From assembly GCF_040807025.1 (NCBI RefSeq), contig NC_090981.1, positions 12,501 to 76,500 on the forward strand: a stretch of 64,000 bases of DNA, in the 5' to 3' direction. Positions within the stretch are counted from its first letter, which is position 1, and the number at the start of each line of letters is the position of its first letter. The DNA comes from Struthio camelus. Its lineage: Eukaryota > Chordata > Aves > Struthioniformes > Struthionidae. Of this stretch, positions 1-64,000 are shown in pieces. The translations under genes were made by a program, and so were the position numbers. The notes below the pieces were generated by a model. It saw nothing but the letters and a program-made list of their open reading frames with translations, was not told where the DNA came from and searched no databases.

Positions 1-1784
1 AAACAAGAAGTTCTGGCAAATAAGACCCCCCCCCCCCCCCAAAAAAAAAAAAAGTCTCTATCCCACCTACCATATACCAAGTTTCCTCAAAGTGCTCTCA
101 ACACAGAGGCTCCTGCCCAGATCCACTCCAACTGGTAAAATGCAGCTGAAGGACCAACAAGGACATGGAAAGCTAGGCTGTTTGCATTGCATTTCTGAGA
201 TTAACTTCATATTCCCTCCTTGCTACTGCAGCACAATGACAATTAAAGTCATCTCACTGAAAAATCAAACCCAATTATGATTAAGCCCATGGCCCTCAAG
301 GACTCAAATACAAACCTATACACAACCCATGAACTCTCCTCTTCCTGCACAGCCCTCAGCACTGAGTGAGAAAAAACTGCTGGACTTTTCTGAACTGCCA
401 GGAATCGATTTTCACTCTGGCCTGCCCACCCCTTTCTTATTTCCCAGTCCCTGAACCCACAGCCACCTGCTCTTTTGGTGGCTCCTCTTCTGACCCCTAC
501 CCTAGCTTCTGAGACTATATACTTCCTTCCTTCCTTCCTTCTTCATGTCAACTCTGTGCTCTTCTACAAATCTACACACTACAGAAACTCCACCCACTTT
601 CTCCCTGAACAAGGCTGACAATAGTGCTGAGGGGTAACAGAACATCCAGCAAGGCACCCAGAAACTGGCTAGAAAGGCTGAAATCCTGAGGAGGACAATA
701 CCTCACACACATCTCAGCTACTGAAGACACTACCATAAAAAACACCTAGGGTACAAAACTAGGAAGAAATGTTTTCCCTGAACCCCTCCTGTCTCTTCTT
801 TTCTGCAGTCCTGCAGAGCAACAAACAACTCCCCAACTCTCATCATCTCAGAAGAGCCCAGTGAGGAAGCTGCATCCCTTCCACAATAAACACAGAAACA
901 CCAGAAAACAACACTGACAGTCAACAAAAGATACAATGGGATATTCAGAAGCCCTTTTTCAGCCCAAACAACCCACACCGAGATGCTACCCAAGAAAAAC
1001 CCATCTCCTACAAACACTTTCCTCTCATAATCACAGCTCCAGCTGTCTCACTGCTCTTCTATTGTTGAATAGCCTTTGCATCTCCAAGTGCACAAATAGG
1101 TCTTCCAGGATAGTTGCACATCCTCAAACACTGTTATTTGCTAAACCCATTACAGACTACCACTCCCACAGCAGATCAAAAGCAGAATGAACTCAGGGAG
1201 GAGAAACTCCCGCTTTATGTAACCCTAGGCCCCACCCACTGCCCTACCCAGAAACCCTTTGGAGGGGAGGGGCAAACAAACAGCAACCATAAATACATAG
1301 GGCTAGGCAGAAGCAATTCTCAGCATCTAGAACAGAGAGGACAGAAGGGATAAAGAGACCTCTTCTATGAAATAGAACATCTGTTTTGTTACTGAGACTT
1401 CATATAGTATCTACATGATCAAGAGGTAGGTCATTAAACTCCTTTTTACCCTAACTAGCACAAGCCTTCAAATTAAAAACTACAAATGAATTCTGGTTAT
1501 ACTTAGAAAAAAACCTACAACATTCCACAGTGCCTACAAAGGGAATGCTATACCATAGTCCTCTAATGGGTTCAGGTCTGCATAGAATACAGCTGCTCTA
1601 GCAGGCCAGCGTTTCCTGAAGGGCAAACTAGGATATCAAAATGAACTCTGGGAACAAGCCCTCTGCTGTAATAGGAGCACTTCCTAAGAGGGATGGGTCC
1701 TCTACAGTACCTAAAATGATGAGAAAAGAAGTCAGTGGCTGGAATGATTAGTTGTCGAGGAGAATACTATCTCTGTATCACTAA
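1..1784. other. Unassigned flank left of the satellite
   Basis: I see no supported gene here. It opens with a C15/A13 run (26-53) and has a short TTCC microsatellite near 517-540. Reading frames are short on both strands. On the minus strand a good-looking acceptor (pyrimidine-rich, TTTTAG) lies near 1,710 and is followed by 43 open codons. Its phase does not fit the putative exon at 33,625, so it stays a weak candidate only. Confidence 0.5.
26..53. repeat. Homopolymer pair C15/A13
   Basis: Fifteen C (26-40) directly followed by thirteen A (41-53). Simple low-complexity sequence; length is likely polymorphic and sequencing-error prone. Confidence 0.9.
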
Positions 1785-3080
1785 CTAGAGGACTGACACA
1801 AGGAGATCTCAGGATGGCTCCTGAGGGCACAAGAGGGATGCTAAGAGGGCTGAAAGACCAATGCAGCATTCTGGGGCACAACAAAGAATAATCCAGAATA
1901 AAATAAAGGGGTTCCTCACAAGTCTGCAGGAGCAACAGAAGTCTATGCAACACAACAAAGCTCTACAGAGGACTCCAGATTGGATTACACATTTCCAATG
2001 GAGACTAGAAAACAATAAAAACAAACCAGTAGAGAGTAACTAGAGTTTCCCCAAGGGTCCAAGGGAAAACAAGGCTGCTAAGACCACTAGATGATGAACA
2101 GAGAGCACTGTTTAGAAAAGTTCTGAGGACACTACAACAATCCTAAAGGATTGACAGAGCCAAAAGATGGCTCTGGGAAAAAGGCAAGCTGAAAGAGAAT
2201 TCCAGAGAGCACTAGAGGGGTGCTAAAAAGCCTAGATGGCCAACAGAGGTCTGTGGGGGAAAGATAAAAGGCCAAAAAAGTGGGGGGGGAGAAAGAAAAA
2301 CTGAGGGCTGTTAAAGGGACTGCAGGACCAACACAGAGCTCCATGGGGGCGACAAAAGACTCCAGAAACATTTTAAGGACATTACAGGGGTCCTAAATCA
2401 GTCTAGAGGACCAAGATACACCTCTGGAAAATTAGGAAGGCCATAAAAAGACTCCAGAGCACACTACAGGGGTTCTAAGGGGTCCACATGGCCAAAAAGA
2501 GACTCTGAGGTGCAAGGAAGCCCTCAAGAGGAGTTCAGATGTGACTACATGGCTCAACAGGGGTCTGGAGGGCGAGAAGACAGCTCTGGGGAACAAAGAA
2601 GGACAAAGAGAGGTCCTGAATGCACAAGACCACCAAGCACAAAAAACTTCTAGGGCACAATTTTGGCCAAAAGAGGGTTCCATGGCAGACTAGAGAGCTA
2701 CAAAGACAGCTGGAGGGCCAAATGAGGGCTTCAGGACACAACAAAGGCCTCCAGAGGGCTTTGGGAGGGACTACATGGGCTGGAAGTCCAAAAAAAAGCT
2801 CTGTGGCACTAGGAAGGCTGGAAAAGGAGTGCATATCACACTAGAAAGGTACTAAGGGGCCCAGGAAGCCAACAGAGGTCTGCAGGGAAAGATAAAGGAA
2901 CAAATGGGGAGAGACCAGGCAAGAACAGAGAGCTTTCAACAGGGACAAAGAACTAAAACATGTCTCTGGGCATCCCAAAGGTCTCCAGAGGGCTCCTGAG
3001 GGGAAGAGAGAAGTCCTAAGAGCTCTGGGGAGCCCAAAGAAAAGGAAAACTGCCAAAGTAGTCCCAAGGGCCCTCAAGGG
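1785..3080 (+). repeat. Left edge: diverged single monomers
   Basis: Roughly 80-bp units are recognisable (for example around 2,440-2,520 and 2,690-2,770), but they differ widely from one another and do not form a higher-order unit. They share the CTCTGGGG box and the 'GAGGGCCAAnAGA' segment with the core. This is the diverged-edge arrangement expected when unequal exchange homogenises only the interior. Confidence 0.85.
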
Positions 3081-4009
3081 GTGGGCCTAGCCCCAAAAAT
3101 GCCTCTGGGGAAGAGTGTGGAGAGCTTAACAGGGGATTCTGGGGCACCTAGACAGCGCCTAAGGGGTCTGGAGGGCCGGAAGACAGCTCTGGAACAACCC
3201 AAAGGTCTCCCCAGGGGCTCTGAGGTGGATAGAGCAGTGCTAAGAGCTGTGGGGGGCCTGAAGACAGCTCTGGGGCACAGGGAAACCTGCAAGAGTAGTC
3301 CCGAGGGCACCGGAGGGGGCCCTCAAGGCGTGTGCCTAGCCAAAAGACAACTCTGGGGAAGGAGGAGGAGCTGAGGAGGGGGTCTGGGCCACCTAGACAG
3401 TGCCTAAGGGGTCTGGAGGGCCAAAAGAGTGCTCTGGAACACCCCAAAGGTCTCCCCAGGGGCTCATGAGGTGGACCGAGCAGTGCTAAGAGCTCTGGGG
3501 GGCACCCACAAAGCTCTGGGGCACAGGGAGAGGTCTCCCCAGGGGCTCTGAGGTGGATAGAGCAGTGCTAAGAGCTCTGCGGGGCCCGAAGACAGCTCTG
3601 GGGCACAGGGAAACCTGCAAGAGTAGTCCCGAGGGCACCAGAGGGGGCCCTCAAGACGTGTGCCTAGCCAAAAGACAACTCTGGGGAAGGAGGAAGACCT
3701 CTGGAGGGGGTCTGGGCCACCTAGACAGTGCCTAAGGGGCCCAGAGAGCCAAAAGAGTGCTCTGGGGCACCCCAAAGGTCTCCCCAGGGGCTCATGAGGT
3801 GGATAGAGCAGTGCTAAGAGCTCTGCGGGGCCCGAAGACAGCTCTGGGGCACAGGGAAACCTGCAAGAGTAGTCGCGAGGGAACCAGAGGGGGCCCTCAA
3901 GGCGTGTGCCTAGCCAAAAGACAACTCTGGGGAAGGAGGAGGAGCTGAGGAGGGGGTCTGGGCCACCTAGACAGTGCCTAAGGGGTCTGGGGGGCACGAG
4001 GACAGCTCT

Positions 4010-7000
4010 GGAACACCCCAAAGGTCTCCCCAGGGGCTCTGAGGTGGATAGAGCAGTGCTAAGAGCTGTGGGGGGCCTGAAGACAGCTCTGGGGCACAGG
4101 GAAACCTGCAAGAGTAGTCCCGAGTGCACCAGAGGGGGCCCTCAAGGGTTTACATGGCCCAAAACCCCACTCTGGGGAAGGAGGAGGAGCTGAGGAGGGG
4201 GTCTGGGCCACCTAGACAGTGCCTAAGGGGTCCGGAGGGCCGGAAGACAGCTCTGAGGCACAACGAGTACTGCAATTGTAGTTCAGAAGTCACGCGAGGG
4301 CTTCTAAGGGCTCTCCATGGTCACAAAGAGACTCTGGGGAAGAAGGAAGAGCTCTGGAGGGGGTCTGGGCCACCTAGACCATTCCTGAGGGCTCAGCACA
4401 AGCAAGAGACAGCTCTGGGCAGCAAGGAAGAGCCAAAGAGTGGTGCGGAGTGCTCTAGAGCGGTGCAAAGGGGCCTAGGGAGCCAAGATCCAGCTCTGGG
4501 GCAGAGGGAAACCTGCAAGAGTAGTCCCGAGGGCACCAGAGGGGGCCCTCAAGGGTTTACATGGCCCAAAACCCCACTCTAGGGAAGGAGGAAGAGCTGA
4601 GGAGGGGGTCTGGGCCACCTAGACAGTGCCTAAGGGGTCAGGAGGGCCGGAAGACAGCTCTGGGGCACAACGAGTTCTGCAACTGTAGTTCCGAAGTCAT
4701 GAGAGGGCTTCTAAGGGCTCTCCATGGCCACAAAGAGACTCTGGGGAAGAAGACAGACCTCTGGAGGAGGTCTGGGCCACCTAGACAGTGCCTAAGGGGT
4801 CCAGAGAGCCAAAAGAGTGCTCTGGGGCACCCCAAAAGGTCTCCCCAGGGGCTCTGAGGTGGATAGAGCAGGGCTAAGAGCTCTGCGGGGCCCAATGACA
4901 GCTCTGGGGCACAGGGAAACCTGCCAGAGTAGTCCCGAGGGCACCGGAGGGGGCCCTCAAGGCGTGTGCCTAGCCAAAAGTCAACTCTGGGGAAGGAGGA
5001 GCTGAGGAGGGGGTCTGGGCCACCTAGACAGTGCCTAAGGGGTCCGGAGGGCCAAAAGAGAGCTCTGGGGCACAACGAGTACTGCAATTGTAGTTCAGAA
5101 GTCACGAGAGGGCTTCTAAGGGCTCTCCGTGGCCACAAAGAGACTCTGGGGAAGAAGAAAGACCTCTGGAGGAGGTCTGGGCCACCTAGACCGTTCCTGA
5201 GGGCTCGGCACAAGCAAGAGACAGGTCTGGGCATCAAGAAAGAGCCAAAGAGTGGTGCGGAGTGCTCTAGAGCGATGCCAAGGGACCTAGGGAGCCAAGA
5301 TCCAGCTCTGGGGCACAGGGAAACCTGCCAGAGTAGTCCCGAGGGCACCGGAGGGGGCCCTCAAGACGTGTGCCTAGCCAAAAGACAACTCTGGGGAAGG
5401 AGGAGGAGCTGAGGAGGGGGTCTGGGCCACCTAGACAGTGCCTAACGGGTCCGGAAGGCCAAAAGAGTGCTGTGGGGCATCCCAAAGGTCTCCCCAGGGG
5501 CTCTGAGGTGGATCGAGCAGTGCTAAGAGCTGTGGGGGGCCCAAAGACAGCTCTGGGGCACAGGGAAACCTGCAAGAAGAGTCCCGAGGGCACCAGAGGG
5601 GGCCCTCAAGGCGTGTGCCTAGCCAAAAGACAACTCTGGGGAAGGAGGAGGAGCTGAGGAGGGGGTCTGGGCCACCTAGACTGTTCCCGAGGGCTCGGCG
5701 CGAGCAAGAGACAGGTCTGGGCAGCAATGAAGAGCCAAAGAGTGGTGCAGAGTGCTCTAGAGCCTTGCCAAGGGGCCTAGGGAGCCAAGATCTAGCTCTC
5801 GGTCACAGGGAAACCTGCAAGAGTAGTGCCGAGGGCACCAGAGGGGGCCCTCAAGGGTTTACATGGCCCAAAACCCCACTCTAGGGAAGGAGGAGGAGCT
5901 GAGGAGGGGGTCTGGGCCACCTAGACAGTGCCTAAGGGGTCCGGAGGGCCGGAAGACAGCTCTGAGGCACAACTAGTACTGCAATTGTAGTTCAGAAGTC
6001 ACGAGAGGGCTTCTAAGGGCTCTCCATGGCCACAAAGAGACTCTGGGGAAGAAGGAAGACCTCTGGAGGGGGTCTGGGCCACCTAGACAGTGCCTAAGGG
6101 GCCCAGAGAGCCAAAAGAGTGCTCTGGGGCACCCCAAAGGTCTCCCCAGGGGCTCTGAGGTGGATAGAGCAGTGCTAAGAGCTCTGCGGGGCCTGAAGAC
6201 AGCTCTGGGGCACAGGGAAACCTGCCAGAGTAGTCCCGAGGGCACCAGAGGGGGCCCTCAAGGCGTGTGCCTAGCCAAAAGACAACTCTGGGGAAGGAGG
6301 AGGAGTTGAGGAGGGGGTCTGGGCCACCTAGACAGTGCCTAAGGGGTCTGGGGGGCACGAGGACAGCTCTGGAACACCCCAAAGGTCTCCCCAGGGGCTC
6401 TGAGGTGGATAGAGCAGTGCTAAGAGCTGTGGGGGGCCCAAAGACAGCTCTGGGGCACAGGGAAACCTGCCAGAGTAGTCCCGAGTGCACCAGAGGGGGC
6501 CCTCAAGGGTTTACATGGCCCAAAACCCCACTCTAGGGAAGGAGGAGGAGCTGAGGAGGGGGTCTGGGCTACCTAGAAAGTGCCTAAGGGGTCCGGAGGG
6601 CCGGAAGACAGCTCTGGGGCACAACGAGTACTGCAATTGTAGTTCAGAAGTCACGAGAGGGCTTCTAAGGGCTCTCCATGGTCACAAAGAGACTCTGGGG
6701 AAGAAGGAAGAGCTCTGGAGGGGGTCTGGGCCACCTAGACCATTCCTGAGGGCTCAGCACAAGCAAGAGACAGCTCTGGGCAGCAAGGAAGAGCCAAAGA
6801 GTGGTGCGGAGTGCTCTAGAGCGGTGCCAAGGGGCCTAGGGAGCCAAGATTCAGCTCTGGGGCAGAGGGAAACCTGCAAGAGTAGTCCCGAGGGCACCAG
6901 AGGGGGCCCTCAAGGGTTTACATGGCCCAAAACCCCACTCTAGGGAAGGAGGAAGAGCTGAGGAGGGGGTCTGGGCCACCTAGACAGTGCCTAAGGGGTC

Positions 7001-10000
7001 AGGAGGGCCAAAAGAGAGCTCTGGGGCACAACGAGTTCTGCAACTGTAGTTCCGAAGTCATGAGAGGGCTTCTAAGGGCTCTCCATGGCCACAAAGAGAC
7101 TCTGGGGAAGAAGGAAGACCTCTGGAGGGGGTCTGGCCACCTAGACAGTGCCTAAGGGGTCCGGAAGGCCAAAAGAGTGCTCTGGGGCACCCCAAAAGGT
7201 CTCCCCAGGGGCTCTGAGGTGGATAGAGCAGTGCTAAGAGCTCTGCGTGGCCCAAAGACAGCTCTGGGGCACAGGGAAACCTGCCAGAGTAGTCGCGAGG
7301 GCATCAGAGGGGGCCCTCAAGGCGTGTGCCTAGCCAAAAGACAACTCTGGGGAAGGAGGAGGAGCTGAGGAGGGGGTCTGGGCCACCTAGACAGTGCCTA
7401 AGGGGTCCGGAGGGCCAAAAGAGAGCTCTGGGGCACAACGAGTACTGCAATTGTAGTTCAGAAGTCACGAGAGGGCTTCTAAGGGCTCTCCGTGGCCACA
7501 AAGAGACTCTGGGGAAGAAGAAAGACCTCTGGAGGAGGTCTGGGCCACCTAGACCGTTCCTGAGGGCTCGGCACAAGCAAGAGATAGCTCTGGGCAGCAA
7601 GAAAGAGCCAAAGAGTAGTGCGGAGTGCTCTAGAGCGGTGCAAAGGGGCCTAGGGAGCCAAGATCCAGCTCTGGGGCAGAGGGAAACCTGCAAGAGTAGT
7701 CCCGAGGGCCCTCAAGGGGTGGGCCTAGCCCCAAAAATGCCTCTGGGGAAGAGTGTGGAGAGCTTAACAGGGGATTCTGGGGCACCTAGACAGCGCCTAA
7801 GGGGTCTGGAGGACTGGAAGACAGCTCTGGGGCATTCCAAAGATCTCCCCAGGGGCTCTGAGGTGGATAGAGCAGTGCTAAGAGCTGTGGGGGGCCAGAA
7901 GACAGCTCTGGGGCACAGGGAAACCTGCCAGAGTAGTCCCGAGGGCACCAGAGGGGGCCCTCAAGGCGTGTGCCTAGCCAAAAGACAACTCTGGGGAAGG
8001 AGGAGGAGCTGAGGAGGGGGTCTGGGCCACCTAGACAGTGCCTAAGGGGTCCGGAGGGCCAAAAGAGAGCTCTGGGACACCCCAAAGGTCTCCCCAGGGG
8101 CTCTGAGGTGGATAGAGCAGTGCTAAGAGCTGTGGGGGGCCTGAAGACAGCTCTGGGGCATAGGGAAACCTGCCAGAGTAGTCCCGAGGGCACCAGAGGG
8201 GGCCCTCGAGGCGTGTGCCTAGCCAAAAGACAACTCTGGGGAAGGAGGAGGAGCTGAGGAGGGGGTCTGGGCCACCTAGACAGTGCCTAAGGGGTCCGGA
8301 GGGCCGGAAGACAGCTCTGAGGCACAACTAGTACTGCAATTGTAGTTCAGAAGTCACGAGAGGGCTTCTAAGGGCTCTCCATGGTCACAAAGAGACTCTG
8401 GGGAAGAAGGAAGAGCTCTGGAGGGGGTCTGGGCCACCTAGACCGTTCCCGAGGGCTCGGCGCGAGCAAGAGACAGGTCTGGGCAGCAAGGAAGAGCCAA
8501 AGAGTGGTGCAGAGTGCTCTAGAGCGGTGCCAAGGGACCTAGGGAGCCAAGATCCAGCTCTGGGGCAGAGGGAAACCTGCAAAAGTAGTCCCGAGGGCCC
8601 TCAAGGGGTGGGCCTAGCCCCAAAAATGCCTCTGGGGAAGAGTGTGGAGAGCTTAACAGGGGATTCTGGGGCACCTAGACAGCGCCTAAGGGGTCTGGAG
8701 GGCCGGAAGACAGCTCTGGAACACCCCAAAGGTCTCCCCAGGGGCTCTGAGGTGGATAGAGCAGTGCTAAGAGCTGTGGGGGGCCTGAAGACAGCTCTGG
8801 GGCACAGGGAAACCTGCCAGAGTAGTCGCGAGGGCACCAGAGGGGGCCCTCAAGGCTAGTGCCTAGCCAAAAGACAACTCTGGGGAAGGAGGAGGAGCTG
8901 AGGAGGGGGTCTGGGCCACCTAGACAGTGCCTAAGGGGTCCGGAAGGCCAAAAGAGAGCTCTGGGGCATCCCAAAGGTCTCCCCAGGGGCTCTGAGGTGG
9001 ATAGAGCAGTGCTAAGAGCTGTGGGGGGTCCGAAGACAGCTCTGGGGCACAGGGAAACCTGCCAGAGTAGTCGCGAGGGCACCAGAGGGGGCCCTCAAGG
9101 CGTGTGCCTAGCCAAAAGACAACTCTGGGGAAGGAGGAGGAGCTGAGGAGGGGGTCTGGGCCACCTAGACTGTTCCCGAGGGCTCGGCGCGAGCGAGAGA
9201 CAGGTCTGGGCAGCAAGGAAGAGCCAAAGAGTGGTGCGGAGTGCTCTAGAGCGGTGCCAAGGGACCTAGGGAGCCAAGATCCAGCTCTGGGGCACAGGGA
9301 AACCTGCAAGAGTAGTCCCGAGGGCACCGGAGGGGGCCCTCAAGGCGTGTGCCTAGCCAAAAGACAACTCTGGAGAAGGAGGAGGAGCTGAGGAGGGGGT
9401 CTGGGCCACCTAGACAGTGCCTAACGGGTCCGGAAGGCCAAAAGAGAGCTCTGGGACACCCCAAAAGGTCTCCCCAGGGGCTCTGAGGTGGATAGAGCAG
9501 TGCTAAGAGCTGTGGGGGGCCTGAAGACAGCTCTGGGGCATAGGGAAACCTGCCAGAGTAGTCCCGAGGGCACCGAAGGGGGCCCTCAAGGCGTGTGCCT
9601 AGCCAAAAGACAACTCTGGGGAAGGAGGAGGAGCTGAGGAGGGGGTCTGGGCCACCTAGACAGTGCCTAACGGGTCCGGAAGGCCAAAAGAGAGCTCTGG
9701 GAAACCCCAAAGGTCTCCCCAGGGGCTCTGAGGTGGATAGAGCAGTGCTAAGAGCTGTGGGGGGCCTGAAGACAGCTCTGGGGCACAGGGAAACCTGCAA
9801 GAGTAGTCCCGAGGGCACCAGAGGGGGCCCTCAAGGCGTGTGCCTAGCCAAAAGACAACTCTGGGGAAGGAGGAGGAGCTGAGGAGGGGGTCTGGGCTAC
9901 CTAGAAAGTGCCTAAGGGGTCCGGAGGGCCGGAAGACAGCTCTGAGGCACAACGAGTACTGCAATTGTAGTTCAGAAGTCACGAGAGGGCTTCTAAGGGC

Positions 10001-13000
10001 TCTCCATGGTCACAAAGAGACTCTGGGGAAGAAGAAAGACCTCTGGAGGGGGTCTGGGCCACCTAGACCGTTCCTGAGGGCTCGGCACAAGCAAGAGATA
10101 GCTCTGGGCAGCAAGAAAGAGCCAAAGAGTGGTGCGGAGTGCTCTAGAGCGGTGCCAAGGGGCCTAGGGAGCCAAGATCCAGCTCTGGGGCAGAGGGAAA
10201 CCTGCAAGAGTAGTCCCGAGGGCCCTCAAGGGGTGGGCCTAGTCCCAAAAATGCCTCTGGGGAAGAGTGTGGAGAGCTTAACAGGGGATTCTGGGGCACC
10301 TAGACAGCGCCTAAGGGGTCTGGAGGACTGGAAGACAGCTCTGGGGCATTCCAAAGGTCTCCCCAGGGGCTCTGAGGTGGATAGAGCAGTGCTAAGAGCT
10401 GTGGGGGGCCCGAAGACAGCTCTGGGGCACAGGGAAACCTGCCAGAGTAGTCGCGAGGGCACCAGAGGGGGCCCTCAAGGCTAGTGCCTAGCCAAAAGAC
10501 AACTCTGGGGAAGGAGGAGGAGCTGAGGAGGGGGTCTGGGCCACCTAGACAGTGCCTAAAGGGGTCTGGAGGGCCAAAAGAGTACTCTGGGGCACCCCAA
10601 AGGTCTCCCCAGGGGCTCTGAGGTGGATAGAGCAGTGCTAAGAGCTGTGGGGGGCCTGAAGACAGCTCTGGGGCACAGGGAAACCTGCCAGAGTAGTCGC
10701 GAGGGCACCAGAGGGGGCCCTCAAGGCGTGTGCCTAGCCAAAAGACAACTCTGGGGAAGGAGGAGGAGCTGAGGAGGGGGTCTGGGCCACCTAGACTGTT
10801 CCCGAGGGCTCGGCGCGAGCAAGAGACAGGTCTGGGCAGCAAGGAAGAGCCAAAGAGTGGTGCGGAGTGCTCTAGAGCGGTGCCAAGGGACCTAGGGAGC
10901 CAAGATCCAGCTCTGGGGCACAGGGAAACCTGCCAGAGTAGTCCCGAGGGCACCAGAGGGGGCCCTCAAGGCGTGTGCCTAGCCAAAAGACAACTCTGGG
11001 GAAGGAGGAGGAGCTGAGGAGGGGGTCTGGGCCACCTAGACTGTTCCCGAGGGCTCGGCGCGAGCAAGAGACAACTCTGGGCAGCAATGAAGAGCCAAAG
11101 AGTGGTGCAGAGTGCTCTAGAGCCTTGCCAAGGGGCCTAGGGAGCCAAGATCTAGCTCTCGGTCACAGGGAAACCTGCAAGAGTAGTCCCGAGGGCACCA
11201 GAGGGGGCCCTCAAGGGTTTACATGGCCCAAAACCCCACTCTAGGGAAGGAGGAGGAGCTGAGGAGGGGGTCTGGGCCACCTAGACAGTGCCTAAGGGGT
11301 CCGGAGGGCCGGAAGACAGCTCTGAGGCACAACTAGTACTGCAATTGTAGTTCAGAAGTCACGAGAGGGCTTCTAAGGGCTCTCCATGGCCACAGAGACT
11401 CTGGGGAAGAAGGAAGAGCTCTGGAGGGGGTCTGGGCCACCTAGACAGTGCCTAAGGGGCCCAGAGAGCCAAAAGAGTGCTCTGGGGCACCCCAAAGGTC
11501 TCCCCAGGGGCTCTGAGGTGGATAGAGCAGTGCTAAGAGCTCTGCGGGGCCAGAAGACAGCTCTGGGGCATCCCAAAAATCTCCCCAGGGGCTCTGAGGT
11601 GGATAGAGCAGTGCTAAGAGCTCTGCGGGGCCAGAAGACAGCTCTGGGGCACAGGGAAACCTGCCAGAGTAGTCCCGAGGGCACCAGAGGGGGCCCTCAA
11701 GGCGTGTGCCTAGCCAAAAGACAACTCTGGGGAAGGAGGAGGAGTTGAGGAGGGGGTCTGGGCCACCTAGACAGTGCCTAAGGGGTCTGGGGGGCACGAG
11801 GACAGCTCTGGAACACCCCAAAGGTCTCCCCAGGGGCTCTGAGGTGGATAGAGCAGTGCTAAGAGCTGTGGGGGGCCCAAAGACAGCTCTGGGGCACAGG
11901 GAAACCTGCAAGAGTAGTCCCGAGTGCACCAGAGGGGGCCCTCAAGGGTTTACATGGCCCAAAACCCCACTCTGGGGAAGGAGGAGGAGCTGAGGAGGGG
12001 GTCTGGGCTACCTAGAAAGTGCCTAAGGGGTCCGGAGGGCCGGAAGACAGCTCTGAGGCACAACGAGTACTGCAATTGTAGTTCAGAAGTCACGAGAGGG
12101 CTTCTAAGGGCTCTCCATGGCCACAAAGAGACTCTGGGGAAGAAGGAAGAGCTCTGGAGGGGGTCTGGGCCACCTAGACCATTCCTGAGGGCTCAGCACA
12201 AGCAAGAGACAGCTCTGGGCAGCAAGGAAGAGCCAAAGAGTGGTGCGGAGTGCTCTAGAGCGGTGCAAAGGGGCCTAGGGAGCCAAGATCCAGCTCTGGG
12301 GCAGAGGGAAACCTGCAAGAGTAGTCCCGAGGGCACCAGAGGGGGCCCTCAAGGGTTTACATGGCCCAAAACCCCACTCTAGGGAAGGAGGAAGAGCTGA
12401 GGAGGGGGTCTGGGCCACCTAGACAGTGCCTAAGGGGTCAGGAGGGCCGGAAGACAGCTCTGGGGCACAACGAGTTCTGCAACTGTAGTTCCGAAGTCAT
12501 GAGAGGGCTTCTAAGGGCTCTCCATGGCCACAAAGAGACTCTGGGGAAGAAGGAAGACCTCTGGAGGGGGTCTGGCCACCTAGACAGTGCCTAAGGGGTC
12601 CAGAGAGCCAAAAGAGTGCTCTGGGGCACCCCAAAAGGTCTCCCCAGGGGCTCTGAGGTGGATAGAGCAGTGCTAAGAGCTGTGGGGGGCCAGAAGACAG
12701 CTCTGGGGCACAGGGAAACCTGCCAGAGTAGTCGCGAGGGCATCAGAGGGGGCCCTCAAGGCGTGTGCCTAGCCAAAAGACAACTCTGGGGAAGGAGGAG
12801 GAGCTGAGGAGGGGGTCTGGGCCACCTAGACAGTGCCTAACGGGTCCGGAAGGCCAAAAGAGAGCTCTGGGACACCCCAAAGGTCTCCCCAGGGGCTCTG
12901 AGGTGGATAGAGCAGTGCTAAGAGCTGTGGGGGGCCCGAAGACAGCTCTGGGGAACAGGGAAACCTGCAAGAGTAGTCCCGAGGGCACCAGAGGGGGCCC

Positions 13001-13115
13001 TCAAGGCGTGTGCCTAGCCAAAAGACAACTCTGGGGAAGGAGGAGGAGCTGAGGAGGGGGTCTGGGCCACCTAGACAGTGCCTAAGGGGTCTGGAGGGCC
13101 GGAAGACAGCTCTGG
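4010..13115 (+). repeat. 9.1-kb tandem segmental duplication, copy 1
   Basis: Landmarks here recur 9,104-9,105 bp downstream (for example 4,124 and 13,228; 4,966 and 14,070; 6,485 and 15,589; 8,601 and 17,706; 9,840 and 18,945). From about 10.7 kb the offset becomes 8,859. Translated stretches compared across copies differ by about one residue per 200, so the duplication is recent. Rare variants such as CACGCGAGG (4,272 and 13,395) are shared. Boundaries are approximate because both ends lie in related repeats. Confidence 0.88.
9595..9839 (+). repeat. Representative 245-bp trimeric unit
   Basis: One full period, measured between identical landmarks (CCTAGCCAAAAGACAACTCT). The same 245-bp spacing is seen at 5,370/5,615, 8,859/9,104, 10,730/10,975 and 13,010/12,765. 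It splits into three related monomers of about 81, 87 and 77 bp, each with the AGCTCTGGGG/AACTCTGGGG box near its middle. Because 245 = 3x81+2, each successive unit changes reading frame. Confidence 0.9.
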
Positions 13116-16100
13116 AACACCCCAAAGGTCTCCCCAGGGGCTCTGAGGTGGATAGAGCAGTGCTAAGAGCTGTGGGGGGCCTGAAGACAGCTCTGGGGCA
13201 CAGGGAAACCTGCCAGAGTAGTCCCGAGTGCACCAGAGGGGGCCCTCAAGGGTTTACATGGCCCAAAACCCCACTCTGGGGAAGGAGGAGGAGCTGAGGA
13301 GGGGGTCTGGGCCACCTAGACAGTGCCTAAGGGGTCCGGAGGGCCGGAAGACAGCTCTGGGGCACAACGAGTACTGCAATTGTAGTTCAGAAGTCACGCG
13401 AGGGCTTCTAAGGGCTCTCCATGGTCACAAAGAGACTCTGGGGAAGAAGGAAGAGCTCTGGAGGGGGTCTGGGCCACCTAGACCATTCCTGAGGGCTCAG
13501 CACAAGCAAGAGACAGCTCTGGGCAGCAAGGAAGAGCCAAAGAGTGGTGCGGAGTGCTCTAGAGCGGTGCAAAGGGGCCTAGGGAGCCAAGATCCAGCTC
13601 TGGGGCAGAGGGAAACCTGCAAGAGTAGTCCCGAGGGCACCAGAGGGGGCCCTCAAGGGTTTACATGGCCCAAAACCCCACTCTAGGGAAGGAGGAAGAG
13701 CTGAGGAGGGGGTCTGGGCCACCTAGACAGTGCCTAAGGGGTCAGGAGGGCCGGAAGACAGCTCTGGGGCACAACGAGTTCTGCAACTGTAGTTCCGAAG
13801 TCATGAGAGGGCTTCTAAGGGCTCTCCATGGCCACAAAGAGACTCTGGGGAAGAAGACAGACCTCTGGAGGAGGTCTGGGCCACCTAGACAGTGCCTAAG
13901 GGGTCCAGAGAGCCAAAAGAGTGCTCTGGGGCACCCCAAAAGGTCTCCCCAGGGGCTCTGAGGTGGATAGAGCAGGGCTAAGAGCTCTGCGGGGCCCAAT
14001 GACAGCTCTGGGGCACAGGGAAACCTGCCAGAGTAGTCCCGAGGGCACCGGAGGGGGCCCTCAAGGCGTGTGCCTAGCCAAAAGTCAACTCTGGGGAAGG
14101 AGGAGCTGAGGAGGGGGTCTGGGCCACCTAGACAGTGCCTAAGGGGTCCGGAGGGCCAAAAGAGAGCTCTGGGGCACAACGAGTACTGCAATTGTAGTTC
14201 AGAAGTCACGAGAGGGCTTCTAAGGGCTCTCCGTGGCCACAAAGAGACTCTGGGGAAGAAGAAAGACCTCTGGAGGAGGTCTGGGCCACCTAGACCGTTC
14301 CTGAGGGCTCGGCACAAGCAAGAGACAGGTCTGGGCAGCAAGAAAGAGCCAAAGAGTGGTGCGGAGTGCTCTAGAGCGATGCCAAGGGACCTAGGGAGCC
14401 AAGATCCAGCTCTGGGGCACAGGGAAACCTGCCAGAGTAGTCCCGAGGGCACCGGAGGGGGCCCTCAAGACGTGTGCCTAGCCAAAAGACAACTCTGGGG
14501 AAGGAGGAGGAGCTGAGGAGGGGGTCTGGGCCACCTAGACAGTGCCTAACGGGTCCGGAAGGCCAAAAGAGTGCTGTGGGGCATCCCAAAGGTCTCCCCA
14601 GGGGCTCTGAGGTGGATCGAGCAGTGCTAAGAGCTGTGGGGGGCCCAAAGACAGCTCTGGGGCACAGGGAAACCTGCAAGAAGAGTCCCGAGGGCACCAG
14701 AGGGGGCCCTCAAGGCGTGTGCCTAGCCAAAAGACAACTCTGGGGAAGGAGGAGGAGCTGAGGAGGGGGTCTGGGCCACCTAGACTGTTCCCGAGGGCTC
14801 GGCGCGAGCAAGAGACAGGTCTGGGCAGCAATGAAGAGCCAAAGAGTGGTGCAGAGTGCTCTAGAGCCTTGCCAAGGGGCCTAGGGAGCCAAGATCTAGC
14901 TCTCGGTCACAGGGAAACCTGCAAGAGTAGTGCCGAGGGCACCAGAGGGGGCCCTCAAGGGTTTACATGGCCCAAAACCCCACTCTAGGGAAGGAGGAGG
15001 AGCTGAGGAGGGGGTCTGGGCCACCTAGACAGTGCCTAAGGGGTCCGGAGGGCCGGAAGACAGCTCTGAGGCACAACTAGTACTGCAATTGTAGTTCAGA
15101 AGTCACGAGAGGGCTTCTAAGGGCTCTCCATGGCCACAAAGAGACTCTGGGGAAGAAGGAAGACCTCTGGAGGGGGTCTGGGCCACCTAGACAGTGCCTA
15201 AGGGGCCCAGAGAGCCAAAAGAGTGCTCTGGGGCACCCCAAAGGTCTCCCCAGGGGCTCTGAGGTGGATAGAGCAGTGCTAAGAGCTCTGCGGGGCCTGA
15301 AGACAGCTCTGGGGCACAGGGAAACCTGCCAGAGTAGTCCCGAGGGCACCAGAGGGGGCCCTCAAGGCGTGTGCCTAGCCAAAAGACAACTCTGGGGAAG
15401 GAGGAGGAGTTGAGGAGGGGGTCTGGGCCACCTAGACAGTGCCTAAGGGGTCTGGGGGGCACGAGGACAGCTCTGGAACACCCCAAAGGTCTCCCCAGGG
15501 GCTCTGAGGTGGATAGAGCAGTGCTAAGAGCTGTGGGGGGCCCAAAGACAGCTCTGGGGCACAGGGAAACCTGCCAGAGTAGTCCCGAGTGCACCAGAGG
15601 GGGCCCTCAAGGGTTTACATGGCCCAAAACCCCACTCTAGGGAAGGAGGAGGAGCTGAGGAGGGGGTCTGGGCTACCTAGAAAGTGCCTAAGGGGTCCGG
15701 AGGGCCGGAAGACAGCTCTGGGGCACAACGAGTACTGCAATTGTAGTTCAGAAGTCACGAGAGGGCTTCTAAGGGCTCTCCATGGTCACAAAGAGACTCT
15801 GGGGAAGAAGGAAGAGCTCTGGAGGGGGTCTGGGCCACCTAGACCATTCCTGAGGGCTCAGCACAAGCAAGAGACAGCTCTGGGCAGCAAGGAAGAGCCA
15901 AAGAGTGGTGCGGAGTGCTCTAGAGCGGTGCCAAGGGGCCTAGGGAGCCAAGATTCAGCTCTGGGGCAGAGGGAAACCTGCAAGAGTAGTCCCGAGGGCA
16001 CCAGAGGGGGCCCTCAAGGGTTTACATGGCCCAAAACCCCACTCTAGGGAAGGAGGAAGAGCTGAGGAGGGGGTCTGGGCCACCTAGACAGTGCCTAAGG

Positions 16101-19100
16101 GGTCAGGAGGGCCAAAAGAGAGCTCTGGGGCACAACGAGTTCTGCAACTGTAGTTCCGAAGTCATGAGAGGGCTTCTAAGGGCTCTCCATGGCCACAAAG
16201 AGACTCTGGGGAAGAAGGAAGACCTCTGGAGGGGGTCTGGGCCACCTAGACAGTGCCTAAGGGGTCCGGAAGGCCAAAAGAGTGCTCTGGGGCACCCCAA
16301 AAGGTCTCCCCAGGGGCTCTGAGGTGGATAGAGCAGTGCTAAGAGCTCTGCGTGGCCCAAAGACAGCTCTGGGGCACAGGGAAACCTGCCAGAGTAGTCG
16401 CGAGGGCATCAGAGGGGGCCCTCAAGGCGTGTGCCTAGCCAAAAGACAACTCTGGGGAAGGAGGAGGAGCTGAGGAGGGGGTCTGGGCCACCTAGACAGT
16501 GCCTAAGGGGTCCGGAGGGCCAAAAGAGAGCTCTGGGGCACAACGAGTACTGCAATTGTAGTTCAGAAGTCACGAGAGGGCTTCTAAGGGCTCTCCGTGG
16601 CCACAAAGAGACTCTGGGGAAGAAGAAAGACCTCTGGAGGAGGTCTGGGCCACCTAGACCGTTCCTGAGGGCTCGGCACAAGCAAGAGATAGCTCTGGGC
16701 AGCAAGAAAGAGCCAAAGAGTAGTGCGGAGTGCTCTAGAGCGGTGCAAAGGGGCCTAGGGAGCCAAGATCCAGCTCTGGGGTAGAGGGAAACCTGCAAGA
16801 GTAGTCCCGAGGGCCCTCAAGGGGTGGGCCTAGCCCCAAAAATGCCTCTGGGGAAGAGTGTGGAGAGCTTAACAGGGGATTCTGGGGCACCTAGACAGCG
16901 CCTAAGGGGTCTGGAGGACTGGAAGACAGCTCTGGGGCATTCCAAAGATCTCCCCAGGGGCTCTGAGGTGGATAGAGCAGTGCTAAGAGCTGTGGGGGGC
17001 CAGAAGACAGCTCTGGGGCACAGGGAAACCTGCCAGAGTAGTCCCGAGGGCACCAGAGGGGGCCCTCAAGGCGTGTGCCTAGCCAAAAGACAACTCTGGG
17101 GAAGGAGGAGGAGCTGAGGAGGGGGTCTGGGCCACCTAGACAGTGCCTAAGGGGTCCGGAGGGCCAAAAGAGAGCTCTGGGACACCCCAAAGGTCTCCCC
17201 AGGGGCTCTGAGGTGGATAGAGCAGTGCTAAGAGCTGTGGGGGGCCTGAAGACAGCTCTGGGGCATAGGGAAACCTGCCAGAGTAGTCCCGAGGGCACCA
17301 GAGGGGGCCCTCGAGGCGTGTGCCTAGCCAAAAGACAACTCTGGGGAAGGAGGAGGAGCTGAGGAGGGGGTCTGGGCCACCTAGACAGTGCCTAAGGGGT
17401 CCGGAGGGCCGGAAGACAGCTCTGAGGCACAACTAGTACTGCAATTGTAGTTCAGAAGTCACGAGAGGGCTTCTAAGGGCTCTCCATGGTCACAAAGAGA
17501 CTCTGGGGAAGAAGGAAGAGCTCTGGAGGGGGTCTGGGCCACCTAGACCGTTCCCGAGGGCTCGGCGCGAGCAAGAGACAGGTCTGGGCAGCAAGGAAGA
17601 GCCAAAGAGTGGTGCAGAGTGCTCTAGAGCGGTGCCAAGGGACCTAGGGAGCCAAGATCCAGCTCTGGGGCAGAGGGAAACCTGCAAAAGTAGTCCCGAG
17701 GGCCCTCAAGGGGTGGGCCTAGCCCCAAAAATGCCTCTGGGGAAGAGTGTGGAGAGCTTAACAGGGGATTCTGGGGCACCTAGACAGCGCCTAAGGGGTC
17801 TGGAGGGCCGGAAGACAGCTCTGGAACACCCCAAAGGTCTCCCCAGGGGCTCTGAGGTGGATAGAGCAGTGCTAAGAGCTGTGGGGGGCCTGAAGACAGC
17901 TCTGGGGCACAGGGAAACCTGCCAGAGTAGTCGCGAGGGCACCAGAGGGGGCCCTCAAGGCTAGTGCCTAGCCAAAAGACAACTCTGGGGAAGGAGGAGG
18001 AGCTGAGGAGGGGGTCTGGGCCACCTAGACAGTGCCTAAGGGGTCCGGAAGGCCAAAAGAGAGCTCTGGGGCATTCCAAAGGTCTCCCCAGGGGCTCTGA
18101 GGTGGATAGAGCAGTGCTAAGAGCTGTGGGGGGCCCGAAGACAGCTCTGGGGCACAGGGAAACCTGCCAGAGTAGTCGCGAGGGCACCAGAGGGGGCCCT
18201 CAAGGCGTGTGCCTAGCCAAAAGACAACTCTGGGGAAGGAGGAGGAGCTGAGGAGGGGGTCTGGGCCACCTAGACTGTTCCCGAGGGCTCGGCGCGAGCG
18301 AGAGACAGGTCTGGGCAGCAAGGAAGAGCCAAAGAGTGGTGCGGAGTGCTCTAGAGCGGTGCCAAGGGACCTAGGGAGCCAAGATCCAGCTCTGGGGCAC
18401 AGGGAAACCTGCAAGAGTAGTCCCGAGGGCACCGGAGGGGGCCCTCAAGGCGTGTGCCTAGCCAAAAGACAACTCTGGAGAAGGAGGAGGAGCTGAGGAG
18501 GGGGTCTGGGCCACCTAGACAGTGCCTAACGGGTCCGGAAGGCCAAAAGAGAGCTCTGGGACACCCCAAAAGGTCTCCCCAGGGGCTCTGAGGTGGATAG
18601 AGCAGTGCTAAGAGCTGTGGGGGGCCTGAAGACAGCTCTGGGGCATAGGGAAACCTGCCAGAGTAGTCCCGAGGGCACCGAAGGGGGCCCTCAAGGCGTG
18701 TGCCTAGCCAAAAGACAACTCTGGGGAAGGAGGAGGAGCTGAGGAGGGGGTCTGGGCCACCTAGACAGTGCCTAACGGGTCCGGAAGGCCAAAAGAGAGC
18801 TCTGGGACACCCCAAAGGTCTCCCCAGGGGCTCTGAGGTGGATAGAGCAGTGCTAAGAGCTGTGGGGGGCCTGAAGACAGCTCTGGGGCACAGGGAAACC
18901 TGCAAGAGTAGTCCCGAGGGCACCAGAGGGGGCCCTCAAGGCGTGTGCCTAGCCAAAAGACAACTCTGGGGAAGGAGGAGGAGCTGAGGAGGGGGTCTGG
19001 GCTACCTAGAAAGTGCCTAAGGGGTCCGGAGGGCCGGAAGACAGCTCTGGGGCACAACGAGTACTGCAATTGTAGTTCAGAAGTCACGAGAGGGCTTCTA

Positions 19101-22000
19101 AGGGCTCTCCATGGTCACAAAGAGACTCTGGGGAAGAAGAAAGACCTCTGGAGGGGGTCTGGGCCACCTAGACCGTTCCTGAGGGCTCGGCACAAGCAAG
19201 AGATAGCTCTGGGCAGCAAGAAAGAGCCAAAGAGTGGTGCGGAGTGCTCTAGAGCGGTGCCAAGGGGCCTAGGGAGCCAAGATCCAGCTCTGGGGCAGAG
19301 GGAAACCTGCAAGAGTAGTCCCGAGGGCCCTCAAGGGGTGGGCCTAGTCCCAAAAATGCCTCTGGGGAAGAGTGTGGAGAGCTTAACAGGGGATTCTGGG
19401 GCACCTAGACAGCGCCTAAGGGGTCTGGAGGACTGGAAGACAGCTCTGGGGCATTCCAAAGGTCTCCCCAGGGGCTCTGAGGTGGATAGAGCAGTGCTAA
19501 GAGCTGTGGGGGGCCTGAAGACAGCTCTGGGGCACAGGGAAACCTGCCAGAGTAGTCGCGAGGGCACCAGAGGGGGCCCTCAAGGCGTGTGCCTAGCCAA
19601 AAGACAACTCTGGGGAAGGAGGAGGAGCTGAGGAGGGGGTCTGGGCCACCTAGACTGTTCCCGAGGGCTCGGCGCGAGCAAGAGACAGGTCTGGGCAGCA
19701 AGGAAGAGCCAAAGAGTGGTGCGGAGTGCTCTAGAGCGGTGCCAAGGGACCTAGGGAGCCAAGATCCAGCTCTGGGGCACAGGGAAACCTGCCAGAGTAG
19801 TCCCGAGGGCACCAGAGGGGGCCCTCAAGGCGTGTGCCTAGCCAAAAGACAACTCTGGGGAAGGAGGAGGAGCTGAGGAGGGGGTCTGGGCCACCTAGAC
19901 TGTTCCCGAGGGCTCGGCGCGAGCAAGAGACAACTCTGGGCAGCAATGAAGAGCCAAAGAGTGGTGCAGAGTGCTCTAGAGCCTTGCCAAGGGGCCTAGG
20001 GAGCCAAGATCTAGCTCTCGGTCACAGGGAAACCTGCAAGAGTAGTCCCGAGGGCACCAGAGGGGGCCCTCAAGGGTTTACATGGCCCAAAACCCCACTC
20101 TAGGGAAGGAGGAGGAGCTGAGGAGGGGGTCTGGGCCACCTAGACAGTGCCTAAGGGGTCCGGAGGGCCGGAAGACAGCTCTGAGGCACAACTAGTACTG
20201 CAATTGTAGTTCAGAAGTCACGAGAGGGCTTCTAAGGGCTCTCCATGGCCACAGAGACTCTGGGGAAGAAGGAAGAGCTCTGGAGGGGGTCTGGGCCACC
20301 TAGACAGTGCCTAAGGGGCCCAGAGAGCCAAAAGAGTGCTCTGGGGCACCCCAAAGGTCTCCCCAGGGGCTCTGAGGTGGATAGAGCAGTGCTAAGAGCT
20401 CTGCGGGGCCAGAAGACAGCTCTGGGGCATCCCAAAAGTCTCCCCAGGGGCTCTGAGGTGGATAGAGCAGTGCTAAGAGCTCTGCGGGGCCAGAAGACAG
20501 CTCTGGGGCACAGGGAAACCTGCCAGAGTAGTCCCGAGGGCACCAGAGGGGGCCCTCAAGGCGTGTGCCTAGCCAAAAGACAACTCTGGGGAAGGAGGAG
20601 GAGTTGAGGAGGGGGTCTGGGCCACCTAGACAGTGCCTAAGGGGTCTGGGGGGCACGAGGACAGCTCTGGAACACCCCAAAGGTCTCCCCAGGGGCTCTG
20701 AGGTGGATAGAGCAGTGCTAAGAGCTGTGGGGGGCCCAAAGACAGCTCTGGGGCACAGGGAAACCTGCAAGAGTAGTCCCGAGTGCACCAGAGGGGGCCC
20801 TCAAGGGTTTACATGGCCCAAAACCCCACTCTGGGGAAGGAGGAGGAGCTGAGGAGGGGGTCTGGGCCACCTAGACAGTGCCTAAGGGGTCCGGAGGGCC
20901 GGAAGACAGCTCTGAGGCACAACTAGTACTGCAATTGTAGTTCAGAAGTCACGAGAGGGCTTCTAAGGGCTCTCCATGGCCACAAAGAGACTCTGGGGAA
21001 GAAGGAAGAGCTCTGGAGGGGGTCTGGGCCACCTAGACCATTCCTGAGGGCTCAGCACAAGCAAGAGACAGCTCTGGGCAGCAAGGAAGAGCCAAAGAGT
21101 GGTGCGGAGTGCTCTAGAGCGGTGCAAAGGGGCCTAGGGAGCCAAGATCCAGCTCTGGGGCAGAGGGAAACCTGCAAGAGTAGTCCCGAGGGCACCAGAG
21201 GGGGCCCTCAAGGGTTTACATGGCCCAAAACCCCACTCTAGGGAAGGAGGAAGAGCTGAGGAGGGGGTCTGGGCCACCTAGACAGTGCCTAAGGGGTCAG
21301 GAGGGCCGGAAGACAGCTCTGGGGCACAACGAGTTCTGCAACTGTAGTTCCGAAGTCATGAGAGGGCTTCTAAGGGCTCTCCATGGCCACAAAGAGACTC
21401 TGGGGAAGAAGGAAGACCTCTGGAGGGGGTCTGGCCACCTAGACAGTGCCTAAGGGGTCCAGAGAGCCAAAAGAGTGCTCTGGGGCACCCCAAAAGGTCT
21501 CCCCAGGGGCTCTGAGGTGGATAGAGCAGTGCTAAGAGCTGTGGGGGGCCAGAAGACAGCTCTGGGGCACAGGGAAACCTGCCAGAGTAGTCGCGAGGGC
21601 ATCAGAGGGGGCCCTCAAGGCGTGTGCCTAGCCAAAAGACAACTCTGGGGAAGGAGGAGGAGCTGAGGAGGGGGTCTGGGCCACCTAGACAGTGCCTAAC
21701 GGGTCCGGAAGGCCAAAAGAGAGCTCTGGGACACCCCAAAGGTCTCCCCAGGGGCTCTGAGGTGGATAGAGCAGTGCTAAGAGCTGTGGGGGGCCCGAAG
21801 ACAGCTCTGGGGCACAGGGAAACCTGCAAGAGTAGTCCCGAGGGCACCAGAGGGGGCCCTCAAGGCGTGTGCCTAGCCAAAAGACAACTCTGGGGAAGGA
21901 GGAGGAGCTGAGGAGGGGGTCTGGGCCACCTAGACAGTGCCTAAGGGGTCTGGAGGGCCGGAAGACAGCTCTGGAACACCCCAAAGGTCTCCCCAGGGGC
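13116..22000 (+). repeat. 9.1-kb tandem segmental duplication, copy 2
   Basis: Directly abuts copy 1. It lacks one 245/246-bp unit that copy 1 carries near 10,485-10,730, so it is about 8.86 kb long. Similarity to copy 1 at the 8,859 offset (12,361 and 21,220; 12,765 and 21,624; 13,010 and 21,869) ends near 22.0-22.07 kb, where a CCTAGCC-type unit replaces the TTTACATGGCCC-type unit. Confidence 0.87.
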
Positions 22001-25000
22001 TCTGAGGTGGATAGAGCAGTGCTAAGAGCTGTGGGGGGCCTGAAGACAGCTCTGGGGCACAGGGAAACCTGCAAGAGTAGTCCCGAGGGCACCAGAGGGG
22101 GCCCTCGAGGCGTGTGCCTAGCCAAAAGACAACTCTGGGGAAGGAGGAGGAGTTGAGGAGGGGGTCTGGGCCACCTAGACAGTGCCTAAGGGGTCCAGAG
22201 GGCCAAAAGAGTGCTGTGGGGCATCCCAAAGGTCTCCCCAGGGGCTCTGAGGTGGATAGAGCAGTGCTAAGAGCTGTGGGGGGCCCGAAGACAGCTCTGG
22301 GGCACAGGGAAACCTGCCAGAGTAGTCGCGAGGGCACCAGAGGGGGCCCTCAAGGCGTGTGCCTAGCCAAAAGACAACTCTGGGGAAGGAGGAGGAGCTG
22401 AGGAGGGGGTCTGGGCCACCTAGACTGTTCCCGACGGCTCGGCGCAAGCAAGAGACAGGTCTGGGCAGCAATGAAGAGCCAAAGAGTGGTGCAGAGTGCT
22501 CTAGAGCCTTGCCAAGGGGCCTAGGGAGCCAAGATCTAGCTCTCGGTCACAGGGAAACCTGCAAGAGTAGTGCCGAGGGCACCAGAGGGGGCCCTCAAGG
22601 GTTTACATGGCCCAAAACCCCACTCTAGGGAAGGAGGAGGAGCTGAGGAGGGGGTCTGGGCCACCTAGACAGTGCCTAAGGGGTCCGGAGGGCCGGAAGA
22701 CAGCTCTGAGGCACAACTAGTACTGCAATTGTAGTTCAGAAGTCACGAGAGGGCTTCTAAGGGCTCTCCATGGTCACAAAGAGACTCTGGGGAAGAAGGA
22801 AGAGCTCTGGAGGGGGTCTGGGCCACCTAGACCATTCCTGAGGGCTCAGCACAAGCAAGAGACAGCTCTGGGCAGCAAGAAAGAGCCAAAGAGTGGTGCG
22901 GAGTGCTCTAGAGCGGTGCCAAGGGGCCTAGGGAGCCAAGATCCAGCTCTGGGGCAGAGGGAAACCTGCAAGAGTAGTCCCGAGGGCCCTCAAGGGGTGG
23001 GCCTAGCCCCAAAAATGCCTCTGGGGAAGAGTGTGGAGAGCTTAACAGGGGATTCTGGGGCACCTAGACAGCGCCTAAGGGGTCTGGAGGGCCGGAAGAC
23101 AGCTCTGGAACACCCCAAAGGTCTCCCCAGGGGCTCTGAGGTGGATAGAGCAGTGCTAAGAGCTGTGGGGGGCCTGAAGACAGCTCTGGGGCACAGGGAA
23201 ACCTGCCAGAGTAGTCGCGAGGGCACCAGAGGGGGCCCTCAAGGCGTGTGCCTAGCCAAAAGACAACTCTGGGGAAGGAGGAGGAGCTGAGGAGGGGGTC
23301 TGGGCCACCTAGACAGTGCCTAACGGGTCCGGAAGGCCAAAAGAGAGCTCTGGGGCATTCCAAAGGTCTCCCCAGGGGCTCTGAGGTGGATAGAGCAGTG
23401 CTAAGAGCTGTGGGGGGCCCGAAGACAGCTCTGGGGCACAGGGAAACCTGCCAGAGTAGTCGCGAGGGCACCAGAGGGGGCCCTCAAGGCGTGTGCCTAG
23501 CCAAAAGACAACTCTGGGGAAGGAGGAGGAGCTGAGGAGGGGGTCTGGGCCACCTAGACTGTTCCCGAGGGCTCGGCGCGAGCAAGAGACAGCTCTGGGC
23601 AGCAAGGAAGAGCCAAAGAGTGGTGCGGAGTGCTCTAGAGCGGTGCCAAGGGACCTAGGGAGCCAAGATCCAGCTCTGGGGCACAGGGAAACCTGCCAGA
23701 GTAGTCCCGAGGGCACCGGAGGGGGCCCTCAAGGCGTGTGCCTAGCCAAAAGACAACTCTGGAGAAGGAGGAGGAGCTGAGGAGGGGGTCTGGGCCACCT
23801 AGACAGTGCCTAACGGGTCCGGAAGGCCAAAAGAGAGCTCTGGGACACCCCAAAAGGTCTCCCCAGGGGCTCTGAGGTGGATAGAGCAGTGCTAAGAGCT
23901 GTGGGGGGCCTGAAGACAGCTCTGGGGCATAGGGAAACCTGCCAGAGTAGTCCCGAGGGCACCGGAGGGGGCCCTCAAGGCGTGTGCCTAGCCAAAAGAC
24001 AACTCTGGGGAAGGAGGAGGAGCTGAGGAGGGGGTCTGGGCCACCTAGACAGTGCCTAAGGGGTCCGGAGGGCCGGAAGACAGCTCTGGGGCACAACGAG
24101 TACTGCAATTGTAGTTCAGAAGTCACGAGAGGGCTTCTAAGGGCTCTCCATGGCCACAAAGAGACTCTGGGGAAGAAGGAAGAGCTCTGGAGGGGGTCTG
24201 GGCCACCTAGACCATTCCTGAGGGCTCAGCACAAGCAAGAGACAGCTCTGGGCAGCAAGGAAGAGCCATAGAGTGGTGCAGAGTGCTCTAGAGCGGTGCC
24301 AAGGGGCCTAGGGAGCCAAGATCTAGCTCTTGATTCACAGGGAAACCTGCCAGAGTAGTCCCGAGGGCACCAGAGGGGGCCCTCAAGGGTTTACATGGCC
24401 CAAAACCCCACTCTAGGGAAGGAGGAGGAGCTGAGGAGGGGGTCTGGGCCACCTAGACAGTGCCTAAGGGGTCAGGAGGGCCGGAAGACAGCTCTGAGGC
24501 ACAATTAGTACTGCAATTGTAGTTCAGAAGTCACGAGAGGGCTTCTATGGGCTCTCCATGGCCACAGAGACTCTGGGGAAGAAGGAAGACCTCTGGAGGG
24601 GGTCTGGGCCACCTAGACCATTCCTGAGGGCTCAGCACAAGCAAGAGACAGCTCTGGGCAGCAAGGAAGAGCCATAGAGTGGTGCAGAGTGCTCTAGAGC
24701 GGTGCCAAAGGGCCTAGGAAGCCAAGATCCAGCTCTGGGGCACAGGGAAACCTGCCAGAGTAGTCCCGAGGGCACCAGAGGGGGCCCTCAAGGCATGTGC
24801 CTAGCCAAAAGACAACTCTGGGGAAGGAGGAGGAGCTGAGGAGGGGGTCTGGGCCACCTAGACTGTTCCCAAGGGATCGGCCCGAGCAAGAGACAACTCT
24901 GGGCAGCAATGAAGAGCCAAAGAGTGGTGCAGAGTGCTCTAGAGCCTTGCCAAGGGGCCTAGGGAGCCAAGATCCAGCTCTGGGTCACAGGGAAACCTGC

Positions 25001-25998
25001 AAGAGTAGTCCCGAGGGCACCAGAGGGGCCCTCAAGGGTTTACATGGCCCAAAACCCCACTCTAGGGAAGGAGGAAGAGCTGAGGAGGGGGTCTGGGCCA
25101 CCTAGACAGTGCCTAAGGGGTCCGGAGGGCCGGAAGACAGCTCTGAGGCACAACTAGTACTGCAATTGTAGTTCAGAAGTCACGAGAGGGCTTCTAAGGG
25201 CTCTCCATGGCCACAAAGAGACTCTGGGGAAGAAGAAAGACCTCTGGAGGGGGTCTGGGCCACCTAGACAGTGCCTAAGGGGCCCAGAGAGCCAAAAGAG
25301 TGCTCTGGGGCACCCCAAAGGTCTCCCCAGGGGCTCTGAGGTGGATAGAGCAGTGCTAAGAGCTGTGGGGGGCCAGAAGACAGCTCTGGGGCACAGGGAA
25401 ACCTGACAGAGTAGTCCCGAGGGCACCAGAGGGGGCCCTCAAGGCTAGTGCCTAGCCAAAAGTCAACTCTGGGGAAGAAGGAGGAGCGGAGGAGGGGGTC
25501 TGGGCCACCTAGACTGTTCCCGAGGGCTCGGCCCGAGCAAGAGACAGGTCTGGGCAGCAATGAAGAGCCAAAGAGTGGTGCAGAGTGCTCTAGAGCCTTG
25601 CCAAGGGGCCTAGGGAGCCAAGATCCAGCTCTGGGGCACAGGGAAACCTGCAAGAGTAGTCCCGAGGGCACCAGAGGGGGCCCTCAAGGGTTTACATGGC
25701 CCAAAACCCCACTCTAGGGAAGGAGGAGGAGCTGAGGAGGGGGTCTGGGCCACCTAGACAGTGCCTAACAGGTCCGGAGGGCCAAAAGAGAGCTCTGGGA
25801 CACCCCAAAGATCTCCCCAGGGGCTCTGAGGTGGATAGAGCAGTGCTAAGAGCTGTGGGGGGCCCGAAGACAGCTCTGGGACAGAGGGAAACCTGCCAGA
25901 GTAGTGCCGAGGGCACCAGAGGGGGCCCTCAAGGCGTGTGCCTAGCCAAAAGACAACTCTGGGGAAGGAGGAGGAGCTGAGGAGGGGGTCTGGGCCAC
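21930..25998 (+). repeat. 4.2-kb tandem segmental duplication, copy 1
   Basis: Landmarks recur downstream at 4,069 bp in the left part (22,114 and 26,183; 22,916 and 26,985), then at 4,222 bp (23,984 and 28,206; 24,797 and 29,019), and at 4,220 bp near the right end (25,264 and 29,484). The change from 4,069 to 4,222 means about 153 bp more sequence in copy 2. The 24.8 and 29.0 kb stretches translate identically over 102 codons. Confidence 0.85.
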
Positions 25999-28900
25999 CT
26001 AGACAGTGCCTAAGGGGTCTGGAGGGCCGGAAGACAGCTCTGGAACACCCCAAAGGTCTCCCCAGGGGCTCTGAGGTGGATAGAGCAGTGCTAAGAGCTC
26101 TGCGGGGCCTGAAGACAGCTCTGGGGCACAGGGAAACCTGCAAGAGTAGTCCCGAGGGCACCAGAGGGGGCCCTCGAGGCGTGTGCCTAGCCAAAAGACA
26201 ACTCTGGGGAAGGAGGAGGAGTTGAGGAGGGGGTCTGGGCCACCTAGACAGTGCCTAAGGGGTCCAGAGGGCCAAAAGAGTGCTGTGGGGCATCCCAAAG
26301 GTCTCCCCAGGGGCTCTGAGGTGGATAGAGCAGTGCTAAGAGCTCTGCGGGGCCCGAAGACAGCTCTGGGGCACAGGGAAACCTGCAAGAGTAGTCCCGA
26401 GGGCACCAGAGGGGGCCCTCAAGGCGTGTGCCTAGCCAAAAGACAACTCTGGGGAAGGAGGAGGAGCTGAGGAGGGGGTCTGGGCCACCTAGACTGTTCC
26501 CGAGGGCTCGGCGCGAGCAAGAGACAACTCTGGGCAGCAATGAAGAGCCAAAGAGTGGTGCAGAGTGCTCTAGAGCCTTGCCAAGGGGCCTAGGGAGCCA
26601 AGATCTAGCTCTCGGTCACAGGGAAACCTGCAAGAGTAGTCCCGAGGGCACCAGAGGGGGCCCTCAAGGGTTTACATGGCCCAAAACCCCACTCTAGGGA
26701 AGGAGGAGGAGCTGAGGAGGGGGTCTGGGCCACCTAGACAGTGCCTAAGGGGTCCGGAGGGCCGGAAGACAGCTCTGAGGCACAACTAGTACTGCAATTG
26801 TTGTTCAGAAGTCACGAGAGGGCTTCTAAGGGCTCTCCATGGTCACAAAGAGACTCTGGGGAAGAAGGAAGAGCTCTGGAGGGGGTCTGGGCCACCTAGA
26901 CCATTCCTGAGGGCTCAGCACAAGCAAGAGACAGCTCTGGGCAGCAAGGAAGAGCCAAAGAGTGGTGCGGAGTGCTCTAGAGCGGTGCCAAGGGGCCTAG
27001 GGAGCCAAGATCCAGCTCTGGGGCAGAGGGAAACCTGCAAGAGTAGTCCCGAGGGCCCTCAAGGGGTGGGCCTAGCCCCAAAAATGCCTCTGGGGAAGAG
27101 TGTGGAGAGCTTAACAGGGGATTCTGGGGCACCTAGACAGCGCCTAAGGGGTCTGGAGGGCCGGAAGACAGCTCTGGAACACCCCAAAGGTCTCCCCAGG
27201 GGCTCTGAGGTGGATAGAGCAGTGCTAAGAGCTGTGGGGGGCCTGAAGACAGCTCTGGGGCACAGGGAAACCTGCCAGAGTAGTCCCGAGGGCACCAGAG
27301 GGGGCCCTCAAGGCGTGTGCCTAGCCAAAAGACAACTCTGGGGAAGGAGGAGGAGCTGAGGAGGGGGTCTGGGCCACCTAGACTGTTCCCGAGGGCTCGG
27401 CGCGAGCGAGAGACAGGTCTGGGCAGCAAGGAAGAGCCAAAGAGTGGTGCGGAGTGCTCTAGAGCGGTGCCAAGGGGCCTAGGGAGCCAAGATCCAGCTC
27501 TGGGGCACAGGGAAACCTGCCAGAGTAGTCCCGAGGGCACCAGAGGGGGCCCTCAAGGCGTGTGCCTAGCCAAAAGACAACTCTAGAGAAGGAGGAGGAG
27601 TTGAGGAGGGGGTCTGGGCCACCTAGACAGTGCCTAAGGGGTCCGGAGGGCCAAAAGAGAGCTCTGGGGCACAACGAGTACTGCAATTGTAGTTCAGAAG
27701 TCACGAGAGGGCTTCTAAGGGCCCTCCGTGGCCACAAAGAGACTCTGGGGAAGAAGAAAGACCTCTGGAGGGGGTCTGGGCCACCTAGACCGTTCCTGAG
27801 GGCTCGGCACAAGCAAGAGATAGCTCTGGGCAGCAAGAAAGAGCCAAAGAGTGGTGCGGAGTGCTCTAGAGCGGTGCGAAGGGGCCTAGGGAGCCAAGAT
27901 CCAGCTCTGGGGCACAGGGAAACCTGCAAGAGTAGTCCCGAGGGCCCTCAAGGGGTGGGCCTAGCCCCAAAAATGCCTCTGGGGAAGAGTGTGGAGAGCT
28001 TAACAGGGGATTCTGGGGCACCTAGACAGCGCCTAAGGGGTCTGGAGGGCCGGAAGACAGCTCTGGAACACCCCAAAGGTCTCCCCAGGGGCTCTGAGGT
28101 GGATAGAGCAGTGCTAAGAGCTGTGGGGGGCCTGAAGACAGCTCTGGGGCACAGGGAAACCTGCCAGAGTAGTCGCGAGGGCACCGGAGGGGGCCCTCAA
28201 GGCGTGTGCCTAGCCAAAAGACAACTCTGGGGAAGGAGGAGGAGCTGAGGAGGGGGTCTGGGCCACCTAGACAGTGCCTAAGGGGTCCGGAGGGCCGGAA
28301 GACAGCTCTGGGGCACAACGAGTACTGCAATTGTAGTTCAGAAGTCACGAGAGGGCTTCTAAGGGCTCTCCATGGCCACAAAGAGACTCTGGGGAAGAAG
28401 GAAGAGCTCTGGAGGGGGTCTGGGCCACCTAGACCATTCCTGAGGGCTCAGCACAAGCAAGAGACAGCTCTGGGCAGCAAGGAAGAGCCATAGAGTGGTG
28501 CAGAGTGCTCTAGAGCGGTGCCAAGGGGCCTAGGGAGCCAAGATCTAGCTCTTGATTCACAGGGAAACCTGCCAGAGTAGTCCCGAGGGCACCAGAGGGG
28601 GCCCTCAAGGGTTTACATGGCCCAAAACCCCACTCTAGGGAAGGAGGAGGAGCTGAGGAGGGGGTCTGGGCCACCTAGACAGTGCCTAAGGGGTCAGGAG
28701 GGCCGGAAGACAGCTCTGAGGCACAATTAGTACTGCAATTGTAGTTCAGAAGTCACGAGAGGGCTTCTAAGGGCTCTCCATGGCCACAGAGACTCTGGGG
28801 AAGAAGGAAGACCTCTGGAGGGGGTCTGGGCCACCTAGACCATTCCTGAGGGCTCAGCACAAGCAAGAGACAGCTCTGGGCAGCAAGGAAGAGCCATAGA

Positions 28901-30220
28901 GTGGTGCAGAGTGCTCTAGAGCGGTGCCAAAGGGCCTAGGAAGCCAAGATCCAGCTCTGGGGCACAGGGAAACCTGCCAGAGTAGTCCCGAGGGCACCAG
29001 AGGGGGCCCTCAAGGCATGTGCCTAGCCAAAAGACAACTCTGGGGAAGGAGGAGGAGCTGAGGAGGGGGTCTGGGCCACCTAGACTGTTCCCAAGGGATC
29101 GGCCCGAGCAAGAGACAACTCTGGGCAGCAATGAAGAGCCAAAGAGTGGTGCAGAGTGCTCTAGAGCCTTGCCAAGGGGCCTAGGGAGCCAAGATCCAGC
29201 TCTGGGTCACAGGGAAACCTGCAAGAGTAGTCCCGAGGGCACCAGAGGGGCCCTCAAGGGTTTACATGGCCCAAAACCCCACTCTAGGGAAGGAGGAAGA
29301 GCTGAGGAGGGGGTCTGGGCCACCTAGACAGTGCCTAAGGGGTCCGGAGGGCCGGAAGACAACTCTGAGGCACAACTAGTACTGCAATTGTAGTTCAGAA
29401 GTCACGAGAGGGCTTCTTAGGGCTCTCCATGGCCACAGAGACTCTGGGGAAGAAGGAAGAGCTCTGGAGGGGGTCTGGGCCACCTAGACAGTGCCTAAGG
29501 GGCCCAGAGAGCCAAAAGAGTGCTCTGGGGCACCCCAAAGGTCTCCCCAGGGGCTCTGAGGTGGATAGAGCAGTGCTAAGAGCTGTGGGGGGCCAGAAGA
29601 CAGCTCTGGGGCACAGGGAAACCTGCCAGAGTAGTCGCGAGGGCACCAGAGGGGGCCCTCAAGGCGTGTGCCTAGCCAAAAGTCAACTCTGGGGAAGAAG
29701 GAGGAGCGGAGGAGGGGGTCTGGGCCACCTAGACTGTTCCCGAGGGCTCGGCCCGAGCAAGAGACAGGTCTGGGCAGCAATGAAGTGCCAAAGAGTGGTG
29801 CGGAGTGCTCTAGAGCGGTGCCAAGGGGCCTAGGGAGCCAAGATCCAGCTCTGGGGCACAGGGAAACCTGCAAGAGTAGTCCCGAGGGCACCAGAGGGGG
29901 CCCTCAAGGGTTTACATGGCCCAAAACCCCACTCTAGGGAAGGAGGAGGAGCTGAGGAGGGGGTCTTGGCCACCTAGACAGTGCCTAACGGGTCCGGAGG
30001 GCCAAAAGAGAGCTCTGGGACACCCCAAAGATCTCCCCAGGGGCTCTGAGGTGGATAGAGCAGTGCTAAGAGCTGTGGGGGGCCCGAAGACAGCTCTGGG
30101 ACAGAGGGAAACCTGCCAGAGTAGTGCCGAGGGCACCAGAGGGGGCCCTCAAGGCGTGTGCCTAGCCAAAAGACAACTCTGGGGAAGGAGGAGGAGCTGA
30201 GGAGGGGGTCTGGGCCACCT
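25999..30220 (+). repeat. 4.2-kb tandem segmental duplication, copy 2
   Basis: Tandem partner of the preceding copy. The left part around 26-27.3 kb is more diverged or rearranged than the right part (28.2-30.1 kb), which is almost identical to 24.0-25.95 kb. It ends close to the boundary of the homogenised core. Confidence 0.85.
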
Positions 30221-30438
30221 AGACAGCGCCTAAGGGGTCTGGAGGGCCGGAAGACAGCTCTGGAACACCCCAAAGGTCTCCCCAGGGGCTCTGAGGTGGA
30301 TAGAGCAGTGCTAAGAGCTGTGGGGGGCCTGAAGACAGCTCTGGGGCACAGGGAAACCTGCCAGAGTAGTCCCGAGGGCACCAGAGGGGGCCCTCAAGGC
30401 GTGTGCCTAGCCAAAAGACAACTCTGGGGAAGAAGGAG

Positions 30439-32018
30439 GACCTCCGTGGCAGCCTCTGGGGGAACCAGAACAGTCCCAAGGGGTCTGGAGGGCCTAAAGA
30501 GGACTCTGGGGCACAGCGTTGTGTTCAAGAGGCGTCCCGAGCATTCTAGAGGGCTGCTAGGAGGGCCGGAGGGCCACAGCGGGGCTCCAGGACAAACCAA
30601 GGTCTCCCCAGGGCTTCTGAAGGGACTAGAGTGGGGCTAAAGGGGCTGGACGTCCAAAAGACACCTCTGGGGCCCAAAGGAGGCGGCAAGAGTAGGCCAG
30701 AGCACACTGGAGGGGGCCTTCAAGGGGTTTATGGGGGCCAGGAGACGTCTGTGGTGGGAAGAAGGTGGCCTAAAGGGGGCTCCAGAGCAGAAGAGAGGGC
30801 TGCTGAGGGGGCTGGAGGGCCAACCCAGGGCTCCAGAGGGCTTGTGAGTTGACTCCAGGGGGCCTAAGGGGTCTCAAGGGCCAACATACAGCCTCGGGGA
30901 AGAAGACAGGCCAAAAGAGTAGCCCAGAACACACTAGAGGGATGCTGAGGAGACCCGATGGCCAACAAATTAAAACCTGGGGAACAAGGGTGACCTCAGG
31001 AGGGCTTCAGAGGCAACTAGACAGTTCCTGAGGGGTGCGGAGGGCTGGCAGACAGCTCTGGGCAGCAAGGAAGACACAAAGAGTGGTCCAGAGTGCCCTG
31101 GACTGGTGCTAAGGGGCCTGAGTAGCCAAGATACAGCTTTAGGGCTGACAGAATGTTGAAAGAGTAGGCTAGAGCGCACTAGAGGACCGCTTGGGCCTCC
31201 ATGTCCCTGAAAAATGACTCTAGGGAACAAGGAAGACCTGAGGAGGGGTTCTGAGCAGATAAACAGGCTCCTGTAGGTGCTGGAGGGCCAGAAGACAGCT
31301 CTGGAGCACAACAAGCATCCGAGGACTGGTTCTGAGCAACAAATGGCTCTGGAAGGTTTCTGAAGGGACTAGAGGGCCAACAGAGGTCTGTGGGTCAAAA
31401 TTCAAGGCCAAATTGGAGAGTAGGGCAGCCTAGAGGGGTGCTAAGGGCTCCAGAGGGTTAACACAGAACTCTGGGGTACAACGAAATCCTACAGGGCAGT
31501 TCCAAGGGGACTACAGGGGTCCTAAGGGGTCAAAAGGGCCTGACTGTTCTGGGGCAGAAAGAAGTTTGGAAGAGTCATTCAGAGTGCACTAGAGGGATTC
31601 TCAGGGGTCTAACATTGCCAAAAAAAGACTCTGGGGAACATGGAAAGCCTCAGGATCAGTCCATATGTAATCTCAGGGGCGCTCAGGGGTCAGGAGGGCC
31701 AAAAGACAGCTCTGTGGCATAATAAAGGCCTCTAGAGGGGTTCAGGGGTGACTGGAAAGGTTCTAGTGGGTCTAGAGGGCCAATAGAGCTCTCTGGGGCA
31801 CAGGAAAGGCCAAAAGATGGGTACCGAGTTCACTAGAAGGGTCATAAGGGGGTTATATGACCAAAGGAAGCCTCTGGGAACAAAGGTCCCAAAGGATCCT
31901 GAGGGGAAAAGAGAGGTCCTAAGGGATCTGGAGGGCTAAAAGAGGGCTCCGGGACACAATTTTGGCCAAAAGAGACACCTAGAGTAGACTAGGGAGGTTG
32001 TAAGTGGGCTAGAAGACC

Positions 32019-32051
<33 letters not shown>

Positions 32052-33615
32052 GGCACAATGAAGGCAAAAGGAGGGGTTCTGATGGGACTGGAGTGGTCCT
32101 CTGAGAGCTAGAAGGCTAACAGAGGGCTCCTGCACAACGCAGGCCAAAAGAGGGGTACTGAAGGAATTAGGTCCTAAGAGAGCTACTGGACCCCAAGAGG
32201 GCTCTGGGGCACTACAAAGGCCTCAGGAGGGGTTCTGAGGGTACTAGAGGGCTCCTAAGGACTCTACGCACCCAAGAGAGCCTCTGGTGCACAATGGAGG
32301 GCTTCTGAGAGGATTGGAGCAGGCCTAGGGGGACTAGACATCAAAGAGAGGCCTCTAGGGCACAGTGAAGGCTTTGGGAGCAGTTTTGAGTTAACTAGAT
32401 TAGAAAATGGAAGAGTCTTGAGAAGATTAGAGGGCATACATTGGGTTTTAGGATGGCATGTCAGAAGGATGTCTCCAGTTCAAATCAAGGGCTCAGGGAA
32501 GGGTTGTTAGGGAGCCCAAGGGCTAAAGGAGACATTCTGTAGGGATTAGAGGGCAAATGTGGGGATCCTGAGGGGAAGAGACAGCACACAGTGGGCACTG
32601 GGGCACACCAAAATGGAAAAGGACTGGTTCTGATGGGACTAGGTTGCAAACAGCCCTGGAGCGCAACAGGAGAACACAGGGTTCTGGGGTGCTTTGAAGA
32701 ACAAACATGGGGGTTCTGAAGGGAGTAGAGGGTAATTGAGAAGGCGTGAGGCAGGCTGAAAGGAAATGGAGGGCTATGATACGCACTAAGAGGCAAACAA
32801 GGAGGACAGAAAGGGATCTGAGAGAAACAGAACTCCCAAGGAGGAGCTGAGGTGGAATTTTGGGGCATTTAGGGGGTACTGGAACACAGTGAAGGCTAAC
32901 AGTTTTGAGACTACGTGCCACATAGATTGATTTTGAGCAGACTAGAGAACACAGAGAGCTCTGAGGTAAAAAAAAACAAAAAAAAAAAACAAAAAAGGAA
33001 GATAGAAGTGTCTTGAGGGGACTGGAAGGAAAAGGGACCTGATGGGATAGAGGGTGCACAGAATGGTCATAGGGATAGGGCATAGAGAGGACTCTGTGAT
33101 GCAATCAATGGAAAAGGAGGGCTTCAGAGCACACTGAAAAGGGTGCAATGAACGCATAGGGTTCTGGAGAGCCCTCAAGGCAAACACAGGTGTCCTGAGG
33201 GGAGTGTGTGGCAATCAGAGGGGTTCTGATGGGACTAAGAGGCAGTGAGATGGACCCTAAGGGGCTCAGAGGGCAAACAGAGGCATCCTGAGAGGACTAG
33301 AGGGAAAACCAAAGGCTCTGGGATGCACTAATAGCAAATGGAGGGGTTTTGAGGGAACTAGAGGGAAGAGAGAAGGGACTTAATAGGACAAGAGAACAAA
33401 CATAGGAGTCTTGATGCTACCGGAGGGCCCACAGACACTAAATGGGAGAGTAATCGTGCAGGAACTAGAAAGCAGCAAAGACTTCTGAGGGGACAGGAGA
33501 ACAAATGGAGTGTCTTGGAGCACACCTGAAGGCAAATAGATAGGTCCTGAAGGAACTAGGGAGCAAATGGGTGAGTCCTGGGGGGACGAGGCAGAAAACT
33601 GAAGGTTCTGGGACA
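30439..33615 (+). repeat. Right edge: diverged single monomers
   Basis: Divergence increases towards the right. Monomers with 'CTCTGGGGCACA' remain clear to about 32.4 kb; beyond that they shrink to a loose 'GAGGGCAAACAnAGG...TTCTGAGGGGACTAGAGG' pattern. An A26 run (32,019-32,044) and A-rich stretches near 32,968-32,997 interrupt it. The last monomer-like text ends at about 33,613, next to a minus-strand splice-donor consensus. Confidence 0.82.
32019..32044. repeat. Poly(A) run, 26 A
   Basis: Uninterrupted A26 inside a diverged satellite monomer. It is most simply an internal expansion of the A-rich 'GGCCAAAAGA' segment of the monomer. Confidence 0.9.
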
Positions 33616-33624
33616 TTAACTCAC

Positions 33625-33759
33625 CTGCCATAATCCTTCCACTTGGACCCTGCCTCTTACCTCTGAGAAGCAGGCCTTTGCTTTCATTCCGCAGGCAGCT
33701 GTCAGCTGTTGTGTAGTCTTGGCAGGCAACTTGAGGATCACTGCCCAGGCAGTCGTGAC
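33625..33759 (-). CDS. Putative internal exon, unidentified minus-strand gene
   Basis: On the minus strand, 135 bp (45 codons, phase 0 at both ends) is bounded by an acceptor ending TTGCAG and by the consensus donor CAG/GTGAGT. It encodes a stretch beginning VTTAWAVILKLPAKTTQQLT and ending in VEGLWQ. An earlier internal donor (GAG/GTAAGA at about 33,660) is also possible. The downstream intron would open directly into the satellite array. I do not recognise the protein. The evidence is splice-site quality, open frame and phase agreement with the next candidate exon; no homology was recognised. Confidence 0.4.
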
Positions 33760-33812
33760 CTGCAACACCACGTGCTCAGAACAGTTCTCAGGAAGTCATG
33801 CAGATTCATAAC

Positions 33813-33977
33813 CTGAAGGACAAAAAGCAAATCTCTCTTCAGGACAGTTCTTATTTCATCATAGGAGCATTTTTTCCCCTCTCTTCTCCGCTGTACTGCC
33901 TCTAACAACACATCTTCCTCATCACTGTTTTCCCCTGCTACTACTTCTCCTCTCAGTTGCCCCTGCATCTTAGTTCT
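33813..33977 (-). CDS. Putative exon, acidic/basic stretch, same unidentified gene
   Basis: 165 bp on the minus strand (55 codons, phase 0) follows a TTTAG acceptor and includes an ATG four codons in. The product has a short acidic patch (ENSDEEDVLLEAV) and then basic residues (QRRREGKK, IRTVLKRD), which looks like real protein rather than random frame. Its donor would be CAG/GTTATG. The intron to the 33,625-33,759 exon would then be only 53 bp, which is suspiciously short; alternatively the two are not adjacent exons of one transcript. The CpG-rich promoter at about 35.0 kb is a plausible 5' end. Product unknown. Confidence 0.38.
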
Positions 33978-34924
33978 CTAAAGCACCTGTTTCTCATCCA
34001 CATGTACTTTTATGTCCTGTTGCTGATTCCTCCTCCTATTTGTCCTATACCAGGCAGCTGAGACACCCTGGCATAGTTCTTAGCTGCACACCCCTTTTGA
34101 TCTGGCCAACAGATCTAACAGAGCAGAGGGCAGCAAGAAGGGTGGATGTGAACATAGCACACCTAGGCACTGAGCAACACAGAAGCAGCAGCAAGGCATC
34201 CAAGAGATCCCATCTTTGTAAAGAAAACACCTATAGCTCCAGGTCCCTAGAGGCAACTGAAGATTCTCCGTACCTGTACCCAGGGCTCCTGCAGGCTCTT
34301 TCCACAGTTAAAGGTATCTGAACACAGTGACCTTGGGAGGCAGAGACACGGTGTCCCTGGGGCTCCTGTGGGGTGTCTGTGACTGTTCAAGGGTCTCTCA
34401 GGCTTTTTTAGGGTCCTTGGACAGCAACAGAGCAACAGTGCTGGTTGCATTTCCTTGTGCTGCAAAACAGGACAGCTTTGCACCGTTCCCTCCCAGCACC
34501 GCCACTCCTCATAGTTGTTGCTGCCTACCTGGCCCCAAGCCTGAGCAAAGCTATGACTACCAGGAACCCCCACAGCCCCTCACACTCTCCCTTCCCTCCC
34601 CAGGGTCAACAGGGATAGCCCCAGGCCCTGGGGACAACCTTGCCTGGTCACACCAAAGATGGAAAACACTTCCTGCCCTGTACCAGGGAAAGACAGGGAA
34701 ATTCCACTGCCTTGATGACCCATGGACACTCTCCTGTGAGCAGCATATGTCCAGTGAGGAACAGATACACTGGGCCAATGCTGCAGGGCTGAGAAGGCAC
34801 AGGCACCTAGAACTACAGCTCCTGATATGCCACAGAACACGTGGCCAACGAGTGGGAAACTCGCTGACAGCTGCACCTCCCGCCACCTTGAGAGGCACAA
34901 GATAGTCTCCGAAAAGCCCCGCAT

Positions 34925-35200
34925 AGGAAAGCAACACCTCCCAGCATGCCCTGCAAATTAAAATGGCCGCCGGGAAAGCTACTGCCGGAAGACTACTCCT
35001 CCCGGCAGGCGCGCAAAACAACATGGCCGCCCGGAAGCCCCGTGCCGGAAGACTACTCCTTCCCGGCAGGCCGCGGGCCTCAGCGCTCGGTGAGGTTTGA
35101 CCCTGGGGTGATTCCGTTCAGTCCCAACTGCCCTCCCGCTCCCTGAGACCCGGAAGCCGCCGCGGAGCCCAGAGCGCAGCCCCGTGATCGGCCCCGAGTC
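34925..35200. promoter_or_regulatory. CpG-rich promoter with tandem YY1/ETS/ZNF143-like blocks
   Basis: Two adjacent 60-bp blocks (34,960-35,019 and 35,020-35,079) each contain ATGGCCGCC (YY1-like), CCGGAAG (ETS-like) and GACTACTCC-TCCCGGCAGGC (resembling the ZNF143 SBS motif). A third, half-degenerate block lies just upstream with CTCCCAGCATGCCCTGC (34,938-34,954), a better ZNF143-type match. CpGs are dense to about 35.35 kb. Such motif sets mark TATA-less housekeeping and often bidirectional promoters. The direction of transcription is not settled; the candidate exons at 33.6-34.0 kb fit minus-strand output. Confidence 0.65.
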
Positions 35201-35935
35201 AGCTCCGACACTGCCCCTGGCCCCACTGCGACTCTCCCCAGGGCTTCCTCCCCTCCCACCCCGACACGGTCCCGGCCTGATCCAGGACCCCTCGCGCCAC
35301 TCCGACCGCGTAATAAACCAACCCTGCCAGTCCCGACGCACCCCCGTCCTCCCCCCCGCCACTACAGCCCCAACGCCCCCTTTCCTTCCTCCTCTAGCCC
35401 CGGCGCAACCCCTTCCTCGCTCCACCCTCGCCCTGGCGCCCCCCCCCCCCTTTTTTTTTCCTCCCTTGCCCCATCACAGCCCTGGCGCACCCCCTACCTC
35501 CCCCCCAGCCCTGGCGCACCCCCTTCCTTACCACTCTCCATGGCCGCAGTGCACTGCTATCCCCGGCACAGTTTCCCCTGGCCCGAGATGCTCCCGTCTA
35601 CTGGGATGCGTGGACCCCCCCTGGCCCCACTCACCTCCACGGTGCAGCCACAGCACCGGTCCCAGCAGGCAGTATTCAGAGGCAGCTCTGTTGTCCCAGA
35701 CCAGCCCCTACACGAGCTTCCCCCCAACTGCAGCCCTAGCCCTGGCGCATGCCTGCTGTGGTCATCAGTGCCCCCCAGCCCCACCTCAGGCTTGTTCCAG
35801 CCCCAGGGCCCACAGCTGCAGTCCCTCAGGAACCAGGGGAAGGGAATTACCCTCAGCCCCATCAGGGACAGCTGGGGCTGCCAGGGCAGCAGAGGCACCC
35901 CAGCTCCTGAGAGGTGCTTGCTAAAAGCTGAAGGA
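35201..35935. other. C/proline-codon-rich low-complexity flank of CpG island
   Basis: Extremely C-rich plus strand with runs such as C10/T9 near 35,440-35,459. A 246-codon plus-strand frame exists, but its product is almost only P, L, A, S and H, as expected from base composition. I treat it as noncoding or 5'-UTR-type DNA. Confidence 0.55.
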
Positions 35936-35939
35936 AGAG

Positions 35940-36350
35940 CCCTGGGATGTACAGAGAGGAAAAGGGAGTATTCAGGGGACAAGAGAACAAATCAAGAGCT
36001 CTGGGTGCAACAAAAGTAAAAAAAAAAAAAAAAGTTACCAGGTGATGATAGAGCAAACAGAGTGACTCTGGGAGCACCAAAAGGCAAAGACAGGGCCCTG
36101 GGGCAGACCAAAAATCACCCAGAAAACTCTGGGACAGAGGAGAAAGATAAACAGAGAACTTTGTGGTGTGCTGCAAAACAAACATTGGGCCCCAGGGCAT
36201 GCGGAAAGGCACACAGAGGGCTTGGCAGCAACCCAAAATGTGAATTGAGGGGTCCTGAGGGCCACCAAAGGGCAAATGCAGGGCTTTTGGGTAAACCAAA
36301 ATTCAAGTGAAGGGCCTTTGTGCACACTAAAGGGGCCATAAGGCATGTCA
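35940..36350 (+). repeat. Satellite-related island
   Basis: Diverged copies of the big array's monomer ('GAGTGACTCTGGGAGCACCAAAAGGCAAAGACAGG...', 'GGGGTCCTGAGGGCCACCAAAGGGC') in the same orientation, interrupted by an A16 run near 36,020. It lies 2.3 kb beyond the end of the main array, on the far side of the CpG promoter. Confidence 0.65.
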
Positions 36351-36773
36351 CAGGCCTCAATGCAGCTGACGAGAAGGTGCCTGCAGGCTCCCCCTTTCCC
36401 CGGGAAAACTCTCTCTCTCAGCACCAGGCACACAGGCCCCAGCCCCTGACACATGAGGGACGTTGCAGAGGGCTGAAAGCAAATCTGAGGGTAGTCTGAG
36501 GCCTTCACACAGCCCTGGAGGGGCCCTGGCTGCCCCCAGGATAATGGGAAACTCTACCAAGAGCCCCAAGGGTCCAGGCAATGCAAGGGAAATTACCCAG
36601 AGCCCTGTGAACAGCACTGGGCTCCTTGGGAACCGCAGGGACCCCAAAGTACAAGGGATGTGGGGACCAGCTCCCAATCCCAGACACAATGTGTAACCTC
36701 CTCCCCTGGGCATCATCTTCAGGCAAAGCAATGGCAGGAACCACAGACACGAGTGCAAAGAGTAAAGCAACTG

Positions 36774-36779
36774 TTTATT
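36774..36779 (-). terminator. Poly(A) signal AATAAA (minus strand)
   Basis: TTTATT on the plus strand gives AATAAA on the minus strand, about 100 bp beyond the stop codon of the candidate terminal exon at 36,874-37,054. Confidence 0.4.
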
Positions 36780-36873
36780 GTTTTACTGCACAGAAGCAAC
36801 ACCTACCTGGGAGAGAGTCTGCCATGGAGCTCGGTGCTAGCATGCCTCTCCTTACCCTGTGACACCTGAAGAG

Positions 36874-37054
36874 TCATCTCCGCACCAGCGTTCGTCGGTC
36901 CTTTGGGGAAGGGTTAGCTCCCGCTGCTGCCCTTGACGTGGCAGGTGTCTGAGTAGCTGACAGCCTATCCCCTCTACTTTTACCTTCAGGGATAGGATTC
37001 AGCTCTGACAGGTGAGAGGATCTTTGATCTCTGATCTTGCCTGTCTTTGCCTGT
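36874..37054 (-). CDS. Candidate 3'-terminal exon, unidentified minus-strand gene
   Basis: Minus strand: acceptor TAGTGCAG at about 37,055, then 1 + 59 codons and TGA at 36,874-36,876. The product begins QAKTGKIRDQRSSHLSELNP and ends KDRRTLVRR: hydrophilic and basic, with SATQTPATS in the middle. An AATAAA follows at a normal distance. There is no initiator ATG in this stretch, as expected for a last exon. I do not recognise the protein. Sixty open codons can occur by chance, so this stays tentative. Confidence 0.33.
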
Positions 37055-37309
37055 CTGCACTACTGCCCTACACCAGACTAGAGCCCTGCAAGACACTTTC
37101 ACAGCTCTCACCTCACCTGTCACATCACCACTGTGTGATGGGCCTGCGCCTTATCAAATCCCGACCTCAGGTCAGTGCACAAAGCTGAACGCTGGGTACA
37201 GGGGAAGGTTACAAACCCCAAAGAAGGGTTCACAGCCTGCTGCTTAGGCTTCAGGGCTTACAGTTTATTATCTAAGGATGTAGCCCTTGTTGTTTATCAG
37301 TAAGGCATA

Positions 37310-37690
37310 AGGAAAAGAGGGATAGGGAGACAAATAGATGGATGGGGAGCTGAACAGAGGGTTGGAAATAGAAAGAAAAGGCTGGAGAGGTGGACAGAGG
37401 GCTGGAAAGATACGATGAGACAGACGAGCGGCAGAGAGATGGGGAGCCAGACAGAGGAACAGCAGGATGGTAGTGGGATAGGGAGGGGAAGAGGATAATG
37501 GAGAGCTGGATAGAGTGATAGGGAGCCAGTTGGAGGGAGGAAGCTATTGACAGAGGGATGGAAAGAGTACAAGAGAGATGAGGAGCTGGGCAGGAGCGAG
37601 TAGCTAAACAAAGGGATGGGGTACTGAACAGAGCTATGGGGAAAGAAAGAGAAAGATGGAGAGCTGGACAGAGGGACAGCAAGAGGAACT
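37310..37690. repeat. Degenerate purine-rich minisatellite
   Basis: About 380 bp in which 'GATGGGGAGCTGGACAGAGG'-like units recur every ~30 bp with many changes (37,345; 37,440; 37,500; 37,575; 37,657). The plus strand is almost entirely purine. It is unrelated in length to the 80-bp satellite but shares its purine skew. Confidence 0.7.
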
Positions 37691-37889
37691 GGATGGATCC
37701 AGACAGCCCAGAACAGCCCTCAACACACTCCAGTTCCACTCACCTGCTGAGCATGCAGAGCTCTCTGCGCACTGCTGTGCCCAAAGTCCACTTGTGGGCC
37801 TGGTTGCATATACCCCTACAGCTCCAGACTGTCTGTGTCTGCAAGAGCAAGGGTGCACCCACGGGCCCACGGTTCCTGAGGAGGAACCT

Positions 37890-38200
37890 TGTGTTCAGTC
37901 ATGGTATTTTACTATTCCTCATGCATTAGCCCCTTTCAGACCTTCATATGCACATGCTTAAGCCCAAATTCTCTCAGCCCTTAACAACTTCAGTACTCAT
38001 AGCACCTAGTTTTTCCACGCTCTCAAATCTTCCTTGCTCTCCCCTGTCTTGTTTGAAAACTCTCCCAGACCCCTCCTGTACATACATGCTTCCTTAAAAC
38101 AGTATCACCAAAATCAACAAAATAGGTTGAGCTTCAAGTTGCCGGCCCTTGGAACATTATCCTGCAAATGAATCAAACCACCAAGGTCACTGGGAGATTC
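37890..38200 (+). repeat. Diverged dispersed repeat, copy A
   Basis: About 300 bp that resembles 41,015-41,330 by eye: TGGTATTnTACT, CACATGCTTAA(G/C)CC, CCCTCCTGTACATACATGCTT versus CCTCCTATACGTGGATGCTT, and CCTGCAAA versus CCTGCCAAA. A further matching pair lies at 39,920-40,015 and 42,543-42,640. It could be two copies of an old transposon or an old segmental duplication. Confidence 0.5.
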
Positions 38201-38670
38201 TTGTTTTAGAGTTTTTTTTCTCCAAAGCTTTAATTATGGTTTCCTAGCCTGGGCAAATGCAGATCCTCCCTTAATCATTGTAACACTTTTTATTCTGTGG
38301 TCCCAAGTTACTGTTACTACATTAAGCAGCAAAGCAAGGCAAAGACAGGTGGGGTCACAGGTTACCCATCTAGCCACAAAAATTCTTATTTTAGGCCTCA
38401 CTGGTTACTACAGGTAAATAGACCAAAATAAAGCTCCAAACAGGCAGGTGAGGCTTCACACAGACCTTGTGGCCCTGCTAGCAACACCAATGCCATAGTG
38501 ACTGGGCTACCAGTCGCTATTCCCCCTCTCCTTTGCTGGTCCATGAATTGTGGCTTATTACTCACAAGTCCAGTAAGGACACGGCCAAAAGTTCTTCATC
38601 AGGACCAGGCAGAGAACCTTTCCACTGGCATTTGGATTCTCCTGGCTGCTCTTGACGCGCTGTAACTTAC

Positions 38671-38739
38671 AAAGGTCTGAGGGTGGTAGCCTGTAGTTCT
38701 TCATGGCAGCATGTAGTCGTTCCCCGATGTTCTGAATGC
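38671..38739 (-). CDS. Candidate internal exon, unidentified
   Basis: 69 bp on the minus strand between a GCTAG acceptor and the strong donor CTTT/GTAAGT, giving 22 codons (IQNIGERLHAAMKNYRLPPS and two more). The frame stays open for another 37 codons past the donor. The amino-acid composition looks helical and protein-like. It could belong to the same gene as 36,874-37,054, but the phases are not compatible without another exon between. Not recognised. Confidence 0.3.
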
Positions 38740-39036
38740 CTAGCATTAACACAATTTATAAACACAAAAATACTACCACTATAGGGTGTAAAGTCAAGCT
38801 AAAATTTCTGCAACCAAAGAAAACCTCTCCGTGTCTGACAGAATGAGCCATATGCATCAGTGCCTATAGCTCAAGGCTAGCAACCCCTCCCAGGTGACGT
38901 TCTTCTGGCAGGCTGCGTGTCTGAACTCCTCTGTCTTGCTTATGAGTCTCCGTTGGGGCATTATAACTTTGTCAGCCAGTGCTTGTTGATGGAGGCATGG
39001 TAAAATCCATCACCCTACAAAAGTATAAAGCAAAGC

Positions 39037-39052
39037 GGGGGGGGGGGGGGGG
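39037..39052. repeat. Homopolymer G16
   Basis: Sixteen consecutive G on the plus strand. Confidence 0.9.
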
Positions 39053-41014
39053 AAGCTCTGCAGAAAATCATAAGACACCAAACTTGTTTATAAGTACAAA
39101 AGCAGGTCTAACACACACAAGCAAGGTAAATGATAATATGCAAGCCACAAATACCACTTCCCCCAACTCCCCTTTTGGAAGCTATGACAACATTTGGGTT
39201 GCTGTGAAAGGGAAGCTAGACTAAGTAGCTGCTAGAGTTTAATCTTTCAGAAGCCTTCTGTGTCCACATTTTTGACACAACTGCGCTCTGCCCCTCATTC
39301 AACTCAGATGCACAGAAGATCCACTTCTTGTAACACTTGCACAGTAACTCCCCCTTGTTAAGATCAGTGCTCACTGTGCCACCTGGATAGAGGATACTCT
39401 GCTGCCTATTCATTTCCCTGACATTAGCTATTTTAGAGGAAATTGAGCAGATTGGACTGCATCTGTGCCATCAAAGGTAAAAGTCTCAAAGACAGTTACA
39501 ACTCAGATTGCTGCTAAACAGTCTTTCTCACAGCCGGAGAATTTTTGCTCTGGCCCCAAAGGGGACGTAGGGATGATGCTACTGGCACCCACTTCCCCCC
39601 TACTGCTGTTTTGTAGCAGCGCTGCTCCCACGGTATCAGTAGATGTGGGAATCCTTACTGAAAAAGGCTTGCCTTGTCCTGGGAATTTGAGGGCAGGAGA
39701 TTTTTACAGCCACTTCTTTCAATTTAGTGAAAGCAGCGTCATGTTCCTTGTTCCAGCTCCATTCCTGACTCCTTTCCTGTAATTCTCACCACAGTCTGCT
39801 GATACCACTAAAGCTATGTTAACATTGCTGCAAGAATTTAAATCCTCCTGAAATTGCCCTAAGTTGGAACTGATGAGAAGGAGCCTTAATTCCACAAAGC
39901 TTTAACCTTTCCTCTACCTACCTGTCTTCCTGTTTTCCCAAACACAATTCCCATGTAATTAACCTCAGGTTGCACCAATTGAGCCTTCCTGAAATTGACC
40001 TCTCAATTTTATAATTCAGATGCTTCTGTTTCTCACTTCCTCTTCAGGAACTCTGGTCACTTGACTATCATTCCCCTAAGATAATAAGTTGCTGTCTTGT
40101 AGTTCATAAAATATGAGCTTTCAGAGATACATAAAGTCACACACAGAAAAATATACATATGCAGCATACTTTTCGTAACACATACAGACCTTCTGTTATA
40201 TGTTCACGATCTATTATCTTGATCACTATTCATAGGGATCCTTCCTTAACAGGAGGAATAGGGTTTCTCTTGTTGGGAGATGGAGACAGCTTTCAGTTGG
40301 ATCTATTTGATTTTATTACTTCAGCTCGTTTATGTTTTTCTGGTCTCTTCAACTTCAGCCATAGCAATTAATCTAAAAAGTATTATATCTGTCTCTTTTT
40401 GTACATGCATATAAGATAACAACACCAAACAGAAACAACCAAAGCAAAGCTCGGCCAGATACAGTTAACAATATCCACATGGTAGGGTTATTTAGTCCCC
40501 AGTCCTGCCTCTAGGAGGCCGAAATAACAAACACTCATTATCAAGTTACCCATGCCAGAACACCTCCTGCCAGAACATCTCCTACTGTAGCAGTTTCTGG
40601 TGATATCAAGGGTCCACTGCATTTTTGCTTCCTTGTTTCATCCAGTCCCTTAGGTATTTATCACAAAAAACTGCTCATCCATCTTTTCTTTGTCAGCATT
40701 TGCTATCATTGCTTCCATCTCTATAACAGAGAGAAACTTGCATTTTACCTTCAATGAAGCACTCTAGGTTTATGCATGTTCTTTTTCTCTTTACCATATT
40801 TTTTCCCCTCCCCTCTTTTCCTTAAAGGAAAACTGGGAGAATCACAGCACTTGCCACCTTAACACAGTCTCACAGTCTTTACCCTGTAAGTATGATGGCA
40901 AATGCTGTGTTAACTGTTTGGAAAGATTACATACAGCAGTTAGAACTAGGTTATTAGACAGGGAGGCATGTCACCTAATACTTACCTACACCATCTTCCA
41001 TGAAACGTTATGTT
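39053..41014. other. Unassigned intergenic sequence
   Basis: No gene supported. The plus-strand 105-codon frame near 39,465 and the minus-strand 65-codon frame near 39,216 lack splice context and recognisable similarity. Contains half of the second matching pair of diverged repeat sequence (39,920-40,015). Confidence 0.5.
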
Positions 41015-41330
41015 TACTCTGGTTTGGTATTACTGTACTGTCCAGTATCCTTTCTCAAACCCTTGTATACACATGCTTAACCCACGATCCTCTCAAATTT
41101 TAACTGCATGGAAGAATAAGAGCATTTAATTTGCCTGCCTCTGTTTCAAACCTATTACCTTTTTGATAGATCTCCTAGATTCCTCCTATACGTGGATGCT
41201 TACCTCAAAGGTGATGACCAAAGTGAACAACTGGATCACTAGTTCTAGGCTTCTTCTCTTCACGATGCCCTCCTTCAGTGGATTACCCTGCCAAACAAAG
41301 CAAAAAGACCAACAAGGCTGCAAGGGTATC
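41015..41330 (+). repeat. Diverged dispersed repeat, copy B
   Basis: Partner of 37,890-38,200, about 3.1 kb downstream in the same orientation, with many substitutions and small indels. The spacing and orientation also suit two old LTRs, but I see no recognisable gag/pol frame between them. Confidence 0.5.
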
Positions 41331-42837
41331 AGATTTTTGGACTGCTTCTCTAAGGCTTTCAGGGTGATTGACATAACCCCTGCTCTTTACATTACTCAAA
41401 GCTACATTCATCTACTACTTAGGACTAACCTGTTTCTATTTTAAGAGGGGATTGTTGTTTGTTTAAACTTTACATATAGTCTGTAATCTGCTATGCATCA
41501 TCTCTAGCCCCTTCTGCTTTCACAACACTTTTGGTAATTAAAGGTGTTAATTAATAGCACCCATTGTCCTACAGGCTGGAGTAACGCATCTCCTTCTCTA
41601 AAGACATGCCTAAAACCCACACTTTTTCCCCTATAGTACAGTTGGGGCTTCCCCTAGCCCTTCAGTGTTCTCTTAGGCTTTTCCTGAGCCTCTTTTTTTT
41701 TTTAGGTTATTCCTTAGCCTGCAATTTCATGTTAATGTTCTCCTTTAGCATTGCACACAGCACAGTTATTGCAGACCAGCTGCATTTAGAGAGCCCTCAT
41801 GCACACACAGAGGGCTCAGAAAAAGAGAGAGAAAAATCTGTTTATCATTTGTGCATGTTCTTCACCAAAAAGTGCTGTAAATTCTCCTTTCTATAAAGCA
41901 GGACTGAGTCAAGGGGGAGACAGATCACACCCCATATTTATTAGGGCACCTCATTGCTGTGGGGACAGGGTCTGGGAGCAGTTTTAGGATTGCTTGGGGA
42001 CAGAGCTTAGGGGAAGGCCTAGAGCCAGTGACAATGTTGCAGCAGGGTTTGGAGGCATTTTGGGATCTGTGGGGGCAGGATTTGTGGGTGGTTTCATGGC
42101 TTTGGGGGAAGCTGGTTGCAGAAAGGGTGGGAATCTGCAGGGCCCTCAGGCCAGGGGTGCCATCCCAGATGCGTACTGAGCACATAGAAGTGCTGCATGT
42201 GGCTGTCAGTTTTGCAGGAGGAGCTGCTGGTCTAGTATCCCATCAGAAAAAAAAAATTGTGAGGGACCCCAAGTCCCAGACAAGAGGCATCAGGCTGCTG
42301 TGCCACTGCCAGAGACATCCACACCCCTGTGCAGCATACAAGTGCCTGGGGTGTGGATGTCAGGGCAACAGAAGAGCCATTGACACATACTGGACTAGGG
42401 AACCACACAGCTTTGGGGCAGCCATACAGGAGGGCACAGGGCTTAGTGAGGCTCAGCAGGGGTTTCAATGAGTTGGTGCCTAGGTTACCACACTATGCCT
42501 GGGGCTGAAGGAGGCCCCAGGGTGCCTGGGAGTTTTTTCCTTCTATCCATCTCCTTGTCTCCCTAGCTACAATTCTCAAGTAAATAACTTAGGGCTACTT
42601 TAAGTGTGCCTGACTCAAATTGACCTTAAACATGGTTTTGAACTGTACCCTGGGGCATGCCTGCCACAACAGGAGCTATCCTTTGTGCCACCTCCCCACC
42701 CCTCCCAGCTGTGTCCAGGGATAGTCAAACCCAAGCCCCTTCCACCCCACACCTCCACACAACAGGAAGCACCAACACAGAAAAAGACTCCACATAGGGC
42801 TCTACACTTTCTCTCCCTTCTGATTGTAATGTTAGGG
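41331..42837. other. Unassigned, partly G-rich sequence
   Basis: From 41,915 to 42,470 the plus strand is G-rich ('GGGGACAGGGTCTGGGAGCAG', 'GGGGGCAGGATTTGTGGG') and gives a 170-codon frame of low-complexity type. I see no splice sites or family resemblance and do not call it a gene. The second repeat pair (42,543-42,640) lies here. Confidence 0.45.
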
Positions 42838-43140
42838 CACAAGAGGGGTCCTAAGGGAACCAACAGCCAAGAAAAAGCCTCTGGGGAACAATTTTGGCCA
42901 AAAGAGGGATCCAGAGTAGACTAGAGGGCTGCAAAGAGGGCTGGAGGGCCAAAGGAGGACTCTAGAGGGCTTCTGAAGGGACTAGACAGGGTTAAAGGGG
43001 CTGCAGGTCCAAAAGACAGCTCTGGGGCTCAAAGATGACGGGAAGGAGAGTCCAGAGCACACTAGAGGGGTGTGCTAAGAGGTCTAGGGGACCAGCAGAG
43101 GTCTGTGGGGGAAGATAAAAGGCCAGAAGAGGGAGCTGAC
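42838..43140 (+). repeat. Satellite-related island, left part
   Basis: Three to four diverged monomers of the large array ('GGGGTCCTAAGGGAACCAAC', 'GAGGGCTGGAGGGCCAAAGG', 'GTCCAAAAGACAGCTCTGGG') in the same orientation, about 9.2 kb beyond the array end. Continues at 43,669 after the LTR. Confidence 0.75.
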
Positions 43141-43668
43141 TGTTAGAGAAGGAACTTTTAACTGATTTAGCTTCAGCACTGTTAGAGAAGGAAAGTGTAG
43201 CTGACTAAGCTTCAGCTTAGCATAAGTCCAACTCTTGCTTACTGTAAGAGCCTAAAGTAGATGAAGCCTGCAGGCCTCAAGGCCAAACTGCCAATGAACT
43301 TGAGAAACTTTTGCAGTTACATCAGCACTGATTAAAACCAGCTAATAAAGATACCAAAGCTAGCTAATGAGGATACAAAGTAGAATGCAAGAGACAAGAT
43401 GGGATGCACCTGGGTTGTGGTTGACCTTTGAGAAGATAAGGGACTATGGGAAACAAGGACATGGCAACCAGCCTGGGATAAAGGCCCAGGCTGGGAAATA
43501 AAACTGTAAAGGGTATAATTACCCCAGAATTTCTTTGGGCAGGGTCCCTTCCTGGAGGCACCCAGCTTGAGCTGTTACTATGCTGTAACATCATTTAAAT
43601 AATTTTGCTGCTATACATGCATGAGACTTTGCTCCTCAGAAACCTAGGATCAAACTGTTTCCACAACA
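43141..43668 (+). mobile_element. Probable solo LTR of an endogenous retrovirus
   Basis: A 528-bp non-satellite segment sits inside the satellite island. It begins TGTTAGAG and ends CCACAACA, giving short TGTT...AACA termini. It contains AATAAA at 43,497-43,502 preceded by ATAAAGGCCC, consistent with U3-R-U5 order on the plus strand. The first 13 bases recur at 43,180, so the true 5' end may be 39 bp further in. I see no clear target-site duplication and no internal retroviral genes. Another non-autonomous element remains possible. Confidence 0.5.
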
Positions 43669-43905
43669 CCAAAGCAGAACAGAGGGCTGTCAAGGGGGCT
43701 GGAGGGCCAACACAGGGCTCCAGGGCATGACAAAGGGCCCCGGAAGGGTTCAGAGTGGACTAGAAGGGTCCTCAGGGGTCTAGAGGGCCAAGATATACCT
43801 CTGGGGCAGAAGGGAGACTGAAAGAGGAGCCCAGAGCGCACTAGAGGGGTGCTAAGGGGTCCATGTGGCCAAAAAAGTGACTCTGAAAAACAAGGAAGAC
43901 CTTTG
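43669..43905 (+). repeat. Satellite-related island, right part
   Basis: Monomers resume right after the inserted element ('CAAGGGGGCTGGAGGGCCAA', 'CTAGAGGGGTGCTAAGGGG') and fade out near 43,905 in AT-rich DNA. Confidence 0.75.
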
Positions 43906-44591
43906 AGTACAATTCAAATTAGATTGAGCTAAACATTGTTCTACTATGCCTGGCTTTCTTCTTCCCTGTCCATACTCAATTCTACAAGTACTGCTTCGCC
44001 TAATGATTTTGAAAGTGGTATTGGAAAAGCAAAGTTGCCTTACATTAGAGGCATCCCAGTAGCTCTAAGGTGACTCACAAGAAGCTAGTTAATCAGAGGT
44101 CTAGCTGTCAGCTCTGTAAACTACCTATGATCCTTTATTTTTTCAAAAACAATAAAATGCACAAGTTTGATCTCCTCTGAGGTTTTACAGAGAATAGCTT
44201 CAGAAAGAACCACAGGATTTTACTGTACCCTCCCCCTTCCCTCACTATTCATGGCAGCATCATGAACTACAAGAAGTTTTACATATAGTCCCCATCACCA
44301 GTAACATGCCTTTAGGTATCTCAGCTACTACACTGAGATCACCATCACCTTTGAAGCACATCAGCAGAAAAAGGACATGCCTGGGAAGAAGCACGAACCT
44401 GATCTGCTGCTTTTTCCCCAGACAGATACAAACTTCAGTCACTTGTATCCACCACTTAGGTCTTTAGAGAGGCTATTCTAGCATCTTGCTATTATCCAGC
44501 TTGCTAGTCTGCAAGCCCAAGATAACTGTACCTTGGTCTCAGCCTTAGAGGAAATAAAGTATTTTTCTCCCAAATTTAATAGAAAAGGCAA

Positions 44592-44597
44592 TTTATT
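44592..44597 (-). terminator. Poly(A) signal candidate for the borealin-family gene
   Basis: AATAAA on the minus strand about 445 bp downstream of the stop codon at 45,041. It is the first good hexamer I noticed in a plausible 3'-UTR position. Confidence 0.45.
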
Positions 44598-45040
44598 CTA
44601 ATAGCATTACATATTATAGGTAGAAAAATCTGTTCCTAACTTCCATTCTGTAAAGTAATGGAAGGAAGAAATTAGAGCAAGAACTAATCAGTCCCAAATG
44701 CAATGTTCCATATTTACAGAGGAACGTGAACATTAGATTTCATTTATGAGCATTTGCACCACTGCATGCTTGTGAGATGAACCTAGAAGGAAACAAGTTA
44801 ATCAGTACACAACTGCTTACCACTTCTGCCAGAAGTGGAAGAAATGTTCAGTTTTGATCCATTTTCTCAAAACACTGACAATAGTTCTCTTCCAACAAGA
44901 GAATTATCTGTAGTTCGGATCAAGCCAGATTGAGATAAAGCTATTCCCCTCCTTTCCTTCTCAGTTCATGCTTTTTCCTTGACCAGCAGCATGAGCAAAG
45001 ATACAAGACAGAGGGAGCTCAGTCCAGTGACTAACTACAG

Positions 45041-45172
45041 TTACAACGCAGCATTACAACTGCAGTTCATGACTGAAAATAGATTTACTGATAGCTTGTT
45101 CACAATTCCTTGTGCCTCTGCACTCAGGTAAAGATTCTTCTTGGTCAAGTCACATGGTCTTAAACAAATGCT
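45041..45172 (-). CDS. CDCA8: Borealin-family coding exon 7 (terminal)
   Basis: 132 bp including TAA (45,041-45,043), acceptor CCTCACAG. Residues 218-260: [12 protein letters not shown], then [19 protein letters not shown]; aligns with the family C terminus (LDPEALGNIKKLSNRLAQI in human). The last few residues (CNAAL) differ from the usual basic end. Confidence 0.82.
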   Translation of the reverse strand, partial: SICLRPCDLTKKNLYLSAEAQGIVNKLSVNLFSVMNCSCNAAL

Positions 45173-48100
45173 CTGTGAGGAAAACAGATCTCAGTCAGTA
45201 AACATACAGCAAAATATCAGTCTACATTCTGCTTAGACCAGCTTGAACAGCTCCTACTTCTGCCTAAGAACTTAAGGTTATTTTTAAGCTAGATCAATCC
45301 CAATCAATTGGGATGGCACAACTAAAGAGACAAGAACAGATGACCAGAAACAGCTTGAAGCCGATAGGTCCCCCCCAGAAGATATAAGCTATCCCTTTAG
45401 CATAGATTTTGCAGATTCACATTTCTGATTTACCTCCCCTCCTCCAACAGGGACTGAAATGAAGATATCATTGATGTCAGCAAGGGAGCTGCCATTGGCA
45501 GAGATGGTGTAAACATGTTCATTTAGTGCAGGTGTGTGCAAAGCTGGTGTCTTGAAAATTCTGAAACATTCCAAAGTTAAGTAGTTTTATTGCAGCTGAT
45601 AAAAGTGATCACAAGCAAGTTCAATGAGATTCTCTGATGGAAAGAGTTTAAAACCATTTTCTGTGTAATATAAGTACAACAGGAAGAGAGGCTCTACCTT
45701 GCAACTTGTTTCTGATATTCCTGAACATAGAAGTGTTAAGTGCTTGCTCATGCTCCCCTCTTTCTATAACTCTATTTTTTTAGCATTATAGATATATAAA
45801 CTATTATAACAGGAGAATAGTCTGAATCTGTTCAGACCTCACAGGCAGTCAGAGAATGTTCACTGAACAAGTAGGAAAGGAATTACAATTTGCACATAAT
45901 TTTACAGACAAGCTTTTTTGCAAGAAAGTAATTCACATAGAAGAAAAAATTATGAAGGCATGAAGTCTCAATGTCTAATCCTGACTCCACAGAAAACACT
46001 ATGGGTACCAGTCAAAAAAAATCTTCTCTGCTTCCATGATCCCATTCTAGTGTGGGAGTTTCAGATAATACTACACATGCTCTATTAAAAAGTTTCAAAA
46101 AAGCTAGGCAGGCCACACTGATCAAGTACTTAAACCCAAGGTCTTTCATTACAGATTCAAAGAGTCATCAAGGACCATTTTGCAAATAGACGACAGATAC
46201 AAAGAAAGTCTTACTGTTTGCTTTATGTATCAGAAGTTAACAGAGAAATAGAACACTAATCTGGAATAAAACTTGGTTGTGACAGTGGACACATCTCCCT
46301 GAGCACAGGCATCAATGTTACCAGTAGCTGCAGTGTTGTTTCTGCTTGATCTGCTAAAGAAAAAAATTCTGCTCTGAAGAATCATTTTCACAGATGTGCA
46401 AGCTCCTCATTCAAGGCTCTGATAAGACAGAGACCACTACAGAAAAATCAGAGGTTCTTACTGATTAAGGGCAAACCCCAAAGCTAGGAATAAGCTGATC
46501 CTCAGAGGAAAGGAAGTTGCCTGTCCTTCATTCACTGTCAAATCACTGATTGTTTCTACAGCATGGCATGCCTATGCATCAGTTAGGTGGAACAGAGTAT
46601 AATTTAGTAGCCTAAGAATTTTAGGAACAATAAACTTACTCTCCTTTTCTGAAGACCAGGGAAAAGGATATCTCCTAATACCTTTTACTTGTGCCTTTTG
46701 CTCTTGCTGAATGCGCTCCTTTGCTCTTGGTCACTGACACTTATTTTAGTGGGTGCCTTCACCTGAAACACATGACTCAATGAATCAATTATTTTGCTAT
46801 CACATGACAGTGAGCCCAATATGAATAAATGCTTCCATACAAAGCATCTGACTTAATAGCTTCCTTTATAATGCACAAAGCTTGAACCAAACATCATAGA
46901 CTTCTAATCATTCCTATTTTAATATTGTTCATATGTTCTCCCCCTCTCAGCTCTGCTGTAGAATATTAGAATGACACTGGACTATATGAACTTTTAATCT
47001 AACCCAGTACTGTCCATATAGTCATTAACGCCCAGAGCAAAAGCAGCAGAAGTTCGCATTGGTAAAGAATTTTCAACACAGTTAAAAATGTCTCTGCTAT
47101 AGGAATATCACTCTGTATACAGCCAAAAATGCATTAGCCCAGAGGGAAGGGATGGAAAGTGAGACCTTGCAGCTATGCAAAAGGCTACAATAGAAGCAGG
47201 GATCAGACAAGGCAGGGATAAAGCACATGCACCAAGCTAAGTAACTGCACTCTAAGAGCAAATGAAAACCAAGATGCCTATCACTAGACATTTCATGAGA
47301 CAGTGGCTGTTTTCAAGTCCCCTTTGAAGTGCCCTGGACAGCATTACGATAGCCATCATCTCAGTGAAATTGTTTACCTCTTGAGAATAGAGTCATGGTA
47401 AGGAATAGCTAATTACCTTGACAGTTCCTGGATTACTGTTTTCAGCTTCTAGTTCTGCAGGAGGTTGGTGATCAGGTTGTATGTTTTGTGCTTGAGGAAG
47501 TGAAGGAAGCTCTGCTTCTTCCCAAGTAGCTTCAATATCCTGTTTATAGTTTCCAGCTAAGAGGAGAAAGTGTTATCCAAGCTGAAAGCAATGAATCATC
47601 AGCTAGCAATTGGGTGAAAAAGTAAACAACTCAAGTATTTTCAGCAGCAATTTGCTCCTGAAATCCAAACCCCAATAAGAGTGGTTGACAGAACATTATT
47701 TTAAAAAAAATTTAAGAAAAATTAAGTAAAATTACTTCTGGTAACTGGAATAAAGGAAAATCATTTTCTTGCATTTAAGTATATTGAAGGCTGTAAGTAA
47801 GAGCAGAATTATCATTCACAGTACACAGACCATTGCTAGCTCTCATCTTACTGAAGTCATCAGAACACTTAAAAGCGAAAACCAACCTTCCTCAACAACA
47901 CTTAAAGGAATCTGGAGAAGTTCTGCTGTTAAGAAGGCCAAAGGGATCCTGGGGTGCATTAGGCAGAGTGTTGCCAGCAGGTCGAGGGAGGTGATCCTGC
48001 CCCTCTACTCAGCCCCGGGGAGGCCTCACCTGGAGTACTGTGTCCAGTTCTGGGCTCCCCAGTACAAGAGAGACGTGGCACTCCTGGAGAGAGTCCAGCG

Positions 48101-49511
48101 GAGGGCTACCAAGATGATTAGAGGGCTGGAGCACCTCTCCTATGAAGAAAGACTGAGAGAGCTGGGCCTGTTCAGCCTGGAGAAGAGAAGATTGAGAGGG
48201 GATCTCATCAACGTGTACAAGTATCTGAAGGGGGAGTGTCAAGAGGATGAGGCCAGCCTCTTCTCCGTGGTGCCCAGCAACAGGACAAGAGGCAATGGGC
48301 AGAAACTGAAACACAGGCAGTTCCATCTGAACCTGAGAAAAAACTTCTTTCCTGTGAGGGTGACTGAGCATTGGAACAGGTTGCCCAGAGAGGTAGTGGA
48401 GTCTCCTTCGCTGGAGATATTCAAAAGCCGTCTGGATGTGATCCTGGGCAATATGCTCTAGGTGACCCTGCTTGAACAGGGAGGTTGGACTAGATGATCT
48501 CCAGAGGTCCCATCCAACCTAAACGATTCTGTGATTCTGTGATTTCTGTTATATCCAAGTCTGCCTACAATTAAAAAGTCACAAGATCATTAGGATCATC
48601 AGTAAAGCATCACTGCAATGAGCCAAAGCTGCAGAGTAAATGCTTAATTATTTTACAACAGAAACACATCTGTATTCCCCTGCTGTGCTCAAACTGGAAA
48701 CTTTCACATTATTCAGGAAGTGACAGCAATCCAACAGGCTTACATGCCATTCAGTGCTAGCAAGCCTTTTTTGGCAGTACAAGTACACTTTTCCCTCCTC
48801 CCTGCCACTTGTTTTAGAAATGGTTTAATGTACAGAAAAACACATTCTCACAGGGATCCAAGAGGGAAGCAAAGCAGGAAAGCTAGCAGTGGGCAGAGAG
48901 CAGCATGAGCAGGCAAAGCCTACAATAAACAGTATAGATGTTTATTACCTTTAAGTCTTAACAGAGTAGCTGTGAAAGTGTTTACATAACCTCGATAAGG
49001 CTTCAGGAAACCATTCTCTCCCACAGGGGCAGAAAGCTGAGGGGAATTCAGTATTTATACCCAGACATCTACCACCGTTGCCCCTTCTAAGGCCACTGCA
49101 CTCTCTCCTTTAGCTGTAAAGAAAGCATTAAAAAAACAAAACAAAAAAATCAATATGCAGTTTTCTCCCGCACCGTGTTTTTAGCCTCCCCCACCAGCCC
49201 CACGTACCAAAGTAGATGAGCCAGTTCATGCTGCGCACCGCCTGCGGCAGCCACGGCAGCTCCAGGTCGTAGAGCTCCTCCATCTCCCTGACCAGCCGCT
49301 CGCCATCGGTCCGCAACCGCTCCAATGGCATCTTCACTGTGGCGACACAACATGGTCTCAGGCTGCCACTTCCCCTCCGGGGGCCCCCCCAATCCCTATT
49401 TTTCCCCATTTTCCCCGACCGACCCTCGCGGTCGAAGTCCCTGAGGAAGATGGCGAGCCGCCTGTCGTGCGCGACCAGTCTCATCCTCCTTGACGGCACG
49501 GCAGCGGCCAT
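45041..49511 (-). CDS. CDCA8: Borealin family (CDCA8, or its paralogue borealin-2/CDCA9)
   Basis: Minus-strand gene rebuilt as join(45041..45172, 45434..45560, 46261..46353, 46689..46762, 47417..47556, 49208..49336, 49424..49511): 783 bp, 260 residues, close to the ~280 of human borealin. Borealin is a subunit of the chromosomal passenger complex (with INCENP, survivin and Aurora B) acting at centromeres and the central spindle. Residues ~18-73 match the N-terminal INCENP/survivin-binding helix region ([27 protein letters not shown]). Residues ~144-217 match the conserved C-terminal part ([35 protein letters not shown]), and 218-260 match the terminal dimerisation region. All exon phases agree. 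The middle is shorter and diverged from human, so the paralogue is not settled. Odd point: the exon 5 donor is AT, not GT. Confidence 0.87.
45434..45560 (-). CDS. CDCA8: Borealin-family coding exon 6
   Basis: 127 bp, acceptor GTTTCAG, donor GAG/GTAAAT. Residues 175-217, the most conserved part of the gene: [19 protein letters not shown], then NGSSLAD and SVPVGGGE. Confidence 0.9.
46261..46353 (-). CDS. CDCA8: Borealin-family coding exon 5, donor site broken
   Basis: 93 bp, acceptor in a TAGCAG tandem. Residues ~144-174: [15 protein letters not shown] ... [10 protein letters not shown], matching the human KRSSRANTVTP ... LTPRFDSR segment. Phase and homology put the end at TTCCAG with the next bases ATTAGT, so the expected GT is AT. 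A GT lies 12 nt inside the exon and would keep the frame while dropping four residues. Confidence 0.75.
46354..46359 (-). promoter_or_regulatory. Tandem NAGNAG acceptor at exon 5
   Basis: The minus strand reads TTTAGCAG at the exon 4/5 acceptor; use of either AG keeps the frame and adds or removes one residue (NR versus K). The human family sequence reads KRSSR here. Confidence 0.55.
46689..46762 (-). CDS. CDCA8: Borealin-family coding exon 4
   Basis: 74 bp, acceptor TTTCAG, donor CACAA/GTAAAA. Residues 120-143, S/K-rich ([10 protein letters not shown] ... SKSKRH), in the variable basic linker. Only one of the three frames stays open. The call rests on splice sites, phase and position. Confidence 0.7.
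47417..47556 (-). CDS. CDCA8: Borealin-family coding exon 3
   Basis: 140 bp, acceptor CTCTTAG, donor AAG/GTAATT. Residues 73-119: [17 protein letters not shown] and then a P/Q/E-rich linker. The G-N-x-K-Q tract aligns with the human segment after DYFALG. Phase in 1, phase out 0. Confidence 0.82.
47928..48545 (+). mobile_element. CR1 LINE, 5'-truncated
   Basis: Plus-strand CR1 fragment holding the last ~170 codons of ORF2, still open (motifs [56 protein letters not shown]), and the 3' UTR ending in GATTCTGTGATTCTGTG octamer repeats. It lies antisense in intron 2 of the borealin-family gene. It is closely similar to the 3' third of the element at 51.7-56.3 kb. Its long open frame is ORF2 remnant, not a host gene. 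Confidence 0.93.
48546..49207. other. Intron 2 remainder, with one possible cassette exon
   Basis: Mostly unremarkable intronic sequence. On the minus strand, 48,949-49,036 (88 bp) is flanked by acceptor CCCCTCAG and donor AAAG/GTAATA. Inserted between exons 2 and 3 it would carry an in-frame TAA two bases before its end and shift the frame. Confidence 0.4.
49208..49336 (-). CDS. CDCA8: Borealin-family coding exon 2
   Basis: 129 bp, acceptor GCCACAG, donor TTTG/GTACGT. The split codon GTG joins exon 1 to give FDREV. It encodes the second half of the N-terminal helical region, residues 30-72, ending NWLIYF. Confidence 0.87.
49424..49511 (-). CDS. CDCA8: Borealin-family coding exon 1
   Basis: Starts at ATG 49,509-49,511 ([10 protein letters not shown]...) and ends after FDRE plus one base at donor GG/GTCGGT, a weak but GT-type site. 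The start was chosen because family members begin some 15-20 residues before the FL-x-DFDRE motif. The frame stays open upstream through the microsatellite but has no ATG there. Confidence 0.85.
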
Positions 49512-49545
49512 AGCGGCAGCAGTACAAATAACGATGACACTACTG

Positions 49546-49714
<169 letters not shown>

Positions 49715-49860
49715 CGCGCGCGCGCACCCTACCCTCTTCCCCCCCCCCCCCCCCCCCGCAACCCCCATATATATATAGTGCTGCCACTCCGCCCCCGCGT
49801 TGACGCGCAGCCAATCAGAGGGCGGCGCGCTGCCGCAGCACGGCAGAGAGAGGGGTTACT
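49715..49860 (-). promoter_or_regulatory. Borealin-family gene promoter region
   Basis: CpG-rich region upstream of the start codon. On the minus strand it has CTCTGATTGG (inverted CCAAT, 49,810-49,819), a GC box (GGGGGCGGAG, ~49,788-49,797), a TATATATATAT stretch (49,767-49,777) and a G17 run (49,741-49,757). CCAAT plus GC boxes fit a cell-cycle-regulated gene. The start of transcription cannot be read directly. Confidence 0.6.
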
Positions 49861-49866
49861 ACCGTA

Positions 49867-49886
49867 ATTGCAGCTCTTGCTGCAAT
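49867..49886. promoter_or_regulatory. 7-bp hairpin within direct repeats, upstream of promoter
   Basis: ATTGCAG-CTCTTG-CTGCAAT forms a perfect 7-bp inverted repeat. It is bracketed by ACTACCGTAATT and ACTACTGTAATT (49,858-49,869 and 49,890-49,901). It may be a paired factor-binding site. Confidence 0.4.
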
Positions 49887-49920
49887 CGACTACTGTAATT
49901 ACACACGGCTGGTGTCGTAA

Positions 49921-49934
49921 CCCCCCCCCCCCCC
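49921..49934. repeat. Homopolymer C14
   Basis: C run on the plus strand upstream of the borealin-family promoter. Confidence 0.9.
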
Positions 49935-51700
49935 AGCTGCTTGGAGAAAACTGTGTATGAGGACTAGAGGTTGTTGATTGCAGCCTGTACGGCCACTAGT
50001 ATTTATTATCTGAATGTCTTTGCATATACCAGGTTCCCAAGATCTTTGCCCAGTGACATGCTGGAACCAAAATATACAGACTTGTAGTGCCAGATTCAGA
50101 ACTCCAGACTTTAGAAGAGACCCAACAGCTTTGCTCTGGTATAAGCTCATAGCTTTCAAACAGATTTCAGAGCGGAATTTACTACAGGGGTCCTTACTTA
50201 GGAAAAGGCTAAAGAAATTTAAGTTTAGAGTTTCGTTGGAGGCAGAAATACATGATGAACGGCCGCATGAGTCATTTAGTCGACCAAACATGCATGGGTT
50301 TCACAAGCCCCTGTGGTTTGAGTTGGCTTATAATCCTGGAGACTGTCTCTTCAGCCCAGCCTCTAGCTTGTCTTGAAGTCATGCCTCTTGGTTCCCCACG
50401 TGCACCCAATGATTTTTCATCTCTTTTCTGTTGTAATGTGTGTGTAGCAAGGTTTTCATCGTTTTTTTGGATATTGGAAAGCTTGCAGTAATCAAATAGG
50501 GCTTGCAAAACTCCTGTCCTTCTCCTTCCATGAGCTCTTGCTTTAGGATTCACCTTGGCATGTTACGTATTTATTTCAAAATGCTAGTGGTAAGAAAGAA
50601 GGGATTTATGTAAATTCAGATCCTTCATAATGCAACAATTTTGTGTCACCAGCAATCTGAAATGGGTTCTGAAAGGGGTAATCTGCTTTGGAGTTCAACC
50701 TACCCCATCAGCCCCACATCTCTCTCTGTTGTCTCTTCACACAAGCAGGATTCACACCAGCATTAAATAGATACCTTTAAATTCACAGCAAAGAAAACTT
50801 TGTAAGGTGTAGCATTCTTCCTTCCCCATGCAGTGCTGCAGCCTTCCTCCTCGGTGTGAGCTGCTATAGGATGGCTCCCTCCCATAGTCCATGGCTACTT
50901 GTCAGCCAGAGACCAGCTTCAACTCTGTGCTAAGCATAATAGGACCTTTCCTCTTTTCTCTTGAGATCAGGAGAGGAATTCAAGCTGGTCAAACATTATG
51001 GCCCCATTTCAAAGACTGCCCTGGCAATGACTGGTGGAGGTGATTCATGTGACATGTGTGGCACAGCGTAAAAGATGCTATCTTTGAGATCTCAGGGTGG
51101 TCTGATAGTGACCTCCTCCTTTCCTGACTCTACTGTGTGACCTGCTCTGTCACTATGCTTCAAGAATAAACCTGCTCTCTGGAAAGTGCCATCAGCTCCA
51201 AGAACAAACTATGCTGCGCAGCAGCTAGGTCCTAATGATTTTCCTGTGCAATCCCTCTTTCTTGGCCTTGAAAGGTGAGATTTCTGAAGATGCCCTGGAC
51301 CCTGCCATCTGTCCTCTTGACATAACACCAGGATAGCTGGCTGGTATAACCTTTGTGGCAGAGTATGAAACTACAGATGACGAATCCTGTGCCATCTCCA
51401 GCTTCTGACGCGAACAGTGAAACTGCAGCCAGTGCTGGAACGCGCTGACTGAAAGCAGTCGTGGGTTTGCTTTACACAGACCGTGGGGTGAGGACAGCAC
51501 TGGCGTGTCGTGTGGAAGGGGTGCTCCAGAGCAGCGGTGCCAACGAGGCACGGAGGGACTATGCATATACCAAGAGGGGCTGCCTGCTGTGCAAGGCACT
51601 TCCTCGCCAGCTGCTGTGCGTCACTTCCATTCCTTGGCACCGCATGATCCATTTCATTCCTTTCTGTTCCCTTAGACCGAAAGCCATCGACCAGTGCTAA
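49935..51700. other. Intergenic sequence, nothing identified
   Basis: Several frames of 80-130 codons overlap on both strands without splice context or family resemblance. No RNA gene or mobile element recognised. The 5' boundary of the CR1 to the right is uncertain and may start slightly before 51,725. Confidence 0.5.
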
Positions 51701-51728
51701 GAAAAAATATTTGCAAAAGAAGCGCAAA

Positions 51729-51779
51729 CAGAGCGCAGCAAACAGAGGCAGTGAACAGACGCAGCAGTTTGCGCAGCAG
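51729..51779 (+). repeat. CR1 5'-UTR repeat, first copy
   Basis: About 50 bp (CAGAGCGCAGCAAACAGAGG... to GCGCAGCAG) recurring at 52,086-52,135 with several substitutions, 357 bp apart in direct orientation. Confidence 0.8.
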
Positions 51780-52067
51780 TGTCTGGGCTCTGCTTGGGCC
51801 TTTTGTGGGCCTTGTTGGAAGCTGTGGAGGCTTTCTGGGAACCCCCGAGGAACTAGACGGTGCTTGCTGCTAGCAGGAAAGGAAAACTGGGCAAGGACTG
51901 CTGCAGGAGGCCTTAACTTAACTTCTCCTGGGAAGTTCTAGCTAGGTGTAGCTGCTGCTATCAAGCTCTCTGGGTTGCCCTGGTCAGAGGGAGTTGGGGC
52001 TTTTGATTCAGGTGGCTCCTGATTGGGTGGGTCAAGCACCCTTGTGAGTCACTGCTGGGCAGAGGCC

Positions 52068-52135
52068 TATATAAGAGCCAGGCCCAGAGTGCAGCTAATA
52101 GAGGCAGTGAACAGATGCAGTAGTTTGGGCAGCAG
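52068..52135 (+). promoter_or_regulatory. CR1 internal promoter candidate and second 5'-UTR repeat
   Basis: TATATAAG (52,068-52,075) lies just upstream of the second copy of the 50-bp repeat (52,086-52,135). A start of transcription ~25-30 bp beyond the TATA-like box would fall inside the repeat, so each 357-bp monomer could supply the promoter for the next copy, as in LINEs with tandem 5'-UTR monomers. Confidence 0.5.
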
Positions 52136-52152
52136 GATGCCAGAAGTCAAAG

Positions 52153-53433
52153 GTGGCACCTTCATTTTCCGTAGTGGTGTGTCCTTCCCCAGGCATGGTC
52201 ATGACATGCTGCAGAATATGTTCCCCAGTGGCTGTTGGAGGTGCTGCATCACCTGTGTCTGAAGCTTCAACCCAGACAGACCCTCTGACAGCAGATGCAG
52301 CTCTACAGGTGTCAGGCTGCAGGGAGTGCCTGGGGCCTCTCTGTGAGGCCTGGGCTGATGGTCAGCTCTCCTGCAGAAGGCGTGCTGTGGTCGATCAGTT
52401 GTGTCATCAGGTAAAGGAGTTACAGGAGGAAGTCAGTAGGCTGTGTAGCATCTGAGAAGATGAGCAGGAGATTGACAGGGTATTCTCGGAGACTGTGCAG
52501 CTCCAGGAGTCCCCACCCTCCACTGCAGTGGAGTTGTTGGAGGGCTCTGTACCATGTGTAATGGTGCATCATAACACTGTTGAAGAAGGCTGGAAGCTGG
52601 TGACCTCTCGTAGAAGGAAAAAGACTCTTGCTCCTCCTCAAGATTTGCCTTTGAAGAACAAGTTTAGTGTCCTCCAAGCTGAGGAGGAGCTGGGCATGGC
52701 TCCAAGGGAGGCAACTGGCCTGGCAGACCCTGTGCCATGTGGGAACACCCAGAAGAAGCAGCGAGTGATTGTTGTGGGTGACTCCCTGCTGCAGGGGACA
52801 GAGGCACCTCTCTGCCGACCTGACTTCTTGTCTAGAGAGGTTTGCTGCCTGCCAGGGGCTCGAATAAGAGATGTCATGGAAAGACTGCCAAGGCTTGTCC
52901 ATGCATCAGCCTACTACCCTCTGCTGCTCTTCCATGTGGGCACTAATGACACCAAGGGCAAATTGGATACCATCAAATGGGACTTCAGAGCTCTGGGAAT
53001 GGTGGTGAAGGGTCTGGGAGCCCAGGTCATTTTCTCCTCAATCTTGCCTGTGAGGGGAAAGGATGGGAGGAGGAGTAGATGAGTTTTCCAAGTTAACAAC
53101 TGGCTGCGCCGCTGGTGTTGGCAACAGGGCTTTGGTTTCTATGATCATGGGACCCTGTTTGAAGATCAACAGCTGATGGGGAGCGATGGGATCCACCTTA
53201 CCAAGTGGGGCACGCCTCTTTGCCAACAGGTTGGCCAGCCTGGTAAGGAGGGCTTTAAACTAGGCAAGATGGGGGAAGGGGAGTGGTATAGAGACAGGGT
53301 AGTCAGTAAAACGCAGCTCAAGTCAGGATGCCTCCAGCGGGTGCATGCAGCCAGGGGAGACAGCATGGGACATGGTATGGCAGATCCTCTTGCACCTCTC
53401 CTGGGAAACCTGCATGCTCAATTGGCTCTCTGA
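52153..53433 (+). pseudogene. CR1 ORF1 (SGNH/GDSL-type esterase), broken
   Basis: One reading frame interrupted by TGA at 52,453 and TGA at 53,080. The N-terminal part has a Cys cluster (SGCRECLGPLCEA) and a predicted coiled segment (VVDQLCHQVKELQEEVSRL). The C-terminal part is an SGNH-hydrolase-like domain: VIVVGDSLL (block I Ser), LLLFHVGTNDT (block III Gly/Asn) and SDGIHLTKWG (Asp/His block) after the second stop. CR1 ORF1 proteins are known to bind nucleic acid and carry such an esterase. The true start codon is unclear. Confidence 0.85.
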
Positions 53434-56202
53434 AATGCCTGTACACCAATGCACACAGCATGGGGAATAAACAGGAAGAGTTAGAGATCTGTGTGCGGTC
53501 ACAGGGCCATGATCTCATTGCAGTTACAGAGCCATGGTGGGATAGCTCACATGACTGGGATGCTGTCATGGATGGCTATGTGCTTTTTAGGAAAGACAGG
53601 CCAGGAAGACGAGGTGGTGGAGTTGCCCTTTATGTGAGGGAGCAACTAGAATGTATGGGGCTCTGCCTAGGGGTGGATGAAGAGCAAGTTGAGAGCCTAT
53701 GGGTAAGGATTAAAGGGCAGGCTAACACGGGTGACACAGTTGTGGGGGTTTACTACAGGCCACCTGATCAGGAAGAAGTAGTCAATGAGGCCTTCTACAG
53801 GCAGCTGGAAGTAGCCTCATGATCACAGGCCCTGGTCCTCATGGGGGACTTCAACCACCCTGACATCTGCTGGAAAGAGAGCACAGCTAGGCACAAACAG
53901 TCAAAGAGGTTCCTGCAAAGCATTGAGGATAATTTCTTGACCCAGGTGGTGGAGAAGCCAAGGAGGGGAGGTGCGCTGCTAGACCTTGTACTAACAAACA
54001 AAGAAGGTCTAGTTGGAGATGTGCAGGTTGGGGGCAGCCTTGGCTGCAGTGACCATGAGATGGTGGAGTTCAGGATCCTGAGAGGAGGGAGCAGGGCAAT
54101 GAGTAGGATTGCAACCCTGGACTTGAGGAGAGCAGACTTTGGCCTCTTCAGGGACCTTCTTGGAGGAATCTCATGGGGTAGGGCCCTAGAAGGAAGAGGG
54201 GTCCAGGAGTGCTGGTTAATATTCAAGCATCACTTCCTCCAGGCTCAAGATCAGTGCATCCCTCTGAGTAAGAAGTCCAGCAAAGTAGACACGAGACCTG
54301 CATGGATGAGCAAGGAACTCCTGGCAAAACTCCAGCAGAAGAAGGAAGTCTACAGAATGTGGAAAAGGGGACAGGCCACTTGGGAGGAATACTGGGACGT
54401 TGTCACAGTATGCAGGGATGCGACAAGGAAGGCTAAGGCCCATTTGGAATTAAATCTGGCAAGGTATGTCAAGGCCAACAAGAAGGGCTTCTTCAAATAC
54501 ATCAATAGCAAAAGGAAGACTAGGGGAAATGTGGGCCCGCTGCTGAATGGGGCGGGTGCCCTGGTGGCAAAGGATACAGAGACGGCAGAGTTGCTGAATG
54601 CCTTCTTTGCTTCAGTCTTTACTGCTAAGGCCAGTCCTCAGGAATTCCAGACCCTGGGGACAAGAGAGGAAGGCTGGAGAAAGGAAGACTCTCCCTTGGT
54701 CGAGGAGGATTGGGTTAGAGATCATTTGTGCAAACTTGACATCCATAAATCCATGGGCCCCGATAGGATGCACCCATGAGTGCTGAGGGAGCTGGCGGAT
54801 GTTATCGCTAGGCCACTCTCCATCCTCTTGGAAAGGTCCTGGAGAACAGGAGAGGTGCCTGAGGACTGGAAGAAAGCCAAGGTGATTCCAGTCTTCAAAA
54901 AGGGCAAGAAGGAGGACCCAGGGAACTGCAGGCCTGTCAGCCTCACCTCCATCCCTGGAAAGGTGATGGAACAGCTCATCCTGGAGGTCATCACTAAGCA
55001 TGTGGAGGACAAGAAGGTGATCAGGAGGAGTCAGCATGGATTCACCAAAGGGAAATCATGCTTGACCACTCTGATAGCCTTCTGTGATGGAAGGACTGGC
55101 TGGGGAGATGAGGGGCGAGCAGTGGATGTTGTCTCCCTGGACTTCAGCAAGGCTTTTGACCCTGTCTCCCATCACATCCTCCTAGGCAAGCTCAGGAAGT
55201 GTGGGTTGGAGGAGTGGACAGTGAGGTGGATTGAGAACTGACTGAATGGCAGAGCTCAGAGGGTTGTGGTCAGTGGCGCAGAGTCTAGTTGGAGGCCTGT
55301 AGCTAGCAGTGTCCCCCAGGGGTCCGTGCTGGGTCCAGTCTTATTCAATGTATTCCTCAGTGCCCTGGAGGAAGGGACAGAGTGCACCCTCAGCAAGTTT
55401 GCTGATGATAGAAAACTGGGAGGAGTGGCTGACACACCAGAGGGCTGTGCTGCCATTCAGAGGGACCTGGACAGGCTGGAGAGATGGGTGGAGAGGAACC
55501 TCCTGAAGTTCCACAAAGGCAAGTGCAGGGTCCTGCACCTGGGGAGGAATAACCCCCATGCACCAGTACAGGCTGGGGGTTGACCTGCTGGAAAGTAGCT
55601 CTGCAGAGAAGGACCTGGGAGTCCTGGTGGACCACAAGTTGACCATGAGGCAGCAATGTGCCCTTGTGGCCAAGAAGGCCAATGGTCTCCTGGGCTGCAT
55701 TAGGCAGAGTGTTGCCAGCAGGTTGAGGGAGGTGATCCTGCCCCTCTACTCAGCCCTGGTGAGGCCTCACCTGGAGTCCTGTGTCCAGTTCTGGGCTCCC
55801 CAGTACAAGAGAGACATGGCACTACTGGAGAGAGTCCAGCGGAGGGCTACCAAGATGATGAGGGGACTGGAGCATCTCTCATATGAGGCAAGGCTGAGGG
55901 AGCTGGGCCTGTTCAGTCTGGAGAAGAGAAGACTGAGAGGCGATCTCATCAATGTGTACAAGTATCTGAAGGGAAGGTGTCAAGAGGATGGGGCCAGTCT
56001 CTTCTCCGTGGTGCCCAGTGACAGGACAAGAGGCAATGGGCACAAATTGAAACACAGGCAGTTCCATCTGAATATGAGGAGAAACTTCTTTCCTGTGAGG
56101 GTGACTGAGCACTGGAACAAGTTGCCCAGAGAGGTAGTGGAGTCTCCTTCCCTGGAGATATTCAAAACCTGCCTGGATGCGATTCTGTGCAATGTGCTCT
56201 AG
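53430..56202 (+). pseudogene. CR1 ORF2 (endonuclease + reverse transcriptase), broken
   Basis: AP-like endonuclease first: CLYTNAHSM, TEPWWD, GVYYRPPD, then MGDFNHPD and SDHEMVEF catalytic blocks (53,430-54,100). Reverse transcriptase follows: PVSLTSIPGKVMEQ, LDFSKAFDPVSH (motif A Asp), [12 protein letters not shown] (motif B), and FADDRKLGG (motif C, the FADD box) near 55,395-55,425. The frame is stopped by TGA at 53,820, 54,777 and 55,239, and shifts around 55,540-55,583 into the frame that carries the C-terminal domain to the stop at 56,200. ORF1 and ORF2 lie in different frames. Confidence 0.9.
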
Positions 56203-56278
56203 AGGACCCTGCTTGAGCAGGAGGGTTGGACTAGATGATCTCCAGAGGTTCCCTTCCAACCTTGGCCATTCTGTGAGC

Positions 56279-59200
56279 TCCGACTGAGATGCAGAAATCC
56301 AGAAGGTAATCCTTATTGCTATTCAAGATATAGCCAAATAGCCATAATGAAGAATTCTATTCACCTGCCTAATAGAATGACTGACTATAATCTTCAATGC
56401 CAGTGAGAGTAAAAACGTTTCTTTAGGGTGAGCAGAGCAGATATTTTATGAAGACCATGGGTTTGTTCAAACCTCATCTGGCCTTATTCAGTCCACACGT
56501 CAACCCCAGCCGATCTCCTCTGCAGACTAGCAGAGATCCTGCCATTGCGAAGGCAGGAGCTCTCACCTGGAGAGAGGCACAGCATTACCAAGCCAGGAGG
56601 CGTGCATAAGGGGCAGGACGCTTTTGACTTACCACATGCTCTGTTTGCCAGTGCCTTCACACCTGCTTCGCCAGATCCCCCACGGTCGGTCCTCCAGCCT
56701 TCCCTAGCACCTGCTCCTTCGTCCTTGCAGCCATGGCTCACAGCACCGTCCCCTCAACACCAAACTTATGGAAGCCAGGATTAGCCCTGGCACAGACATC
56801 TTCCTAATCCTCATTTAGAAAATATATGTTGACTTAGCTATGCTGATGTCAGCCTGGCCTCAGTGAGCTTGTTTGGAGCAGAGGTGAGCAGCGGCAGCAT
56901 GGCGCATCTCCTGCCTCGTGAATGCAGAGTCTGTGCCTGTGCTGTGGTCTCCATCCACCTGGCAGGCACCTTGCTTGCCGTGCAGCTGGGACCCCACAGG
57001 GGCAAGGGCGTATGGGAAACAGAAAGCATTTGCTTTCCTAGGGGTTGCTTTGAGTAGGCAGAGGAGATGATCATTGTCATGGGACACAGAAGAGATGAGG
57101 AGACCAAAAAAGTTGCAGTGTTTTTGGAAATCTCTAGAAGCAAAGACAGGCATTTGGACAAGGAGGTGGCAACCAGGGTTGATGGAGTCATTTTGGCTCC
57201 TGGGATGCTGTTTCATTCAGACACTGTCATTAGAAGCAGCTCCTGCCCAGCCCAGCAGTTCAGGTTACACTTTACGTCGACGAGGCTCAGAGCGGAGCAC
57301 CAGGACTCTGGTCTTGAAACAGGCCCAGGATTCCCAGAGGATCAGGGCTCAAGTTCTGGAAATAAACATCCCAACTGAAATGTGGTGTGGGGAAGCAAGG
57401 CATTTGGAGCTCAAGAGTTTCCATGTAGACATAGTCAAAAAGCCAAGGAGCACCATCTGCATGGGCTGCAGATCTGGGAGCCTCTTACTATACTTCAGAT
57501 AATATAAATAACTCACTGAATAAAACCACGTGACCCCCATATTCTGTTCTTCATCCCTCAGTGCTCTACCGACAGCATGCAGACTTTTGCAACACTTGTT
57601 TACTAGGGAGACTGTATATAAAGTGAAAATAATTTGCTAGATCATATGTTTCCACTTTAATTCAGAGTGTATGAAAAAAATCCTGTGAATTTGCTAATGA
57701 GCTTTGAAAATGTATTTTTAAAGCTAGGGCAGTATGAGTTGGTGCATTGTTACAAAGGATTACAGAAGAAACAAGGTTTGCTAGAAAAAATTTTCCCTTG
57801 ACAAAATCTGAAACAGCTGAAACACCTGTTTCTTTCCAAGAAAAGAAATACATTTCTGCATTCAAAAGCAAGCCTCATTTCAGGTATGAAGCAAGTTTGT
57901 TTGCCCTTTAGTGTTTATGTACTTTCCATAGGCTTTGGTGTTTAGTTTAGCATGTCTGAAGGCCAAGCACACACTCACAAACACTCTCTGCAGAGGAAGA
58001 TGCCTGGTGCATCTTTTAGACAGAGATAAATGGCTGTGAGCTTTGTGAATGTTAGAGCCAGATGGCAAATTGAGATTTCTTTGTACATTTCTGTATTTCG
58101 CTCCTGAGTTGATCTTGCGTAAGAAATTTTTTTTATTATTTGCTATGAATTGCAGACCTGGGGAAACCTTCTGGAGAGGAAGGGTTTGCAATTGTTCTAT
58201 TTTTGAGGGCTCACAAACCTTCTGCTCACTGTTTCCTGATTATTTAAATCTATGTGCTTTGGATTTTTTTCCTGTCCAGGGGTAATTCAGAGCCTTTGAC
58301 TTGCTGGGATTTTTTGTTAAACAATGTCCACGTCTAACCACACAGCCTGGGCTGTGCATGGAGGATAGGCAAATCCTGTGCGAGCATTGTACTTTCTCAG
58401 GTAGTTAACTACTATTTCGTATTCATGGGCTAAGCCTTTTGCAAGGCAGTGCTCTGAAGTTCTCTGCAAACATTTGCTAATTCTTCCTCCAACAGCCAGG
58501 AATATAGGGTGGGAAGGCAATAAATGATGATAAAAATTATATTTTTACAAATTAATTTTACAAGGTCTACTGGGGAAATGCTATTTTCACGTTCTACCAC
58601 ACGTAGATAGTTTGGATCATTGCTAAGGGAGTCCCACTAGCTGTTTCCATTTCCTGTCACTTCTGCAGTTTTGCTATTAGATATCATTCGTAAGAAGCGG
58701 GGTCCTTCTCCCAGCATCACCATCCATGAGGAGGTAACACAGCACTCAAAGCTAAGCCCTGAGTCGGACCTTCAGAGCTGCGACAGACTAGTGTGCCTCC
58801 TGGCGTTGGGGGGTTGCACCACTTCCTCTTTTAGTAGCCACCTCTGTGTCTTGTGACTAGCATGGGGAATGTGCTTGATTTTCTGCATTTAGAAACAGGC
58901 TTATCTGCTTGCTGTGGTATTGTGAGCTAATGGGACAGACGGAGTTAACTGCTCCTCTGGGATGAGAATGATAATTGGCACTAAGTGGGTCTAAGATGAA
59001 TGTGTTTTTTAAGGACTGCCAACTTCTGAATGGAGGCAATGAAGACCAACAACCCTCTCTGACTTTTAATAACCAGTGACCAATGGCAGCAGAACATATG
59101 GAAGCAGTGTGATTCAGCTTGAAATAAAACCTGGAGGTGTCAGGGCAGAGGGATAAGGACTCTGCTGGCAGCATGAAGGTGGAAAATTTTGGATGCTGGG

Positions 59201-60632
59201 GAAACAAGCAAAGCTGCCAGCCTGGACACACATGTAAGCCTTGCTTCTCTGTTCCTACCTAAGGACCCTAAAATGCTTATTCTGGTTGACTAACAGACTC
59301 TGGCAGGTTTTGAAAAGGCCATCCTGCACTGCTGCAAAACAGCTGCTGGCTGCATGGCTCCCCTCAGAATACGTTCTGGGATACATTGTTTTTAAGGCCA
59401 AATCTGTATGTTCTTGTCCATGCTCTAAAAAGGAATCTGAGATGTACAAACAGTTTTCATATGACTTATACAAGTAACTGTGCATGCCACACTCATGCAC
59501 GCTCCGTAAAAATAACAAAGAAACTACCGCATTGCAAGCAACAATACTCAGGGTGTCCCTGTTTGCCTATACACCACTCATATACCTCTAAGCCTTAAGC
59601 ACACAGTTCTGAACACATGCAGCTTATGTTTTGACACATTTTTAATAGAAAAATGCTTCATAGGTAATTTCTCAACTGTTCAGTAGACATTTATAGCATG
59701 ACTTTAAAATATTGCTCATCAGATACAAAATTCATTGAGGGGATAATAAATTGGCACTGGAGGTTAGTGCATTTGCATTCTTCTTTGGCTTAAAGAAATA
59801 CAAAACATACAAACTATCCCTAGAATTCAAGCCTCGTGTTTCTCTGCCATCACTCAGATATTTGTAACAAAAGCAATGAGATAGATAATCTGTCCTGTGA
59901 GAACTACCTTGCTGTGGCTTGAACAGGGAAGCAGAATTCCACTTATTCTCCTTGTTAATTTTTGCAGAAATACCTTTTCTGACTCAGTCTCACTGTGGAC
60001 TGAAGATCCCTCAAATAATCTCAAAAGTTTTAGAAAGTAGGTTCAGGGAGGCACCACTGATTCATGTCACTGCTGGAGGAAGAAAAGGTGTTATATGAAG
60101 TTTTATGAAGTCATAAACAAATGAGAAGAAATATGTATTTTAACTGGATTGTTTTGATCCCCCTTTTTCCAGGACTACATAAAGAAATATCACCAAAGTA
60201 GAGTCAAAGAATGAAACCACTTGTTCGTTGAACTTTCCAGCCTTGAAAATGTCCAGTTCAGGTTGGGGTCAGCTTTAATAAGCCCTCAAATTGAGTAACG
60301 TACCGAATTAGCTACCTTCCGCCCTAGTGTGAGTGCAGACTGAATGACTCACAGCTCTCTGCTTCTCTAGTTCAGGCACCTAACCCGCTGCATCGTACCA
60401 GCTTCTGAGATCTCCTGGAAATGAGACTGCCAGAAAAAATAAGTTCTACCAAACAATAGCTTCTGAGCATTGGGCCAATCCGACATTGTCTGGGAATACA
60501 GAGGCGTGAAGATGGCTGCTTATCATTTCGTCAGCATTTATAACTGTTCTCCTTACAATTGCCAACAGACAATGTGAATTGCAATTGGCCAATTGCTTGC
60601 TATCTTTCCATTCTATAATAGTTTTGTTCCAG
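56279..60632. other. Intergenic sequence, nothing identified
   Basis: AT-moderate, with no frame above ~145 codons and no recognisable protein. The 117-142-codon frames around 56.8-57.5 kb overlap on both strands and lack splice context. No RNA gene or repeat recognised. Confidence 0.5.
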
Positions 60633-60822
60633 AATTACAGAATCACACAGAATCACAGAATGGTTGAGGTTGGAAGGGACCTCCGGAGATCATCTAGTCC
60701 AACCCTCCTGCTCAAGCAGGGTCCTCTAGAGCATATTGCCCAGGATCGCATCCAGACGGGTTTTGAATATCTCCAGGGAAGGAGACTCCACTACCTCTCT
60801 GGGCAACCTGTTCCAGTGCAAC
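60633..60822 (-). mobile_element. CR1 LINE 3' tail fragment, minus strand
   Basis: 190-bp fragment in inverse orientation. Starting from 60,822 it holds the last ORF2 codons ([10 protein letters not shown] type), then the 3' UTR (complement of ATCATCTAGTCCAACCCTCC) and octamer-like tails (AGAATCACA repeats at 60,636-60,660). 5' truncation as typical for CR1. Confidence 0.93.
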
Positions 60823-63800
60823 CATCACACATTTTTCACTCACAAAAGCCAGTGTTTATTTGCAGCTGTGCCACCCTGCAACTCCATGGCCCACACAGCT
60901 ATATTTTTTATATAGACAGAGACCGAGGATCCCAGATGATCTCAGTTTCTGACAGCTCAGAAGTGACCTTCTGGCACTAGGATGTTTCTCTTTGCTTCTT
61001 TGGGCCAAATTCAGTCAACAGCGTATTTGTGTTTTTCTCACATAGTTTAGAATGCCAATTGCTTGCATATTATTTTTGTTTGGAATTTCATGTCAGTTCA
61101 GTATGCTACTGAAATGTATCCTCCCCACAGACGAAGGCTGCTGGGAAACCAGAAGCTTCGTGACATTCAAAATTGGTAAGCAAGAAAATTATGAAACCAC
61201 AGGAAACTAAATGAACAATTCCTGCAACTCTTGCTTTTTCCCCCTCAACTCCTCCATTGCTCTTAGAAAAGATGTGCATTAAAGGGGGTGTTAGCAAATG
61301 CTTCCTGTCCTCCAGTAAGATTTTTGGTTTTCGAGTTGAGTGGGTGCTGAGAGAGATTGAGGGAGACAGCCATAGAGGATAACACTAACTCATACTGAAG
61401 GACAATGCAAAGCTTAGAGGGGAAAAGAGATCAGGATCAGTGAGAAAAGGGTGATGAGAGACCCCTGTGCCCACAGCAGGCAGCAATGTATGCAACCTGC
61501 TAGTGCGAGAGCATGCACTGATGTGCGAGGTGCACGGCACGGAGGGAGCCTGGCAGCCTGCAGAGCCATGCCCCACTCTGCTGTTTTATGGGCTCGATAC
61601 TTTGCTGTTTGCATCACTGCAAAGGGGACAGCTAATTGCTACTGCTCTGCCTGGTTACACACTGCTTGCATCTCCCACTGGCATGCGGGTCCCCACAGTG
61701 AGCAATGCACAACGCCAGTCATCCACCAGGCCTCAGGGAAGTCACTAGACCTTGCTGTCAGATGGCAACATTGGTCCTTCCCCACCTCGTGGGGAGAAAG
61801 CTACCGATTTTGACAGCATTAACCACCGCTATGGGAACCAGCCTTGAGGACATGTAGCACGGTTCATGGCCCACTTTCTCCTAGGGTGGAGTCTTGCCTC
61901 TCCCTGTGGAGCCCTGGAGTCCCTCATCCTCTCCCTTTCCCAACCATCTTTCAAATTGCAAGAGTTGTTATATACAGCGAGGCAGTATATAACTGTGCAT
62001 CTGCACCCAGCCAGCATGCTGCAGCAAGAATAGACAAATTCAGAAACAAGAGAGCCTGGGAGTAAACACAAAGCCTCCATTTCATGCTTTATTGTGCAAG
62101 GGAAAGCAGTAGACACAGAGCTCAAGGCCAAATGATTGCTATACCTAAGTGCTAGTGAATACTCAAAGCCAATTGCAACAAAACTACAGTCTTATGGCTG
62201 CTAAAATCTGAATGGGCATAGCAACCCACTGCTGTCAGAAGCTAAAGGAGGGACACTCAATATTCCCATTGCAAGAGGCAGTAGCACTGAAAGCCATTGA
62301 CCTGGGAGTCAGGAAACCTGGGCTCCAATTTCCTCTGCCATTGCCTCAGCAGAGCTGTTTCCACCCAGTCCTGCAGGATGGGTCCAACGTGGATGTGAAC
62401 CACATGAGGCACAGGTTTGATCCAGTGCAGAAACATTCTGAATGTGCTTTTTTTAACCTAATTTCTTATTGAAACAATGTGGTGTGCATGAAGGTTTTGG
62501 TGTTTTGTTTTAAAACTACACATCTAATTTTAAACATTTAAAGCTTATAAATAATACAGTAATTTTGATGCAGCCAAAGAAGATCTCATGCCATAAACAG
62601 ATAAATCAGTACCTCATTTACATGTTTAACATGTGCCACATTTTATTCACTATCCTCCTTGGATGGGACTCAAAGGGACTCTCCAAAGAATTTGCCTTCA
62701 CATCCCTGCTTCATCCCAAGATAGAAACAATTCCACTTTGGAAAAAAAAAAAGAAAAAGAGATTTTATCACAGATGTTGCATTTAATGCAAAATTTAATT
62801 ACTGACATTTGCTCACCTTATTTTTCCCCTTTTCCCATTTGCTAAGATAAGGAACAGGTAAGGCACATCACATAGGGGAAAGCCTTCAAGCATTAAAGGA
62901 GATGGGTTTAATGTGCCTGTGCACACCCCCATTACCAGTACCCACCTCCATCTCTTGGTAAGGAAGCACAGTCTAGCTTAACCACTTGCAGACTTTTCAC
63001 TAGAACTGCTCATTTGCACCTGCTTTCACATCTGTCTGTGGCTATCCACTAATCACTAAAATATTAGCTAATTTCCCCCATACTACCATCCAGAATAGCT
63101 GCTGTCCCATGCACAAGGGTTAATCTCAGTCAATTAATTCAACCACTCCAGCGTGAAAATGAAACGTGCCCCAATTACTGTCTCTCCTCCTATGGCGCAA
63201 GAGTAAGATCTCATTAGCACCTGAGTATAACCAAGAATGCACTAATGGAGGTATTAGATGTGTTAATAGAAAACATTTTCCTTCATCTTTTGGCAAATCA
63301 TCCTTTGTTTCCACCAAGTAAGTGGGGAATTTGATCTGGAGGAGGCTGCATGCAGCTACACGGCCAGGCTTGGAGGACACCAAGTCTTAAAAAGAGAGCA
63401 CTGAGAAAGCGCACTAAACCCCCAGACTCACTCAGCACCCCCTTGCTTCCCCACTTTGGTGTCCTGACTAGCACTGTTGGATTTCTGCAAGGTGCAAAGG
63501 TGTGAGTTTCGAGCCATGTTATCTGCTGATGTAAGTCAACACATTGCACTTGGCCTTGTAAGAGTGGCACCTTTTAACATCAGCTGAAGATCTGGCTAAT
63601 CCAAGGCGAGACCTGCATTTAGAAAAAGCTATTATAAGTAACACTGTTCTGGAAATGGCAATATTTTACCACACAAAGCAGATGCAAGAACACCTGCAGC
63701 TGATGGAGTATCAATAGAGAAGTTGGCAGGAATACACTTTAATAAGCTTAAAGAATTTTTCAAGAGCGATACAGCAGACCCTTATCTTCAGCAGACAAAG

Positions 63801-64000
63801 ACAGTGGTTTAGTTAACCCTGTACAGCCTGAGAAAGGTTACACGATGCCAGGTGATGCAGCAATATTAACCCTTGCTCTTAACAGGTCCCAGTTATATTA
63901 TATATATTAATACATTATATATTATAATATCTATTTCCAGAATTCTGGTAGATCTTTGCATTTCATTAAAGTTACAAAGCTACAGCGTATCAAACCTCAT
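60823..64000. other. Intergenic sequence, nothing identified
   Basis: No supported gene. Frames of 90-120 codons around 61.45-61.8 kb overlap one another. Contains an A-rich stretch near 62,740-62,760 and the AT-rich tract at 63,893-63,942. Confidence 0.5.
63893..63942. repeat. AT-rich quasi-palindromic tract
   Basis: Nearly pure A/T with repeated TTATATTATATATTAATA-like pieces. It can fold back on itself; simple sequence. Confidence 0.7.

What the first reader, a model, noticed from the sequence alone, without database searches (positions are those of the whole stretch)
1785..33615. Large hierarchical satellite with diverged edges and a homogenised core
Three levels of tandem order are visible: ~80-bp monomers, a 245-bp trimer (81+87+77 bp) plus other unit classes, and kilobase-scale duplications. 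The edges are diverged monomers. This is the architecture of centromeric alpha-type satellites, but here it lies within 12 kb of a borealin-family gene. I do not recognise the family.
Basis: seen in the sequence. Interest (0 to 1): 0.78.

Follow-up and report, generated by a model that had tools for sequence, protein, structure and literature searches.

The report
Ostrich chromosome-end satellite with ordered units
The repeat block is real and belongs to a large satellite DNA family found near the ends of many chromosomes of what appears to be an ostrich genome, pointing the same way at each end where it was seen, which suggests that chromosome ends copy this DNA from one another.

Summary
The array is real. 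Its core, 3103-30421, is 336 contiguous ~81-bp monomers in six classes; 245 bp is the trimer D81+B83+G81 and 407 bp adds a dimer. Edges are diverged monomers; kilobase duplications exist. A ~10-bp period underlies the monomer. The host is a bird, almost certainly ostrich. The window starts 12.5 kb into a 70-Mb contig. The family was seen on 24 of 56 sampled contig ends, 24 of 24 with the purine-rich strand running inward; telomere repeats were read on 14 of them. Unit order is the same elsewhere (590 of 595 class steps). The telomere-side edge with its unique flank is one block shared by four other ends, 97-99.5% alike there and 91-95% to the window, so its divergence predates that spread. Best reading: a chromosome-end satellite homogenised by exchange between ends. 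A role at centromeric ends of acrocentric chromosomes is not excluded: 18 of 22 contigs sampled at both ends carry it at exactly one. The borealin neighbour is a diverged extra copy.

The parts
737..1784 (+). Telomere-side non-repetitive flank, part of a block shared with other chromosome ends
   Evidence: 93.9-94.6% to C19L, C7L, C10L, C13L; those four are 98.0-99.2% alike
1785..3102 (+). Telomere-side edge: 15 diverged ~81-bp monomers plus a D and a partial B monomer; same shared block
   Evidence: Identity of the 15 to the generic unit 0.46-0.77; colinear copies on 4 other arms, 90.8-91.1% in this part
3103..30421 (+). Homogenised core: 336 contiguous monomers of 72-84 bp, classes G/H, B/b, D, A, E, F
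3531..12635 (+). First copy of the 9.1-kb tandem duplication
   Evidence: 3531-10550 vs 12636-19655, 99.43%; 10535-13345 vs 19395-22204, 98.9%
12636..21494 (+). Second copy, one ~245-bp unit shorter; end inferred from the 8859-bp lag
23511..26220 (+). 2.7-kb duplication, copy 1 (copy 2 at 27742-30440)
   Evidence: 97.0%
27742..30440 (+). 2.7-kb duplication, copy 2
30422..32766 (+). Centromere-side edge of diverged monomers; nearest classes of the first 11 are G A D B G A A G E A G, close to core order but several by small margins
32767..33615 (+). Outermost edge, purine-rich, 31-bp and 10-bp periods
35930..36350 (+). 31-bp-periodic purine-rich stretch, weakly related to the outer edge
   Evidence: z 7.5-7.9 at lag 31; profile z 3.7; weak blastn hits
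36093..38729 (+). Centromere-side flank duplicated ~40 kb from the right end of contig C41, inverted as expected there
   Evidence: 87.7% over 1225 and 78.6% over 1368 aligned positions
38600..40226 (+). Further flank pieces matching the right ends of C3 (38600-39300) and C41 (39729-40226); no satellite was seen at those two ends where sampled
   Evidence: 89.6% over 703; 85.7% over 504; satellite scores
42834..43161 (+). Island of the same monomer family, first part
   Evidence: profile score 125; 70-71% to both edges
43681..43902 (+). Island, second part, separated from the first by an LTR-like insert of ~540 bp
   Evidence: profile score 159; 71-74% to both edges
45080..49490 (-). Diverged borealin-like copy (context, not part of the array)
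   Evidence: Pfam PF10444 and PF10512; tblastn of the ostrich borealin P0004

Best explanation
This is one array of a chromosome-end (subtelomeric) satellite family of the ostrich. Shown: an ~81-bp monomer with a ~10-bp internal period; six ordered monomer classes; arrays near one or both ends of 21 of the 22 contigs C1-C22 and of C40; extents from under 75 kb to about 400 kb if continuous between samples; one orientation to the contig end at every positive end; the same class order on five other contigs; and a telomere-side border block shared by five ends. Inferred: chromosome ends exchange this DNA by ectopic recombination or break-induced copying. Such exchange is viable only when telomere polarity is kept, which would explain the orientation and the shared border. 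Unequal exchange inside arrays then re-amplifies short runs of old, already diverged monomers into homogenised cores and kilobase duplications. The window's end, probably of the W chromosome, seems to exchange less and carries its own monomer types F and b.
For: Location: the window is C40:12501-76500 of a 70,392,303-base contig; the search reported 131 matches, those listed lying near ends of six contigs (lengths). Sampling: 24 of 56 arms positive, 15 of 34 left ends all + and 9 of 22 right ends all -. Six of the 24 (C3L, C19L, C40L, C8R, C9R, C11R) came from that search; blind sampling gave 18 of 50. Two-sided p 1.2e-7 for 24 of 24, if ends are independent, which copying between ends would violate. 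Telomere repeats read on 14 of the 24. Class order: 590 of 595 steps in six stretches on five other contigs are of the nine types allowed in the window, the five exceptions all D-D. Block 737-3099 found in 4 of 4 fetched tiles that crossed a telomere-side border, 97.2-99.5% alike among the four. A monomers on C3, C8, C9 and C11 are 0.993-1.000 alike within and between contigs, and in B and G identity between contigs is about that within. Left and right edges share one consensus (0.88), and edge monomers are about as far from it as the core classes.
Against: Only one own-genome search was answered and it scored 40 of 895 candidates, so internal copies are not excluded. 32 of 56 sampled arms were negative, mostly at one depth. 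The one-end bias (18 of 22, p 0.006) is not predicted by free exchange among all ends. For D monomers between-contig identity falls to 0.87-0.89 for some pairs. Isolation of the window's copy is mixed: 148 sites separate it from the other four border blocks (without an outgroup they cannot be assigned to its side), and it stands apart in E, G and H but not in A and B; in 31 short samples some arms (C1L, C2L, C4R, C13L, C17R) have more monomers nearer the window's consensus than the pooled one. The proximal-flank duplicons on C3R and C41R came without the satellite where sampled. Exchange itself was not observed.
Confidence: 0.68

Rival explanations
1. It is the satellite of the short-arm (centromeric) ends of acrocentric chromosomes, the ostrich counterpart of chicken CNM: telomere, short distal flank, then a 0.1-0.4 Mb higher-order array at or beside the centromere.
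For: 18 of 22 contigs sampled at both ends carry it at exactly one end (p 0.006). The largest arrays reach 400-420 kb (C4L, C3L). Chicken acrocentric centromeres are 0.2-0.8 Mb long, with 41-bp CNM repeats that often form higher-order repeats beside a tiny short arm (PMC9974502, passages).
Against: C1 and C4 carry arrays at both ends. Several arrays end before 75-130 kb. No strict CENP-B-box match in the array (only at 58687), a weak point since such a box is not required. No centromere position or CENP-A data were available.
Confidence: 0.22
2. A purely local tandem expansion beside a gene, like the 'sequence stuttering' described for avian dot chromosomes.
For: The array adjoins a gene-like copy, and such local expansions are described (PMC12954441, passages).
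Against: The same classes in the same order occur on other contigs; the contig is 70 Mb long.
Confidence: 0.03
3. The array is selected for a job at chromosome ends (for example nuclear RNA or fork-directional replication), which fixes its orientation and ~10-bp phase.
For: One orientation at 24 of 24 positive arms; the chicken subtelomeric repeat PO41 is transcribed from both strands (PMC4301066, passages).
Against: Orientation follows from exchange alone; core CpG is depleted and by eye no sub-motif stood out in 43 edge and island monomers. No expression data.
Confidence: 0.07

Closest known systems
PO41 of chicken and quail (41-bp subtelomeric repeat)
   Same: GC-rich (PO41 63%; core windows here 59-63%), tandem, at chromosome ends, in birds (PMC3091757 and PMC4301066, passages)
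CNM of chicken (41-bp centromeric repeat with higher-order repeats)
   Same: Higher-order arrays of similar size near a telomere (PMC9974502, passages)
   Different: CNM higher-order units hold 26-98 copies; here cassettes of 2-3 monomers are shuffled; centromere binding untested; arrays at both ends of C1 and C4
Primate alpha satellite (features recalled)
   Same: Monomer classes, higher-order units, homogenised core with diverged flanks
   Different: No fixed n-mer order, half the monomer length, found near chromosome ends, one edge block shared between chromosomes
DnoSat families of emu
   Same: Ratite satellites; 23 of 24 families over 50% GC, unit lengths 31-5881 bp (PMC11036779, passages)
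   Different: Sequences not compared: not held here

Membership tests
Subtelomeric satellite | Long tandem arrays of one family close to telomeres of several chromosomes | tested here: met
   24 of 56 sampled arms; telomere repeats read on 14 of the 24
Subtelomeric satellite | Absent or rare at internal sites | tested here: inconclusive
   131 matches reported, those listed near ends, but 40 of 895 candidates scored; own sampling was of ends only
Centromeric satellite (alpha or CNM type) | Higher-order organisation | tested here: met
   Class grammar and 245/407-bp units
Centromeric satellite (alpha or CNM type) | CENP-A occupancy or position at the primary constriction | not testable with these tools
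   No chromatin or cytogenetic data
Centromeric satellite (alpha or CNM type) | CENP-B box (motif recalled; not required of all centromeric satellites) | tested here: not met
   No strict match in the array
PO41 | 41-bp monomer | tested here: not met
   81-bp monomer; lag 41 is weak beside 81 and 20 (core z 4.3, inner right edge z 3.0)
PO41 | Sequence identity to PO41 | not tested
   No PO41 sequence in the passages seen
Dot-chromosome sequence stuttering | Strictly local expansion | tested here: not met
   Same classes on other contigs
Known named satellite (Repbase/Dfam) | Sequence match | not testable with these tools
   Libraries not held; three unit strings occur in 0 papers of the library

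The most novel reading that the evidence does not exclude
A single higher-order satellite marks one preferred end of nearly every large and mid-sized ostrich chromosome, is kept nearly identical by exchange between non-homologous ends, and has one partly isolated copy at the tip of the W chromosome. That copy would serve as a built-in control for measuring exchange, and the preferred end may be the centromeric end.
Probability: 0.35. Interest if true: 0.75.

Novelty: new member of a known kind. Interest (0 to 1): 0.55.

Why it matters
What looks like a centromere-style array next to a cell-division gene is, on this evidence, a chromosome-end satellite beside a worn duplicate gene. The border block gives an alignable marker at several chromosome ends, so how often non-homologous ends exchange DNA can be measured, with the probable W copy as comparison. 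The one-end bias poses a direct question about the centromeres of acrocentric bird chromosomes.

Tried and rejected
Rejected or without weight: GC-biased conversion as the cause of the GC-rich core (rare variants at non-CpG sites: 49 S>W over 369 S sites, 29 W>S over 251 W sites; 9 S>W over 24 CpG sites; no bias towards GC). G-quadruplex function (0 canonical motifs in the core against 58.7 in shuffles, but a tandem array has few independent units). Coding potential: a 236-aa array ORF gave no hit at E 0.001 among 1764 candidates, and monomers of 81, 83 and 84 bp shift frame. Rfam at gathering thresholds and ARAGORN: none. An exact 23-base unit string in viral and prokaryote contigs: 0. The idea that the window is wholly outside the exchange pool was weakened by 31 short samples and by classes A and B. 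Literature: 10 searches seen as listings and 'find' passages from seven papers; nothing seen describes this family, but subscription papers and supplements were not searched. Passages of PMC3797529 (a bean subtelomeric satellite) said nothing on orientation.

Full report
What is there. The window holds a tandem array on the + strand from about 1785 to 33615. Cut at CTCTGGG, the core 3103-30421 is 336 contiguous monomers with at most 2 inserted bases each against their class profile. Average-linkage clustering of 244 monomers of 78-85 bp gave six classes and one singleton, which I dropped: G 81, B 83, D 81, A 81, E 81, F 84 bp. Variants are H (a G that follows A) and b (a 72-bp B before F). Class consensuses are 58-82% alike, H included; mean within-class identity is 0.885-0.987. 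The cassettes are DBG 51, AG 33, EBG 28 and EBF 9, with four single D, one F and one B left over. 245 bp is D+B+G and 407 bp is that plus A+H. Nine step types make up 332 of 335 steps; the other three are D-D.

Below the monomer there is a ~10-bp period. Lags 10, 20 and 30 or 31 exceed 200 dinucleotide shuffles by z 3.7-8.0 in the left edge and both parts of the right edge, and no lag exceeds z 3 in a background stretch. In the profile of edge and island monomers, lag 10 has permutation p 0.001 and lags 20 and 30 have p 0.0002, the smallest that 5000 permutations allow. The monomer looks like eight decamers of the type NCTAGAGGGG; that reading is mine.

Above it are kilobase duplications: 9.1 kb in tandem (99.4% over 7.0 kb and 98.9% over 2.8 kb) and 2.7 kb at 97.0%. 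Of 44 mismatches in the two blocks compared, 34 lie in the first kilobase and 10 after it. Reads would be needed to exclude an assembly duplication.

Edges. The left and right edges share one consensus (0.88). Edge monomers average 0.65-0.68 to the opposite edge's consensus; core class consensuses are 0.64-0.77 to the edge consensuses. Monomers are thus about equally far from the root, and I read the core as a re-amplified run of old monomers. The first 11 right-edge monomers are nearest to G A D B G A A G E A G, close to core order but several by small margins. Two islands, 42834-43161 and 43681-43902, belong to the family, on the same strand. The only minus-strand signal in the window was a weak score (48.7) over the GC-rich stretch 35188-35790.

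Host. A hand-joined borealin-like translation gave 99 hits, mostly bird borealins with some mammals. The best, P0001, is named borealin-like [Struthio camelus australis]. Its six pieces match the window at 92-100%, mismatching only at piece ends and at residue 2. The window is thus ostrich or extremely close. Ostrich borealin P0004 (302 aa) matches the window copy at 42-86% per piece, with residues 75-113 and 158-182 unmatched; the piece at 47.9 kb abuts a CR1-derived stretch. I read this as a decaying duplicate.

Genome. One own-genome search was answered. The window is C40:12501-76500 of an assembly of 1,451,902,618 bases in 262 contigs, and 131 matches were reported; those listed lie on C3, C8, C9, C11, C19 and C40, near contig ends (lengths). 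It scored 40 of 895 candidates. I then sampled ends. Positive samples of 500-700 bases score 391-590; the unrelated ones reach at most 70. Among 200-base samples, positives score 110-173 and one, C17R at 75 kb, is ambiguous at 41 and not counted. Left ends positive, 15 of 34: C1, C2, C3, C4, C7, C10, C12, C13, C14, C15, C19, C20, C21, C22, C40, all +. Right ends positive, 9 of 22: C1, C4, C5, C8, C9, C11, C16, C17, C18, all -. Six of these were known, so blind sampling gave 18 of 50. C1-C22 are positive at an end except C6 (four samples); C23-C30, C38 and C39 were negative but read at one place on the left end only; C41 was negative at both ends. One 24-kb contig (C42) was negative and is not counted. 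Most negative arms were read at one depth, so absence is not shown.

Telomere hexamers were read on 14 of the 24 positive arms; of the other ten, five were masked at the place read and five showed none there. The first 12.5 kb of C40 is masked, so the window's own telomere was not seen.

Array sizes vary. C3L is positive in samples from 40 to 420 kb and negative at 450; C4L positive from 22 to 400 and negative at 500; C10L positive from ~24 to 220 and negative at 270. C1R is positive to 130 and negative at 220; C12L, C13L and C4R positive at 75 and negative at 130; C1L, C2L, C5R and C7L negative at 75 kb.

Order and exchange. With one switch cost between all classes, six stretches on five other contigs give 590 of 595 class steps (15 steps touching the generic edge model left out) in the nine window types, all five exceptions D-D. 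The 31 short samples were not in that count; four show D-D and one (C20L) a D-G step at its end. A monomers on C3, C8, C9 and C11 are 0.993-1.000 alike within and between contigs; B and G show similar identity within and between; D is uneven (0.853-0.973 within, 0.872-0.946 between those contigs); C19L is lower in most classes. The window stands apart in E (0.946 within, 0.871-0.901 to the others), G and H, not in A and B. F and b occur 10 and 9 times in the window and not in those six stretches; one partial F call appears in the C22L sample.

The block 737-3099 is colinear on C19L, C7L, C10L and C13L (to 3064 on C13L), four of four fetched tiles that crossed a telomere-side border; the C4L tile lay wholly inside the array. 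The four copies are 0.980-0.992 alike in the unique part and 0.972-0.995 in the edge part; the window is 0.939-0.946 and 0.908-0.911 to them. At 148 of 2345 gap-free columns the window alone differs, against 18, 14, 8 and 5 for the others; without an outgroup these 148 cannot be assigned to the window's side. In 31 short samples several arms (C1L, C2L, C4R, C13L, C17R) have more monomers nearer the window's consensus, so isolation is partial or array-specific.

The centromere-side flank is also a patchwork: pieces of 36093-40226 match the right ends of C41 and C3, inverted as expected there, but the satellite was not seen at those two ends where sampled.

Which chromosome. C40 (70.4 Mb) and C41 (89.9 Mb) follow the 0.44-Mb C39. 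One C40 right-end sample is 97% to C41's right end, though in a tandem repeat; a second, 92 kb from the end, had no match in the C41 tiles. C41's left end showed no family at 30, 38-47 and 90 kb. I infer C40 is W and C41 is Z; no sex-linked gene was tested.

Mechanism. One orientation, shared border and shared order fit exchange between chromosome ends followed by unequal exchange within arrays. The one-end bias (both 2, one 18, none 2 of 22; p 0.006) is not explained by this and keeps the acrocentric short-arm reading alive.

Noticed in passing
L011 8330-9967 (C3 left end); also the C14L, C22L and C40R samples: A 17-bp purine-rich tandem repeat (AAAGAGAGGGAAAGAGC/T) close to contig ends (beside the telomere on C3), on the same strand relative to the end at the four ends where it was seen.
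   Followed up: no
window 34800-35100: A 60-bp tandem of about 2.2 copies with YY1-like and ZNF143-like motifs (recalled names) in a CpG-richer stretch, 1.3 kb beyond the array: possible bidirectional promoter.
   Followed up: no
window 43140-43670: An LTR-like insert with an internal 39-bp direct repeat splits the satellite island; target-site duplication not clear.
   Followed up: no
window 52100-56200: A long but frame-broken CR1 LINE with endonuclease and reverse transcriptase similarity; related pieces at 47.9-48.5 and 60.6-60.8 kb.
   Followed up: no
window 49546-49714: A perfect (TGTC)42 tract just upstream of the first borealin-like exon.
   Followed up: no
window 3103-30421: No canonical G-quadruplex motif in 27 kb of G-rich DNA, against 58.7 expected in shuffles; few independent units, so weak.
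   Followed up: partly
window 37280-37690: A separate purine-rich tandem repeat, periods 20 and 40, purine-rich on the same strand as the satellite.
   Followed up: partly
window 42258-42629: A piece matching, inverted, a sample 92 kb from the right end of C40 (79% over 385) and a sample beside the C11 right-end array (89% over 94).
   Followed up: no
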